From positions 186,001 through 250,000 of the forward strand of contig NW_024881505.1 of assembly GCF_019059575.1 (NCBI RefSeq): DNA of 64,000 nucleotides. The letters run 5' to 3'. The translations under genes and the position numbers were made by a program. This document shows positions 1 through 64,000 of this stretch, piece by piece; the stretch's first letter is position 1, and each line of letters opens with the position of its first letter. The notes below the pieces were generated by a model. The model was not told where the DNA came from, searched no databases, and saw only the letters and a program-made list of their open reading frames with translations. Source of the stretch: Amphibalanus amphitrite (taxonomy: Eukaryota > Arthropoda > Thecostraca > Balanomorpha > Balanidae).

Positions 1-63
1 TGTCCATTGCCGGCAAAACCGTTGACCTAAGGTCAAATCTGAAAGAAATATTTAGAAAGAATG
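1..63 (+). repeat. Left part of an interrupted TTAA-type MITE (E family)
   Basis: These bases align with 11690-11741 and with 63505-63560 (shared words: GGCAAAACCGTTGA, AGGTCAAATCTGA). The copy is split at its own TTAA by the two elements at 64-2125 and continues at 2126-2200 with TAGGGCTATCAAAGGCG. The uninterrupted counterpart at 11738-11760 serves as a paralogous empty site. The element is cut by the window edge. Confidence 0.7.
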
Positions 64-955
64 TTAACCCGCGCCGGCACAGGCCATTTTGCGTCCTTCG
101 ACGGCACAAGGGGGTCGGTACGATCCCCCCCCCTCGCGTTTGGCCCCTGATCGAGCAGGAGCTTCGCGGAAAAAACGAGCGTGCTGCCCGTCACAAGACG
201 AAGCCGATGCTATCCAATTTTAAGGTCCTAGGTCATCGGGTAACCTTCCAGGTCATGTCAATGACCCGAAGATCGGGGAAATCGGGACCTGTTAGTAAGT
301 TGTAAAGTGTGGCTGCTACGGGGTTTTCTGGGGTGCTGATCACGAATATCGTGTTAGTTTTGATCAGAGATGATGTCTTTAAGCATTTAGACCAGGTCGG
401 GTCAGGTCAGGTCAGGTCAACCGGTAGGGGTCGTGACGGTATTCGTAATACGTGTCAACCGCCTCTGACAGCTTCGTAACATGCTGCGATGGCACCAAAA
501 CTACTTCGTAAATGCTCAAATGGTTGCTAAATTCGAAATCAGCTCCAAAAACTAGCCTAGAAACATGTAAAACTCGAAAAAGTGAACCGAGGTCACCTAA
601 GGTCAATGACCTGACCTGATCTTCAGGTGACCTTGGCATCCACCCTTATGCATGGGAGCAACATCAAATCACATGTTTGAACGTTTAAAACCACGAAAAG
701 CTTACAAACGCGCGGCTAATGCGAGCCGACATACGCTAAATCGCGATTCCGGCCAAGCATGGTCTCGGAAAGTAGGTCACAGGTCAAAGGGCATTTGGGT
801 CAGGGTCATACAATTTTCAGGGTAGGTGTAAAATTAATCAATGCGAGGGTACTGAAAGTTTCGTCGCGATCGGCCGCTTTTTACGCGAGTTATTCGCGAA
901 AAACCTTAGGGGGGGGGTTGCATCAGCCCCCCACCCCTGTGCCGGCGAGGGTTAA
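64..955 (+). mobile_element. TTAA-flanked MITE, piggyBac-like (copy T1, A family)
   Basis: TTAA lies at 64-67 and 952-955, followed or preceded by the inverted CCCGCGCCGGCACAG / CTGTGCCGGCGAGGG ends. Just inside each end is a G-run/C-run hairpin: GGGGG-TCGGTACGA-CCCCC on the left and a G-run, TTGCATCAG, C-run on the right. The interior has no plausible ORF and holds GGTCA repeats (about 393-419) and further TGACC words. TTAA targets with CCC-starting ends are the piggyBac signature; the superfamily assignment is by ends only. It shares its right TTAA with the next element. Internal stretches recur inverted in the copy at 37836-38835. Confidence 0.8.
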
Positions 956-2125
956 CCCGCGCCCCGTTGGGCTCTGCCGAGCAACGCGCCCCGTTTGAGG
1001 GGGGGGGGGCAATTTGCCCCCCCCTAAGATCTCGAGAACCACGCAACCTAGCGACAAGCGGCAAACGGTGTTGGATAGCCCTATCAGGGAACTACCTTGT
1101 GACCCAATTTTATTGACCTAGATCAAACCGATGACGTCACAGGTCAGGTCAAAGGTCGAATTTTCACCGTTTACAGGCATTTCAAGAAATGCGTTGTAAA
1201 ATCCAGTAAAATGCATTTCATTGAAAATCATCGATGGGGAAATGTTCTTCAAACACATATTTTGCTATTTGAGGTCACTGATACCAGGTCAGGTCACAGA
1301 GGTCAGGTCACTGCAGGTCACAATATGAAAGTGTCGTGTGATACATGTTTTATGGTCCATTTTACATGACAAATGTGATTATGTGGGTCAAGCAGACTTT
1401 TGGGCCAGCGTAGGTCACGTTTTGGTCAAGGTCAGGTCAAGGTCAGGTCAAATTAGGTCAAATTTCAAAGTTAATATTTTTGCATAAAATGGGTATCTAT
1501 TCGATGCAGCTCGTCACAGGGAGTTCAATGGTGGTCTTTATTTTGCCCTACGTGGTCTAGAATCGCTAAAAATTGAGTTCAAAAATTTGACGTCATCATT
1601 TTGAACAGTTTTTTCGCTATAACTTGGCCAAAAAACGAGATATCGATCTTAAATTTGGTATGTATATAGAAAGCACAGGGTCTATCATATATATTCCGGT
1701 TTTTTCGAAATTCGGAATTATTTTGGATTTTTTTTTAGTTTTTCTAAAAAACTCAATTTTTCGAATTTTTGGGGGTCAAAAACCCAACATTTTAAAAATC
1801 CGAGATAGCAATTTTGTAGCGCAGCTTTTTGTCTACTAGACCATATAAAGATCTTTGAAATTGCTTAGTAACTGTAAATTTGGTGAGCGTTTCAAGATTG
1901 CATGTTTTTTTTTTTTTTTTGCTCATTTTTGCTCGGACATGACCTCAGTTTGACATCAATAACTCCTGACCTAAGGTGACATAAGACTTGAAATTCGGTG
2001 TGAAGGTGTCAAATTGATGCCCGGGAAGGAACTGAAAATTTGGCGGCGCTGCGCGCCGCCGTTTTCTTGCTATTTAGGAAAAACCACAGGGGGGCCAAAA
2101 TGCCCCCCAACGGGGCGAGGGTTAA
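952..2125 (+). mobile_element. TTAA-flanked MITE, piggyBac-like (copy T2, B family)
   Basis: TTAA at 952-955 and 2122-2125. The left end reads CCCGCGCCCCGTT, then repeats GCGCCCCGTT after 17 bases; the right end is AACGGGGCGAGGG. Terminal hairpins are a G-run, CAATTTG, C-run (about 1000-1023) and GGGGGG-CCAAAATG-CCCCCC (about 2091-2109). A subterminal GGCGGCGC/GCGCCGCC palindrome (about 2042-2060) is shared with other copies. The interior is non-coding and rich in AGGTCA words (1271-1455). It abuts T1, so the pair is a compound insertion in an older E-family copy. Confidence 0.8.
1271..1455 (+). promoter_or_regulatory. Cluster of AGGTCA nuclear-receptor half-sites inside MITE T2
   Basis: About a dozen AGGTCA or GGTCA words lie in direct orientation, including GGTCAAGGTCAGGTCAAGG near 1430-1446. 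TCAAGGTCA is the known monomer site of FTZ-F1/NR5 receptors, and AGGTCA is the core for HR3, E75 and EcR/USP. The words are seen directly; receptor binding is inference. It lies about 1.2 kb upstream of the first cuticle gene. Confidence 0.4.
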
Positions 2126-2200
2126 TAGGGCTATCAAAGGCGTTTTTCCAGGGCGATGTAGCAATATTAGTTTTCGAGTTAGGCGCCGGGCTAGGTGTCA
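2126..2200 (+). repeat. Right part of the interrupted E-family MITE
   Basis: It continues the element begun at 1-63. TAGGGCTATCAAAGGCG and CGAGTTAGGCGCCGG match 11743-11810 and 63560-63625. Similarity fades after about 2200. Bases 2201-2577 hold no recognised feature other than the upstream region of the next gene. Confidence 0.65.
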
Positions 2201-2577
2201 TATAACTTCCCTTTGTCAAAATAAAATACAACTTCGTTTGCTGTCGACCACCCATTTGAAAGTCTTGGAAGAAAATTGGGGGTAGATGGCGTTTTTTGGG
2301 CGAAACGCACCTTTTACGCTGTCACTTGCACATCGCAGCTGCTTCTTATTTCCCTAAATCAAGCCGTTTGTCAAGATTATCTCCCTTTATCGTTAATCTG
2401 CTGAACTGACCGGTAGCAGCGCAGAGCACCCTGGTTAGAGCAGCAGTCACCACTGTCGCTAATACCACTAAGCAGATCACCTGTCGATATCTCCGACGAG
2501 CGGTCACGTACCGGGAAAGGATGCGTAGCATACCAACAAGTGCAGCCAGTTCGGAAACAAAAACAATCCAGTCGGCC

Positions 2578-2605
2578 TATAAAAGAGAGCTCCGAATCTC
2601 ACAGT
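2578..2605 (+). promoter_or_regulatory. TATA box and initiator of the first cuticle gene
   Basis: TATAAAAG at 2578-2585 and the initiator-like TCACAGT at 2599-2605. The same TATA-to-initiator arrangement recurs upstream of the other cuticle genes. The ATG lies 62 bases after the TATA start. Confidence 0.75.
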
Positions 2606-2639
2606 AGCAGTTCGCTCCTAGCATCGAAAGAGATTCAAT

Positions 2640-3169
2640 ATGAAGCTGGTAAGTGAATCAGACGCGCTTATCCTCTGAGTTGCATGCATCTCAAATAACT
2701 TGATATATTTGTATGATGAAGTTGCTCGTACATCTGTGCGTGTATTATCTGTGTGTGATCTGCATGCTTTACATGGCGCTGTATGTAGACATGCTCTTAG
2801 CTTTCGTTTGTTGTGATTTGGTTTTATCTCCAGTATGACCATCTTCTCCTCTGTCAGCTGGTGGTCTGCGCTCTGGTGGCTCTGGCCGCCGCCCGGCCGC
2901 AGGACGAACCCAAGTTCAAGACGCTCGAGGATGCCGGCATCCTGCGCATGGATTCGACCATGAACGAGGACGGCTCGTTCCAGTACGGCTTCGAGACCAC
3001 CGACCCGATCCAGCAGGACGTGGCCGGACAGCCCAAACAAATCGGAGAGGAGATCGGCATCGCCATGCAGGGATCCTACAGCTTCCAGACTCCTGACGGT
3101 CAGACCATCACCGTCAACTGGGTGGCCGACGAGAACGGCTTCCAGCCGGAGGGTGACGCTATCCCGTAA
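2640..3169 (+). CDS. RR-1 cuticle protein (two exons, 106 aa)
   Basis: This gene encodes a secreted chitin-binding structural protein of the cuticle. Exon 1 (2640-2648) encodes M-K-L and is followed by the donor GTAAGT; exon 2 runs 2858-3169 after a CAG acceptor (intron 209 bp, phase 0). Residues 1-16 form a signal peptide (MKLLVVCALVALAAAR). Residues 20-40 are a short linker (KTLEDAGILRM), and 41-106 are the Rebers-Riddiford chitin_bind_4 domain of RR-1 type, with DGSFQYGFET, the QGSYSF turn and WVADENGFQP in place of the more usual Y-V-A-D-E-N-G. It ends right after the domain (GDAIP), so it is the shortest of the close paralogues here. It is the only cuticle gene on the + strand among the first five. 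Regulation: TATA/initiator promoter, and a polyadenylation signal at 3380. Confidence 0.93.
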
Positions 3170-3379
3170 ACGTTGACTTTCTAGGTACCGGCGATGTCTT
3201 ATGGCAGAACAAAGGACTATTCAGTGACGTGGTGACATGATCGTCGTGGCTGCAGAGAAACTATCAAGACCCTGCTTGTGCGATGGGTGGTTCCTGCTTT
3301 GCTGTCTTTCTGTCTTGCCTATCCGCAAGACTAATCTTCCTATACTGTCACGTAGACTAGGTCAGCAAGCTGAACACTG

Positions 3380-3385
3380 AATAAA
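3380..3385 (+). promoter_or_regulatory. Polyadenylation signal of the first cuticle gene
   Basis: AATAAA lies 211 bases after the stop codon of the gene at 2640-3169. Confidence 0.6.
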
Positions 3386-3865
3386 AGAAGTGTTCTGACA
3401 TGATGTTTTATATTATGACGTCACATGATAATGCATAAGTGTTGCTGTCCTCATATCAATATCTGCATTCAAATAAGTTGCCTCATTGATTCCAATGGAC
3501 AGTAACAAACGCCGGTACATTAAGAGGATGCAATTATGTCGGGGCTAAGACGCTCAACGATGGCGTGCGGTCAGCTGATCACGTGGTTCGGGTCAGCGGT
3601 CTCAGTCAGCCCAAGAGGCTACGCCCGCCGTGGGGGGGGGGGGTCAAAACTCGGCGGCACCAAACGATTCCAAACGTGAAAGGAAGTTGGGCCGGCCCTC
3701 TCAGGCCTTCAGCTTCAGTGTTTCGGGGTCTGGATGGAGCAGCGACATTGCCTCACGACTGTATTGATATAGTTGTCGACTGGAGCGACGGAGATTGCAC
3801 TAGTAAAACTCACCGGCATTTCGAATTTGGCGTCATCAATGAAATAGGGTGGAGATAATACGACC
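3386..3865. other. Intergenic, no gene seen
   Basis: Contains a G-run (about 3633-3644) but no matching element ends. I see no convincing coding region. Confidence 0.4.
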
Positions 3866-4021
3866 CATAGGCGGCGGAACGGGGAAGGCACCGGGGCACC
3901 GTGCCACCCTTTGATTTTGGCATTTTAATATTAGCCCTATGGGCGTTGCATGGAAAGAATGAGACCAAAAGTCGGCAGTGCCCCCCCCCCCCCCTTAATT
4001 GAAGGTGTTCCGCCGCTACTG
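3866..4021. mobile_element. hAT-like MITE, 156 bp, with 8-bp target duplication
   Basis: Ends are CATAGGCGGCGGAAC (3866-3880) and, inverted, CAGTAGCGGCGGAAC (4021 back to 4007). The flanks repeat ATACGACC at 3858-3865 and 4022-4029. An 8-bp duplication with CAG-type ends is the hAT signature. The interior is non-coding with a C-run near 3980-3994. It interrupts A-family MITE-like sequence, whose GGTCA words reappear at 4136-4200. Confidence 0.75.
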
Positions 4022-4029
4022 ATACGACC

Positions 4030-4766
4030 CATCCCTCCGACTTGGGCCTAGGATTTTCATGGAAATGAAAACGGGTTCGTCCATACGTGTTTAAGTTAAC
4101 GGCCAAGGATTGGTAAAAATGTTTACGGGCACCTATAAGGTCAACGGGTAAGGTCAAGGATCGAGTCAATCCGGTGAACCGGGCGTGGGCAAGGTCGGGT
4201 GGTGGATCCGTGGTGTCACTTGCAGCAAGGATAGCTTAGCATGATGTGTAGGTACCCGGGCTCTAAGCCACCCATCCATCGATTTGGACTACCCATCTAA
4301 AAAAATGTTGACTGATTGGTCTCAATAAATGACGCGTCGGTCAGTGCATGCGCTTATCACTTGCCTGCGGTTCAAATTATACGTATTGCTGTTCATATAT
4401 TTCCCTATTTCTTGTTGGTGGTCAGGCCATTCATACCTATCAAAGATTTTCCACCATTTGCGACATTCCTTATCAGAAGCAGTCAGCCACCGCCACAACG
4501 CTGGATGACATGGTGTAAGATGACCCGCAGTAAGAAATCATCTAGTGCTCGCTAAAGACATGTATTGTGGGTACATAATATTTACATCGCATCAACTTCA
4601 TAGTTCGATGGCCCAGTGCACTCAACGCGCCCAGAAGGAGGTTCATCTCTGCAAGAGAAGCATCTGTAGTATATTCAGATAATATCCAGTTCTGAGAGGC
4701 GTATGTGGCCTTGTGACATTCTGAGTGAGCCCACCCAAAAGCTGAAGAGGAGGGTCCAACATATGT
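4030..4766. other. Intergenic, degraded repeat with GGTCA words, no gene
   Basis: 4136-4200 has several AAGGTCA words and resembles the A-family MITE interior. From 4200 to 4766 I recognise nothing; this covers the 3' flank of the next (minus-strand) gene. Confidence 0.35.
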
Positions 4767-5452
4767 TTAGATGAGGCCCACAGGTGCAGTAAAAAGGCGC
4801 TGGGTGCCACGCACTGGTGTGGGGTCCACAACAGGGGCGTTCGGCGCCTCGGGAGCCACCGGGATGGCGTCGCCTTGCGGCTGGAAACCCTTCTCGTCGG
4901 CCACCCAGTCGATGGTGATGGTCTGACCCTCAGGGGTCTGGAAGCTGTACGATCCCTGCATGACGACAGCGATTTCCTCTCCGATTTGTTTGGGCTGTCC
5001 GGCCACGTCCTGCTGGATCGGGTCGGTGGTCTCGAAACCGTACTGGAACGAGCCGTCCTCGTTCATGGTTGACTCCATGCGCAGGATGCCGGCATCCTCG
5101 AGCGTCTTGTACTGGGGCTCCAGGTCCTGGGGCCGGGCGGCCGCCAGCACCACCAGAGAAGCCAGCAGGAACTGCAATACAGATTGATGTTTGGTTTTGT
5201 GTTAGATTTAACGAAGTTTGGCTAAGGCCACACATTGGTATTGTCAGCGATCTAATGAGAGAAACATTTCTACTGGCTGTATAATCTCGAGTTGACCACA
5301 TCGATATTTCCATTAATCCAGCGTAACTCGAAGGCCAGTCCAATCGCTTGAGATTTGAACTATGAGGCGTAGTGCTATTTTGGGGTGTCTTACTGGCATG
5401 CAAAATACACTCATGCACCTATGGGTCAAAAATAGTGTTCGCATTTGTTGTT

Positions 5453-5483
<31 letters not shown>

Positions 5484-5777
5484 TTATTATAATTATTATT
5501 ATTATTATTATTATTATTGTGCAAAGCTACTTCTATGGAAGTGGCTATAGAAGTAGAAAAACGATTTTGATCCTGATGACATCTATAAACATTTATTGTA
5601 CTACCTGCTGATGTAGAACGCTAATATTACCTTTGCTTATAATAAGTTGTGCACTGTGCGGCTATACCATAAACGGATGTTTCGCTAGGCAGTCACACTA
5701 TGCCATGCCAATACCAATTACCGTTCTAAGACGCATCTGATACGCTGAAGTTTGTACATACAACTCACCAGCTTCAT
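4767..5777 (-). CDS. RR-1 cuticle protein (two exons, 137 aa)
   Basis: Exon 1 is 5777-5769 (M-K-L, donor GTGAGT); exon 2 is 5171-4767 after a CAG acceptor (intron 597 bp, phase 0). The apparent in-frame start just before exon 2 is TTG inside the splice site, so it is not the real start. Signal peptide 1-16 (MKLFLLASLVVLAAAR). The linker LEPQYKTLEDAGILRM spans roughly 20-35, and the RR-1 domain roughly 42-107, with EDGSFQYGFET, QGSYSF and WVADEKGFQP. A 30-residue Pro/Ala/Val-rich tail (VAPEAPNAPVVDPTPVRG...) follows. The protein is nearly identical to the gene at 8829-9642 up to residue 110, and the two differ mainly in the tail. The intron holds a (ATT)n tract. Predicted role: secreted chitin-binding cuticle component. 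Confidence 0.93.
5446..5518. repeat. (ATT)n microsatellite
   Basis: Slightly interrupted ATT/TTA trinucleotide array inside the intron of the cuticle gene at 4767-5777. Frames through it give artificial Y/I runs. Confidence 0.9.
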
Positions 5778-5802
5778 TGTCGAGTCTGCGGATCAAATAA
5801 TT

Positions 5803-5837
5803 ACTGACAACTGCAGAGGCTCTCTCAGGCTTTTATA
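5803..5837 (-). promoter_or_regulatory. TATA box and initiator of the cuticle gene at 4767-5777
   Basis: Minus strand TATAAAAG at 5837-5830 and GTCAGT at 5808-5803, about 30 bases apart. TCAGT is the arthropod initiator core. Confidence 0.75.
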
Positions 5838-5980
5838 CCGCACCAAAGCCAGCGGCATGTCAGGGTGACCAATCCGCAAAAATGGGACATCGAAAACCAG
5901 TTTTCGCGTGATTTTCTTACTCAGCACATGACTTTATTATTTGCCATGGCATTTTCAACTATCTTGGAACTCGATGTCGT
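5838..5980 (-). promoter_or_regulatory. Proximal promoter block conserved with a paralogue
   Basis: Immediately upstream of the TATA box, this stretch matches 9704-9840 almost base for base near the TATA, with decreasing identity further out. Shared words include CCAATCCGCAAAAATGGGAC and CATCGAAAACC. It either retains regulatory sites or simply reflects the gene duplication. Confidence 0.55.
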
Positions 5981-6245
5981 GATATTATTAGAACCACAGT
6001 TTTTGCCAGTGTAGGTATACATTTCTTGTCGCATCGGTGGTCGATCAGCGGATATGTTCATCACGTGCCGTGATCGCGTGCATCATGAGCGTGCGGCTCA
6101 GGTGAGATAATCGTGCATACTGCATATGTTGCGCTGCATACTTCCAGCATTCAGAGCACACACCACTTGTATCACTAATTGCGACTTATCTGATCGGCAG
6201 AATTCAACCATTGTCACAGCGCTGTATAATAGAAGTGACACGTAG

Positions 6246-6752
6246 GGTTCAGTTAACTATCGGCCAATTTATGTGATCTCTGTCGTGGCCAAGTTATGTG
6301 AGCGGGTGGTTTGTACACAGCTGATGGCGATTCTTGGCATCTAACAATGCACACAATGCAGTTTCCGGCGAGGCCAGTCAGTGAGATGGCGCTGCTCAAC
6401 GCTCACAACCGACAACATCGATCAAGATAGATGACGTCATGGCATGATCGAGCATTTTGACAGCTGAAACGTCCATGGCACTTGGCAGTGGCGAACGTGA
6501 CCGCCTCTTGTGCATGCTGGAAGGGCACGGCGCGCGGCGCAAGAGGTTCACATCCCATTGCTGCGAGGACGTAGACTGACTGTGCGCGCGGGTCATACGC
6601 GCTGAACGTTAGATGCGGTATGGTCCAGGGCTCTATTTTGTGTCCGCTGCTGTTCATCCTCTTCATGCACGACGTACCACCCCACATCCATCATTGTAGG
6701 ATCGTAATGTGTGTACGCTGACGACACCCAATTCCTAATGATGCTTGAAGCC
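6246..6752 (+). pseudogene. LINE reverse-transcriptase relic
   Basis: The + strand shows two parts of a non-LTR retrotransposon RT in the right order. AACTATCGGCCAATTTATG (from 6256) reads N-Y-R-P-I-Y-V-I-S-V-V-A-K-L-C-E-R, the RT domain-1 region. From about 6628, Q-G-S-I-L-C-P-L-L-F-I-L-F is motif B, followed after a one-base shift by Y-A-D-D-T-Q-F at about 6718-6738, the catalytic motif. The DNA between is frame-disrupted and part of the RT is missing, so this is a dead fragment. MITE T3 starts at 6753, directly after it. The clade looks CR1/jockey-like, and it is not the same copy as the LINE at 35 kb. Confidence 0.75.
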
Positions 6753-7677
6753 TTAACCCGCGAGTTGCTGGGGGGGGGCGTTAAACGCCCCCACTTTTTT
6801 CGCCGGGCCATAGCATAAAAACGGCGCGCCGCAGGCGCGCCAAATTTTGGGTACCTGTAGGGAATTGATTAAAGTTTATTGTGACAAAGTTTCAAAAAAA
6901 TCGGTCGGAAAATTTTTGAGATATCGAGATTTTAGTGACGTCATGATTTCTGACTTTTCGACCAAAAACGGCATATGTTCAAAAAATCATATAAAATCAC
7001 AGAATAGACATACAGACATGCCGTAAACGCCATTAGACTGCCAATACCATGATCAATCAAATGGCTATCTTCGATTATTGATTGTCGTTCCGCATTTTCC
7101 ATAATCTTGAACTGAATCTTGGCAATTTCTCGTGACTACTTCACGACCATGATACATGCATTTCTTAAATTGAACTTTTTGAGCCAAACACGTACACATA
7201 TGATAAAATGAATGTCACCATCGTGTTCTACGCCCCAAATTACCTATAAAACATGTGTCACAGGCTGCTAATATCAGTTTTGATTTTCGGGGATATGTGC
7301 CTACCCGGTTGACCTGACCTTGACCCTGACCTATGCTTGACTGACCCCCTACATGGAGCTGACACTCTTGTAGGCCTTATATGATGGATTGTGCACCGTT
7401 TTGACAGAGTTTATGACGAGAGGCGCCCATTGCGAAGTCCTGAAGTCCATGCTACTGAAAGCCCGATTTCAGGTGTTTGACCTGACCTTGACGCGACCTG
7501 TGACCTCAAAATTCAACTTTTAAGTACTCATCTGAAGCGTCTCGTCGCGTTCTTTCGTTTGCCGCCTCGTGCGTTTCGCTGCGCCTATTGGTTCTCGAGT
7601 TATCGGCTGGGGGCGTTTAACGCCCCCCCCCCCAGCAAACGGTGGGTGGCGAAATACCCCAGCAACTGCCGGGTTAA
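6753..7677 (+). mobile_element. TTAA-flanked MITE, piggyBac-like (copy T3, C family)
   Basis: TTAA at 6753-6756 and 7674-7677. Ends: CCCGCGAGTTGCTGGGG and, inverted, CCCGGCAGTTGCTGGGG. Terminal hairpins share the loop CGTTAAACG at both ends (about 6779-6787 and 7614-7623) between a G-run and a C-run. A subterminal CGGCGCGCC...GGCGCGCC palindrome (6812-6841) follows the left hairpin. The non-coding interior has TGACCT repeats at 7311-7350 and 7478-7505. Two other partial copies of this family occur, inverted at 25960-26200 and direct at 41520-41700. Confidence 0.85.
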
Positions 7678-8828
7678 AAGCACGGGTTACAATCCTTCTT
7701 AGTTCTTACCGTGCACAGCACTTACAGGGTCCACTTAAAATCGTCAAAAATCTAACCCAATTAAAACAAAGATGGTCATTTTTAGGTCGCCCAGCCACAA
7801 CACCAATTAATTCAGAGCATTCCGTCAAATTCGGAAATGATGATTTTCTTTTCCAATGAAATCGTCAGTGCCGTGGTTTTCAGTGACCAGCACTTGTCAC
7901 GGAGCTGTTACTTCAGTGCAGTCGTCCAGCGATGCTACCGGATGCTGATGAATCTTCGCGAAGCAAGCACGAACTGGCAAGATGTGTCAGGCGACCGTTC
8001 GTTGACAGCCTCGTCTCTCTCTCCGGCCTCCGCACTCCTTACTGTAAAGCAGTGCGGGAGGGAACTCATGAGGGCACACTCCTTTGACCTCTTGACTTAG
8101 AGGGTGCGGGCGACTCGCCCGCCTGAACAGTTCATCGGAATAAGGCCCTGCCCCACCCGGAGTAGACCAGTGCCACGCGCTTCAGAATAGTTAGTTGGGA
8201 CGCGATACCGATTGTTAAGCCCGTGAAAATATGATCAAACACCTCTGCGCTGTACCTCCATGACCGTACCTCGCTCACGGTCAGTCCTGTTTCGGTAGAT
8301 TTTTCCGGCAATTCATCTTTTTCCTCCATTATCCATATATCATTGCTCTGGACTGCGAATAGCTGATGTCCAAACTATTCGTTTCTTTAATGGTGTGTGT
8401 GTGTTTTTTTCATTATCAATGCTCGTTTCTATGTCTCTTATAGCAGAATATTTTTTGTTTTCTGGCGTAGGTGGCAAGTCATGTTGAATTATCCAGCCTC
8501 TAAATACACGTAGCACCGTTTGTATTTTGTAGATGGAGATTGGGGAACGTGAAGGCTGCATGGGTTTTCGACTAGTGATCTGCAAGGTGGTGATCAACTG
8601 CACGAATGTATAGTTCAAGGCTATAGAACTCCAAGTTCAAGGCTATAGGGTATAGTTATAAATCCAAGCAATGCATGCAAACATGTATTGTACATAAAAT
8701 CCACTCCGCAGCCTACTCTGTTCTTGCGGACTACATGTGCACGAAGATGATAGTTGCCTTTTGGAACAGCTTTACCATACGGGAAACTGAGCCTGCCCAA
8801 AGGCCTATGATGACGGTCTTATTTCAGA
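7678..8828. other. Intergenic, no gene recognised
   Basis: Open frames of 60-96 codons exist on both strands but show no family motif, signal peptide or exon structure. A short (GT)n tract lies near 8393-8403. Confidence 0.35.
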
Positions 8829-9642
8829 TTAGATCAGGGACGAGGGTGCCCCGGGCGAGGCCAGACGGACTGGCTCGATAGGTGTCAGAGCGCCGAAAGC
8901 GGCGGCCTGCGCGGCGGCGTTCGGATCCTCAGGAGCCACCGGGATGGCGTCGCCCTGCGGCTGGAAACCCTTCTCGTCGGCCACCCAGTTGATGGTGATG
9001 GTCTGACCCTCAGGGGTCTGGAAGCTGTACGATCCCTGCATGACGACAGCGATTTCCTCTCCGATTTGTTTGGGTTGTCCTGCCACGTCCTGCTGGATCG
9101 GGTCGGTGGTCTCGAAGCCGTACTGGAACGAGCCGTCCTCGTTCATGGTTGACTCCATGCGCAGGATGCCGGCATCCTCGAGCGTCTTGTACTGGGGCTC
9201 CAGGTCCTGGGGCCGGGCGGCCGCCAGCACCACCAGAGAAGCCAGCAGGAACTGCAATACAGATTGATGTTCAGCTTTGCATTTGACTTACATAGTCAAG
9301 TTTATCTAACTAAAGAAACACATCACACATGAATGCTATTTTCAGTCGAAGCGCGGTGACGTATCAGCATTGCAATGTATAACCTAATGCCGGCCTGCTA
9401 TTGCAATCTTATGCAAAGTTTTGCTTCTTAAGTAGCAATTTCGCTAATAATCTTTTGTAACTTAAATGTGACGCATGCAATGTAATGCATGCGTGATGTA
9501 ATGCAATGCGTGGCGGTGCATTTATATAACAAGCGGTTATTTCACAAAGTAGTCACAATGCCATGACAAAATCAATGACCAGTCGAAGCGGGCGTCTAAT
9601 ACACCGGAATGACATAGAGGAGTTGTAACTCACCAGTTTCAT
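8829..9642 (-). CDS. RR-1 cuticle protein (two exons, 143 aa)
   Basis: Exon 1 is 9642-9634 (M-K-L, donor GTGAGT); exon 2 is 9251-8829 (intron 382 bp, phase 0). Signal peptide 1-16 as in the paralogue at 4767-5777; the RR-1 chitin-binding domain spans roughly residues 42-107 (DGSFQYGFET ... WVADEKGFQP). The tail differs: it has an Ala-rich segment (NAAAQAAAFGAL) like that of the genes at 24.6 and 39.4 kb, then a Pro/Ser-rich end. This is a mosaic of features from two paralogue groups, which fits unequal exchange or gene conversion. Exon 2 and the last intron bases match the neighbour at 4767-5777 almost exactly for about 320 bp. Predicted extracellular cuticle component. Confidence 0.93.
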
Positions 9643-9667
9643 TGTCGAGTCTGCGGATCAGGTAATA

Positions 9668-9703
9668 ACTGACGGCTGCAGAGACTCCCTGAGCCCTTTT
9701 ATA
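9668..9703 (-). promoter_or_regulatory. TATA box and initiator of the cuticle gene at 8829-9642
   Basis: Minus strand TATAAAAG at 9703-9696 and GTCAGT at 9673-9668. Upstream bases 9704-9840 are the counterpart of the conserved block at 5838-5980. Confidence 0.75.
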
Positions 9704-9840
9704 CCGCACCAAAGCCTGCGGCATGTCAGAATGGCCAATCCGCAAAAATGGGACATCGAAAACCTGTTTCTGCGTGATTTACCCATTCTGCATATGGCTT
9801 TATCCGGCATGGAAGCTATGTTCATACTCCATGTTGTGAT

Positions 9841-10196
9841 TGCAGTAGCAATGCGATTATGGTTACATCGAAACCCAGCCCAGTACGTGTTAAAGGTAGT
9901 GTGCCAGCTTTCCTGGACCGTATGGAGTTAATGGCCCAGATAAGGAGAACCGGATTTTTAGAACTTATCCATACCTTCAAAACTCATGGAAACGTCTTAA
10001 ATTCTTCAAATTTTGAGTACCCCAGTGCGAAATTCGCCCCGACGGGTTGTCGGTCGTACCCCAACCACATTTCACACCACTATGAACAATAAACGCACAC
10101 ACTGAAATCGCTATTACCGATATGCTCATCCAATCAAGTTTCGATAAACCCGTTCATCATCATCTCCTGCGGTTTCGAACACGCCTGTTAGGTGGT
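9841..10196. other. Intergenic, nothing recognised
   Basis: No gene or element end was identified. Confidence 0.3.
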
Positions 10197-10423
10197 GCGG
10201 TAGACCGCGCCCAAAGCCAGGGTCCCGGTAACGTGAGGTAGCCGAGTCGGGGCAGCGTGCGCTGACCCAAGCCGGGGCCGCGCGTCCTCCCGGTGTCATA
10301 TGATAGCCCGGGGCTGCCCGCGGGGATGCGGTAGACCGCGCCCAAAGCTGCGGCCCCGGCTTGGGTCAGCGCACGCTGCCCCGACTCGGCTACCTCACGT
10401 TACCGGGGCCCCTGGCTTTGGGC
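10197..10423. repeat. GC-rich foldback with about 73-bp inverted arms
   Basis: Arms at about 10209-10281 and 10350-10423 are near-perfect inverted repeats (for example GTGAGGTAGCCGAGTCGGGG versus CCCCGACTCGGCTACCTCAC), separated by about 68 bases. A 20-bp word, GCGGTAGACCGCGCCCAAAG, occurs directly repeated at 10197-10216 and 10328-10347. The unit could be a foldback transposon end or a palindromic duplication. No target duplication was found. Confidence 0.8.
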
Positions 10424-11315
10424 ACGGCTTCTGCTCATACTTTGTGGTGCGGTGGTGGTGCGTCGGGCCGCGCGCTCTGACTTCGGCCAAGAAAAATGCG
10501 TCAGCTGATCATTGTAATTTCTGCCACTTGCGTGTGGTGAAATGGGGTCATAACTTAAGAGACGGCTTTTTCATATCAATTATTTTACATAAAATCATAT
10601 TTCAAACCATAAATAATGTTCGACAGCCAAATAAAAGAAACAATACCAATACAGGCTTACAGTTTAAGGCTCGACATTGTGTTGTCTACGATTAGACAGC
10701 TGATAACTCATTCCCGTACGTCGTAACTCTATAATGACCTTTCCTTATTGTCACATGTGCGCCGCATTCGCGATTGTTGCCGACGCCCATAGATATAAAT
10801 ACCGACACCTGTTTGCAGGTTAGCCCACTACAGTTGTTATACATATCGAAAAACCGATAAACTTTTAGGCGAAAAAGGCACTATTCCAGGCCCATTTTTG
10901 ATTTTTTTTTTGCGATATTAGGTAAAAACAGAAGCTTCTTATCCTAGGAAAAATAAAATGGGAAATCTTTCAAAGGTGGCACACTACCTTTAAAGCTAAA
11001 CATTAGCTTTGCTAAGTGGGACTTTAAAGTAATCTTACATACTTTTACTCAGGTTGATAAATTAATTGCATACCTACTTTTTCAGAAGCTGTAAAGTATA
11101 ACATTTAAAGCTTTGCTGCTTTGATATGATCATAAAAGTGTAGTATTTACATTTTGTACTGTTATATTAACATGCATGTTAGCACATTTTCTATTTTTCG
11201 GTCACCTTTCGCAGAAATTCAACAAGTTATTGTTTTGCCACAAAGTAAAAGTATGCATTATTCTTAGCCTCATTCTATTCATGTATGCATTATTCTTAGT
11301 CTCAGAAATATCACG
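10424..11315. other. Intergenic, possible orphan core promoter
   Basis: No coding region seen. ATATAAATACC at about 10794-10804, followed some 30 bases later by CACTACAGTTG, resembles a TATA/initiator pair on the + strand, but no short first exon with a donor follows. It may be chance. Confidence 0.25.
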
Positions 11316-12060
11316 TAGTGAAAGTGGTACCTGTGACCCCTGTTTATGCCCCTGAGGTCATTCCAGGTCACGAATGGTATTTAACAGTTTTTCGCGAATA
11401 ACTTTTGATAGAGGCACGCTAGAGCGATGAAAACGCATTGGTTGTGTTCAGTTCGACTATGCGGATCGACTGATACGCACCATGACCCTTTCGGGTCAGG
11501 TCATGACCTTGAGCTGAGGTCAAATTTTCAAATTGACCTATCAAGGTCAAATTATAGTATATTTGATGCGTCTTGATAAGTGGAACACGATGCAGGTAAA
11601 AGCAATCTCGTGCAATGCCTGAGTCAAAAGTTATTGCAGAAAACTGTTTCCGAAAAAAAAAATCGGATATTTTAGCAGTTTTTGCCCCCTGCAGGCAAAA
11701 CCGTTGATATTAGGTCAAATCTGAGAATAAGCTCAGAAAGGGCGTTAATAGGGCTACCGAATGCGCTCTTCCGCAGCGCTGTAGCTCTATTGTTTCTAGA
11801 GTTATGCGCTGACTTCTTGGAAATTGTCCACATTCGACCTGAAAATCGGCGAAATTTTGCCTGCAATGACCTCTGGCGACCTGACCTTTGACCTGACCAA
11901 TAAAGTGACCGTAGTGTTTTCGTCATTATTTTTGGCGCTCTTTCGAACGCCGTCTTCCGAGTATCGCTACGTGGCCCAGGACCGAGTTAGAAAGGTCAAA
12001 CCCCCACCCCCCTCAGCATGGCGTGGCAATCCAGGACCCCCAGTGGGGCGCGGGCTAGTA
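11316..12060 (+). repeat. Partial TTAA-type MITE (E family), right part
   Basis: Aligns with 63130-63866 and 45070-45480 over several hundred bases (for example CTAGAGCGATG, GGATCGACTGATA). The right end GTGGGGCGCGGGCTAGTA is a decayed version of GGGGCGCGGGTTAA, and a C-run lies at 12000-12012. The left terminal hairpin is missing. Its GCGTTAATAGGGC at 11738-11750 is the intact counterpart of the insertion site used by the elements at 64-2125. Confidence 0.7.
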
Positions 12061-12163
12061 AAATGTTTCGCTTACTTTAAGGTAGTGCTCTTATGCTTCA
12101 TAGTTTAAGACAAACCTGCCAGGGTATTGTTTTGCACTGCTAACCAATTTCAGGCATTTTGCA

Positions 12164-12689
12164 TTAAAGGGACTGTCCCACCTTTGCATTAGTTCTGAGT
12201 TGAGATAGCCAAGTTGGCGGCCAGGTTCAGAAACCACTATATATCCTGGTCGCAATATCCTCAGCTTCGTGGTGTTAAAGAAATTCGTTCCCTTCGTTTG
12301 AAAAGTGGGCCTTAGCTAAGGCCCTATCTCTTAACTATTAACGGCCATTTGATGACGTCATTTGCATTTTGAACGCCTGTCACGCATGTGAAGTTTCACT
12401 TGAGTTACGAATAAGCTAATCAGAGACACTTGTTATTGTATGAGCCGCGTCATATTTGAGAGCAAATACCTATATTTGCTGCCAAATTTCCCCCACATTG
12501 ACATGAAGTAAATCCTTCATTACGTCACAGAACCGATCTAAATGACGTCACGATGAAATATAAAAGTCGCAATATCTCAAAAAGTATACAATGAAAACGC
12601 GTAAAAACCTGCAGAATTCGTCACAATATCATGAGTAACATTTCCGAATCCTAAATGGTGCTTTTTTGAAGGTGGGATAGTCCCTTTAA
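12164..12689. mobile_element. MITE with TTAAAGGGAC ends (V family, copy 1)
   Basis: The ends are inverted: TTAAAGGGACTGTCCCACCTT (12164-12184) with its last base matching the family, and AAGGTGGGATAGTCCCTTTAA at 12669-12689. A second copy lies at 15839-16325. Both begin and end with TTAA, so the duplication could be TTAA or the inner TA. The 526-bp interior is non-coding. Confidence 0.75.
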
Positions 12690-12808
12690 TGTCATGCCTC
12701 TTAGCTCCATACCGTTAACTAAAATTCGTTGTAAACATGAGCTCAAAAACAGTGTATTTTTCATTGTGCAGTCATGGTGACAATTTCATCAGGCGCTCTC
12801 AGACGCCA
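12690..12808. other. 3' flank of the next minus-strand cuticle gene
   Basis: No feature beyond the gene's 3' flank was recognised. Confidence 0.3.
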
Positions 12809-13591
12809 CTACTTGAACTCCTCTGAAGACAGCACCGGTGCCTGGGCATTGATGCCCTGTGGAATGGCGTCGCCCTGCGGCTGGAAGCCCTTCTCGTCGG
12901 CCACCCAGTTGACGGTGATGGTCTGACCCTCAGGTGTCTGGAAGCTGTACGATCCCTGCATGACGATGCCGATCTCCTCTCCGATTTGTTTGGGTTGTCC
13001 GGCCACGTCCTGCTGGATCGGGTCGGTGGTCTCGAAGCCGTACTGGAACGAGCCGTCCTCACTCTGACTCATTTCCATACGCAGGATGCCGGCCTCCTCG
13101 AGAGTCTTGAACTGGGGACGGTTTTCCTGGAACTCCTGTGGCTGGGCGGCGGCCAGAGCCACCAGAGCGCAGACCACCAGCTGTCGGCGGAGAAGACACA
13201 ATCAGAGGAGGACATCCCCTCGAAGAAGATGAGTTCAGACGGTTTGGACATCTGCTTAGAGGAGACGAAATTATTGGTGAAAGTGTGAAGGGAAAATGAT
13301 GGTTGGCGAGGCGATCAGTGGGAGACCAAAATGGGACGAGGCTTGGTGGAAGACTGGTCAAAGTAATGCTAGGACGTGCCCTGGCTAGGACAATACGGAA
13401 GACTAAGACAAGGGGAGATGAGGCTGTGATGGCCACCGGGTCAAAGTGACGTGGTCGTGGGGGCTGGAGAATTGTGGTCATTACTGAGGGCGACAGGAAC
13501 AGAAGCGAAACAGGAGTTCAGTCGTAAAAGTAAAGAATAGATCAGCTCGAATATTGTATGTTTTTAAAACTGACCCACTCACCAGTTTCAT
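12809..13591 (-). CDS. RR-1 cuticle protein (two exons, 126 aa)
   Basis: Exon 1 is 13591-13583 (M-K-L, donor GTGAGT); exon 2 is 13180-12809 after CAG (intron 402 bp, phase 0). Signal peptide MKLLVVCALVALAAA, the same as the gene at 2640-3169. The pro-region is different (QPQEFQENRPQFKTLEEAG), with an unusual R-M-E-M-S-Q-S segment before the RR-1 domain. The domain keeps EDGSFQYGFET, QGSYSF and WVADEKGFQP. The C-terminal tail is a short hydrophilic GINAQAPVLSSEEFK. The core DNA is nearly the same as in the other paralogues while both flanks of the protein differ, which points to homogenisation of the core. A long antisense open frame (13059-13481) is a shadow. Confidence 0.92.
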
Positions 13592-13612
13592 ATTGTCTTG
13601 TTGGTTGTAACG

Positions 13613-13651
13613 AGTGAACTATCCCTCTGCGCTTCTCGCTGCACTTTTATA
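13613..13651 (-). promoter_or_regulatory. TATA box and initiator of the cuticle gene at 12809-13591
   Basis: Minus strand TATAAAAG at 13651-13644; AGTTCACT at 13620-13613 lies at initiator distance. Confidence 0.65.
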
Positions 13652-13659
13652 CCTACGCT

Positions 13660-14215
13660 GATCCTATAGTTTTTGTCTAAATGTTTATGTTCGCTGATAA
13701 TCCTTGCCTGTTGCTATGTCAACCATCTCCCGTTAGAACGTCGCGGCATATATTGACAGATGCGTCCACTGCGTCTCGTAGCGGTAAATCCGGATTAGTG
13801 CGATGGTTGCGGGTACACTTTATATCTTCCAGCGTATCCTTGATAGCTGATGTTGTAATGCAATCCCCAGAATCGCACTTGGGCTCCCAGCGTCGCAAGA
13901 AATGTACCTATAAGTTGCTTGGAATAAGTCAAGTAAAAACAATAACAGCGCCATAAAAAGCATTAGGAACATGTTATTTCTAAAATAGAAGGTAAAGCCT
14001 AGGACTTGTACAGAGGTAACAATAGCATAAAGCGAACATGCAAACTGCTGAATCCCTTGTCGTTTTTTCTCTATGATTCGTTTTTATCAAGTCCCGTCTT
14101 TAAGCTAACTCAGCCAAGTTATGCCGGCAGCGTCTGTGCTTCCCTGTGATGCTTTACCAAACAGTAGCACTATCTTATTAACTTACCACCAACTAATCCC
14201 AGATAAGCCCAAATC
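13660..14215. other. Intergenic, nothing recognised
   Basis: The 5' flank of the gene at 12809-13591. No element ends or coding motif. Confidence 0.3.
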
Positions 14216-15399
14216 TTAACCCGCGCGGGGCTGGGGGGGGTAAATTTTACCCCCTCGCGAATTTTTGCGATATCTCAAAAACGGCGGCGCGCAGCGCCGC
14301 CAAACTTTCAGTACCTTTTCTTACATCAATTTGACACGTTCCCTGAAAATTTGAGCGAAATCCGTCGGAAATTTTTTGAGAAATTGACGTTTTAGTGACG
14401 TCATGTTCGCCATTTTCGCCTCAAAAACGGCAAAAGTTCAAACGCCGCTAACATCTTCATTTTTAAAGGAATCAAGACGTAACAAAAAAGGTTATACGTA
14501 ATTTTACTTTGTCTATCAAATGGCTATCTCGGTTTTTTGAAAATTTTGGATTTTGGCCTACATTTTTTCAAAAAAAACTGACTTTTTTGGGAAAATCATT
14601 ATAAAATCCAAAATTATAAGTCTATCGAAAAAACCGGAATATATGTCAGAGAAGTGGTCTATGTGCACCAACATACCAAATTTTAGAAGAATCGGTTCAA
14701 AAATGTGGGAGTTATTCAAAATTTTATGACGTCACGACACACAAAATTTTTGAAAAATGACTTTTTTGGAAGTTCTAGACCTCGAACGGAAACAAAAATA
14801 GCACCATTCGATTTGCCGTGAAAAACTGCATCAGATAGACACCTTTTTAGGCCTTAACAACCAACTTCAAAATTTGACCTCACTTGACCTGACCTTGACC
14901 TGACCTCGACCTGAAATTCATCCAGAGGTGGTCAATATCACTAATTGAGTGTGCCTATTGAATTCTATGAGTAAAATGACCCATAAAACATGTGTCGCAC
15001 ATGCCCTTTTCTATATTTTGTTTTTTGGTGACCTGACCTGACCTGACCTGACCTTGACCTTGACCTCTGAATGATATTGTATGCAACGAATATTGTCTTG
15101 GTAGCCTAAGAACACGTTTTGGGCGATCAGTCTCAGTCCATGACTCCATTCTTCGGTAACTACGGTGCAAGGCCGATACTGTAGAAACTTGCAATTTGTA
15201 CCCTTGACCTGACCTTGACCTTGACCTCAAACTTTAAATTAAGTACATGTTTTTAGTATTTCGTGATGAGAGCTTTCGATTGGCGTTTGAATTTTCCAAA
15301 TCGGACCATTAGTTCGGGAGATAACAGGGGGGGTAAAATTTACCCCCCCCCCCCCAGCCCCGCGCGTTCGGCTGGAGACCCCAGCCCCGCGCGGGTTAA
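14216..15399 (+). mobile_element. TTAA-flanked MITE, piggyBac-like (copy T4, G family)
   Basis: TTAA at 14216-14219 and 15396-15399. Ends CCCGCGCGGGGCTGG are inverted and near-perfect, and the right end carries the GGGGCTGG word twice. Terminal hairpins: G-run, TAAATTTTA, C-run on the left (about 14232-14255) and G-run, TAAAATTTA, C-run on the right (about 15326-15357). A subterminal palindrome CGGCGGCGCGCAGCGCCGCC lies at 14283-14302. The 1184-bp interior has no ORF and carries arrays of TGACCT at 14874-14915, 15029-15065 and 15201-15228. It is the cleanest full-length copy in the window. Confidence 0.88.
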
Positions 15400-15838
15400 T
15401 ACAGCAAGCTTCTAAAAAAAAAACAAGTTTCAGAGCTCATTTATCTGCCACAGTGGATAAGCTTAGCCTTTTACAAGGATCAGTTTAGTAGAACGCGCCC
15501 TTTCAAGCCATGCATCCTTGCTGACGCTCATTTTTATACAGAGCGGTGTGTTAGGGTCGGCCCCGTTATTACCTTTGACAACCACTGATCCTTGTTAGTT
15601 GAGTATATTCCTCATCTAATCTGGCAATTCAGAAGCTAAATTGTCATCCCTGACAAGACGCATCGGTGTATAAAATTTTGTGCACATACACATTACACAG
15701 CTTGTATAGTTATTTCTCGTACATTCGCCGGTATAGTATGATGTGGAAGCGTATGCACACATTCCCAATACATGCTTAAAAACAGGACTTATCCGTATAT
15801 GTGTCTGACGCACTGTGCGATATCGTGAGCTCTCCAGA
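15400..15838. other. Intergenic, nothing recognised
   Basis: No gene or repeat end was identified between the two MITEs. Confidence 0.3.
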
Positions 15839-16325
15839 TTAAAGGGACCCTCCCACCTTAACATTAGATTTGAGTTGAGATAGCCAAAATGGGGTCCCTG
15901 GCTCACAATTACCGGTTTCGGCACTCACAACATCGAGAAATGCCTTAAATCGGAAATATTGAATTTCAAAATTGCAGCATTTTGATTCAGAGGGGCTAAT
16001 GCATAAAAATACCCCTCTGAATGTGTGACGTCAGCGCAGATATCTAACGATTTTTAAATGTTTGACTAAAACGTTTTGTAGCACGCGGTGGTATACGCTA
16101 TTTGTGCGCAATATCTGCCGCAAACGCCGCACTTCTAAAATAAAGTCGCTAGAAACAGCGTAGATCCCAAAAAAAGTAAACAAAAGTAAAAGTCTAATAT
16201 CTTGAAAACCGGTGAATATTTTTCGGTGAAATTTGGTAGATATTCGTTTTCGCTCTTTCTGAACCGAGCGACATCACTTTCATGCCAATTCATAAACTTT
16301 TTTGAAGGTGGGAGGGTCCCTTTAA
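15839..16325. mobile_element. MITE with TTAAAGGGAC ends (V family, copy 2)
   Basis: TTAAAGGGACCCTCCCACCT at 15839-15858, with the inverted counterpart AGGTGGGAGGGTCCCTTTAA ending at 16325. Like copy 1 (12164-12689), it has GAGTTGAGATAGCCAA just inside the left end. Length 487 bp, non-coding. Confidence 0.78.
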
Positions 16326-16951
16326 GCCCAACAACCATGGTATCATATAAATCTACTAAAAATACTCCGTTTTTTCCACGTGCATTGATTTTGCTTAAAT
16401 GTTGTTAGGGTCCTCTATTCGCAAAAGAAATCCGTCTAACTTTTTTGAGAAGCCCGGTATGTATAATATAAGAGGGATATCAGGCATTGTCAAACACATG
16501 TGGCGACCATGAGCCTTTAATTTTGTTACGCCAGGCTGTTCTTGCAAACATGACTGTGACGCATATAAAACTGATCGTCAGTCAAATATTGTATGTATGT
16601 ATGTATGTATGTATGTATTTACGATCATGGGCGATCCACACATGGCATGGCGATTACTGCCCTCTATTGCTTTGCTTCCTCGTGAACCCATTCAAACACT
16701 CGCCAATGTTCCTATTTCTAAACACCGTACAGATTGCTGCTGATATATATTGCATGCATTTCTATGCCTACATACACACAGCATACAAGTGACCGCGAGC
16801 GCATTATGACATAAAGACTGAGGACATTCGGGTGCGGGTCGCCGGGTGGCCGGATGGAGGCCTCTGGGCGGTGGCTGAACGGTTGGTGTCACGGACGTCA
16901 GACCTCACCCAGGGATCCAGGGGATGGTCTGGTACTCGGTTCTGTATGGAC
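16326..16951. other. Intergenic with a (TATG)n tract
   Basis: A (TATG)n microsatellite spans about 16591-16618. The rest is the 3' flank of the minus-strand cuticle gene, with no recognised gene. Confidence 0.5.
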
Positions 16952-17281
16952 TTAGACTGACGGAGCCACCGGGATGGCATCGCCCTCCGGCTGGTAACCC
17001 TTCTCGTCGGCCACCCAGTTGATGGTGATGGTCTGACCCTCAGGAGTCTGGAAGCTGTACGATCCCTGCATGGCGATTCCAACTTCCTCTCCAATTTGTT
17101 TGGGCTGTCCGGCCACGTCCTGCTGGATCGGGTCGGTGGTCTCAAAGCCATACTGGAACGAGCCGTCCTCGTTCATGGTCGAATCCATGCGCAGGATGCC
17201 GGCATCTTCCAGGGTCTTGAACTGGGGCTCCAGGTCCTGGGGCCGGGCGGCCGCCAGCACCACCAGAGAAGCCAGCAGGAA
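16952..17281 (-). CDS. RR-1 cuticle protein, main exon (112 aa with distant exon 1)
   Basis: Exon 2 (17281-16952, after a CAG acceptor at 17284-17282) encodes 109 residues: the rest of a signal peptide (FLLASLVVLAAAR), the linker PQDLEPQFKTLEDAGILRM, and the RR-1 domain with DGSFQYGFET, QGSYSF and WVADEKGYQP, ending PVAPSV. As in every paralogue here, a 9-12 base first exon is required upstream. None lies within the usual 200-600 bp. The nearest good candidate is M-K-F at 22340-22332 with donor GTAAGT and its own TATA/initiator, which would make a 5.05-kb intron full of repeats. If that link is wrong, the gene has lost its first exon and promoter. Confidence 0.85.
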   Translation of the reverse strand, partial: FLLASLVVLAAARPQDLEPQFKTLEDAGILRMDSTMNEDGSFQYGFETTDPIQQDVAGQPKQIGEEVGIAMQGSYSFQTPEGQTITINWVADEKGYQPEGDAIPVAPSV

Positions 17282-17389
17282 CTGCAAATGAACAAAGTAA
17301 AGATTATCATTCTATTTTTAACAAGAGCAAGCAATTCAGGGGCATCTCTGCATATACCTGCAAGAAGGATTATGATGTATGAATGCAGA

Positions 17390-17850
17390 GGCAGTGGCGT
17401 ACCAGTAATAAAAAGCGACGATTGATGGCACAATCTCTTTAACGGGGAATATTTGTTTCTGGTCCCTAAAAAGCTGTTTCTGGCACCTAATTGCTGATCA
17501 GCCCCAAAATGCTTATTCGACCCTAATATCTGAATCTGGCACCTAATTGCTTCCACACAGCCTAAAGTTGCCAGATCGTCTAGTTGAACTCCGTATTTGC
17601 TGTTTGCTGATTCAGCACAAAACCAAAACATCCAGCACCTATTTTATTCCACGTTTGCCTACCTAATTCGCGTAATCTTCCTGATTTTATGTATCCTAAC
17701 AACATGAACGTTGCATTCGGTGATGTCAAGTGCCATTTTCGCCAGTGGAGATAATGATTAATGCCATTTCTAGCCAAAAGAGAATCACTAGCCAGCTATG
17801 GTGCAGCATAGCAAGACGCTCATATACCAGCCCGCTATGTAGAGACTAGA
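17390..17850. repeat. Interspersed repeat, inverted relative to 21550-21880
   Basis: Words such as GCTGTTTCTGGCACCTAATT and CCAGCACCTATTT recur in reverse complement at about 21655-21850. It lies inside the proposed long intron. Family unknown. Confidence 0.5.
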
Positions 17851-18479
17851 GATTATTGCACCCTCAGCCATTTTAACGTGAAAAGTTTGGATCCGTCACT
17901 TCCAGCCAGGCTCTCAGTTCATAAACTGGAGTAAAGCAAAATGTCAACTCTGAACAGACATGCCACGCAACCGGCCCTCTTTTCAATATTATTAGCTTTC
18001 TGCAATCATCGTCTGACTCCATCTCGATCAAACGCAGCATCCGGTTTCTAAGGGGCGTTTGACTGACCGGCCACACAATAACCAAAAACAAAATCAAAGC
18101 TTCATGCACACATATGACATAAGCAGCCCCCTCCAAAGTCATATGGCAGCATGGGCGTGACTTTTCCTACTAGCCCATAGGGTTGCGTGTTAAAATGCGA
18201 CTTTTCGCGCTCGATTTTCAAGGTTTCGTAGTGTGGGCATCCACATACAAAGTATGTCAAAAGATAGCTACAACATTTTTATTTCCATTTTTGGGACGAA
18301 AAGTTCAAGCCCATCCAACCGTTTTCGAGATATTCGTCTATATATGACCCCATGTTTTTGATACATCGGAAGGTCCTGTGTTCGAATCTCGGACAGCTCA
18401 AAACTTTTATCGTTAATGTGCGGCAAACCATTGCTGCAAAGTAAAGTAGGGGTGAGCGCGCTGGTGATGGAGTGTTGTA
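17851..18479. other. Intronic or intergenic, nothing recognised
   Basis: No convincing gene. A tRNA T-arm-like word near 18370 was considered and rejected. Confidence 0.3.
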
Positions 18480-19010
18480 AGTTGGTATACCTGACCTTTG
18501 ATTCAAGCCGGATTTTGCGGCACCAACCTCATTTTCAGGTCAGGTCAGGTCACTGACCTATGACGTCATAAGTGAACCTCTGCACGGTCTAAAAAACGTC
18601 GTAACATAGCTACTCCATCACTTCAAGGAGATCTATCACAGGTAGATGAAACTTACAGAACTTATCAAACTCCCTTATTCTCAAAAGTCGTTAACTTCGG
18701 ATTTCTCCTAAGGGTCACCTAACGTCAGGTCGGTCAGGTGATCTGGCCATTATAAGCCGATAGGGGGGGGGGGGATATACAGCTATTTTGGCGCTGACAG
18801 TGATCTTAGACGGAAAAGAGACAAATAGACTCAGAAAGACCTGCCGAATTGAATAACGTGCAACTTGACCTCATCATGAGGTAATGACCTGACTTGACCT
18901 TGGACGGAGGTCAACATCGTAAAATACAAAAAGCATATCATTCGACGTGGCTGAGCATCACGAACACGATGGTGTCAAAATTGCAGCTCTGATACCATTT
19001 TAGGCGACTA
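18480..19010. repeat. Degenerate AGGTCA-rich MITE relic
   Basis: Contains TCAGGTCAGGTCAGGTCACT (18535-18554), other TGACCT words and a G-run at 18762-18773, as in the TTAA elements. GTGGCTGAGCATCACGAACA near 18947 matches 38846-38865. No intact ends are visible. Confidence 0.5.
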
Positions 19011-21540
19011 CCGAACAATCCACTTCCTGGTATGCCAATGCTTTTATTATCTAAAGACGATGAACACTGAACATTCTCATATATGCAAACATGCCACTTT
19101 GGGTTACAGAGTAAGTGGTTCCCAATGGTACTTACTACACGTTCCACACATCACACTACCGCTCGTAATTGCAATGCAAATAAGCTTTGGCTCGTTGGAA
19201 ATAAACTTTGGCATTGGAAGATGTCACAGTATTACACTAAACATTGACCACAATTAGATATCAGGTATCAATATCAGTAACATTCAGCTCATCCTCAACA
19301 CATAACAATCAGACGGAGAACACTACGGTAAACCTCAAAGAGGTTTTGGCCATGGTAGGCAATGAGGCATAGCTGCGAGCAGGATCTTCGATCTGAGAAA
19401 ACATGATGAAATTACATGTATCACACTTGCAATAAAAACAAACTCAAGTGATACTTATCTTTGAAAAATCAGAATGAAAGAACATGAACCTATTTGAAAA
19501 CATAACAAGCATTATCAGAGGAATAGTTAATGCATGGTTATTTAAAAGACCTGTTAATATTAAGGTAGTGGATTGTTAACAGGATCTTAGAATAGGCGAG
19601 AGATGTTACCTTCAGAAGGGTTTCCTTTCGTGGTCACACATTATTGATGTTAACAAATGAACACTGGGTGGCGCACACCCTGAAAGTGACAGCTTCACAC
19701 AAGCTGTTGTTATGTTGAAAACTAGGTTTCCTTCCTGTTCAGATTAAGACAGTTGATGGCACCTTTGGTTAGCTTTGTTCAAGGAAGCATTCATTTTGCC
19801 AGTGTCGGTAGGGCAGCCTGGCTACATATGTATAGGAATCTTGAGCCAGGCACAGCATACATGGTAGTGCATGTCTTGTCCTGAAAAAGGATCAGAGATA
19901 TATGGCTAAGGAAGTTATGAATGGAATTGACTCAGGCTGCTCTGAGGATGATTGACCACAAAGACATGGCTATTGTGAAAGCCCTGAAATAACTTATGAA
20001 CTGGTGTGTTTTGAGTGAAGTGGAATATCAAGAACGGCATTAAAAAAGAAAGAGTAAAAATTGACCTAAAAATTATCTTCCATGTTTAGTTTCAATCACC
20101 TAAATCTTACGCGTTTTCATACAAACTAAAATTACCAAGAAATTGCACAATTATCACTAACATGTGGCAACAAATGCTTCTTTCTACTTACTATCCACTT
20201 TCATGGATGCAGGATGCATGTGTTTTGATTTCATTATCATAGCAACACAGTTGTACGAGATGCTCACACAAAGTATTATGTTATATGTTGATGTTATTCA
20301 GCTAGAGCCTGGGACAGTGATATTGTATTGTTAAGTTTGTTCAAAACCAATCCCAAAATTTGCCAGTTTTGGGGGGAAATGACATCTAACTGAAATCAAT
20401 TTTCCACTTTCATCTCCAATTTTCAAGAACAATTTTTCACTCTGAAATAAAATTTTGGGACTCTGTTCACTGTTCATAAGTCATAACAACAGCTTCATTT
20501 CTTAGTAATGATAGCTTTCAGAAGACTTCAGTCTTCCTTCATCAGCCTGTCAGGGCTCTAAAAATACATACAAACAAGTAGTGACCAACATAGAAAAGAC
20601 AATACACAAATGTCGTACGAAAGCTGCCATTGCAAATAGATAAAGCCGGTGTGCGCAATCTTTGCAATACGATTATACCAAATACCTATGCTCACAGCTA
20701 AGTCAAAAGGTGTCGCCATGCATCACAATTGATAAAATTCCTTGAAACTTCTTTTTTAACACATTGTTACGCAACAGTGAAAGAATGAGAAAGCATGAGG
20801 CTGGCCCACCACCCAGTCAAGTACAGCAGTTTACAAATTTGCATACACTTACTCAGAAAGGCCTTTGTTCACACAATTCCATGCATAATGAAGAGCCAAT
20901 TTTTTAATGCACACGATAGTTATTAAATACTTGGCCAGCACAATTTGTAAGTCTTTAAGTGTAGGGAGAACACCATGGAACCGCGTGAAACCACAAGCCG
21001 CCTTGTGTATAAATATGAAGCGCAATGTATTGAAACACGAGCGCCAGCTGCGCCGCGCTTCAGCGCAGCCATATCCTAGGATAATTTTCGGTATATAGTA
21101 AAAAGCTCCCAGTTCTAGTTGTTTTTCTAGATGATATAGTATAATTCTAGTATATACTAGGAAAAACTTTGGAGTACCCGACTCTTTAGTGCCCTGGACA
21201 TAAGCAGAAACGGATGAAAAAGGCACAACCACGCGTGGTTGTGCCGTGGCCACGGCACAACTCTGCGCGGCAAACAACGGACAATGTCCCGCGCAAGATC
21301 CCGCGTTTCTTCAGCGGCCTTGAACGGAATGAAAACATTACCTTTTTTAGCTATTTGATGACGTCAAAAAATACAATACCCGTTTTAATGGTCAAAATCG
21401 AGACAATTACTCACAAAAATGTTTCCCTTTAAGCATTACAAATAAATACTTTTAAATATTTAAATGACATTGTTTTTTCAAACAAATCAATATTATTTGC
21501 TTACTTAAACGTCATATACAATGCTGAGATCACTACGGGG
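19011..21540. other. 2.5-kb stretch with no recognised gene
   Basis: A/T-rich DNA. The longest open frame (142 codons, 20849-21277 minus) shows no motif. I cannot assign exons, RNA genes or element ends here. Confidence 0.3.
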
Positions 21541-21880
21541 CTGTCTTAGAGTGTAGCTGCACTGGCAACCATTAGGCTAGACTCCAGGGGTCATTATACC
21601 AGAACAACATGATTCTACCAGCCAGTAGTTCATTTTTCTACTAGATTGGTGCTACGCTCAGCATTTAGGTGCCAGATTCAGAAAAAAGAGTAAGGCGTAC
21701 CGATGAATAGGTGCCAGAAACAGCTAATTAAGGTCATTTTCCATGATTGGTGCTGGTATCCACCAAATAGGTGCTGAGGACCAATTTTGGGGCGAGTCAG
21801 CTTTTAGGTGCCAGAAATAGCTTTTCTGGGACGCAATTAAATGGCGTCCCTCTTTAACAATATATTATTTATTATGGTTG
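21541..21880. repeat. Interspersed repeat, inverted counterpart of 17390-17850
   Basis: Carries several TAGGTGCCAG words and CCAGAAATAGCTTTTCTGGG. Reverse-complement similarity to 17390-17850 indicates two copies of one element in opposite orientation. Confidence 0.5.
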
Positions 21881-22331
21881 GCAACACATGCAGTCGCACC
21901 CAGAAAAGGCCGACGACCGCCGGCGTACTGCCTCACTATGTTTAATGGCTGATGCAGAGTTAAAGGCCTTTTTTATTTTTCCCTGATCCTTACCATTTCA
22001 GTTACGTTATGATAAATTAACTCCGACTCAAGATTTGTCAACAACATTTAATAACTGATCGTTAGGATATATGCAATGTGCTGCCAATTTTCCCTCAAGT
22101 GAAGGCGGATTAGGCATTGAGGTATTGTTAAATTGAGCTGACTTCCGTTATTTTGGACTTCACTGGTTTTTAATTGACATATATCTATTCCTATTCTTAA
22201 GTGATGCTTTGGACTAAAATTGAAATATCACAAAAGCAGAAAATGAAGATAATCAATGATGTTGGTGAAAGCACCGACAAGACAGCAAATATGTAGACAC
22301 ACACTAGCGAATGAAGAACAAGACAACTTAC

Positions 22332-22403
22332 GAATTTCATGGTGGTGATTTCTGCGATTCGATGATCACTGATGACAGAAGAGACCACTGGTGGACTTTT
22401 ATA
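22332..22403 (-). CDS. Cuticle-type promoter and 9-base first exon (M-K-F)
   Basis: Minus strand: TATAAAAG at 22403-22396, initiator ATCAGTG at 22373-22367, then ATGAAATTC at 22340-22332 followed by the donor GTAAGT. The spacing and layout are those of the complete cuticle genes in this window. No RR exon follows nearby. The first one downstream in the right orientation is at 17281-16952, which itself lacks a near first exon, so the two probably form one gene. Phase 0 fits and would give MKFFLLASLVV at the N-terminus. An alternative is an orphan exon left by deletion. Confidence 0.6.
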
Positions 22404-22545
22404 CTCGGCAGGGACGACGAGCCTAATCCGGCGGCATGGAATAGCGCAAGGAGCCAGTTTTGCGGTGCTTTATCATTGTGATGATGGCATTGGTTCTGAT
22501 CGTCTGGCAGCGAGCCAGTAGTGTTCTGATGCTGCTCACTGTCGT

Positions 22546-23555
22546 TTAACCCTCGCACCGACGGGGGGGGCGGATATCCGCCCGCCCTTAGGTTTTTCGC
22601 GAATAGCGGGAAAACCGCGGCGCTACGCGCCGCGAAATTTGGTATGACTATAACCTCATCAATTTTACACATGGTGTGCAAGTTTGAACCTCCTACCTTT
22701 TAAGGTCAGGTCACCAGGTCACTTTGAATGACCCAACCTCAAGTCACTTTTTTGCAACTTTGTCACCGTGCCAGAGCTACAGTAGATGTCGGAGGCCTTT
22801 GAAAGTCGCAGGATATTATTAGGTCATTAGTTGCTACAATTTGTATATCTCGGAATTTTGATATCGGTGACCTAAGGTCAGGTCAATTTCGCGACCTCCC
22901 CATTATAAGTCAATGGGGGAAAAATCAACTCCCTGTTTTTACCACTAAAACGGGTCGGAATGGCCCCATATACCATACATGACTTCATATACGATCAACC
23001 TTCACTACCTTGAGGTCTGTTTTGCTGTTGGGCAGCTGTGAGGTCATGTGACGTCATCAAAGGTCACCAAAGGTTTTTGGCCAATAACTCCGTACAGGAA
23101 CAAGATACAGCCGCGTGGATGGTCTCATTGTGTTCAGCTCGTCAAGACGCATCGAATGATATACATGATGACCTCGAGGTCACGTGACCTGAGGTCAACC
23201 TTTGACCTTGACCTTTCGAGGTCAACATATATATCATTCGATGCGGATTGACGAGAGGATCACGATGATGCCCTTAGTTTGTTCCTATCTTGACTAATTC
23301 GAAAGTTATTCGAGAAAAACTCTCTCCATATCTAGCGCCGCCATTTTGACTTTTTCGACCCCTGTGACGTCATCTTTGACCTGACCTGAAAATGACCTTA
23401 GTAAAAATTGTAGATCTTGGCCGTGCGTATCCGATGCCGTTTACCGCTTGTCGCTATCTTGCTTCGTTCTCGAGATCTCGGGGGGGGGCGGTCATCCGCC
23501 CCCCCCCCCCCGTCGGTGCGAAGTTGGCGCAGACCCCCGTCGGTGCGCGGGTTAA
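22546..23555 (+). mobile_element. TTAA-flanked MITE, piggyBac-like (copy T5)
   Basis: TTAA at 22546-22549 and 23552-23555. Ends CCCTCGCACCGACGGGGG and, inverted, CCCGCGCACCGACGGGGG. Hairpin loops CGGATATCCG (left) and CGGTCATCCG (right) sit between a G-run and a C-run. A subterminal CGCGGCGC/GCGCCGCG palindrome is near 22616-22636. The interior contains ATATCGGTGACCTAAGGTCA (22862-22881), also found in the E-family copy at 44938. It sits 143 bp upstream of the TATA box at 22396-22403, so it could influence that promoter. Confidence 0.85.
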
Positions 23556-24487
23556 GAATCAATGCGTGGAAGTTTGGCAATAAGAATAATGAGATATGCA
23601 GTTAGTAAGCCATATTTGGATATAAGGATTCCAAGAACAGGATTCTCTTCCATATACCTACCGTCACATTGAAGTATTATGATAACAGCTAAATCTGTTA
23701 TGACAACAGATCTAATAGGCGATGTGGTGGTCTGTGGTTGGACAAATCCCAGCGCGCGTACATACTCGATCATAATCAACAGCATGAAGTCGAATAAAAT
23801 GTAAAACGACATTGAAATTGTTTTGCACAATATTTGTTTTCCTGCTGGCACCTTAGGTTGATCATGTTTTTGGTGAGTGGTATCATTTTCCATTTTTACC
23901 GAGTAAAATAATGTCATTTTATAAAAGATTATTCAGAAATTATGAACTCTGAGAGTCTTGAAAAAATAACTAAGCTTTGTCAACACATGACATCGGAGGT
24001 CAAGCTCGTCCTGGATTTAACTTCACGAATGCTTATCATTGTTTTGCTTTTTTGCACTTTATAGATTTATGTAGATGCGAAAAAATATGACAGCCGCGCA
24101 GGATGGTAATAAGTCTCCTCGATCCTCGATCCCAGGCGTTAGTTAGGCTGATTGTAGAAATCTTTATACGTGGAAGACATGTAGTGCTAATGTATCTGAT
24201 AAGTGCTACCTGGACTGGCTTTGTCACAATCCTTTTTACTCTTAACAGGTAATTCACCTCTGGGATAGATGTGTAATGTGTATATTATAATAAGTATTCA
24301 TGACTTGCCTCAAAGCTTTCAGCCGGGTTTATCCAACATCCGTCTATGCACGCTTCTAAATCCGAGTCCAATGGTTTTAGAGCTATGAAGCTGTAATTTA
24401 CTTGCGTGACGGTAGTTAAAGTCTTGGATTAGGAGCCGCTGAGTCTGAGATGCACAGTGATCGGGCCCAATGGGTGGGAGACGGAGG
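23556..24487. other. Intergenic, nothing recognised
   Basis: Upstream region of the + strand gene that starts at 24584. A 121-codon minus frame (23552-23917) has no motif. Confidence 0.3.
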
Positions 24488-24494
24488 TATATAG
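24488..24494 (+). promoter_or_regulatory. Probable TATA box of the cuticle gene at 24584-25585
   Basis: TATATAG, 96 bases before the ATG. It is weaker than the TATAAAAG of the paralogues. Confidence 0.45.
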
Positions 24495-24583
24495 CGGAGG
24501 AGTCGGCGATCGGCCGACACTGGCCTGCGCGCTCCGACCTGGCTCGTGCAGCTACGTACGACACGGACCCGACTCTGGCAACG

Positions 24584-25585
24584 ATGACAAAACTCGTGAG
24601 TAGAAAACGTCACAGAGTGCACTCATGCAAAGCGCACCAATTGTACGCACCTACAGAGAAACAACAGTGCGCGATCTGTTTGAGTTATAAGAAATATTAT
24701 TTGTGTTAAAAATAAGCTTATAAAAATGAATTTCTAATAAATTGCTAGATAAAGCGATTCTATGCTTGCTTTGGCACCGGCGATATCCACACCTCTGTAA
24801 TTTGTATTTACTTTAATACTTTGCACTAAAGCTCTCCAATATTAAACAAATATCATAGAAATTGTGTTTTGTGTAAGTTTTTTTTAAAGCTAATCATTAT
24901 TATAATCATTTCTGGACGGTACGGTAAACACACATGAGAGAGCAAGTTTAACGAGCCATCGTGATGAATGTAGTTTCATTTCTGAGGCAGATATTTTTTT
25001 GTACTTCTAGGGCATATCACGAAGCAAAATTGATCTTCGTACTATGTTTCATAAAGCTGCATTTTTTATTAGATAAAAAAGCATCATGATAAAAAATGTA
25101 AAGAAAAAGACTTGTAAGGTTTTCCTTTTCGTGTTAAGGACATTAAATGTTTCATTCCTTTTCAGGTACTGGTCTGCTGTTTGGTTGCGCTGGTGGCTGC
25201 GCGGCCACAGGATTTTGTAGACGACTCCGTCATCTACCAGGAGCCACGGCCCCAGTATAGGACCTTGGAAGACGCCGGCATTCTGCGCATGGAATCGTCA
25301 ATGAACGAGGACGGCTCGTTCCAGTACGGCTTCGAGACCACCGACCCCATCCAGCAGGACGTGGCCGGACAGCCCAAACAAATCGGGGAGGAGATCGGCA
25401 TCGTCATGCAGGGATCCTATAGCTTCCAGACTCCTGAGGGTCAGACCATCACCGTCAACTGGGTGGCCGACGAGAACGGCTTCCAGCCGCAGGGCGATGC
25501 CATTCCGGTGGACGCCAACGCCGCCGCGCAGGCCGCCGCCTTCGCCAACGCGCCGCAGCAGGTCACCTTCGACGAGCAGTTCTAA
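24584..25585 (+). CDS. RR-1 cuticle protein (two exons, 143 aa)
   Basis: Exon 1 is 24584-24595 (M-T-K-L, donor GTGAGT); exon 2 is 25166-25585 after TTTTCAG (intron 570 bp, phase 0). The first exon has one codon more than in the paralogues. Signal peptide MTKLVLVCCLVALVAAR; a longer acidic pro-region follows (PQDFVDDSVIYQEPRPQYRTLEDAG). The RR-1 domain has EDGSFQYGFET, QGSYSF and WVADENGFQP. The tail is Ala-rich (VDANAAAQAAAFANAPQQV) and ends TFDEQF. It is the sister of the gene at 39407-40195: the proteins share the tail exactly, and the 3' flanks match too, in inverted orientation 15 kb apart. Confidence 0.93.
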
Positions 25586-25700
25586 TGGACTCGGCTGCAC
25601 GGAGCCATAACACACAGTCTGCAAACGGGTGACCTGACCTGGACTGACCTGAACTGACCTGACCTGACCATTGTTCGGCGACCTGCACCGGTTGCCACCT
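25586..25700 (+). repeat. Duplicated 3' flank with TGACCT repeats
   Basis: Directly after the stop, CTGCACGGAGCCATAACACA and a (TGACCTGAACTGACC)-like array (25630-25669) match 39315-39406 in reverse complement. The repeat therefore travelled with the gene duplication. Confidence 0.7.
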
Positions 25701-25959
25701 GCTGGGTGCTGGATGCTGGACGATGATATGCTCTCACATTTGCCGTTATCTCGGTTAGCTATGTGCAAGTGTACATAATGTTTTCTGCAATACAAAGCAT
25801 CGCCAATGTGTATTCTAAGAAGCCTCATGTCGATTCCCTCAGATGTTTCAAAGTTCAAACATTTCCTGAGTGAAGCTGGCTGAGAAAATTCTACAACATA
25901 ACTATATAATTGTTTCTGATGCATATGAAATAATGCTCGCCCAAGGCAATTTTCATAGT

Positions 25960-26200
25960 CCGGCAGTTGCTGGGGTATTTCGCCACCCACCGTTTGCTGG
26001 GGAGGGGGGGGGGCGTTAAACGTCCCTAGCCGATAACTCGAGAACCAATAGGCGCAGCGAAACGCACGAGGCGGCGAACGAAAGAACGCGACAAGGCGCT
26101 TCAAGATGAGTTTTTGAAAGCTGAACTTTGAGGTCAAAGGTCGAATCAACATCTCGTCAAACGCCTGAAATTGGGCTTTCAGTAGCATGGAGTTAGAACC
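25960..26200 (-). repeat. Partial TTAA-type MITE (C family), inverted
   Basis: Reverse complement of 7440-7673: CCGGCAGTTGCTGGGGTATT, the hairpin G-run, CGTTAAACG, and AGAACCAATAGGCGCAGCGA. Only the end-proximal 240 bp are present, and the TTAA itself is lost. Confidence 0.75.
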
Positions 26201-26224
26201 TCTCCGTTATCTCATCTCGCTCTT

Positions 26225-26772
26225 TTAACCCTCGCACGACCAGGCCATTTCTCATAACACGAACGACCAGGGGGGGGGGGGGGGGGGTTGTTACGACCCC
26301 CCCCCTGGCGTTTCGAAACGGAAGGTCGTAGAGCTTAGCGGAAAAAACCAACGGATTGCTCTCAACGAGATCTCGCGATTGGTGGTATATTTTTTGGTCC
26401 TAGGTCAACATTTGACCTACTTTTGACCGGTCAAAGGTCAAATTTTCGGAAAAATAGACTTTTTTCAACTTTCGGCGGCGATTGCGGCAAAACGGTGGGA
26501 GATATCGACTTGAAACCTTCACTATCGTGTTCCTTGATCAATTCTCTATCGTTTGGTATGTATTTCGTTTCCCTAGTTCTAAAAATGGCGCGTTGGGAGC
26601 GCCGGAAGTCGGCAAGGTCACAGTCGGCGGCAGAAATTCGAAAAATCAAAATTTAAATTTTTGAAATCTGATTGTATTTTTGGATTTGGGAGGTCCATTT
26701 GCTCCCTATAGAAGCTAATATTGCTGCATATTCCCATTGAGGTGACAAGAATTAGCAAAATAGTGGTTCGGG
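26225..26772 (+). mobile_element. Left end of a TTAA-type MITE (A-like)
   Basis: TTAA at 26225-26228, then CCCTCGCACGACCAGG and a second ACGACCAGGGGG. The hairpin is a long G-run, TTGTTACGA, C-run at 26270-26306. The following CTTAGCGGAAAAAACCA resembles 166-180 of T1. No right end was found; the M-type MITE at 26773 begins within or directly after it. Confidence 0.65.
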
Positions 26773-27155
26773 CCATAGATATAAAGACTAGATAGGGCAC
26801 CCCCATGTCGGGAGCGACTCGCGAATACGTAGCAGCGGCCGCCATGTTGGTGAGGGCGAGAATCTGCGGCGCTGTGTAAACACTATGGGAGGAGGGGGGT
26901 GTTTGGGACAGATTTTGTGGTATTTTTCGACCGAAAAGTGTTAATCTTTTTTACCTATGGCATTCTTTGGAATGAGTAGATTGTGAAACAAGGGCAGAAA
27001 CATGTGTATTTATAGTAATGTAATTACATCAGCCCTAGACATATAGCCCTGAAGACGCTGATAAAGGATATGCGGCACCGAAGGTAGATGCAATTGGCAT
27101 GCTAATTTAAGATTAAATTCGTTTCCCATTATGGCTACCATACTTTATATCTATG
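26773..27155. mobile_element. MITE with CATAGATATAAAG ends (M family, copy 1)
   Basis: Inverted 13-bp ends: CATAGATATAAAG at 26774-26786 and CTTTATATCTATG ending at 27155. Much of the interior (383 bp, non-coding) is repeated in reverse complement at 34480-34828, including AAAAATACCACAAAATC and the GTGTTTACACAGCGCCGC region. Confidence 0.7.
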
Positions 27156-28433
27156 TATGCAGTATGCAATGGACAATGATCGACAATAAGTGCAATTTTA
27201 GCCCTCACCCGTTCGTAGTTTGTCAGCGTCTTACGAGTAGGGGAAGCCAGGGTGAACGGAGTGAACTCCAGCCGTTCGCCCCTCGACGGAGCAAGAACGG
27301 ACAAAAATAGGTATGCTGTCCGCGATGTGAGTAAACCAGTGATACAAAATTTCAGGGTACTAGGTCAACGGGTGAACTCAGAGGTCAGGTCAAACACTGG
27401 AAATCGAACCAGTAAAGTCACTGGAGTTTGAGATCTTTCGCTATAAAATCGACCAAAACGCGTGAACTGTCGGCGAAATGGGTTACATCATTCCCAATCA
27501 ACCTCATCTCGAAATCTAGCGAACCGGGTCACATAAGGTCATACAAGGTCAGCGACCTTAGATGACCTCGGATGGCCTTGACACATGGCGGGTCATGTGA
27601 AGTGTATTTATGGGCGCCGATCTCGAATCCCGTGTCAATCTTACTTTAAAAAATGATTTGCGGGCACAAATCCGCAAACATAATTAAGGATTACGAATAA
27701 AATGAGCAAGAGGCTCCGAAAACTGCCCATATGAAGCGCAGCCTTGACCTCGAGGCAAATGCACGTTATCTAGACATCAACACTAAAAAAACGCATGTAA
27801 AATGCATAAACATGCACTAGAAGGCAAGGAAATTCACCCGGATGCGGCAAATCGCAAAATCCGCTTATTTTAGCCGAACATGACCTGGCCCGAGCTCCGA
27901 TGACCCATTCCTCACTTTGAATCAATCCGCGCCCCCTACAGGCACCGACATCGCCCTTGCAGACAGCACCGACGATAGTCGCACAGGCACGTGGCGAGCT
28001 AGTGTAACTGTAGCCGCGCCTTCAGCCACGAACACCAGTTTGTGCCGGATCAGCCAGTCACGGAGCAGAGACGGCCGGCAACGAATCGGCAATTAACAGT
28101 GCTACATATCGACACGGTCACAAGAGGCGAGGCGTTAACCCAGCGCCCACTGCATTGGTCGCCAGTGGACCCACTCAGTCACTAAGCAATCATCGACAAA
28201 ATACGTCTTTTATCGGCCAGACATTGATATGTTCATTAATATGAAGTGTCCATCCAAATCCACGCTATCCGCCACACAGCAGCTATCGACGGTAGATACC
28301 CACTCCAGCGGCAGCTGGCCGCGACTCACTGACACCGGCTAGAGACAGCTGACCGCTGAAATCACCAACACTTCGGCAGGGTATGAGCGGGTCTCAGTCA
28401 GATCCCAGGCATGTAACCCGTCCCCACCTTAGC
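27156..28433. other. Degraded GGTCA-rich DNA, no gene
   Basis: 27355-27600 contains many GGTCA words (for example AGAGGTCAGGTCAAACACTG) and resembles A-family MITE interior. From 27650 to 28433 I recognise nothing; this flanks the transposase fragment. Confidence 0.4.
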
Positions 28434-28842
28434 TCATCTGGCAGAGATGATGAAGAGGTGGTAAAGCTGTGTCATGTCGTCCGGCTGGATGTCGCTCACC
28501 AGGGCCTCCTGACAGGTGCTACAGCTGACAGAGTCGAGCGCCTTCTTCACCACGAACCCTGCGATGTAGGTGACGATGTTGCCCACCAGACGACAGCCCA
28601 GGCTGGAAGTCGTGCTCCGCGATGATGTGGAGTGCCGTGGCACCGTTGTCTGAGGTGGTGGAGGCCGAGGTAGTAAGGCTGGCTCCCCGTCCGCTGGTCG
28701 TGTGACCGACTGCCAGGATGCTGGTCGGGTCGAGGGCTGCCACTTTCCCTGTGCTGCCGGGCCGGACGCCGCAGCGGTGGAGCAGGTGCCGGAATATCCC
28801 GCAGAACTGTGCGGCACTGGGGTTGTTCCAGCCACCTGGAAG
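28434..28842 (-). pseudogene. P-element-like transposase fragment
   Basis: Minus strand, after a possible CCTTCCAG acceptor. One frame reads G-W-N-N-P-S-A-A-Q-F-C-G-I-F-R-H-L-L-H, like the NPTALQF segment of P/THAP9 transposases. A second frame reads L-V-G-N-I-V-T-Y-I-A-G-F-V-V-K-K-A-L followed by C-S-T-C-Q-E-A-L-V, the YIAGFV...C..C..AL block seen in the same family. The two lie in order but in different frames, with the shift near 28600. Upstream exons (THAP domain, catalytic core) were not found. Family assignment rests on recalled motifs. It is likely a decayed DNA transposon rather than a host gene. Confidence 0.55.
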
Positions 28843-28934
28843 GTTCGATTAGTATCAATAAAATATGGCTAATAGTGTTTAGTGTTAACATACGCCAGGC
28901 ACAAGTGTTGTATTTGTTGTTAACACATTGTTGA

Positions 28935-28978
28935 CACACACGCAAACGCACACACACACGCACACACACACACACACA
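28935..28978. repeat. (CA)n microsatellite
   Basis: Interrupted CA dinucleotide array. Confidence 0.9.
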
Positions 28979-29039
28979 TGTTGGCAATGGTAAAGCAGTC
29001 TCCGGGCATTTGGTAATAATTTTTTGCACTTATTCTGGT

Positions 29040-29814
29040 TTTAGTGACTGATGGGCCTTTACCCACGCATGACTGGAGGGTGGGGCTCTACAGAGCCCCT
29101 CTCCTGTTTTCTGCAATAAAATATTTACATTTATATATTGAAAAAATTAAAATATATATTTGTTGCAATATTTCTAAACCACTAGACGTGTCAATACGAA
29201 ACTTGCAGTACCTTCGGCTGCATCAATCTGAAACATTTTATAGAAATAAAAATTGTGTAGCTACCATAGGTCGGCCGTAAATGACGTCAGAGTGATCAGT
29301 GAAGTCATATTCTGCCAATTTTGATGCAAGAAATTGAACTACAGCAATCGCTCTCGGTGACAGATAACCTGTAACAATATAAAAAAATGAAGAGTCTGTA
29401 GCTTTTACTTGCCAATGCAGGGTGATCTCTTGACTCTTGAGCCTCATCCCTGGTTTGTCAGCAATCAAATCCTGCACATCTATTTGGCATCTTGATTCTT
29501 GAGAGACTGAGAGGCAAATTTCAATTTCAAAAGATACTAGTCTTTAAAGCTGAAACATATTAACAGTTAGTCAGATCAAAACAAGGCCTGTAGCATACAA
29601 GTGTAGGATACTGGATTTGCACACAGTACACACTACAAAATACACATAGCAAACAGTGAGATTACAGTCATGGAAAAGCATCAGGTTTTTTAAATAATAG
29701 TTTACACAGACTTAAATACAATAATTTAAATGAGCTTCAAATAAAATGAGAAGTGGATTGAAGTACCTAACAAATAAGGGTATCCATAAATCTGGTGCCA
29801 CCGTCGGCACATAT
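29040..29814. other. Intergenic, nothing recognised
   Basis: Open frames of up to 79 codons on either strand show no motif. Confidence 0.3.
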
Positions 29815-29925
29815 AAGGTTGGTAGGTTGTAGGTGGGTAGGTTGTAGGTATGGAGGTTGTATGTAGGTTGAGGTTTGTAGGTTGTAGGTTAGTTAGGTTA
29901 GTAGGTAAGGTTAGGTCAAGTAAGA
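29815..29925. repeat. (GTAGGTTG)-type minisatellite
   Basis: Degenerate tandem copies of GTAGGTTGTAGGT followed by TTAGGTTAGTAGG. Confidence 0.85.
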
Positions 29926-30654
29926 TTATGATTTTTATCTTCCTTGGACTTCATATTTACTTGTTAGCACTTAGCATTGATGGTAACGCCAGATTTACTA
30001 ATACCCTATTTACTGATACTGATAACAGGTGAGCCAAAAGAGCATGAAGTGTAGTTTAAGCTTTACAATGTGAAAACTAATTAGGTAATGACAATCTGAG
30101 TTTAGGTGCTCCAACTAACACACATTTTTACGTCACCCCTGTGCTGTTCATTATTGGGATCAAATGTGCGACACGGTTCACTGGTGCAGATATCACGACG
30201 TCTGGCATTTTCACTATCTATCAGCTCTGGTTGAGGGCATGGGCGCCGCCACCGGGGGGGACGGGGGGGACGCGTCCCCCCCACTCACAGAATGGAAGGG
30301 GGACGTCCCCCCCAAACTCATTACGGAGCGAGCGAAGCGAGCGTAGTCTTTCGTAGGTTAACGGAAATTTCTGAGTATGCCGTGGTCACGCTTTTGCTAG
30401 GCTTATATCTCAGCAACCACTTGATCGACTTACATGCGGTAATTTTTGTAGGGTAGCTAACGAGCATCGGACTATTCCCGATGCATGTGAGTGACCCCAT
30501 ATGCACGTGCCACGTGAAAAACGAAGAGGTGTCAGTGTTGTAACAATTTCAATATCTCGGCAACTACTGGGCCGCCATTGCGCTGAAAGTTGGCATGTAG
30601 GTAGGTATACCTACCCACTAGGCAATGCATATCCATGTGCCACAGTTGGGGTGC

Positions 30655-30935
30655 TGCTGCACGTGCGCACATGCAGGGGTCGATTCCAGATCTCGAGAAC
30701 GGCTGAACCGATTATACTGAAATCTGATACATGGTTAGGGACCGGTTAGTAGGGTGCCGTGCAAAAGTCAGTTGGGACCCATTTTGCACGTGCGCACGTG
30801 CAGGGTGCCGCTTCCAGATCTCGAGAACGGCTGGGCCGATTGCGCTCAAATTTGGCACATCGTTAGGGACCGGTTAGCAGAGTGCAGTGCACAAGTTAGT
30901 TGGAGGTATCCCCTCGCAATTTCGCACGTGCAAGG
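30655..30935 (+). repeat. Two or three tandem units of about 127 bp
   Basis: GCACGTGCGCAC...GCAGGG followed by CCAGATCTCGAGAACGGCTG and GGGACCGGTTAG occurs from about 30659 and again from about 30786, with a worn third start near 30922. Each unit carries a CACGTG palindrome. Confidence 0.7.
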
Positions 30936-31356
30936 CCCACTCCACCCTCTCGCTCGCTCCGTTGGTCGCCCCAAAAGGCGTTTTACTGGTTGTTATCCTA
31001 CTCGAAATTTGATTAGGCCCTTCGGTCCAATGAGACCATTTCAGAGCCGCAAGTATGAAAGAATTAGTGGGAGACATTGGTCGGGGCAGCCACCCCAGTG
31101 AGCCACTTGGGATGAACCCGACTAATTGAACAGGCAGCCCAGCCCACTGGCACTCACTCACCCAGCAAAGGACTATAGCTCCAGTGGAGCCATTCCCGCA
31201 TAGGATAGAGTTGCCCGTCCAGCCCAGAGCAAGGGGTTGCGGCGTGGAGGAGAAGGATTTGACTGTCCTGAGGATGGAAGAGATGGAACGGCCGGTGCCG
31301 AATCTGAGAGGGTCCAGGAGGTTTAGATACCTACTCAGTATATGGGGTGTGGGCCT

Positions 31357-31388
31357 ACATGCAGATTCAGATTCAGATTCAGATTCAG
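31357..31388 (+). repeat. (CAGATT)n tract, possible retroposon 3' tail
   Basis: Five or so CAGATT hexamers. CR1-like LINEs often end in short tandem repeats, and the (ATACAA)n at 37517 is an example here. No RT motif was found upstream, so the origin is uncertain. Confidence 0.5.
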
Positions 31389-32181
31389 AGGTATTCAAAT
31401 AAGGTCCACAATAAACGTGGCTTTTCACTCATTCCAACTTATGTAGAGCAGAAAGGGAAGTTGGATGCATTGGTCTGACCCCTGCCACCTCGGCCAACAA
31501 AATCTCCAGCTCTTTTCCGACCTGTCATCGCGGAACTGCCGATTTTTGATATCGTGATCAACGTGTGTCGTATAACACGACTGGCCGAACACGGGCCTAA
31601 TATATTTCGTCTAACCAGCCAAGAGCATGACTTTACACCAATCCGACCTCGAAGTCAAAATCCGAACATTTTCGAAGACTTCAACTCCGACTCTGGCCAA
31701 CTCCGACTGATTCCGGCTCCGACCCCACACTTCTGCAGTCACGCTACACTAAATTTCCAGCTTCTAAGAAATAAGCTATACGGTTGACAGGACCACAAAA
31801 CTTTGAGGCGACTTGACTACTTGATTTGGTTTTCCTGACCTAAGGTTTTCTGGTATCAAGCTTGTTACACGGTCTGCAAAATTAGTATTTTGGAGCAGTT
31901 TTGCCTAGTGTTTTTTTTGCCAATTTTCGCGGCGCTTCGCGCCGATTCGTGCACAACCCAAAAAGAGAGATTTGTGACTATACAACGCCCCCTCCCCCAT
32001 GCGGGTATGCAATATGCATTACCTATGCAATATGCATTATCGATCATATTAGTGGCATACATCAGCAATTATACCGTGATACAACACGAGGCTTTGCCGT
32101 GTCAAACTGAATCGGACATCAGATGTGTATATAGGTAGGTACTCGGTGGGAATGCGGTCTATAGCCATTACTGTAAGGAAA
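31389..32181. other. No gene; includes a short MITE-like palindrome
   Basis: CGCGGCGCTTCGCGCCG at 31929-31945 resembles the subterminal palindrome of the TTAA elements and is probably a relic. Nothing else was recognised. Confidence 0.35.
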
Positions 32182-32190
32182 TACCTAAAC

Positions 32191-32363
32191 ATGGGTGTCC
32201 ATTTCCGCCAAGTCGGGGGTGCCCGAGCTCTCCAAATTCCCCGCCGGCTCGGCCGGCTTGGCTTTGGAGCCTCAACAGACCGCGCGGGTCAAGGTCACCG
32301 CTAGGGCGGCGGCGGATTTGCTGCGCCCGGGCACCCCAAACTCGGTAGAAATCGACACCTATG
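32191..32363. mobile_element. 173-bp MITE with 9-bp target duplication
   Basis: Imperfect inverted ends: ATGGGTGTCCATTTCCGCC on the left; the right end reversed reads CATAGGTGTCGATTTCTACC. Both continue to GGGGTGCCCG. TACCTAAAC is directly repeated at 32182-32190 and 32364-32372. A 9-bp duplication suggests the Mutator-like (MULE) superfamily. No coding capacity. Confidence 0.75.
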
Positions 32364-32803
32364 TACCTAAACTACTTTCCTCAAACCAGTTGTTTTGCCA
32401 CAGTTTTATGAGTTTTTAAACTTAAAATGGTCAGGAAATAATGAATATTTGCTAATAGATTTTATATTTATTTTTACATCACTATTTTCCATCTTTCGTA
32501 GAGGCTACTTACCTATATTGCAGCGGTAGCTGATTACGCGTTGACCAAGCATAGTACGTAACTCAAACCAGCTGAATGCTGATTGGCTAGCATTTTTCCG
32601 TAAGGGAATGGATTCCTCGGTAAGAGAATGACAAAGTGTAATCTATGCGAATGACGTCAGTCTTCAAACCTAAAATCGATACCGGTATATTTGGCTAGGG
32701 CGATCGTTGGGCCATAAAAGCTCCTGATTTGTTCTCGTCTCAGCTCAAGCTACAAAACTGCTACTTCAGTTCAAAACCCTATGTTAAAAGTGGCATATTT
32801 GCT

Positions 32804-34011
32804 TTAACCTTCCAGGCGGTGGGGGGGGCAATTTTTTGCCCCCCCTTTAGTTTTTTCGATATATCTCGAGAACCGCTGCGCCGATCGTCACCAAACTTTC
32901 AGTACCCTCCCGGGAGCAGCTAGCGCACATGGTGACCAAAATTTTTTCCAAAGGCCATGATAGGTTGGCCGCTAATGACGTCAGAGTGACGTCATTTTTG
33001 CCATTTTCGACCCAAAAAAAGGTTTCGTGGGAAGAGCTGTCAGGCCTACAGCTTTAGAGATACAGAAAAATGTTTCAGACATAAAAGATGTAAAATTAAA
33101 AGGGCTACAAAACTGCTATTTCGGTTTTTCGAATTTTTTGGACTTTGACCCCCAAAAATCAAAAAATAGATTTTTTGACTATAATAGCCAAAAAATCCAA
33201 AAAGTTTTTTGAATTTCGAAAAAAAACCGGAATATATGTGATAGCCCCTACCGCCTTCTATCTACATACCAAATTTGAGATCGATACCTCTTTTTTTGGC
33301 CAAGTTATAGCGAAAAAACTGTTGAAAATTGATGACGTCAAATTTTCAAACTCCATTTTTAGCAATTCTAGACCTCGTAGCGCAAAACAAAGACCACCAT
33401 TAGACTCCCCGTGACGAGCTGCATCGAATCGATACCCATTTCATGCATAAATATCAACTTTGAAATTTGACCTTTTTTGACCTGACCTTGACCTGACCTC
33501 CACCAGAAAGTGACCTAAACCGTACCTGATGGTCTTATAACCAACACCATTGAGTTGGAAATGAAAAACTGGCCATAAAACATGCATCGCATAACCTTAG
33601 TAAAGTTGGGCTCATGTGGTGACCCTTGGTGACCTTTGGTGACCTGACCTGTGACCTGACCTGGTATGACCAGTGACCTCTAATAGCAACATATGTACTA
33701 GACAACCGACGCCTTATCGCTGATTTTCGACAAAATGCGTTTTACTCGGTGTTATAGCGCTTTCCCTAGAAGCCCCGTGAACGGTGAAACATTTTATCTT
33801 TGACCTGACCTGTGACGTCATCGGTGACCCTGAGGTCAATGAAATTTGGTTTCCCTCGACAAATTTGACAGGGCTATCGAACGCCGTTTGAATTTTCCGG
33901 ATCCGTCCAGCAGTTTCGGAGATACGGGGGGGGGGCAAAAAAGTGCCCCCCCCCCCCCCCCCCCCCCACCGCGCGGAAGGTGGCTGGTAGGCCCACCGCC
34001 TGCCGGGTTAA
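32804..34011 (+). mobile_element. TTAA-flanked MITE, piggyBac-like (copy T8, P family)
   Basis: TTAA at 32804-32807 and 34008-34011. Ends CCTTCCAGGCGGTGGGG and, inverted, CCCGGCAGGCGGTGGG. Hairpin loops: CAATTTTTTG on the left (about 32829-32838) and CAAAAAAGTG on the right (about 33935-33944), both between G- and C-runs. The 1208-bp interior is non-coding; TGACCT/TGACC arrays lie at 33469-33500 and 33619-33678. Confidence 0.85.
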
Positions 34012-34125
34012 ACGTTGAATGCATCCGACCGAAAAAGCCACGGTAAGAATGTCTACTTTTGGGTTTTCAGTCGGTCAGTCCGTCCCCCCCAGTCAAAAAT
34101 CCGTGGCGGCGCCCCTGGTTGAGGG

Positions 34126-34479
34126 TGAGCGTGGTATGCCACTGCACTCTGAACCCAGAGCGGATAAGAGCCCCCGAGGCATCTGGCATAGTGCATGGAT
34201 TTTTCGTTTGGCACTGAACTACTATTTAATACTAACTGATGACATTAAGTAAAGTACTTATTTAAAACCTATAATCATAAAACCTTCTTACTTCATAAAT
34301 ATTGTCCATTGAAGGCAACAGTAGAAAGTGAGCAGGCAAAGCAAGTGTAGGTAATGAGTCTGCTTTCCGCTGCCAATGTTCTGGTACCTATCTAGGTAAG
34401 CTTTCTTTGTGAAAAATCATATGACTGATGCTCTATCCATGCAAGAATAATTAAAGGATTGTGGTGTGCACAAAAAAAA
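34126..34479. other. Intergenic, nothing recognised
   Basis: No gene or element end was identified. Confidence 0.3.
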
Positions 34480-34828
34480 ACATGGGAACTGAATTAAATC
34501 TAAAACAGGCATGCCAAGCAAATCTACCTTTGGTGCCGCCTATTCTTCATCAGCGTCAACAGTGCAACATGTCTAAGGCTAACGTAGCCAAATTACAATA
34601 GATAAGCATATTTCAGCACTTGTTCCACAATCTACACATTCCAAAGAATGCCGTGAGCAAAAAAGATTAGCACTTTTCGGTCGAAAAATACCACAAAATC
34701 AGTCTCAAATACCCCCCTCCTCCCGTAGTGTTTACACAGCGCCGCAGATTCCCGTCCTCACAAACATGGCGGCCAGTCGCACGCACTAAAACACTGCCAA
34801 TGTCCCATCTAGTCTTTTATATCTATGG
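34480..34828. mobile_element. MITE, M family, copy 2 (inverted)
   Basis: Reverse complement of the copy at 26773-27155 over most of its length. Its intact end, TATATCTATGG, lies at 34818-34828; the other terminus is missing or worn. Confidence 0.65.
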
Positions 34829-35246
34829 TTCGGGCGCTTTTCAAAAATAGTACCGGACGCTGTTCCTCTTGTGACGTCATAGCTCCGTGACCTGACCTGA
34901 CCCGGTCAAATTTCTTATACCATATGATAGCCAATACTTGCCCCAACATGCATAGGAAGTTTCATCACGATCCATCAACCGATGTCCGTACCACCGGCAG
35001 GAAACCTCGGGCGTTGGCACTCAGTTTGTGAAAATCCGGCCGGAGGCTGTACCTCTTATGACGTCATAACTCCGTGACCTGACATGACCCGATCAATTTT
35101 TTTCGGCAAAAGATGCGCAAAGGCTGCCCCAGAGGGTATTGAAAATTTCAGCCCGCTACGACAAGCCGTTTAGCGTGCACTTCGAAAAAACCTCAGGGGG
35201 GGGGGGGGTTGATACAACCCCCCCCCCCTAGGCGTTCTAGGGTTAA
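34829..35246 (+). mobile_element. Right end of a TTAA-type MITE (copy T9)
   Basis: The hairpin G-run, TTGATACAA, C-run (about 35197-35229) is followed by CTAGGCGTTCTAGGG and TTAA at 35243-35246. Inside, CTCTTGTGACGTCATAGCTC (34867-) is repeated as CTCTTATGACGTCATAACTC about 187 bases later, so the interior holds a direct duplication. The left end is not seen. The LINE begins directly after the TTAA. Confidence 0.7.
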
Positions 35247-37550
35247 GCGCCGAGATCACCCTGCGCTGTATCACGACTTACTCGATGTCGACTGGGATTA
35301 TGTTTTCTCTGCCGAAACCGTCAGTGACAAGTGGCATGCTTTCTTGTCGTTCTTCGTACCTGTTTTTGATGTCCATGCCCCAATCAAGCGTGTGTCTATC
35401 CGTAACCCGACCGCTCCTCCCGTCTCCGCCGCCACCCGTAACCTCATGTCTCAACGTCGCGCTGCGCTTTGCCATCTAGGCCGCAACTCGAGCGTATATA
35501 GAGACCTAAACCGCTCAGTCCGGGCGGCAGTGCGTCGAGACAGGCGAATAGAGATACGGAGGGAAATTGGGGAGCGGGGCCCCAACAAAGTTTGGCAATG
35601 CATCAGGTCAGTGGTAGCCGCGAAGAAGGACGGCCCAAACGTCCAGCCCGATCTATCTGCCGATGAGTTAAATTCATTTTTTGTATCTGTCGGTCCTTGT
35701 ATCGCTGACGAGATCCGAGCCCAAAGCACTCCCACCGATTTGGATGTGCGTCTCACCCGTGTCGGCGCATGCAGTTTTCAACTTCGTGAGATAACGCTGG
35801 GGGAGCTCGAGCGGATTATTCTCAGCATGCGTAACTCGAGTGCCTGCGGCTCCGACAACGTCTGTGTCCGCATGCTGAACTTCGGATTCCCCGCTATTGG
35901 TGGTGTCATCTTGCATATTATCAATACCTGCTTAATCCAATCTGACATCCCCGATTCATGGAAACATTCCATAGTTCACCCTCTGTTCAAGTCCGGTAAC
36001 CCTTCAGACCCCGCAAACTTCCGACCCATTTCCCTAGTTCCTGTAATCATGAAAGTAGTTGAACGCATTGTCCATCAGCAGCTCTACGCCTACCTCTCCC
36101 ATAATCACCTTCTGGCATCCTTCCAGCACGGCTTCCGCCCCCGGCACTCCACGGAAACCGCGTTGCTGTCCGTCACTGAACACATCCTGGCCGCCACTGA
36201 TAGGGGGGATTTGTCAATGCTAGGCCTTCTCGATCTCAGTAAATGTTTTGACGTGATTGACCACGATCTTCTGATGCAAAAACTGATGTTACACGGCATT
36301 GAAATTTCCTGGTTCGCCGCCTATCTACATGGACACACTCAGAACGTGTCTTTGAAAGATGTATCCGGACGTAGAGTGCTGTCTAGGCCTCTTTCTAATG
36401 CCATGGGTGTCTTCCAGGGCTCTGCGTTAGGGCCGCTTCTTTTCACCATTTTCTCTAACAACTTATCGCTATACGCGGGCGACGCAAAAGTGTTTCAGTA
36501 TGCTGATGACACTCAAGTATTGGTTAGCGGTCCAGCTCGGGACCTCGAAGTTCTCATCTCGCGCATGGAGGACTCGCTCGCGTCTCTCAACGACTGGTTT
36601 TGCGCTAACGCCCTCAACGTGAACGCAAGTAAAACACAGCTTATTGTATTTGGCACTCGTCAAAATCTACGTAAATTACCAGACTTTAGAGTACCATTCC
36701 GCGACGCAGCGTTGCAACCATGCGCACAAGTCGGGAACCTTGGCGTCACTTTCGACAGCACTCTGCCATGGGACGCACACGTCTCTGAACTCTGCCGCCG
36801 GTGTACGGGACTGTTGATTGGTCTTTCACACGCGCGTCACTGTCTCCCAGATGGCATCATTCGAACGCTCGTGACGGCACTCGTTGTATCGCGTATCCAG
36901 TACTGCCTTTCAGTTTATGGTAATGGGTCCCAAAAAAATCGATCGACTCCAAAACATTATTAACTTCGCCGCTAGAGTTATTTTCGGCCGCCGTAAATTT
37001 GACCATGTCTCCGACCTGCGAACAAAATCCGGGTGGTTGTCCCCGCGCGGTAGGTATGTCCGATTTCCACACCCTTGTTATCGCACACAAGGTCATACAG
37101 CGCCGAGAGCCCGAGCAATTAGCAGCCCTGTTCGTCGCTAATAGCGCTATCCGCGAGAGACCATCCAGGCAAGATCACCTCTTCCATCTTCCCCGTCCGC
37201 GGCTGGAAACGGGCAAGCGGCGGTTTGGCTATCAAGCTGCAGCTCTGCTGAACAGCCTGCCACCTCACCTGTCGCAGCTGCCTCCCGCCCGCTTCGCCCG
37301 CGCTGTTAAAGCCGCAATCGTGGACGATGAATCAGCACATTGTCGCTGACCAATAGGAGGGGGGTGGGTAAGAGCGATGAGGCTGTCCTGAGAGTGTTTT
37401 GTCCTTGTTTTGACGTGAGTGAATGTGCAAATGTTTTGAATGATTAGATTAGCAACCGCGGATACGGATTCTGAGCAGTAATCGCCACGCACTTTGTATG
37501 TGGATCGCTCTTAAATGTAAATACAAATACAAATACAAATACAAATACAA
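35247..37550 (+). mobile_element. 5'-truncated LINE (CR1/L2-like) with reverse transcriptase
   Basis: A long frame (to 36963) lacks the endonuclease and begins in the linker before RT. RT motifs occur in order: F-R-P-I-S-L-V (domain 1), H-G-F-R-P-R-H-S-T-E-T-A-L, L-L-D-L-S-K-C-F-D-V-I-D-H (motif A), V-F-Q-G-S-A-L-G-P-L-L-F (motif B), Y-A-D-D-T-Q-V-L (motif C, about 36499-36522) and N-A-S-K-T-Q-L. The C-terminal part continues in other frames: a shift in the A-run near 36933 and another near 37055, with the final residues ending at 37349. The 3' end is an (ATACAA)n array at about 37517-37550. The intact catalytic aspartates suggest moderate age. It cannot be autonomous as it stands. Confidence 0.85.
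37517..37550 (+). repeat. (ATACAA)n LINE 3' tail
   Basis: About five ATACAA hexamers ending the LINE; such tails are typical of CR1/L2-type elements. Confidence 0.8.
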
Positions 37551-37835
37551 TGCCTCGCACTGGGCATCTCTCGACATAAATTCTGTGAAAACTGTGCACA
37601 ATCCTTCATAGAAGTGCTACACGAATGTCAGCTTCATGTATGTAGAGGTCAGTCAAGCAAATACAAATCAGGTAAGCGTCAAGGCCAGGTCAATCAGGTA
37701 AGCATATATCACCGAAAGGCAAAACTGCAGTATTCGCAGCATATGACACATGACCTATGGGTACTTTTAGGCGTAGAACACGATTGTGACATTGATTGTA
37801 TCATACGAGTACGTGTTGTGTCGAAGAAGATCGAT

Positions 37836-38835
37836 TTAACCCCCGCATGTGTAGGGGGTTGGATGGCCCTCGGTTTTCTCGAATAACTCGCGCAAAAAGC
37901 GGAAAATCGCGACGAAACGTTTTGCACCCTCGAGTTATCAATTTTAAATCGACTCTGAAAATTTCATGACTCTGACCCAATTGACTTTTGACCTGTGACC
38001 TATTTCTCGATACCATGTTTGCCCGGAATCGCGGTTCAGCGTATGTCAGCTCACATTATTCGCGCGTTTCCAGTCTTTTTGTGATTGTAAATGCTCAAAC
38101 ATGTGAAATGATGTTCGTCCCATGAATTACGGCGGGTGTCAAGGTGACCTAAAAGTCAGGTCAGGTCATTGACCTTCCATGATATCGGTTCTATTCTTCG
38201 AGTTTTACACGTTTCTAGGGTAGTTTTTTTCGGGCTGATTTCGAAGTTAGCATTCATTTGAATATTTACGAAGTAGTTTTGGTGCCTTCGTAACATGTTA
38301 CGACGCCGTCAGTGGTAGCTGACACCTACTATGGATAGCCGGCAGGACGCCTACTGGTTGACCTGACCTGACCTGACCCGACCTGGCCTAAATACATGAA
38401 AACATCATCTATGATCAAAACTAAGATGAAATACGTGATCACTACCCCGAACAACCCCATAGCAGCTTCACAGTAACACAAGTACAAGATTCTTACCCTC
38501 AGGGGATCTTTGGCGCATATCAACGAGTGCGCAAACCAAAATGAGCCTGATCGGACGTGTTAGCCGGCGGCAAGAGCCTAAATTGTGAACAAGCCAAAAC
38601 AAAATGCTGATAATTTTTAATTTGATCTGACTTGTGACGTCATCGGTGACCTCAAGGTCAATGAAATTAGTTTTCGTCCGACAATTTGTCGAGGGCTATT
38701 ACCCGCCGTTCGTTTGAATTTTGACAATCGGACCAGTGGTTTCGGAAATAGGAGGGTGGGGAGAGGGGGCTCTGTAAAGTCCCCCTGGCCCAGTCAGCCG
38801 CGTTTTGGAAAATACCCCAGCCATGCGCTGGTTAA
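37836..38835 (+). mobile_element. TTAA-flanked MITE (copy T10), inverted relative of T1
   Basis: TTAA at 37836-37839 and 38832-38835. Ends CCCCCGCATGTGTAGGGG and, inverted, CCAGCGCATGGCTGGGG. Interior stretches are the reverse complement of T1: TGACCTGACCTGACCTGACC (38358-38377) matches the array at 393-419, and AATCGCGACGAAACG resembles 865-875. 1000 bp, non-coding. The short G/C hairpin on the right (about 38765-38788) has the loop CTCTGTAAAGT. Confidence 0.78.
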
Positions 38836-39132
38836 TGGACGTGTCTGAGCATGGAAAACACGATGGTGCCAAAGTCGCGGTTCTGCGAACATTTTTAGCA
38901 AAGCTCATAAAACACGAACCTGTACTTTGGTGCACTTGACCTGAACTCAGAGGCCACCAGTCAACTTGAGACCTTAACATCGGGTAACAGTAGCTGTGTC
39001 TTGTAACGTCCACACGCTCGTTTCTTTTGCGAGGCTCTTGCTCCATTGGTGACGAAACGGCGAGGGGGCTGTACCCCACTTCCCCTTGGCCGGTACGTAT
39101 GAAGAAAACTAATAGGTCCGGCGAGGGTTTAA
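38836..39132 (+). repeat. Right part of a further TTAA-type MITE
   Basis: Ends CCGGCGAGGGTTTAA at 39118-39132, close to the right end of T1 (GCCGGCGAGGGTTAA). The upstream words match the relic at 18945-18975. The adjoining T10 may have inserted into it. Confidence 0.55.
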
Positions 39133-39314
39133 TGGATCAAAATACTCTCCCAGCAAAGTCGTTAGGTAAATATGCAAAGTATTGCATGTATTGCAGAAGT
39201 CATCGACATACACGACAAGCACTCTTCAAAGACAAAAAAAAAAGAATCGAGAAAGTGTAACATCACTTCATCTTAAACAGTTGGCAGAATGGCACTACTG
39301 GCGGCGGCCACCAC

Positions 39315-39406
39315 CGGTTGGAAGTCACTCCAGGTCAGTTCAGGTCAGTCCAAGTCAGGTCACCCGTTTGCAGACTGTGTGTTATGGCTCCGTGCAGCCG
39401 AGTTCA
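39315..39406 (-). repeat. Duplicated 3' flank with AGGTCA repeats
   Basis: Inverted counterpart of 25586-25700: CAGGTCAGTTCAGGTCAGTC at 39331-39350 and TGTGTTATGGCTCCGTGCAG. Directly downstream of the stop codon of the gene at 39407-40195. Confidence 0.7.
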
Positions 39407-40195
39407 TTAGAACTGCTCGTCGAAGGTGACCTGCTGCGGCGCGTTGGCGAAGGCGGCAGCCTGTGCGGCGGCGTTGGCGTCCACCGGAATGGCATCGCCC
39501 TGCGGCTGGAAGCCGTTCTCGTCGGCCACCCAGTTGACGGTGATGGTCTGACCCTCAGGAGTCTGGAAGCTGTAGGATCCTTGCATGACGATGCCGATCT
39601 CCTCTCCGATTTGTTTGGGCTGTCCGGCCACGTCCTGCTGGATGGGGTCGGTGGTCTCGAAGCCGTACTGGAACGAGCCGTCATCGTTCATTGACGATTC
39701 CATGCGCAGGATGCCGGCGTCCTCAAGCGTCTTGTATGTGATCTCCTGGAGGATTGGGGAGTCGTCGACGAAATCCTGCGGCCGGGCCGCGGCCAGGGCC
39801 ACCAGACAGAAAACCACGAACTGAAATGGGTCAAACATTCAGAGACAGTCGAAAAAAAACGTTGGGCGTCGTTTTGGTTGACAGGTTAGCCTAAACACAA
39901 AGGGATATGGTACTGCGATATCCATATCTTCCTTCGATCATGAGTTTTACTGATATTTCCATCTTAGTTTTAGAAGATCAACTGCTTATTATTAGACCCA
40001 TATCATGCTAAAAAGCATGGATGTATACACATTGCACAATCATATGGCCAGTACATTCATTTCGATCTTAGTCGCACAAACTTATGCATTTAGCTATCAT
40101 GCAAACTTTAAAATTATCGTGAGCACGAGAACGGGCAAATCGCTAGCGTTTATCTCTCTCGTTCTCGCTGTTGTTTTGCTACTCACCAGTTTCAT
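39407..40195 (-). CDS. RR-1 cuticle protein (two exons, 140 aa)
   Basis: Exon 1 is 40195-40187 (M-K-L, donor GTGAGT); exon 2 is 39820-39407 after TTTCAG (intron 366 bp, phase 0). Signal peptide MKLFVVFCLVALAAAR. The acidic pro-region PQDFVDDSPILQEITYKTLEDAG parallels the gene at 24584-25585 but is three residues shorter. The RR-1 domain has NDDGSFQYGFET, QGSYSF and WVADENGFQP; the tail VDANAAAQAAAFANAPQQV ends TFDEQF, identical to its sister. The pair is inverted and shares its 3' flank, so it arose by an inverted segmental duplication. Predicted secreted chitin-binding cuticle protein. Confidence 0.93.
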
Positions 40196-40243
40196 AGTGG
40201 ATGTTTTTGAAGCTCCTCGGGCTCTCGGAGATGCCGGCACTGT

Positions 40244-40277
40244 ACTGTGAACGTCGACGGTGGCTCTCGGTTTTATA
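40244..40277 (-). promoter_or_regulatory. TATA box and initiator of the cuticle gene at 39407-40195
   Basis: Minus strand TATAAAAC at 40277-40270 and TCACAGT at 40250-40244, the same pair of words as at 2578-2605. Confidence 0.75.
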
Positions 40278-40590
40278 CATGCCCACCATCACCAGGTAAT
40301 CCTCTAATGTCGACATCAATCCTTCAAAATGCACGCAGTAAACCGTCACTCGGAAATTAAATTACAACTTTACCATACCACGGACGTCAATTGGAAGCCT
40401 CAGCTTTGAAGAGGATCCCGTGCGTAGCTAATCCGTTCGGTAGAAAAACCAATCTTCACCCCTGACAGGCCTTCACGCGTTATGTAAGAATCCAGCCTTA
40501 AAGGCGTGACAAACCAAATAATATTGATGGCTGGTAAAGCCGCTGTTCCCCTTCAAGACTTACAAGTTATAGTAGCTAAAGAAACAGGGT
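40278..40590. other. 5' flank of the cuticle gene, nothing else recognised
   Basis: No coding region or element end. Confidence 0.3.
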
Positions 40591-40598
40591 ACTGAGGG

Positions 40599-41436
40599 CA
40601 GGCGCGGATACAAGGGGGGGCCATGGGGGCCATGGCCCCCCCCTTGGCCGATTTTTTTTCAAAAATAAAATAAAAAGTTAAAAAGCTGAAAAGGGGGCCT
40701 CCTGAAAATAAAGTGGCCGAAATCCGATGAGTTTTTTTTTAACCTACCCACTTAGTTATTTCTTAGAAGACTAGCTGAGAAGACTTCTTTGTTAGAAGAT
40801 TGGTAAAGCTTTTCATAACTTGGAGGTCTCTTATACTCACAGAGATGACCACTTTTACAGGGCCTCCTAACCTGCACAGAGGGCCTCCAAGCCTGCACAG
40901 ATGTCCTAACAAACACAAAATCTCTTAGCCTACACAGAGGCCTCCACTCGCATCCGAACAAAGGGCCTCCTAGCCAACACAGAGGGCCTCCTAACTCACA
41001 CAGAAGGTCTCCTATCCTGCACAGAGGGACTCCAAGCCTGCACAGATATCCTCTTCGCCAACACAGGACCTCTTAATCTCCACAGAGGGCCTCCACTCGC
41101 ATCCACACAAAGGGTCTCCAAGTCTGTACTGAGGGCCTGCGCTCGCATCTGCACAGAGGGCCTCCTAGCTATCACAGAGGGCTTCCTAGTTCACATACAA
41201 GGCCTCCTAGCAGGGGCGGATCCAGGGGGGCGATAGGGACTATAGCGCCCCCCCCCCCCCGGGCGACTTTCTCATTTTCTTTTTTTTTTTGCAAAAAAAA
41301 GCATGATAGGGGGCCCCCAAAAATAAAGTGGACGAAATCCAGGCTTAAACTTTTGGGGGTAGGTAGGGCCCCCATCGATGGGGGGCCCCCGATTCGGAAT
41401 AGCCCCTCCCTTGGCAAAATGCTGGATCCGCCCCTG
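40599..41436. mobile_element. hAT-like non-autonomous element with 8-bp target duplication
   Basis: ACTGAGGG is directly repeated at 40591-40598 and 41437-41444. Outer ends CAGGCGCGGATACAAGG (left) and, inverted, CAGGGGCGGATCCAG (right). A second left-type end, CAGGGGCGGATCCAG, lies inside at 41211-41225 and is a perfect 15-bp inverted match to 41422-41436. The structure is therefore composite: either a 226-bp element next to a partial relative, or internal duplication of one element. Both left ends carry a G-run/C-run hairpin (loops CCATGGGGGCCATGG and CGATAGGGACTATAGCG). No transposase. Confidence 0.8.
40840..41210. repeat. Minisatellite inside the hAT-like element
   Basis: Degenerate units of about 30 bp with the core CACAGAGGGCCTCCTA, many copies, ending exactly at the internal element end at 41211. 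Confidence 0.8.
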
Positions 41437-41519
41437 ACTGAGGGAGACCCTTTGAAGCAGTACACTGTACAATGTGTATTTTTGAGGCAAAACAGAGCTG
41501 CTTGCACTTTAATTCCGTG

Positions 41520-41700
41520 CTAGTTTTTCGTATGCAGCTCAAAGCTCTCATCAGAAGCTTCCTGTCACGTTCTTTCGTTTGCAGCTTCGTGCGTTTCGCT
41601 GCGCTTATTGGTTCTTGAGTTATTGGCTGGGGGGCGTGTAATCCCCCCCCCCCCCCAGCAACTGGTGGGTAGCGAAATATCCCATCAACTGACGGGTAAA
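41520..41700 (+). repeat. Partial TTAA-type MITE (C family), right end
   Basis: Matches 7536-7677: CGTTCTTTCGTTTGCAGCTT, TATTGGTTCTTGAGTTATTG, a G-run, a C-run, CAGCAACTGGTGGGTAGCGA and the decayed terminus GGGTAAA. Confidence 0.75.
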
Positions 41701-42828
41701 ACAAAGTAACTTGTGTGGGATAAGTGAAGACGATTGCGCATTTTCCCACCAACAAGTGTTTGCCGTTTGTTCTCAAAGAGATACTCTGAATCGCTGACAT
41801 ACTTGTGACGTCATTAGCCCACTGGTCGTCCGTCTTAGCCGATAGACAGCCGACACCGGAAACATACGTACCGTGGCGCGTTGATTAGCGTCTAGCGAGT
41901 TCTCTCTGCACCTGACCTAGGGGTAGCACGTTTGGTTCCTAGGATATCAGCGAACGAGGTTAAAGCCCAGCTTAGGGATCGACGGCCCTTGAGCTTTCGG
42001 GGACATAATACATAAATAGATATCTTTGGACATAGGACATTTAAACAATGAACATGTCTATGAAAATGGACGTCTTACGTCTCTCACAAGGGATACAACT
42101 CACCTGCAGCAGTGGTATACACTTATACAGCTATAGGGCTAAGTTATGATTAATCGAAGAATGCGGCTTTTCTGCTTGAAACGCATATTTTCAAAGATGA
42201 TCGTCCTTAGCTCGGTTAGAAGCTGAGTGTTGTGCTAAAAGTAGTTTGAGAGAATTGAAATTGTCCACTCTTTGAAGATCAATGTCGTCACATACAGTTT
42301 TCACGTGTTACACACTAGATGGCATTTCGTAAACTCTTCTCTTGAAGCGAAGGGGGTCGTAGGTATGGAAATCAGCAGGTGTTTTGACTGAAGCTAGTGA
42401 GACAAAATTGCGTATATTACTGCGGCTCAATGCATACAGTGGGTTGGCTTGAATCAAAACTCAGTCAGCGCCCAAACCTGGCAAATGTCACACCCACGTC
42501 CCACCCACACCTTCTCCCATTCTCTGGCTCTGCGAACCCAGCGGGTGTCACTCTCCCTCTCATATCTGCAGCTCTCGGAGCTGTGCCGCTCCCCGGCCGA
42601 GTCCCGCGGCTGAGGACAGCCCGACCCGGCGGGGTCGCCGGGCGGTCAGCACACAGAGCCATACAAATGACACCGGACCGTGTGCGAATGGAAATCAGCC
42701 GGCCACCACGTGACCTGACCACGTGACACCACGATGAATGCTCCCCTCAGTGCAGGCGGGAATTTACATAGTGGTGCGTCTGGTGGCCGGTGGGTCGCCC
42801 ATAGGGCCCGGCCTGTCGAACGCGCCGG
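41701..42828. other. Intergenic, no gene recognised
   Basis: The 5' flank of the gene at 42894. The GC-rich part at 42590-42840 gives random open frames on both strands without motifs. Confidence 0.35.
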
Positions 42829-42866
42829 TATAAAAAGGTGGCCAGCTGGGAGGTGTGCAACAGTCT
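42829..42866 (+). promoter_or_regulatory. TATA box and initiator of the cuticle gene at 42894-43716
   Basis: TATAAAAA at 42829-42836; CAACAGTCT near 42858-42866 is at initiator distance. Confidence 0.7.
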
Positions 42867-42893
42867 CACCTGTGCCCCCCTCCCATCGAGACC

Positions 42894-43716
42894 ATGAAGC
42901 TGGTGAGTGACCTCCGAGCCCATGGCATACCGCACACATTCAAACAGTCGAGCTGTGAGCCATGTGAGAACCAAACCCCTGCGAGAACTGAGATTGTGAA
43001 GCATTTCTGAATGGAAGCCTTCGGCTAGAATAGTCATAGTAAATGGTCGTTTTGGTTTCGGCTTTCTTTCGCTTCATGAAAGGTACATTTACATTGTACC
43101 ATTTTCGCTTGCCTGCCTTTCAAATGGTGACATCACTTTTGAACTGTTCGTCTCCAAGTCTCGTCGATGTGCCGATATTTGAACAAATTGGCAATTAGTT
43201 ACTCCCTTTGCAAGCTGCCAGAAAACAGCAATGAGGAACTATTTCTCTGATGGGAATGTGACTGTCTCGTCGTCCATTCACGCCCCAGTACTGCGGACTG
43301 CAGATTGTTGTTCAAGTAACCACCAGTTCAAGTACCTCTCAGCTCTATGCCACCCACGTGCTTGTGCTGCCGTATTCTCACTACCCGCTGTCTGACCTGT
43401 CCACCAGGTGATCCTCTGCCTGTGCGTGGCCGCGGCCGTGGCGAGGCCCCAGGACACCCCGCCGGCGGAGCTTCTGCGGCTGGACAGCACCCAGAACGAG
43501 GACGGCTCCTTCCAGTACGCCTTCGAGACCAGCGACCCCATCACCGTCGAGGCCGCCGGACAGGCCAAGCAGATTGGAGAGGAGATCGGTGTCGTCATGC
43601 AGGGCTCCTACAGCTTCGAGACCCCTGATGGTCAGACAATCACCATCAACTGGGTGGCCGACGAGAACGGCTTCCAGCCGCAGGGCGATGCCATCCCGGT
43701 GGCTCCGGCGGTTTAA
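42894..43716 (+). CDS. RR-1 cuticle protein, diverged paralogue (two exons, 105 aa)
   Basis: Exon 1 is 42894-42902 (M-K-L, donor GTGAGT); exon 2 is 43408-43716 after CCACCAG (intron 505 bp, phase 0). Signal peptide MKLVILCLCVAAAVAR. A very short linker (PQDTPPAELLRLDST) precedes the RR-1 domain: NEDGSFQYAFETSDPITVEA, QGSYSF, WVADENGFQP. It ends PVAPAV. The DGSFQYAFET and TVEAAGQAKQ variants, and its own codon choices (GCCAAGCAGATTGG where the others have CCCAAACAAATCGG), set it apart from the homogenised group. Predicted secreted chitin-binding protein. Confidence 0.92.
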
Positions 43717-44654
43717 ACGTGATAATTCATTGGCGCCGACTCACTGATCCATTCCGACCCCGCACGGTTCGTCCATGTTCATTTAGTTGTTTTCATTTTA
43801 TTGTATATTGCACATGTTCGCTGCCGAATACATACATCGCGGCCACATGAAGCGTGTGAAACCGACACGGGGATGAGCCAGAGTAGGACTGGCCTCGAAC
43901 AAGGCACTGAGCAGTGAAGGCCTGCTCACTGAGCAGCGATCCAGATGTGCTGGTCCTAAGGATAGTGAGCACAGCTGGAGTATGCACTGTTGCACTGTTC
44001 ACTTTAGCAGCTATATTCTGTTGTTGGCTTGTTTTAATTGTAAAAGCATTAAATTTAAAAGTTTTTTTTTTTGCTCATGAAGGCCTCATAACTCTGAAAC
44101 ATGCGACTTTCACCCTTTTTGCGTTACTGGGCTAGGTCCTTCTGGTCAATCAAACCATTTCAAAATAACTGGTTACTGGGATGAGAGAATGTGTGAAACA
44201 TTCGGCTGATATGTCTAACCGCTGGTAGCAGCTGAACCCATTCCGTGGGACAGGCACCCAGCGGATGGGCATGAGTGATTACCAACCATAAAAGCGCCAC
44301 TCCGTTGTAAGATTCCTTTCTAGGAGCTATCCTTACGTACCGCTTGCCTGATTGGCTATCAGCACGAGTTAGAATATCTTAAAAAATGGGATATCAAATC
44401 ATATTGTGTAAAAAGACTCGGATACTCTGCTACACTGAATGAATGAATGAATGAATGAACGTCATGTGGGAGGCGTAACACTGGAAATTCTAGTTTTCAA
44501 CTTTAAATCGCAAGGAATCGCACATAATTGTCCAACAGTTTCCCGTTAGCACTTTTCATGACTAAGCATTGGGCCCCATTTGCTTGAATTTGCTTGAAAC
44601 AAGAAGCATAGCGGATATTTCATTCGAAAGGTGAAAGCCAAACCAGGAAACAAA
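43717..44654. other. 3' flank and intergenic DNA
   Basis: Possible ATTAAA signal near 44049. An (AATG)n tract lies at about 44438-44458. No gene seen. Confidence 0.4.
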
Positions 44655-45485
44655 CTGAGGGCAGGGGGCGTTTTCACCCCCCTCAGGTTTTTCTTTGCAA
44701 ATATCTCAAAAACGGCAGCGCGTAACGCCGCCGTTTGTGGCACACCTCTTCATATATCTTTTACGCACAACTTACAGACCCAGGGCAATTAAGGTCAGGT
44801 CACCGTCACGTCAAGTGACCTGACCTCCTAAAAAGTTTCAATGTCCGCCATCTACACCGAGTGACCGATCGCTTTCAACATTTGTGGTTGATGAGAGCAA
44901 CAGTATGTACAAAAAGTAGGTATGTCTCGGGATTTCGATATCGGTGACCTAAGGTCAGGTCAATTTTGCGACCTCACCATTATAAATCAATGGAAAAAAT
45001 TGAAATGCGCTTATTTTGGACGAACATCATTGTAAACACTTTCAAACATCTCATTACAAGTAAACATGACACACTGAACCGGAAAACGACACCCGCGGCC
45101 TCTCCTTATGTCCCTGAGGTCATCTCAGGTCGCAAATGTTGTCTAGTAGTTTTTCGCTAATTACTTCAGATAGAGGTATGCTAGAGCGATGGAAACGCCT
45201 TAGATGTGTTCGGCTCGACAATACGGATCGACTGATATGCAACATGACCTTTTCCGGTCAGGTCATGATCTGGACCCGAGGTCAAATTTTCTAATTGACC
45301 TTTCAAGGTCAGCTTATAGTTCATTCGAAGTGTCTCGACGAGAGAAACACGATGCTGGCAAAAAAAAATGTCGAGACCCTCTTGAGTCAAAAGTTATTGA
45401 AAAAGAGTATTTTTCGTAAAACGGCTATTTTTCAGTTTTTTGCCCTCTGGAGGCTAAACCGCTGGGCTGAGGTCAAATCTGATGA
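44655..45485 (+). repeat. TTAA-type MITE (E family), partial
   Basis: The hairpin GGGGGCGTTTTCACCCCC (44665-44682), the subterminal CGGCAGCGCGTAACGCCGCC and the interior align with 62670-63540. TTAA termini are lost on both sides. It contains ATATCGGTGACCTAAGGTCA, also in T5. Confidence 0.7.
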
Positions 45486-46479
45486 CAAGGAGGCAAATCC
45501 CGTCTTTGTCTTGGTTTCATGTTGCATCTAAGCACATAGGACGCGGTTGATAAGCTTTCTTGGCCAGGTGGGTGGATTTTGCATTGCAATGCGATGCAAG
45601 CAGCCTTCAGTTTGTTTGTCGCGAAGCTATTGAATACGCCACTCTTGCTTTCTATGAGGCGATCGGCTGCGATCAAGGATGTGTTCAATGTCTCCGCCAT
45701 TTACATGCGGTAACCTTGCTAACCTTTTACATAATGCATGCTACCAAATATGCACACCCTACATTCTGGACGGCAGCATTCAGGTCACGTTCATGCATTT
45801 GAACAGCCCATGATGTTGATTTTCTTGATCCCGTTTTATGAAGCTCCAACTTTAATTTACCCTCCTTCGTTACAGATGCTTTGTGAATAATTTGTTGAAA
45901 TATTTTTGAGGCATATATTGTAGCATTCAAACACATGTATTACATCAGCACGATTGTACCAATGAGCGCTCTGGACTGGCTCCAGCCGCCTGTGTGCCCG
46001 CGTTAGTGCAGACGGGGCCGCTCCTATCACAGCTGACGCGGCCTGAGACACGAACAGAGACACGAACAACGCGGAGAGACACGAACAACGCGCACATCAC
46101 AATACAAACGGACAAAACACGAACGTCCGACAACCTCACGAGTTACGCAACTCGCAGCTACGCGATACAAACGAAACACGACACAGACGGAGACGGAACA
46201 CGAACATCCGACCTCATCGAGACACTCGGCTCGGCACGGGGTGGCAGAGACGCCCGCCGACGCGTCACCAGCGCCGCCGCTGCGCCTCCACTGTCACCTG
46301 CCAGGGCCGAGATATTGTCCGGTGCGCCATGTATGTAATAAACTACACGGTCAGGGACTCATAAAAACAAAAACATCACACGTAATAAGATAATGCCCTG
46401 ACGCGGATCTCTGAGGTGCCCAGACATGCTGCGCCGGCAGCAGCCAATCTCCCACGGTAACTGACCTCCGGCCAGCCGC
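45486..46479. other. Intergenic with short imperfect repeats
   Basis: 46045-46200 has scattered GACACGAACAACGCG-like repeats. No gene recognised; this is the 3' flank of the next minus-strand gene. Confidence 0.35.
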
Positions 46480-47360
46480 CTACGACGGCAGGTGGTCGCC
46501 CTCCGCTTGGAAGCCGTTCTCGTCGGCCACCCAGGTGACGGTGTAGGTGACGCCGTCGTCACCGACGAAGCTGTACGATCCGCGCATCACGGTGCCGAAC
46601 TCCTCGCCGATCTGTCGCTGCTCTCCCCTCACGTCCACCGCCTGGCCGTCGGTCTGCTCGTAGCTGTAGGAGAAGGAGCCGTCGGGGTTCTGCACGTGGC
46701 TGGAAAGGAGCACCTCGACCGGCGGGTCCGGGGGCGAGTCTTCCTCGGCTACCGGCGAGCCCTCCTCGACCGCCGGCGAGCCCTCCTCGACGACCGGCGA
46801 GCCCTCCTCGACCGCCGGCGAGCCCTCCTCGACCGCCGGCCGGCCCGCGGCGGCGACCAGCAGCGCGGCGAGCAGCAGCTGAGGGTGGGAGGCGGTGGTC
46901 AGTGATCTGAGGAGGAATCCCAGGATAAGTAATCGGTAGGGAGGTGAAACACAGCTAGACACTGACATGGTGCGTTGTTTAGATAAGACACTCATCAAGT
47001 TCACTTTATACCTTGTGCTAAGATGCATTTGAGTGATAGCAGAACAAATTTTTCACTCCCGAGCGGTAAAGGAGCAGGGTAGTAAGCAAGCAAGATATCC
47101 TGAAAGGTTCTGATCACTTCGATGTGCCCAAAATGTTAGCACCTGTATGTTGAAGTTTTACTCTAATCGGAATTAACTGGAAGATAATGAGTTAGTTGCA
47201 AGTAAGATACGCTCTAAACCACTACGGACCGGTGACCTACATGCTATCAATGACATCTGCAATCGACCGAGTCCTAAAGAAAACAAGCACATCTACAACA
47301 CGCTTTACATCACTTTGTGATATTGAAACTTCAACCACAGCTCCTACTTACGAGTCTCAT
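46480..47360 (-). CDS. RR-1 cuticle protein with acidic heptad repeats (135 aa)
   Basis: Exon 2 is 46878-46480 after a CTCAG acceptor. The best first exon is 47360-47352 (M-R-L, donor GTAAGT), giving a 473-bp intron and phase 0 as in the other genes; the in-frame ATG at 47028 lacks that layout. Signal peptide MRLLLLAALLVAAAGR. Then come five heptads of the form (A/V)-(V/A)-E-E-(G/D)-S-P. The RR-1 domain follows: NPDGSFSYSYEQTDGQAVDV, GEQRQIGEEFGTVMRGSYSF, DDGVTYTVTWVADENGFQ, ending GDHLPS. This domain is nearer the general arthropod RR-1 consensus than the other eight. The acidic repeat could tune charge or calcium binding in the cuticle (inference). Confidence 0.85.
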
Positions 47361-47430
47361 GTCCGGGTGTCTGTGATGGTGCTGCTGATGCCCTGGGACC
47401 GACTGGTGTCCTCTCCACATCCTCCTGCGT

Positions 47431-47438
47431 TATATATA
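47431..47438 (-). promoter_or_regulatory. Probable TATA box of the gene at 46480-47360
   Basis: TATATATA, about 70 bases before the proposed ATG at 47360 on the minus strand. Confidence 0.5.
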
Positions 47439-47439
47439 G

Positions 47440-50630
<3,191 letters not shown>

Positions 50631-50678
50631 GGGAGAGAGAGAGAAGTGGAGAGGAGTGGGAAGGGACTTGATAGGGGC

Positions 50679-53600
50679 TGTAGCACGCTACATCTTGAAC
50701 ATTTAACGTAGTATCTTTTCGGCACGGCTCGGTCCGGCAGTCCCCCCCCCCCCTCGCAGTCCGGTCGTCACAGGCCTAGCCCTCCATTCACACACCCGTC
50801 GCTGCTACCGGGTGACGCACAGCTGAGCGGAGCGCTGCTGCTGCGCTCTCCTCCCCTCTCATTATTCACTAACCCCCCCCCCCAGTCACCAGGCCCGCCA
50901 TCCCCATTCAGCACTTTTCCCCAACTCCCTCAACGAGCACTGTCCGTGAGAATAGCCCGCAGTAGACACGTCTGCGAGAAGACGATGCCGGTCACATCAG
51001 TACGAACCGCTGAGGCACAGCTGAGTCAACAAGCTACGTCAGGACTGCGGCCGGCGGCGGCGGCGAGCGAGCACGTTAAGGTACTCTGTCACTTGTCACG
51101 TACTCTGTCAGGTACCACAACAGCTGCGCCGCGCTGAGTCCCACGGTGGGAATGGCACAACCAGAAAGATCCTACGGCAAGCAAAAACGCTGTAGTTCCA
51201 GAGGTCTTCGCAATGGGCAGCCGTTAAACTCTCATTACAACGCTCGCCTATGGAGACAGCTACCGCAGGATGAGCGATCCGAGCCTCCTCAAATAACGCT
51301 GGATCAGTAAGATATGTCAACAGATCATGGAGCAGTGTCAAGGATGGATGCCGGCTGGAGCACACAGCCTCCTTTGTCGGGCACAGCAACCCAGGGTGAG
51401 TGAACCTGGCAAAACAACCGGGTGACCGACCTCACAATGGCCTCATGAGGTAGTTCCAGAGATCTCCGCAGAGGAAGAAGGCGCTGACTTACGGCCACGC
51501 CCCGGTACGGTGGGCGGAGCAAGAGTGACGTCACAGGGGCGTTGGCGGCAGACGAAACGGAAGGAAACAAAAGTTTGAATAAAATGAAATTGAAGAATCA
51601 AAATTAAAACTCGAAAATCACAAACCTTTCGGGGATTGTTTTATGCCAGCGATTACTAAAATGATAAAGCACTCAACACGAAGACGATTCGACGGCCAAA
51701 AATTGCAGGCACAGAGGAGCAAGGTGACTAAACAGGACAGAGGGCGCCATCTTACGGCCCCACCCACCAGAAGAAGGCAGAGGAAGATGACGTCGCAAGG
51801 GCGTGGCAGTCACCCCTCCCCCCAACTATAAAAGGGTGCGCCACCCAACCAGAGGGAGAATCACAGTCGAGCAGCCGAGAGTCACAGTCTGCAGCCGGAG
51901 CCGGAGACGCCATCTGGAGGCCGCCGTCAGTCCGGGGTCACCCGCGAGAAGCCTCTTCAGTTCGAGTGATCAGAACCGAGGACAGCAGCCGACGCTTGTG
52001 ACCACACTGAGAAGCGGAAGCGCAGAGAAACTCCAGAATGTGAGTGTTGTTGAAAAGTCTGCTCAATCCCAATCCTTGACCCCCCCCCCCCTCTGCCCGG
52101 TTGCCGTGCCGTGACGACTGCCAAACATTTTCGGTTGCCATAAAATGCACTCTCAATTGGAATTGGAAAACTTAAATTACTTTGAGCTTATTGGTCCAGA
52201 CACCCTAGTAGCATATTAGGATCTGAATTTCGAAGTCATGTCAGAGTCGCCAGCAAACCGTTATTGTCAGTTGGAGTTCACGATTAGGCCCAGAGCGAGA
52301 GGCTAAAATTTGAATAAGCAGCTCATGGTCACGAACGTTGAGATTGATGACTGGATGTGTGACAGCGTTGAAATGTCTTTGTCTTCGGTCAAGCTGGTTC
52401 GTTCGATTTATTATGGGCGATGGCCAGGTGCGTTTTGAGGTTGGAACGTTTGTGAAATTAAGGGTTTAGATTCGTGCTGTACTCACTAAAAGTTGCATTG
52501 CGAAATCATTGGTAATATTGCTGTAGGAATTAATTGCGAAGTCGAAATCAATTATAGAACAGGTAAATACGGTTGAAAGGGAATGTAATGTTTTAAGGTG
52601 GCGACTGATTCATGCGATCGATCTATGAATATGGCTATGAGTTATGATTTCCGACAGATACGAATGCTTGAGCTTACGGCGGAATTTCTTCTGTTACTTA
52701 GGTGCAGAGTTGCGAGCAGTGGTTTGAGGTTGACGGTTTGACACTTAGCGACTTTAGATGGTCACTTTGCGTCATTGAAATTGCGAAATGTCGAGTAACA
52801 GGTAGATGTAGAATTGTTTGTGGTTAGAACTAATATGCGACTAATATAGGTGCCGATCGTTGTGCTTTTGTAGAATAAATACTAGAAAGGACCACCTTTG
52901 TTGGGGAACGATTAAATGGGACAGGAATTTAATTTAAAAAAAAACTTACGTTGAATGGAGCTGATGAGATGTCGAACAGGGAGATATTGCAGCGATATTT
53001 TACCAGATTCACACTCACTGACACATCCGGTGAATCCACCCGGCCAGAAGAGACAACACGCACGAGCACAGCACCGCGAGTGATGACGCGCCCATCGCGG
53101 CGTGGCCTTGACTGACTGTCGACGCGACGCCAGCCGGCGGCCAGTATCGTCGCTCTCGACGCGGGCGTTGAGCCGCCAGAGGGCGTAAAAAGCAGCCACA
53201 ACAGGGGCAGTGGGTTAGCCGTAATTGGGGCGCGGGCGGTAGGTGAAGGTCATTGTATATAGGAGCATGGTTAGTTGTGGAAAGTTGCAACGGGGTAAGA
53301 ACGTAAACAGTTAATGCATAATTTTAAATATGACATGCTATTTGATATTTAGGACTGCACTTCGTTTGATGCGCATTGTTTACTGCTAATAGGATGATTT
53401 AAAATAGATTCCCTATGAAAGGCTAGGGACCCTATGACAATATTCTGGCACTCTATAAAGATAATTTGTTTAGGTAACTAGTAGCCCATCAGAAGCTATC
53501 GAACGAGTTTCAAGGAGTCATTTCCGTTTGAGCATTCAGCAATTCACTATGATACGGTGGATCACAACCAGACGACAGATCGGTGCGTACTAATTGGTTC

Positions 53601-55403
53601 TAGATTATCTGATGAAATCAAGAGCGGTTCAAGGTCTGCTAGGATTGTTTACGAGAACTGATGATTAGGTTCACGCGTGCAGCAGCAATTAGGACTTGAG
53701 ATTACGATTAGATGCGTTTCTGTTATTCGCGTTCTTGAGAGTTAGCGCCAATAATTACTCCACCAATATTGGCACAGGGCATTGTGAGGCACAGACGGCT
53801 TGTTTGCCCGTCTCCTATGGCGTAGCGTTTACCAGCATGACCGTATGAGACACAGATGCACTTCTCTAAACCCACGTCCAGACCGGAATAATAAGAGGGA
53901 CACGCCGTCACGTACGCAGGGCATATGCACGTTTTCCGCCAGTGGTACCGGCCACTGTTAATTTTCCCGCTTAGGTAACACTGGGTGAGAAGGCAGTGAG
54001 AGGTTTCTACGGCAGGGGGAAGGGGAAGATTGGCACAGTGTGCAGTGGAGAGTAAGTTATGCCAAAGGCAAGAAGCCGAGGGTCAGGGGTGAGTCACCCA
54101 AAAGTGCGGATAAGGCGCGCCGTAGTGTCCCGAATAAGTCCTCATACTTATTTTGTAAAGGTACCTTAATCGGTACTGGACAGCCTCAGGGGAGGGAAGA
54201 ATGTACTCCAGGACACGTAAGGCCTTGAAGAGTAAATCCCATGGTTTAAGGAGAGTTCCTGAGGAGAGTTCCAGGATATGAACGGTGGTCCCTGGGTCGT
54301 GAACGGGAATGTTACACGCGGACCGGAAGAGGGCATAGGTAATCTCTCCCGGTAGAGAGATAAGTCGGATATAAATCGTGTATGTGTGTACCATAAGTCT
54401 ATCGGACGTGTAGTGAATCCCATAAATTAGTAGGGTGGATATTTGTGTATAATTATTCTGGACGGCCCTGCGATAAGTATCTTTGTCGCCGGTTAGCGGA
54501 GCATGCATATGGATTTCGGAAAGAGACATTTATCTCGCCGGGGAGACCATGGTTTGTAAGACGCCTAACACTATCGGAGGGAATTTCGGGGGCTACCAAT
54601 TAAATTTGGGTGAATACATGAAATGTGAACGTAATGCGAGCAAGGATGTGAGAATGATGACGCATGAATCTTAGAGTAAGGCCGATAGGAATTTGGTAGA
54701 ATTCGGTTATGGCAGTCGAACAAATGATTCTCGAGGGCAACTAAACTAGCAACGCTAATACGAACTAAGCGGGCAATTTTTGTAATGGGGAGGCCAGTGA
54801 TATAGGAATGGGTGACTGGACGAATGATCACATTCAATTAATCAATGTAATTACCACCCATATGTTTGGCAGTGGTCATCGGGACTTCGAATGCCCTGTC
54901 CTTCACCTGCCCAACTGTGCTGCAAACCCAGCTGATCGGATCCCTCTATCCCTAATCCGAGCAGTGAAGAAGCATCTCGTGCATCATGGTCTATACAATG
55001 AACAGAATCATCAAGCCTCCAATTTAAAAAGCATCTTCCATCAGATGTATTTGTACGCAAGGTGGATCTAGACTTACATCTTCTTCAGGTGGCTCTGTAT
55101 CTACATCTCTCCCAGGTGGACGTCAGTGAAGATCTCTATCAGGATATCTACATCTCTATCTCAGGATCTCATCTTCATCACTATCTGGATCCCTCTCTAT
55201 AGCTAACTCAAGATCTTTTCCAAGACTCTTCTCAAGCTCCCCTGTTCTACCAGCTCTACTATCGAGTTCAGTACAGCAGCAAATTGTTCTCTCTCTTCTG
55301 CTAAACCAGCCGAACAACAGCGGACTGCGGTGGTTGATGAACCGCAAAGAAGATGCAGCTCTTTTTATTCCTTCTTTCTTCTTTTCTTAATTCCCTCGCT
55401 ACA
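50679..55403 (+). repeat. 5' LTR of the giant-LTR element
   Basis: 4725 bp. It contains a TATA box, TATAAAAG at 51827-51834, and an initiator-like TCACAGTC at 51861-51868, so U3 is about 1.2 kb and the transcribed part of the LTR is unusually long. Open frames of 60-148 codons inside have no recognised domain. Confidence 0.88.
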
Positions 55404-57354
55404 AATGGCGCCCAACGTGGGGCTTTGATAATTCTCAAATTGTGAAGCTGGTAGACTGGCACAAGCCGCCGAACCCGAAGTTGATGAATTGAAAGTCAAC
55501 CGTATGGAGAAGAGGAAGAAGTTGAAGAATAGAGCAGGTGTTCGAAAATACTGGCAGCAGTGGAAATGAGCGTGCTGCAGGGGTCGACGTGAAGAAAGAG
55601 GATGAGCTAAAGAAAGCTGTGTGAAGATGATGAAGCTTATGATGATGGCTGATGACAGCGAAATTGAAGAATTGAGCAGGTGTTCGAAATACTGACAGTA
55701 GTGGAAATGAACGTGCTGCAGGGGTCGACGTGAAGGAAGAGGATGAGCTAAAGAAAGCTGTGTGAAGATGATTAAGCTTATGATGGTGGCTGATGAGAGG
55801 AAGCGGTCTTACGAATACTGAAAAGGACATAGAAGAAGTTGTTGAAGATAAGATAAGGAAATGAAGCTGTCTCATGAAACAAAGGATCAGACCAATACAG
55901 AAGTCAGACCGAAAATGAAACTTGACAATTGTTTGCAGCAGCATATCAATTCTTCTACGTTCTGCTGTACAACAAGTACAAGTCAAGGTCAGCTGATGTA
56001 TTGCAAAGGGAGCTCGAACTTTCTAGAGTATTGATGATAAGAGGACAGCAATATCAAAAGCAGAAGAGGAAGAAGAACAGGCGGAATGCTCGTGTTGTAA
56101 TGAATCAAAAACAAGCACGGTCGTCTTCACAACACAGCCGAGGCGATTATCATGTTGGTGAACGAGGAGAGGGTGCCAGGATGCTGCAAGACCAGCTGCC
56201 AAACGATCCATTGAGATGGGCTGCTGCAGAGATCACCCACCTGGGCTGCTGCAACGGCTGTCACCTGGTCCGCCGAAAGGTCGCTACCTGGGCTGCCACG
56301 GAGGTCACCTGTGCTGCCACGGAGGATGCATGCGCCCTCGCGGGCTGCCTCGGAGGTCACTCACCTGATCTGCCGCGGAAGTCGCCTACCTGAGCTGCCA
56401 CGGAGGAAGCATTGGTCTCGCGTGCTGCCTCGGAGGTCACTCACCTGATCTGCCGCGGAAGTCGCCTACCTGAGCTGCCACGGAGGAAGCATTGGTCTCG
56501 CGTGCTGCCTCGGAGGTCACTCACCTGAGCGGCCGCGGAAGTCGCCTACCTGAGCTGCCACGGAGGAAGCATTGGTCTCGCGTGCTGCCTCGGAGGTCAC
56601 TCACCTGAGCGGCCGCGGAAGTCGCCTACCTGAGCTGCCACGGAGGAAGCATTGGTCTCGCGTGCTGCCTCGGAGGTCACTCACCTGATCGGCCGCGGAA
56701 GTCGCCTACCTGAGCTGCCACGGAGGAAGCTTTGCCCTCGCGTGCTGCCCCGTGGGTCACTCAACTGAGCTGCCGCGGAAGTCGCCTACCTGAGCTGCCA
56801 CGGGGATGCATTGCCCTCGCGTGCTGCCGCGGGGGTCACCCACCTGAGCTGCCATGGAGGTCGCTCACCTGAGCTGCCACGGAGCCTGCCACCCGGACTG
56901 CCACGGAGGTGTCATCCACCTGGGCTGCCACGTAGGCTGCCCACACGGGCCGCCGTGCAAGCTGCCCACCCGGGCTGCCATGGAGGCCGCCACCCGGGCC
57001 GCCATGAAGGCTGCCCACCCGAGCTGCCATGGAGGCCGCCACCCGAACTGCTGTGGAGGCCGCCCATCTGGGCTGCCACAGAGGTCTTCACCCTCCTGAG
57101 AAGCCACTTACCGGACGGCCACCGTCGACATCGGGCTAACCAAAGTGGTTGGTGCCCGTGACCCGGATCTGGTGAACGACAAACTGAGGTGGGGACGAGG
57201 AACAACAGGTGCGTGTGTGTACTGTACTAGGTATGCGATGTCATGTTGTAGGCGTTGCGGAAGTTCTCATGGTTGTGTAGCTTTAGATGAGTAAGGGGTG
57301 TGACTTTTTTTGTATGAGTTGCGAGGACGCAACTAGGGTTGTTTGGACTGAAGA
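55404..57354 (+). repeat. Internal region of the giant-LTR element
   Basis: It begins with the primer-binding site and holds two tandem blocks: an approximately 142-bp unit present twice (about 55518-55800) and an exact 80-bp unit present about five times (56401-56800), followed by diverged GAGCTGCCACGGAGG-type repeats to 57095. One basic 154-codon frame (55929-56393) has no known domain. A good polypurine tract next to the 3' LTR was not obvious. Confidence 0.75.
55406..55423 (+). promoter_or_regulatory. Primer-binding site, tRNA-Lys type
   Basis: TGGCGCCCAACGTGGGGC starts two bases after the LTR end. It is the complement of GCCCCACGTTGGGCGCCA, which I recognise as the 3' end of animal tRNA-Lys(CUU) including CCA. 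Confidence 0.85.
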
Positions 57355-60300
57355 TGTAGCACGCTACATCTTGAACATTTAACGTAGTATCTTTTCGGCA
57401 CGGCTCGGTCCGGCAGTCCCCCCCCCTCGCAGTCCGGTCACAGGCCTAGCCCTCCATTCACACACCCGTCGCTGCTACCGGGTGACGCACAGCTGAGCGG
57501 AGCGCTGCTGCTGCGCTCTCCTCCCCTCTCATTATTCACTAACCCCCCCCCCAGTCACCAGGCCCGCCATCCCCATTCAGCACTTTTCCCCAACTCCCTC
57601 AACGAGCACTGTCCGTGAGAATAGCCCGCAGTAGACACGTCTGCGAGAAGACGATGCCGGTCACATCAGTACGAACCGCTGAGGCACAGCTGAGTCAACA
57701 AGCTACGTCAGGACTGCGGCCGGCGGCGGCGGCGAGCGAGCACGTTAAGGTACTCTGTCACTTGTCACGTACTCTGTCAGGTACCACAACAGCTGCGCCG
57801 CGCTGAGTCCCACGGTGGGAATGGCACAACCAGAAAGATCCTACGGCAAGCAAAAACGCTGTAGTTCCAGAGGTCTTCGCAATGGGCAGCCGTTAAACTC
57901 TCATTACAACGCTCGCCTATGGAGACAGCTACCGCAGGATGAGCGATCCGAGCCTCCTCAAATAACGCTGGATCAGTAAGATATGTCAACAGATCATGGA
58001 GCAGTGTCAAGGATGGATGCCGGCTGGAGCACACAGCCTCCTTTGTCGGGCACAGCAACCCAGGGTGAGTGAACCTGGCAAAACAACCGGGTGACCGACC
58101 TCACAATGGCCTCATGAGGTAGTTCCAGAGATCTCCGCAGAGGAAGAAGGCGCTGACTTACGGCCACGCCCCGGTACGGTGGGCGGAGCAAGAGTGACGT
58201 CACAGGGGCGTTGGCGGCAGACGAAACGGAAGGAAACAAAAGTTTGAATAAAATGAAATTGAAGAATCAAAATTAAAACTCGAAAATCACAAACCTTTCG
58301 GGGATTGTTTTATGCCAGCGATTACTAAAATGATAAAGCACTCAACACGAAGACGATTCGACGGCCAAAAATTGCAGGCACAGAGGAGCAAGGTGACTAA
58401 ACAGGACAGAGGGCGCCATCTTACGGCCCCACCCACCAGAAGAAGGCAGAGGAAGATGACGTCGCAAGGGCGTGGCAGTCACCCCTCCCCCCAACTATAA
58501 AAGGGTGCGCCACCCAACCAGAGGGAGAATCACAGTCGAGCAGCCGAGAGTCACAGTCTGCAGCCGGAGCCGGAGACGCCATCTGGAGGCCGCCGTCAGT
58601 CCGGGGTCACCCGCGAGAAGCCTCTTCAGTTCGAGTGATCAGAACCGAGGACAGCAGCCGACGCTTGTGACCACACTGAGAAGCGGAAGCGCAGAGAAAC
58701 TCCAGAATGTGAGTGTTGTTGAAAAGTCTGCTCAATCCCAATCCTTGACCCCCCCCCCCTCTGCCCGGTTGCCGTGCCGTGACGACTGCCAAACATTTTC
58801 GGTTGCCATAAAATGCACTCTCAATTGGAATTGGAAAACTTAAATTACTTTGAGCTTATTGGTCCAGACACCCTAGTAGCATATTAGGATCTGAATTTCG
58901 AAGTCATGTCAGAGTCGCCAGCAAACCGTTATTGTCAGTTGGAGTTCACGATTAGGCCCAGAGCGAGAGGCTAAAATTTGAATAAGCAGCTCATGGTCAC
59001 GAACGTTGAGATTGATGACTGGATGTGTGACAGCGTTGAAATGTCTTTGTCTTCGGTCAAGCTGGTTCGTTCGATTTATTATGGGCGATGGCCAGGTGCG
59101 TTTTGAGGTTGGAACGTTTGTGAAATTAAGGGTTTAGATTCGTGCTGTACTCACTAAAAGTTGCATTGCGAAATCATTGGTAATATTGCTGTAGGAATTA
59201 ATTGCGAAGTCGAAATCAATTATAGAACAGGTAAATACGGTTGAAAGGGAATGTAATGTTTTAAGGTGGCGACTGATTCATGCGATCGATCTATGAATAT
59301 GGCTATGAGTTATGATTTCCGACAGATACGAATGCTTGAGCTTACGGCGGAATTTCTTCTGTTACTTAGGTGCAGAGTTGCGAGCAGTGGTTTGAGGTTG
59401 ACGGTTTGACACTTAGCGACTTTAGATGGTCACTTTGCGTCATTGAAATTGCGAAATGTCGAGTAACAGGTAGATGTAGAATTGTTTGTGGTTAGAACTA
59501 ATATGCGACTAATATAGGTGCCGATCGTTGTGCTTTTGTAGAATAAATACTAGAAAGGACCACCTTTGTTTGGGAACGATTAAATGGGACAGGAATTTAA
59601 TTTAAAAAAAAAAACTTACGTTGAATGGAGCTGATGAGATGTCGAACAGGGAGATATTGCAGCGATATTTTACCAGATTCACACTCACTGACACATCCGG
59701 TGAATCCACCCGGCCAGAAGAGACAACACGCACGAGCATTGCACCGCGAGTGATGACGCGCCCATCGCGGCGTGGCCTTGACTGACTGTCGACGCGACGC
59801 CAGCCGGCGGCCAGTATCGTCGCTCTCGACGCGGGCGTTGAGCCGCCAGAGGGCGTAAAAAGCAGCCACAACAGGGGCAGTGGGTTAGCCGTAATTGGGG
59901 CGCGGGCGGTAGGTGAAGGTCATTGTATATAGGAGCATGGTTAGTTGTGGAAAGTTGCAACGGGGTAAGAACGTAAACAGTTAATGCATAATTTTAAATA
60001 TGACATGCTATTTGATATTTAGGACTGCACTTCGTTTGATGCGCATTGTTTACTGCTAATAGGATGATTTAAAATAGATTCCCTATGAAAGGCTAGGGAC
60101 CCTATGACAATATTCTGGCACTCTATAAAGATAATTTGTTTAGGTAACTAGTAGCCCATCAGAAGCTATCGAACGAGTTTCAAGGAGTCATTTCCGTTTG
60201 AGCATTCAGCAATTCACTATGATACGGTGGATCACAACCAGACGACAGATCGGTGCGTACTAATTGGTTCTAGATTATCTGATGAAATCAAGAGCGGTTC

Positions 60301-62074
60301 AAGGTCTGCTAGGATTGTTTACGAGAACTGATGATTAGGTTCACGCGTGCAGCAGCAATTAGGACTTGAGATTACGATTAGATGCGTTTCTGTTATTCGC
60401 GTTCTTGAGAGTTAGCGCCAATAATTACTCCACCAATATTGGCACAGGGCATTGTGAGGCACAGACGGCTTGTTTGCCCGTCTCCTATGGCGTAGCGTTT
60501 ACCAGCATGACCGTATGAGACACAGATGCACTTCTCTAAACCCACGTCCAGACCGGAATAATAAGAGGGACACGCCGTCACGTACGCAGGGCATATGCAC
60601 GTTTTCCGCCAGTGGTACCGGCCACTGTTAATTTTCCCGCTTAGGTAACACTGGGTGAGAAGGCAGTGAGAGGTTTCTACGGCAGGGGGAAGGGGAAGAT
60701 TGGCACAGTGTGCAGTGGAGAGTAAGTTATGCCAAAGGCAAGAAGCCGAGGGTCAGGGGTGAGTCACCCAAAAGTGCGGATAAGGCGCGCCGTAGTGTCC
60801 CGAATAAGTCCTCATACTTATTTTGTAAAGGTACCTTAATCGGTACTGGACAGCCTCAGGGGAGGGAAGAATGTACTCCAGGACACGTAAGGCCTTGAAG
60901 AGTAAATCCCATGGTTTAAGGAGAGTTCCTGAGGAGAGTTCCAGGATATGAACGGTGGTCCCTGGGTCGTGAACGGGAATGTTACACGCGGACCGGAAGA
61001 GGGCATAGGTAATCTCTCCCGGTAGAGAGATAAGTCGGATATAAATCGTGTATGTGTGTACCATAAGTCTATCGGACGTGTAGTGAATCCCATAAATTAG
61101 TAGGGTGGATATTTGTGTATAATTATTCTGGACGGCCCTGCGATAAGTATCTTTGTCGCCGGTTAGCGGAGCATGCATATGGATTTCGGAAAGAGACATT
61201 TATCTCGCCGGGGAGACCATGGTTTGTAAGACGCCTAACACTATCGGAGGGAATTTCGGGGGCTACCAATTAAATTTGGGTGAATACATGAAATGTGAAC
61301 GTAATGCGAGCAAGGATGTGAGAATGATGACGCATGAATCTTAGAGTAAGGCCGATAGGAATTTGGTAGAATTCGGTTATGGCAGTCGAACAAATGATTC
61401 TCGAGGGCAACTAAACTAGCAACGCTAATACGAACTAAGCGGGCAATTTTTGTAATGGGGAGGCCAGTGATATAGGAATGGGTGACTGGACGAATGATCA
61501 CATTCAATTAATCAATGTAATTACCACCCATATGTTTGGCAGTGGTCATCGGGACTTCGAATGCCCTGTCCTTCACCTGCCCAACTGTGCTGCAAACCCA
61601 GCTGATCGGATCCCTCTATCCCTAATCCGAGCAGTGAAGAAGCATCTCGTGCATCATGGTCTATACAATGAACAGAATCATCAAGCCTCCAATTTAAAAA
61701 GCATCTTCCATCAGATGTATTTGTACGCAAGGTGGATCTAGACTTACATCTTCTTCAGGGTGGCTCTGTATCTACATCTCTCCCAGGTGGACGTCAGTGA
61801 AGATCTCTATCAGGATATCTACATCTCTATCTCAGGATCTCATCTTCATCACTATCTGGATCCCTCTCTATAGCTAACTCAAGATCTTTTCCAAGACTCT
61901 TCTCAAGCTCCCCTGTTCTACCAGCTCTACTATCGAGTTCAGTACAGCAGCAAATTGTTCTCTCTCTTCTGCTAAACCAGCCGAACAACAGCGGACTGAG
62001 GTGGTTGATGAACCGCAAAGAAGATGCAGCTCTTTTTATTCCTTCTTTCTTCTTTTCTTAATTCCCTCGCTACA
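57355..62074 (+). repeat. 3' LTR of the giant-LTR element
   Basis: About 4720 bp, nearly identical to 50679-55403; the small length difference is mostly in poly-C tracts. TATA box at about 58496-58503. Confidence 0.88.
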
Positions 62075-62180
62075 GGGCAAACAGATAAGAAGACATTTTC
62101 TATTGTTATGACATATGTGTTGATACTTGATTGACTCACGAAATGATTTTGTTGTAGGTACTTCAATGAAATCATATGAA

Positions 62181-62604
62181 TTAACCCTCGCCCGTCCTGA
62201 CATTTTTACAGCCGCTTGCCAATAGGGTCGACCATCCCTTCTCAGCCGTTCAACCTTTCAATAAAGTCAACCGAGGTCACTTAAGATAAATGTCCTTGAC
62301 CTGACCTTGACGTGACACTAACATCCACCATAATCCATGGCACAAACATTAGGTTGGCACGTTTCTAATCACAAAAAGTCTTAAATGTGACTTGCGTCGT
62401 ATTGCCATCCGGCCAAACATGACCACGAGAAACATCAGAGGTCAATTAAGTCAATAAGGTCAGAGTCATGAAATTTTAAAGACTGTAAAATTCATTGACC
62501 CGCGAATGATAAAAAATTCGTCGCGATCCGCTTCATCCGTGAGCTACCTATGTGTGAAAAACGAGGGAGTCCGTACGACCCTCCCCTAAAAGAGCGAGGG
62601 CTAA
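62181..62604 (+). mobile_element. Short TTAA-type MITE (A family)
   Basis: TTAA at 62181-62184 with CCCTCGCCCGTCC; the right end AGAGCGAGGGCTAA closes at 62604. The hairpin is GGGAGTCCGTACGACCCTCC. Interior words (TTGACCTGACCTTGACG, AAAATTCGTCGCGATC) match T1. At 424 bp it is half the length of T1, so it is probably a deletion derivative. Confidence 0.7.
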
Positions 62605-62646
62605 ACGATGGTCGATGAAGTCACGGATCAACCGTTACGGCGTTTA

Positions 62647-63866
62647 TTAACCCGCGCCCTGCGGGGGGGGGGGGCATTTGAACACCCACCTGTGTTTTTT
62701 TTCGGGAATACCTATCTATAAGAAGAAGAAAAAAAACGGCGGCGCAAAGCGTCGACGTTTTGGACACACTTTATCATACATATTTTTTAAACATGGTAAG
62801 AAAAGTTCAGAACAAAATTCCTCAAGGTCAGGTTTATACCAGGTCACTTCAAGTGACCTCACCTCATAAAAAGTTTCAGTGTCTGCTTTAGGTCAACACC
62901 GAGTGACGAATCGCATTTAAACTTTTAGAGATTGATAAGAACATTAGTATGTACTATGTACCAAACCAAACGTATGTCTCCGAATTTTTATATCAGTGAG
63001 ATAAGGTCAGGTCAATTTTGCGACCTCCGCGTTACGTCAACGGAACAAAATTGAGAGCCGCCTCTTTTGAAAAAAAACGTCATTCTAAACACTCTCAAAC
63101 ACTGAATAACAAGTGTAACTATGACACACTGAACTGGAAAATGGCACCCGTGACCCCTATTCATGCCCCTGCAGGTCATGTCATGTCACGAATGATATCT
63201 AATAGTTTTTCGTGAATAACTCTTGATAGAGGCATGCTAGAGCAGCGAAAATGCCTTAGCTGTACCCGGCTCAACGATACGGATCGACTGATATGCAACA
63301 TGACCGTTTCCATTCGGGTCATAGCCTTGACCTGAAGTTAGAATTAAAGTTGACCTTTCAAGGTCAAATTATAGTCGATTCGATGCGTCTTGACGAGAGG
63401 AACACGACACCGGTAAAAGTAGGCTCGTGCAAGGTTTGAGTCAAAAGTGATTGCAGATCAAACTTTCCGCAAAAATCGGCTGTTTTCACAGATGTTCCTC
63501 CTGCAGGCAAAACCGTTGACCTTAGGTCAAATCTGAGAGAGTTGTTCAGATGACCGTTCAAAAGGGCTATCAAATACGCTTTTCCGGCGCGCTGTAGCTT
63601 TATTGGTTTCCGAGTTAGCGCCGGTGTTGGTTTGCTGAGAATTGTGACCGACCTAAAAATCGACGAAATATGGCCTTCATTGACCTCCGGTAACCTGACC
63701 TTTGACCTGACCACAAAAGTGACAAACATTATTTTTTACGCTCTTTCGGACGCCGCCTTCTTCGTATCGCTGCGTACCCCAGGAGCTGAGTTAGAAGTCG
63801 GGATGTTTCACCCCCCCCCCCCCCCCCCCCAGCACGGCGTAGAAATCCCAGCGGGGCGCACGTTGA
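62647..63866 (+). mobile_element. TTAA-type MITE (E family), most complete copy
   Basis: TTAA at 62647-62650 with CCCGCGCCCTGCGGGG; the right end GCGGGGCGCACGTTGA is a worn GGGGCGCGGGTTAA. The left hairpin is a G-run, CATTTGAACA, CCCACC; the right side has a C-run of about 20 (63811-63830). A subterminal CGGCGGCGCAAAGCGTCGAC is present. It serves as the reference for the copies at 1-63/2126-2200, 11316-12060 and 44655-45485. Confidence 0.75.
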
Positions 63867-64000
63867 TACCTATATCTTGAACAAAAGGTAACACCTTACG
63901 TTGTAACTACTACACTTTGACTACACTTCCTGTAATATGTACAATTTCCAGGCTAAGGAGGTCGGGTCACCGGTCACAAAAATGTCACTCTGGGCAGTGG
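63867..64000. other. Window end, nothing recognised
   Basis: Two GGTCAC words but no element end. Confidence 0.3.

Follow-up and report, generated by a model that had tools for sequence, protein, structure and literature searches.

The window, that is, the whole 64,000-nucleotide stretch of Amphibalanus amphitrite DNA analysed here, contains a series of elements bounded by TTAA and bearing one short and one long end, the strand being given as + where the left end is the short end. The leftmost, a probable non-autonomous piggyBac-type element of family CCGGCACA with the body that we call A (64..955, − strand), has its long-end module at 64-133 and its short-end module at 909-955, and five pieces of it are 86-92% identical to a transposase-bearing element in locus L025. 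The TTAA at 952-955 is common to this element and its neighbour of family CCCCGTTG (952..2125, − strand; long-end module 952-1024, short-end module 2089-2125). The element at 952..2125 is 89% identical to the C702 element over the first 1,010 bp of C702 and 94% over its last 129 bp, as if derived from a C702-type element by internal deletion. In the element of family AGTTGCTG (6753..7677, + strand), another copy of which was found in L025 with 97% identity, the short-end module (6753-6792) consists of the word GTTGCTGG and a palindrome centred on CGTTAAACG, and the long-end module (7609-7677) of a word, a spacer, a second word and the same palindrome.

Further along the window, two more + strand elements belong to families CGGGGCTG, with core TAAATTTTA (14216..15399; short-end module 14216-14254, long-end module 15327-15399), and CACCGACG (22546..23555; short-end module 22546-22587, long-end module 23480-23555), the latter with core CGGATATCCG at the short and CGGATGACCG at the long end, a one-end difference that recurs in two C1 copies. 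A copy of the transposase-bearing C44 family spans 26225..35246 (− strand), with its long end at 26225-26305 (core TTGTTACGA) and its short end at 35196-35246 (core TTGTATCAA); these two ends show 91% and 89% identity with their counterparts in C44:1060842-1064816. This copy is interrupted by other DNA, including an element of family AGGCGGTG nested within it (32804..34011, + strand; short-end module 32804-32845, long-end module 33926-34011; cores CAATTTTTTG and CACTTTTTTG). At 37836..38835 lies a chimera with unmatched ends and no assigned strand, its left part being body A with a CATGTGTA short end and its right part and long end coming from another family. The short ends at 22546 and 37836 were set by hand, automatic parsing having missed both. 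The remaining features are a decayed fragment with a TTAACCCTCGCCCGTCCT end (62181..62611, no assigned strand, end point approximate), in which no intact palindrome was seen, and a decayed + strand element (62647..63866, end point taken from the original prediction) with short-end word CCCTGCGG, a TTTGAA core and a degraded long end.

The original prediction had described a set of TTAA-CCC elements, to which those at 64-955 and 26225-35246 also belong, each with a run of G, a short loop and a run of C just inside its ends. The arms are real, but the ends are asymmetric and the loops themselves are largely palindromic: their identity to their own reverse complement was 0.67 at short and 0.58 at long ends, vs 0.27 and 0.24 in shuffled controls, so that the unit is one long palindrome and not a stem with a free loop. 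Sequence comparison of 37 paired elements showed that the short end is made up of TTAA, an outer word and a G-armed palindrome, and the long end of TTAA, the outer word, a spacer, the outer word again and the palindrome, which adds about 27 bp. The palindrome lies 27-28 bp deeper at the long end in 31 of these 37 elements (23-32 in the remaining ones), and its centre shifts because the G-run varies in length from 5 to 22. Tips were CCC in 71/74 cases and CCT or CCA in three; TTAA and CCC were used in finding the elements (TTAACC search), and these tips are therefore not independent evidence of piggyBac membership. A strict pattern search of the genome (807.6 Mb) gave 40,067 long ends (20,004 + 20,063 places) and 36,415 short ends (18,184 + 18,231 places). 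These patterns are not due to chance, since reversed control patterns gave only one long-end place (0 + 1) and no short-end place (0 + 0) in the same genome.

Correspondence between the loops at the two ends of one copy had also been claimed, and all five quoted pairs were found in place. Read inward, CGTTAAACG/CGTTAAACG and TAAATTTTA/TAAATTTTA are identical and the other three similar (CGGATATCCG/CGGATGACCG, CAATTTTTTG/CACTTTTTTG and CATTTTGG/CAATTTG). Over all 37 paired elements, the two cores were identical in 12/37 pairs and in six of 17 family representatives; the paired samples came from the matches listed in the pattern searches and are not random over the genome, and the representatives were picked for full-length cores, which left out the chimera at 37836-38835. 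Core similarity in the 17 families was 0.86 to the own partner vs 0.43 to others when either orientation was allowed, a value reached by none of 20,000 permutations, so the predicted end-pair matching under turnover exceeds that of shuffled pairs; read inward, the values were 0.80 and 0.40. With ties included, the own partner was the best core match in 12/17 families read inward and in 14/17 in either orientation, and the best match for the inner duplicate word in 12/17. The flanks on the inner side of the palindromes, by contrast, sort by end in 14/14 families, at either end, and same-end flanks can be aligned between families (mean local scores 23.8 and 17.8, vs 9.1 and 9.9 when shuffled). 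Cores were as close or closer to their own partner than to the nearest other family in 15/17 and 14/17 cases, and outer words in 16/17, and in several families the two cores differ from each other in a fixed way. The two ends thus covary beyond shuffling and beyond shared descent, although the matching is imperfect.

A search for piggyBac transposase genes sharing these ends, as the original prediction had proposed, revealed four elements with G-type ends: C44:1060842-1064816, C702:33509-39481, C33:447032-451754 and one in L025 (1925 to about 8499, the short end being placed by BLAST and word matches only). Each contains a piggyBac transposase gene with a cysteine-rich domain (CRD) of the piggyBac type, which in one case lies out of frame. 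The C33 ORF matched PF13843 (DDE_Tnp_1_7; E 9.4e-60) and PDB 6x67 (E 1.2e-56, aligned 116-643, CRD Cys/His positions included), and its motifs TIDES, TMDR and GVDVID, which we take to hold the catalytic aspartates, align to piggyBac. The piggyBac-type CRD pattern (C..C, C..C, C..H, C..C) was detected in C33 by alignment and in L025 by regular expression, and was seen by eye in C33, C702 and the out-of-frame piece of C44, a copy with a frameshift before the CRD. The C33 transposase is 39% and 38% identical to those of C702 and C44. No transposase partner was identified for 13 of the 17 code families. The best-scoring piggyBac genes (20 loci, with a piggyBac-like CRD by regular expression only in L025, another Cys-rich type in 16 and an unclear one in three) were rejected as mobilisers: all 12 loci with both ends resolved, several copies of one family included, had other ends, e.g. 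TTAACCCATTAG, and of the other eight, L025 is G-type and seven have unpaired ends. Also discarded as partners were C757 and C72, where G-type ends were absent in the stretches examined, C531 and C366, which start with TTAACCCAGGAACG, and C18, C1052, C8:171135, C1459 and C387 (among ten hits), where a G-type end pair around the transposase was not resolved.

One body (A), 90-94% identical among families, carries three end pairs, with codes CATGTGTA, CCGGCACA and CCCGTATA, whose end modules are only 46-55% identical. Of 36 body-A short ends of known sequence, 22 could be paired with a long end no more than 2 kb away. In these copies, CATGTGTA short ends were joined to CATGTGTA long ends in 9/9 cases and other short ends in 0/13 (p=2e-6), the long ends of these 13 being known only as not CATGTGTA, not split between CCCGTATA and CCGGCACA. 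The remaining short ends gave four pairs at 2-8 kb, in which a CATGTGTA long end was present on one of three CATGTGTA short ends, and ten without a listed partner; adding the 2-8 kb rows gave a table of 10/2/0/14 (p 1.2e-5).

Altogether, the matching loops are most likely paired sites for piggyBac-type transposases at the ends of very abundant small elements, a reading of the sequence that agrees with the recognition code originally suggested, given the matching within one shared body and the piggyBac transposase genes inside such elements. We hold it highly probable that these are non-autonomous elements of the piggyBac superfamily, Trichoplusia type, whose left and right codes match since one transposase binds both ends. 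By analogy with piggyBac structures, the outer word next to each tip would be recognised by the transposase core and each palindrome by a CRD dimer, the long end taking a second dimer, and excision and integration would take place at TTAA. Movement and multiplication would be limited to elements whose two ends fit one transposase, and codes would differ between families because transposase lineages diverged, as the identities of C33 to C702 and C44 suggest.

An improbable alternative is that the likeness of the ends reflects only shared descent of inverted repeats, in old, unrelated lineages that each have their own ends and no upkeep of likeness. Copies within one family do inherit both ends, the constant core differences of several families fit such descent, and at the long end, families with more similar flanks tend somewhat to have more similar modules (Mantel rho 0.44, p 0.0002). 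However, the families are related by their flanks, yet most words and palindromes resemble the partner end of their own element, and three codes sit on one body; together with the 9/9 vs 0/13 pairing, this largely refutes shared descent alone and the idea that the copies are unrelated. Even less credible is a fold-back structure, as raised in the original prediction; the arms would then work as extruded hairpins during transposition or replication, the loop sequence being a by-product. The arms are long and pure G/C, and the cores are largely palindromic; a free hairpin loop, however, needs neither core letters that recur in families nor their correspondence between ends, the position and layout agree with the known piggyBac CRD-dimer site, palindromes without G-runs (arms 8-10 bp) lie near one tip in three loci of other piggyBac clades (L009, L024 and L027), and no result points to extruded hairpins. 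Of 84 inverted pairs, the longest 25 were inspected, and where one of these joined the two ends of a single such element it measured 24-31 bases, unlike the long inverted repeats of which the termini of fold-back elements mostly consist.

Under the favoured reading of paired transposase sites, the least certain step is how body A came by its codes. Recombination may partly swap bodies between code families, only recombinants with two matching ends being amplified; we see an even chance that elements come under a different transposase by exchanging both end modules for another matched pair while the body stays unchanged, either by recombination between elements or by template switching. In that case, the three codes of body A imply at least two switches, and the tens of thousands of copies would amount to a natural collection of codes for transposases and ends, every code being a two-part address with an outer word for the core domain and a palindrome for the CRD. 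Fast point change of both modules along with a changing transposase, without exchange, is a possibility that we rate somewhat lower. The body-A words look alignable (C..GYRYA) and the long-end cores are similar (TGGTACGA, TCGGTTGGA and TCCGTTGGA), whereas, in the long end, just 14-18 of the 34-35 letters from the first word to the second, spacer included, are shared between body-A families while the 60-bp flanks beside the palindromes are 86-98% identical, and identity falls off sharply on entering the long-end module. Other families combine, as mosaics, blocks of roughly 50% identity with blocks of 90-100%, and the CCGGCACA long module is nearer to that of CCCGCACA, on a different body (0.72), than to its body-A sisters (0.51-0.56). 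Given the Mantel correlation, simple independence of module and body is not supported at the long end, and some linkage of code to body persists.

The piggyBac kind is already known, and these elements are an apparently new variant of it; no description of them was found among the listed titles or abstract openings on barnacles and piggyBac. Like Trichoplusia ni piggyBac (LE35/RE63, PDB 6x67/6x68), they have TTAA, a short and a long end, a palindrome at each end with an offset of 27-28 bp between the two, a duplicated inner word and a DDE_Tnp_1_7 transposase with a piggyBac-type CRD. The CCC tips are presumably also those of that element. Unlike it, the palindrome arms are G-runs and C-runs, and at least 17 code families occur in one genome, mostly short and without transposase, with tens of thousands of ends. 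As with MITEs in general, they are short, non-coding, high-copy deletion derivatives of autonomous elements; to our knowledge, several matched end pairs on one body are not usual among MITEs. According to Chen et al. (PMC7351741), bp 34-63 of the piggyBac RE nearly match bp 7-35 of the LE, the CRD binds as a dimer to the 19-bp palindromic repeat, and the asymmetric ends are called enigmatic. In piggyBac-like elements, PMC8086355 finds "no straightforward correlation" between end layout and CRD type. Many related codes beside transposases in one genome make the CRD-palindrome code, the need for asymmetry and the origin of new families testable, and matched, mutually distinct end pairs could serve as non-cross-reacting transposon tools.

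The CMITE elements of Acropora are likewise TTAA-flanked, with CC[C/T]T tips, interiors more conserved between families than the TIRs and one family linked to a piggyBac-like transposon, but they measure about 100 bp, with about 1,600 copies in A. millepora, and the excerpted account does not describe palindromes, an asymmetric long end or a left-right test (PMC2872659). The piggyBat element of Myotis lucifugus, also of the piggyBac superfamily, resembles those described here in its asymmetric ends and in the CRD dimer on its palindrome, and differs in a CRD of another fold and in palindromes reported, in the parts available, on the left end only (PMC11707139, PMC13405395). A piggyBat core with piggyBac CRDs was active, with a second variant, on an end bearing the piggyBac palindrome (PMC13405395). 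A perfect-palindrome finder recovered both palindromes of a pair in only 3/6 window elements, and is a weak detector because the cores carry mismatches. With this weak detector, perfect arms of at least 8 bp were found at both ends in 0/12 elements of other clades, copies of one family included, and at one end in seven of them. In this genome, the Cys-rich type of other piggyBac clades is a different one, and three of their loci have a one-ended palindrome.

The elements are bounded by what we call G-type ends, in which TTAA-CCC is followed by an outer word and by a palindrome made of a G-run, a core (the loop of the original prediction) and a C-run. Short ends show this order directly, whereas at long ends the outer word is followed by a spacer and a repeat copy of the word before the G-run, core and C-run. 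All five loop pairs quoted in the original prediction were found in the window sequence. A strict pattern search of the 807.6 Mb genome, in which the window corresponds to C8:186001-250000, revealed 40,067 long ends (20,004+20,063; reversed control 0+1) and 36,415 short ends (18,184+18,231; control 0+0). Both ends could be assigned for 37 elements (8 from the window, 12 from loci fetched from the genome, 3 of them transposase-bearing, and 17 from contig C1), and sorting on the short-end word, which also names them, gave 17 families. The palindrome was 27-28 bp deeper at the long end in 31 of the 37 elements (24 at 27, 7 at 28; remainder 23-32). The loops are themselves largely palindromic (identity to their own reverse complement 0.67 and 0.58 vs 0.27 and 0.24 after shuffling), resulting in four half-sites per element. 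Cores at the two ends were identical in 12/37 pairs and similar in most of the remaining pairs. Elements 64-955 and 952-2125, which belong to different families, overlap in a single TTAA (window 952-955).

The predicted correspondence of left and right loops was borne out by comparison with shuffled pairs, using one representative for each of the 17 families: own pairs were more alike, and the observed mean was reached in 0 of 20,000 permutations. Similarity of short cores was 0.86 to their own long cores and 0.43 to others in either orientation (0.80 vs 0.40 inward only), with the same permutation outcome for outer words (0.93 vs 0.45) and inner duplicates (0.78 vs 0.50). The own partner was the best match, ties included, for 14/17 cores (12/17 inward), 16/17 outer words and 12/17 inner duplicates, and no other family was closer than the partner for 15/17 short cores, 14/17 long cores and 16/17 words. 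Flanks inside the palindromes aligned across families with means of 23.8 (short-short) and 17.8 (long-long), in comparison with 9.1 and 9.9 for shuffled sequences, and short-long means were 11.7 within one element and 10.8 between different elements; in 14/14 families, each of the two flanks had a closer counterpart at the corresponding end of another family than at the opposite end of the element itself. Cores and words behave in the opposite way to flanks, being partner-matched rather than end-matched. In family CACCGACG the short/long core difference CGGATATCCG/CGGATGACCG was repeated in all three copies, and in family CCGGCCGA the difference CGGGTGCCG/CGGGTACGA appeared in three of four, the fourth having a shortened short core. 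As these differences recur between copies, perfect core matching seems not to be a requirement. In L015:864-2046 and C33:447032-451754 the core centre is asymmetric and has opposite orientations at the two ends (CCGAAACGG/CCGTTTCGG and CCATTTTGG/CCAAAATGA), as if palindrome orientation were immaterial.

The search for a piggyBac transposase sharing these ends, as suggested in the original prediction, yielded four G-type cases, on contigs C44, C702 and C33 and at locus L025. At least 116 PF13843 matches were scored in the genome, and 20 loci were fetched around the best ones. Both ends of a transposase-bearing element were recovered in 12 of these loci, 0/12 being G-type, and the ends were not paired in 7; the L025 transposase element has a G-type long end at 1925 and, at ~8499, a match to the short end. 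Among ten further transposase matches with flanks read, three lay in elements with G-type ends, at C44:1060842-1064816 (same family as window 26225-35246), C702:33509-39481 (same family as window 952-2125) and C33:447032-451754. Their PF13843 E-values were 5.2e-70 (C44 protein cut before its frameshift), 2e-64 and 9.4e-60, respectively. The C33 protein, 39% identical to C702 and 38% to C44, aligned with PDB 6x67 over residues 116-643, including the cysteine-rich domain (CRD; E 1.2e-56), and with piggyBat 9c0f over 152-519 only (E 4.6e-21); it gave 73 listed genome matches, many of them fragments or stop-containing. A piggyBac-type CRD was present in all four G-type cases, as judged by eye for C702 and the out-of-frame C44 piece, and the 20 fetched loci included one piggyBac-type CRD (L025), 16 of another Cys-rich type and three ambiguous ones. 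No long palindrome at both ends was detected in twelve other-clade elements (several being copies of one family) with a strict finder that misses 3/6 window pairs. Elements of other piggyBac clades at L009:3353, L024:6422 and L027:7128 carry an 18-20 bp palindrome at one end only (~bp 19-38, TTAA counted), similar to the one-ended arrangement described for piggyBat. The transposase-like genes at C757:194914-200052 and C72:1098794-1103932 have another Cys-rich C-terminus, with recognisable G-type ends absent from the stretches read, and are possibly host genes.

One interior, body A, was found with three codes (the word and palindrome of an end): CCGGCACA at window 64-955 and L022:7777-8678, CATGTGTA at L010:745-1633, and CCCGTATA at L025:722-1610. 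Body identity was 90-94% between families and 93% within the CCGGCACA family, whereas end modules were 46-55% identical between families vs 95% within (Fisher p 7.6e-12 to 5.4e-21 in the five between-family pairs; 0.79 within). Alignments of body A copies to the L025 transposase element break nearly coincidentally at columns 194-195, 198, 398, 411-413, 496, 744 and 747, except that the first block ends at 185 in L022 and one block starts variably at 685-701. The L025 copy carries an inserted element at the 744/747 break, so the case for a shared loss of the transposase region depends chiefly on column 496 and on DNA that the copies have in common from 496 to ~690 and that has no match in L025. 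The simplest reading of these alignments is that the copies would derive from one internally deleted ancestor. Genome-wide, the short-end flank of body A together with its terminus matched 3,775 places, and the long-end flank together with its terminus matched 4,505. Among the matches listed, we sampled 36 short ends, 22 with a long end listed no more than 2 kb away and 10 without a listed partner. In these 22 pairs, the CATGTGTA long end accompanied 9/9 CATGTGTA short ends and 0/13 others (p 2.0e-6); in four more pairs at 2-8 kb the match was missing in 2/3 CATGTGTA ends (p 1.2e-5 with them added).

To account for this separation of codes and bodies, we prefer a model in which elements recombine and the products then pass a mobility filter; the main rival is fast joint divergence of both end modules. 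In cross-family alignments identity shifted abruptly, for example from 0.56 to 0.85 between 952-2125 and L015:864-2046 (z 10.4 vs shuffle maximum 4.3) and from 0.93 to 0.60 at the long module between L022 and L010 (z 9.3 vs 4.7), whereas three within-family controls (z 2.4-4.8) remained under shuffle maxima of 5.0-5.6. The CCGGCACA long module was nearest to that of CCCGCACA, which has a different body (0.72, in comparison with 0.51-0.56 for body sisters and 0.48 shuffled). Module similarity correlated with long-flank similarity (Mantel 0.44, p 0.0002), which counts against full uncoupling of code and body, and not significantly with short-flank similarity (Mantel 0.13, p 0.14). The chimera at window 37836-38835, with unmatched ends, fits the immobile by-product expected under recombination and a mobility filter.

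Part of this organization is known. In the available text of PMC7351741, the Trichoplusia piggyBac right end differs from the left by a 17-bp insertion and a duplication, right-end bp 34-63 are almost identical to left-end bp 7-35, and the CRD binds a palindromic 19-bp repeat in both ends; this layout coincides with the short/long layout of the barnacle elements. Coral CMITEs are a known case of common interiors with different TIRs (PMC2872659, in part). Among the literature search results listed, none described shared bodies carrying many matched pairs of palindrome codes at their two ends. An excerpt of PMC8086355 indicates "no straightforward correlation" between end organization and CRD fold; here, a piggyBac-type CRD accompanies two-ended palindromes in 4/4 cases, a small sample. 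At the sequence level, layout, end covariation, linked transposases and CRD homology are established. The transposase core domain would read the outer word, a CRD dimer would read each palindrome, and synapsis would need matched ends. This mechanism is supported by the activity of a piggyBat core with piggyBac CRDs, together with a second variant, on a right end with the piggyBac palindrome (PMC13405395, in the portion consulted).

AGGTCA occurred 131 times in the 12,083 bp of the window counted as elements (10.8/kb; e.g., 64-955, 952-2125, 6753-7677, 14216-15399 and 22546-23555), in comparison with 5.3 expected after mononucleotide shuffling and 1.58/kb elsewhere in the window. Over the full window, GGTCAGGTCA in tandem was counted 48 times. 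We take AGGTCA to be a nuclear-receptor half-site, and the elements may provide a large, dispersed store of these sites. Repeated coding stretches in both orientations, named cuticle-protein-like from reading the sequence, lie at 2871-3166, 4860-5158, 43570-43688 and 46496-46614. A second inverted-repeat family, with words like CATTAAAGGGACTGTCCCACCTT, was observed at window positions 10962, 12157, 12669, 15839 and 16294.
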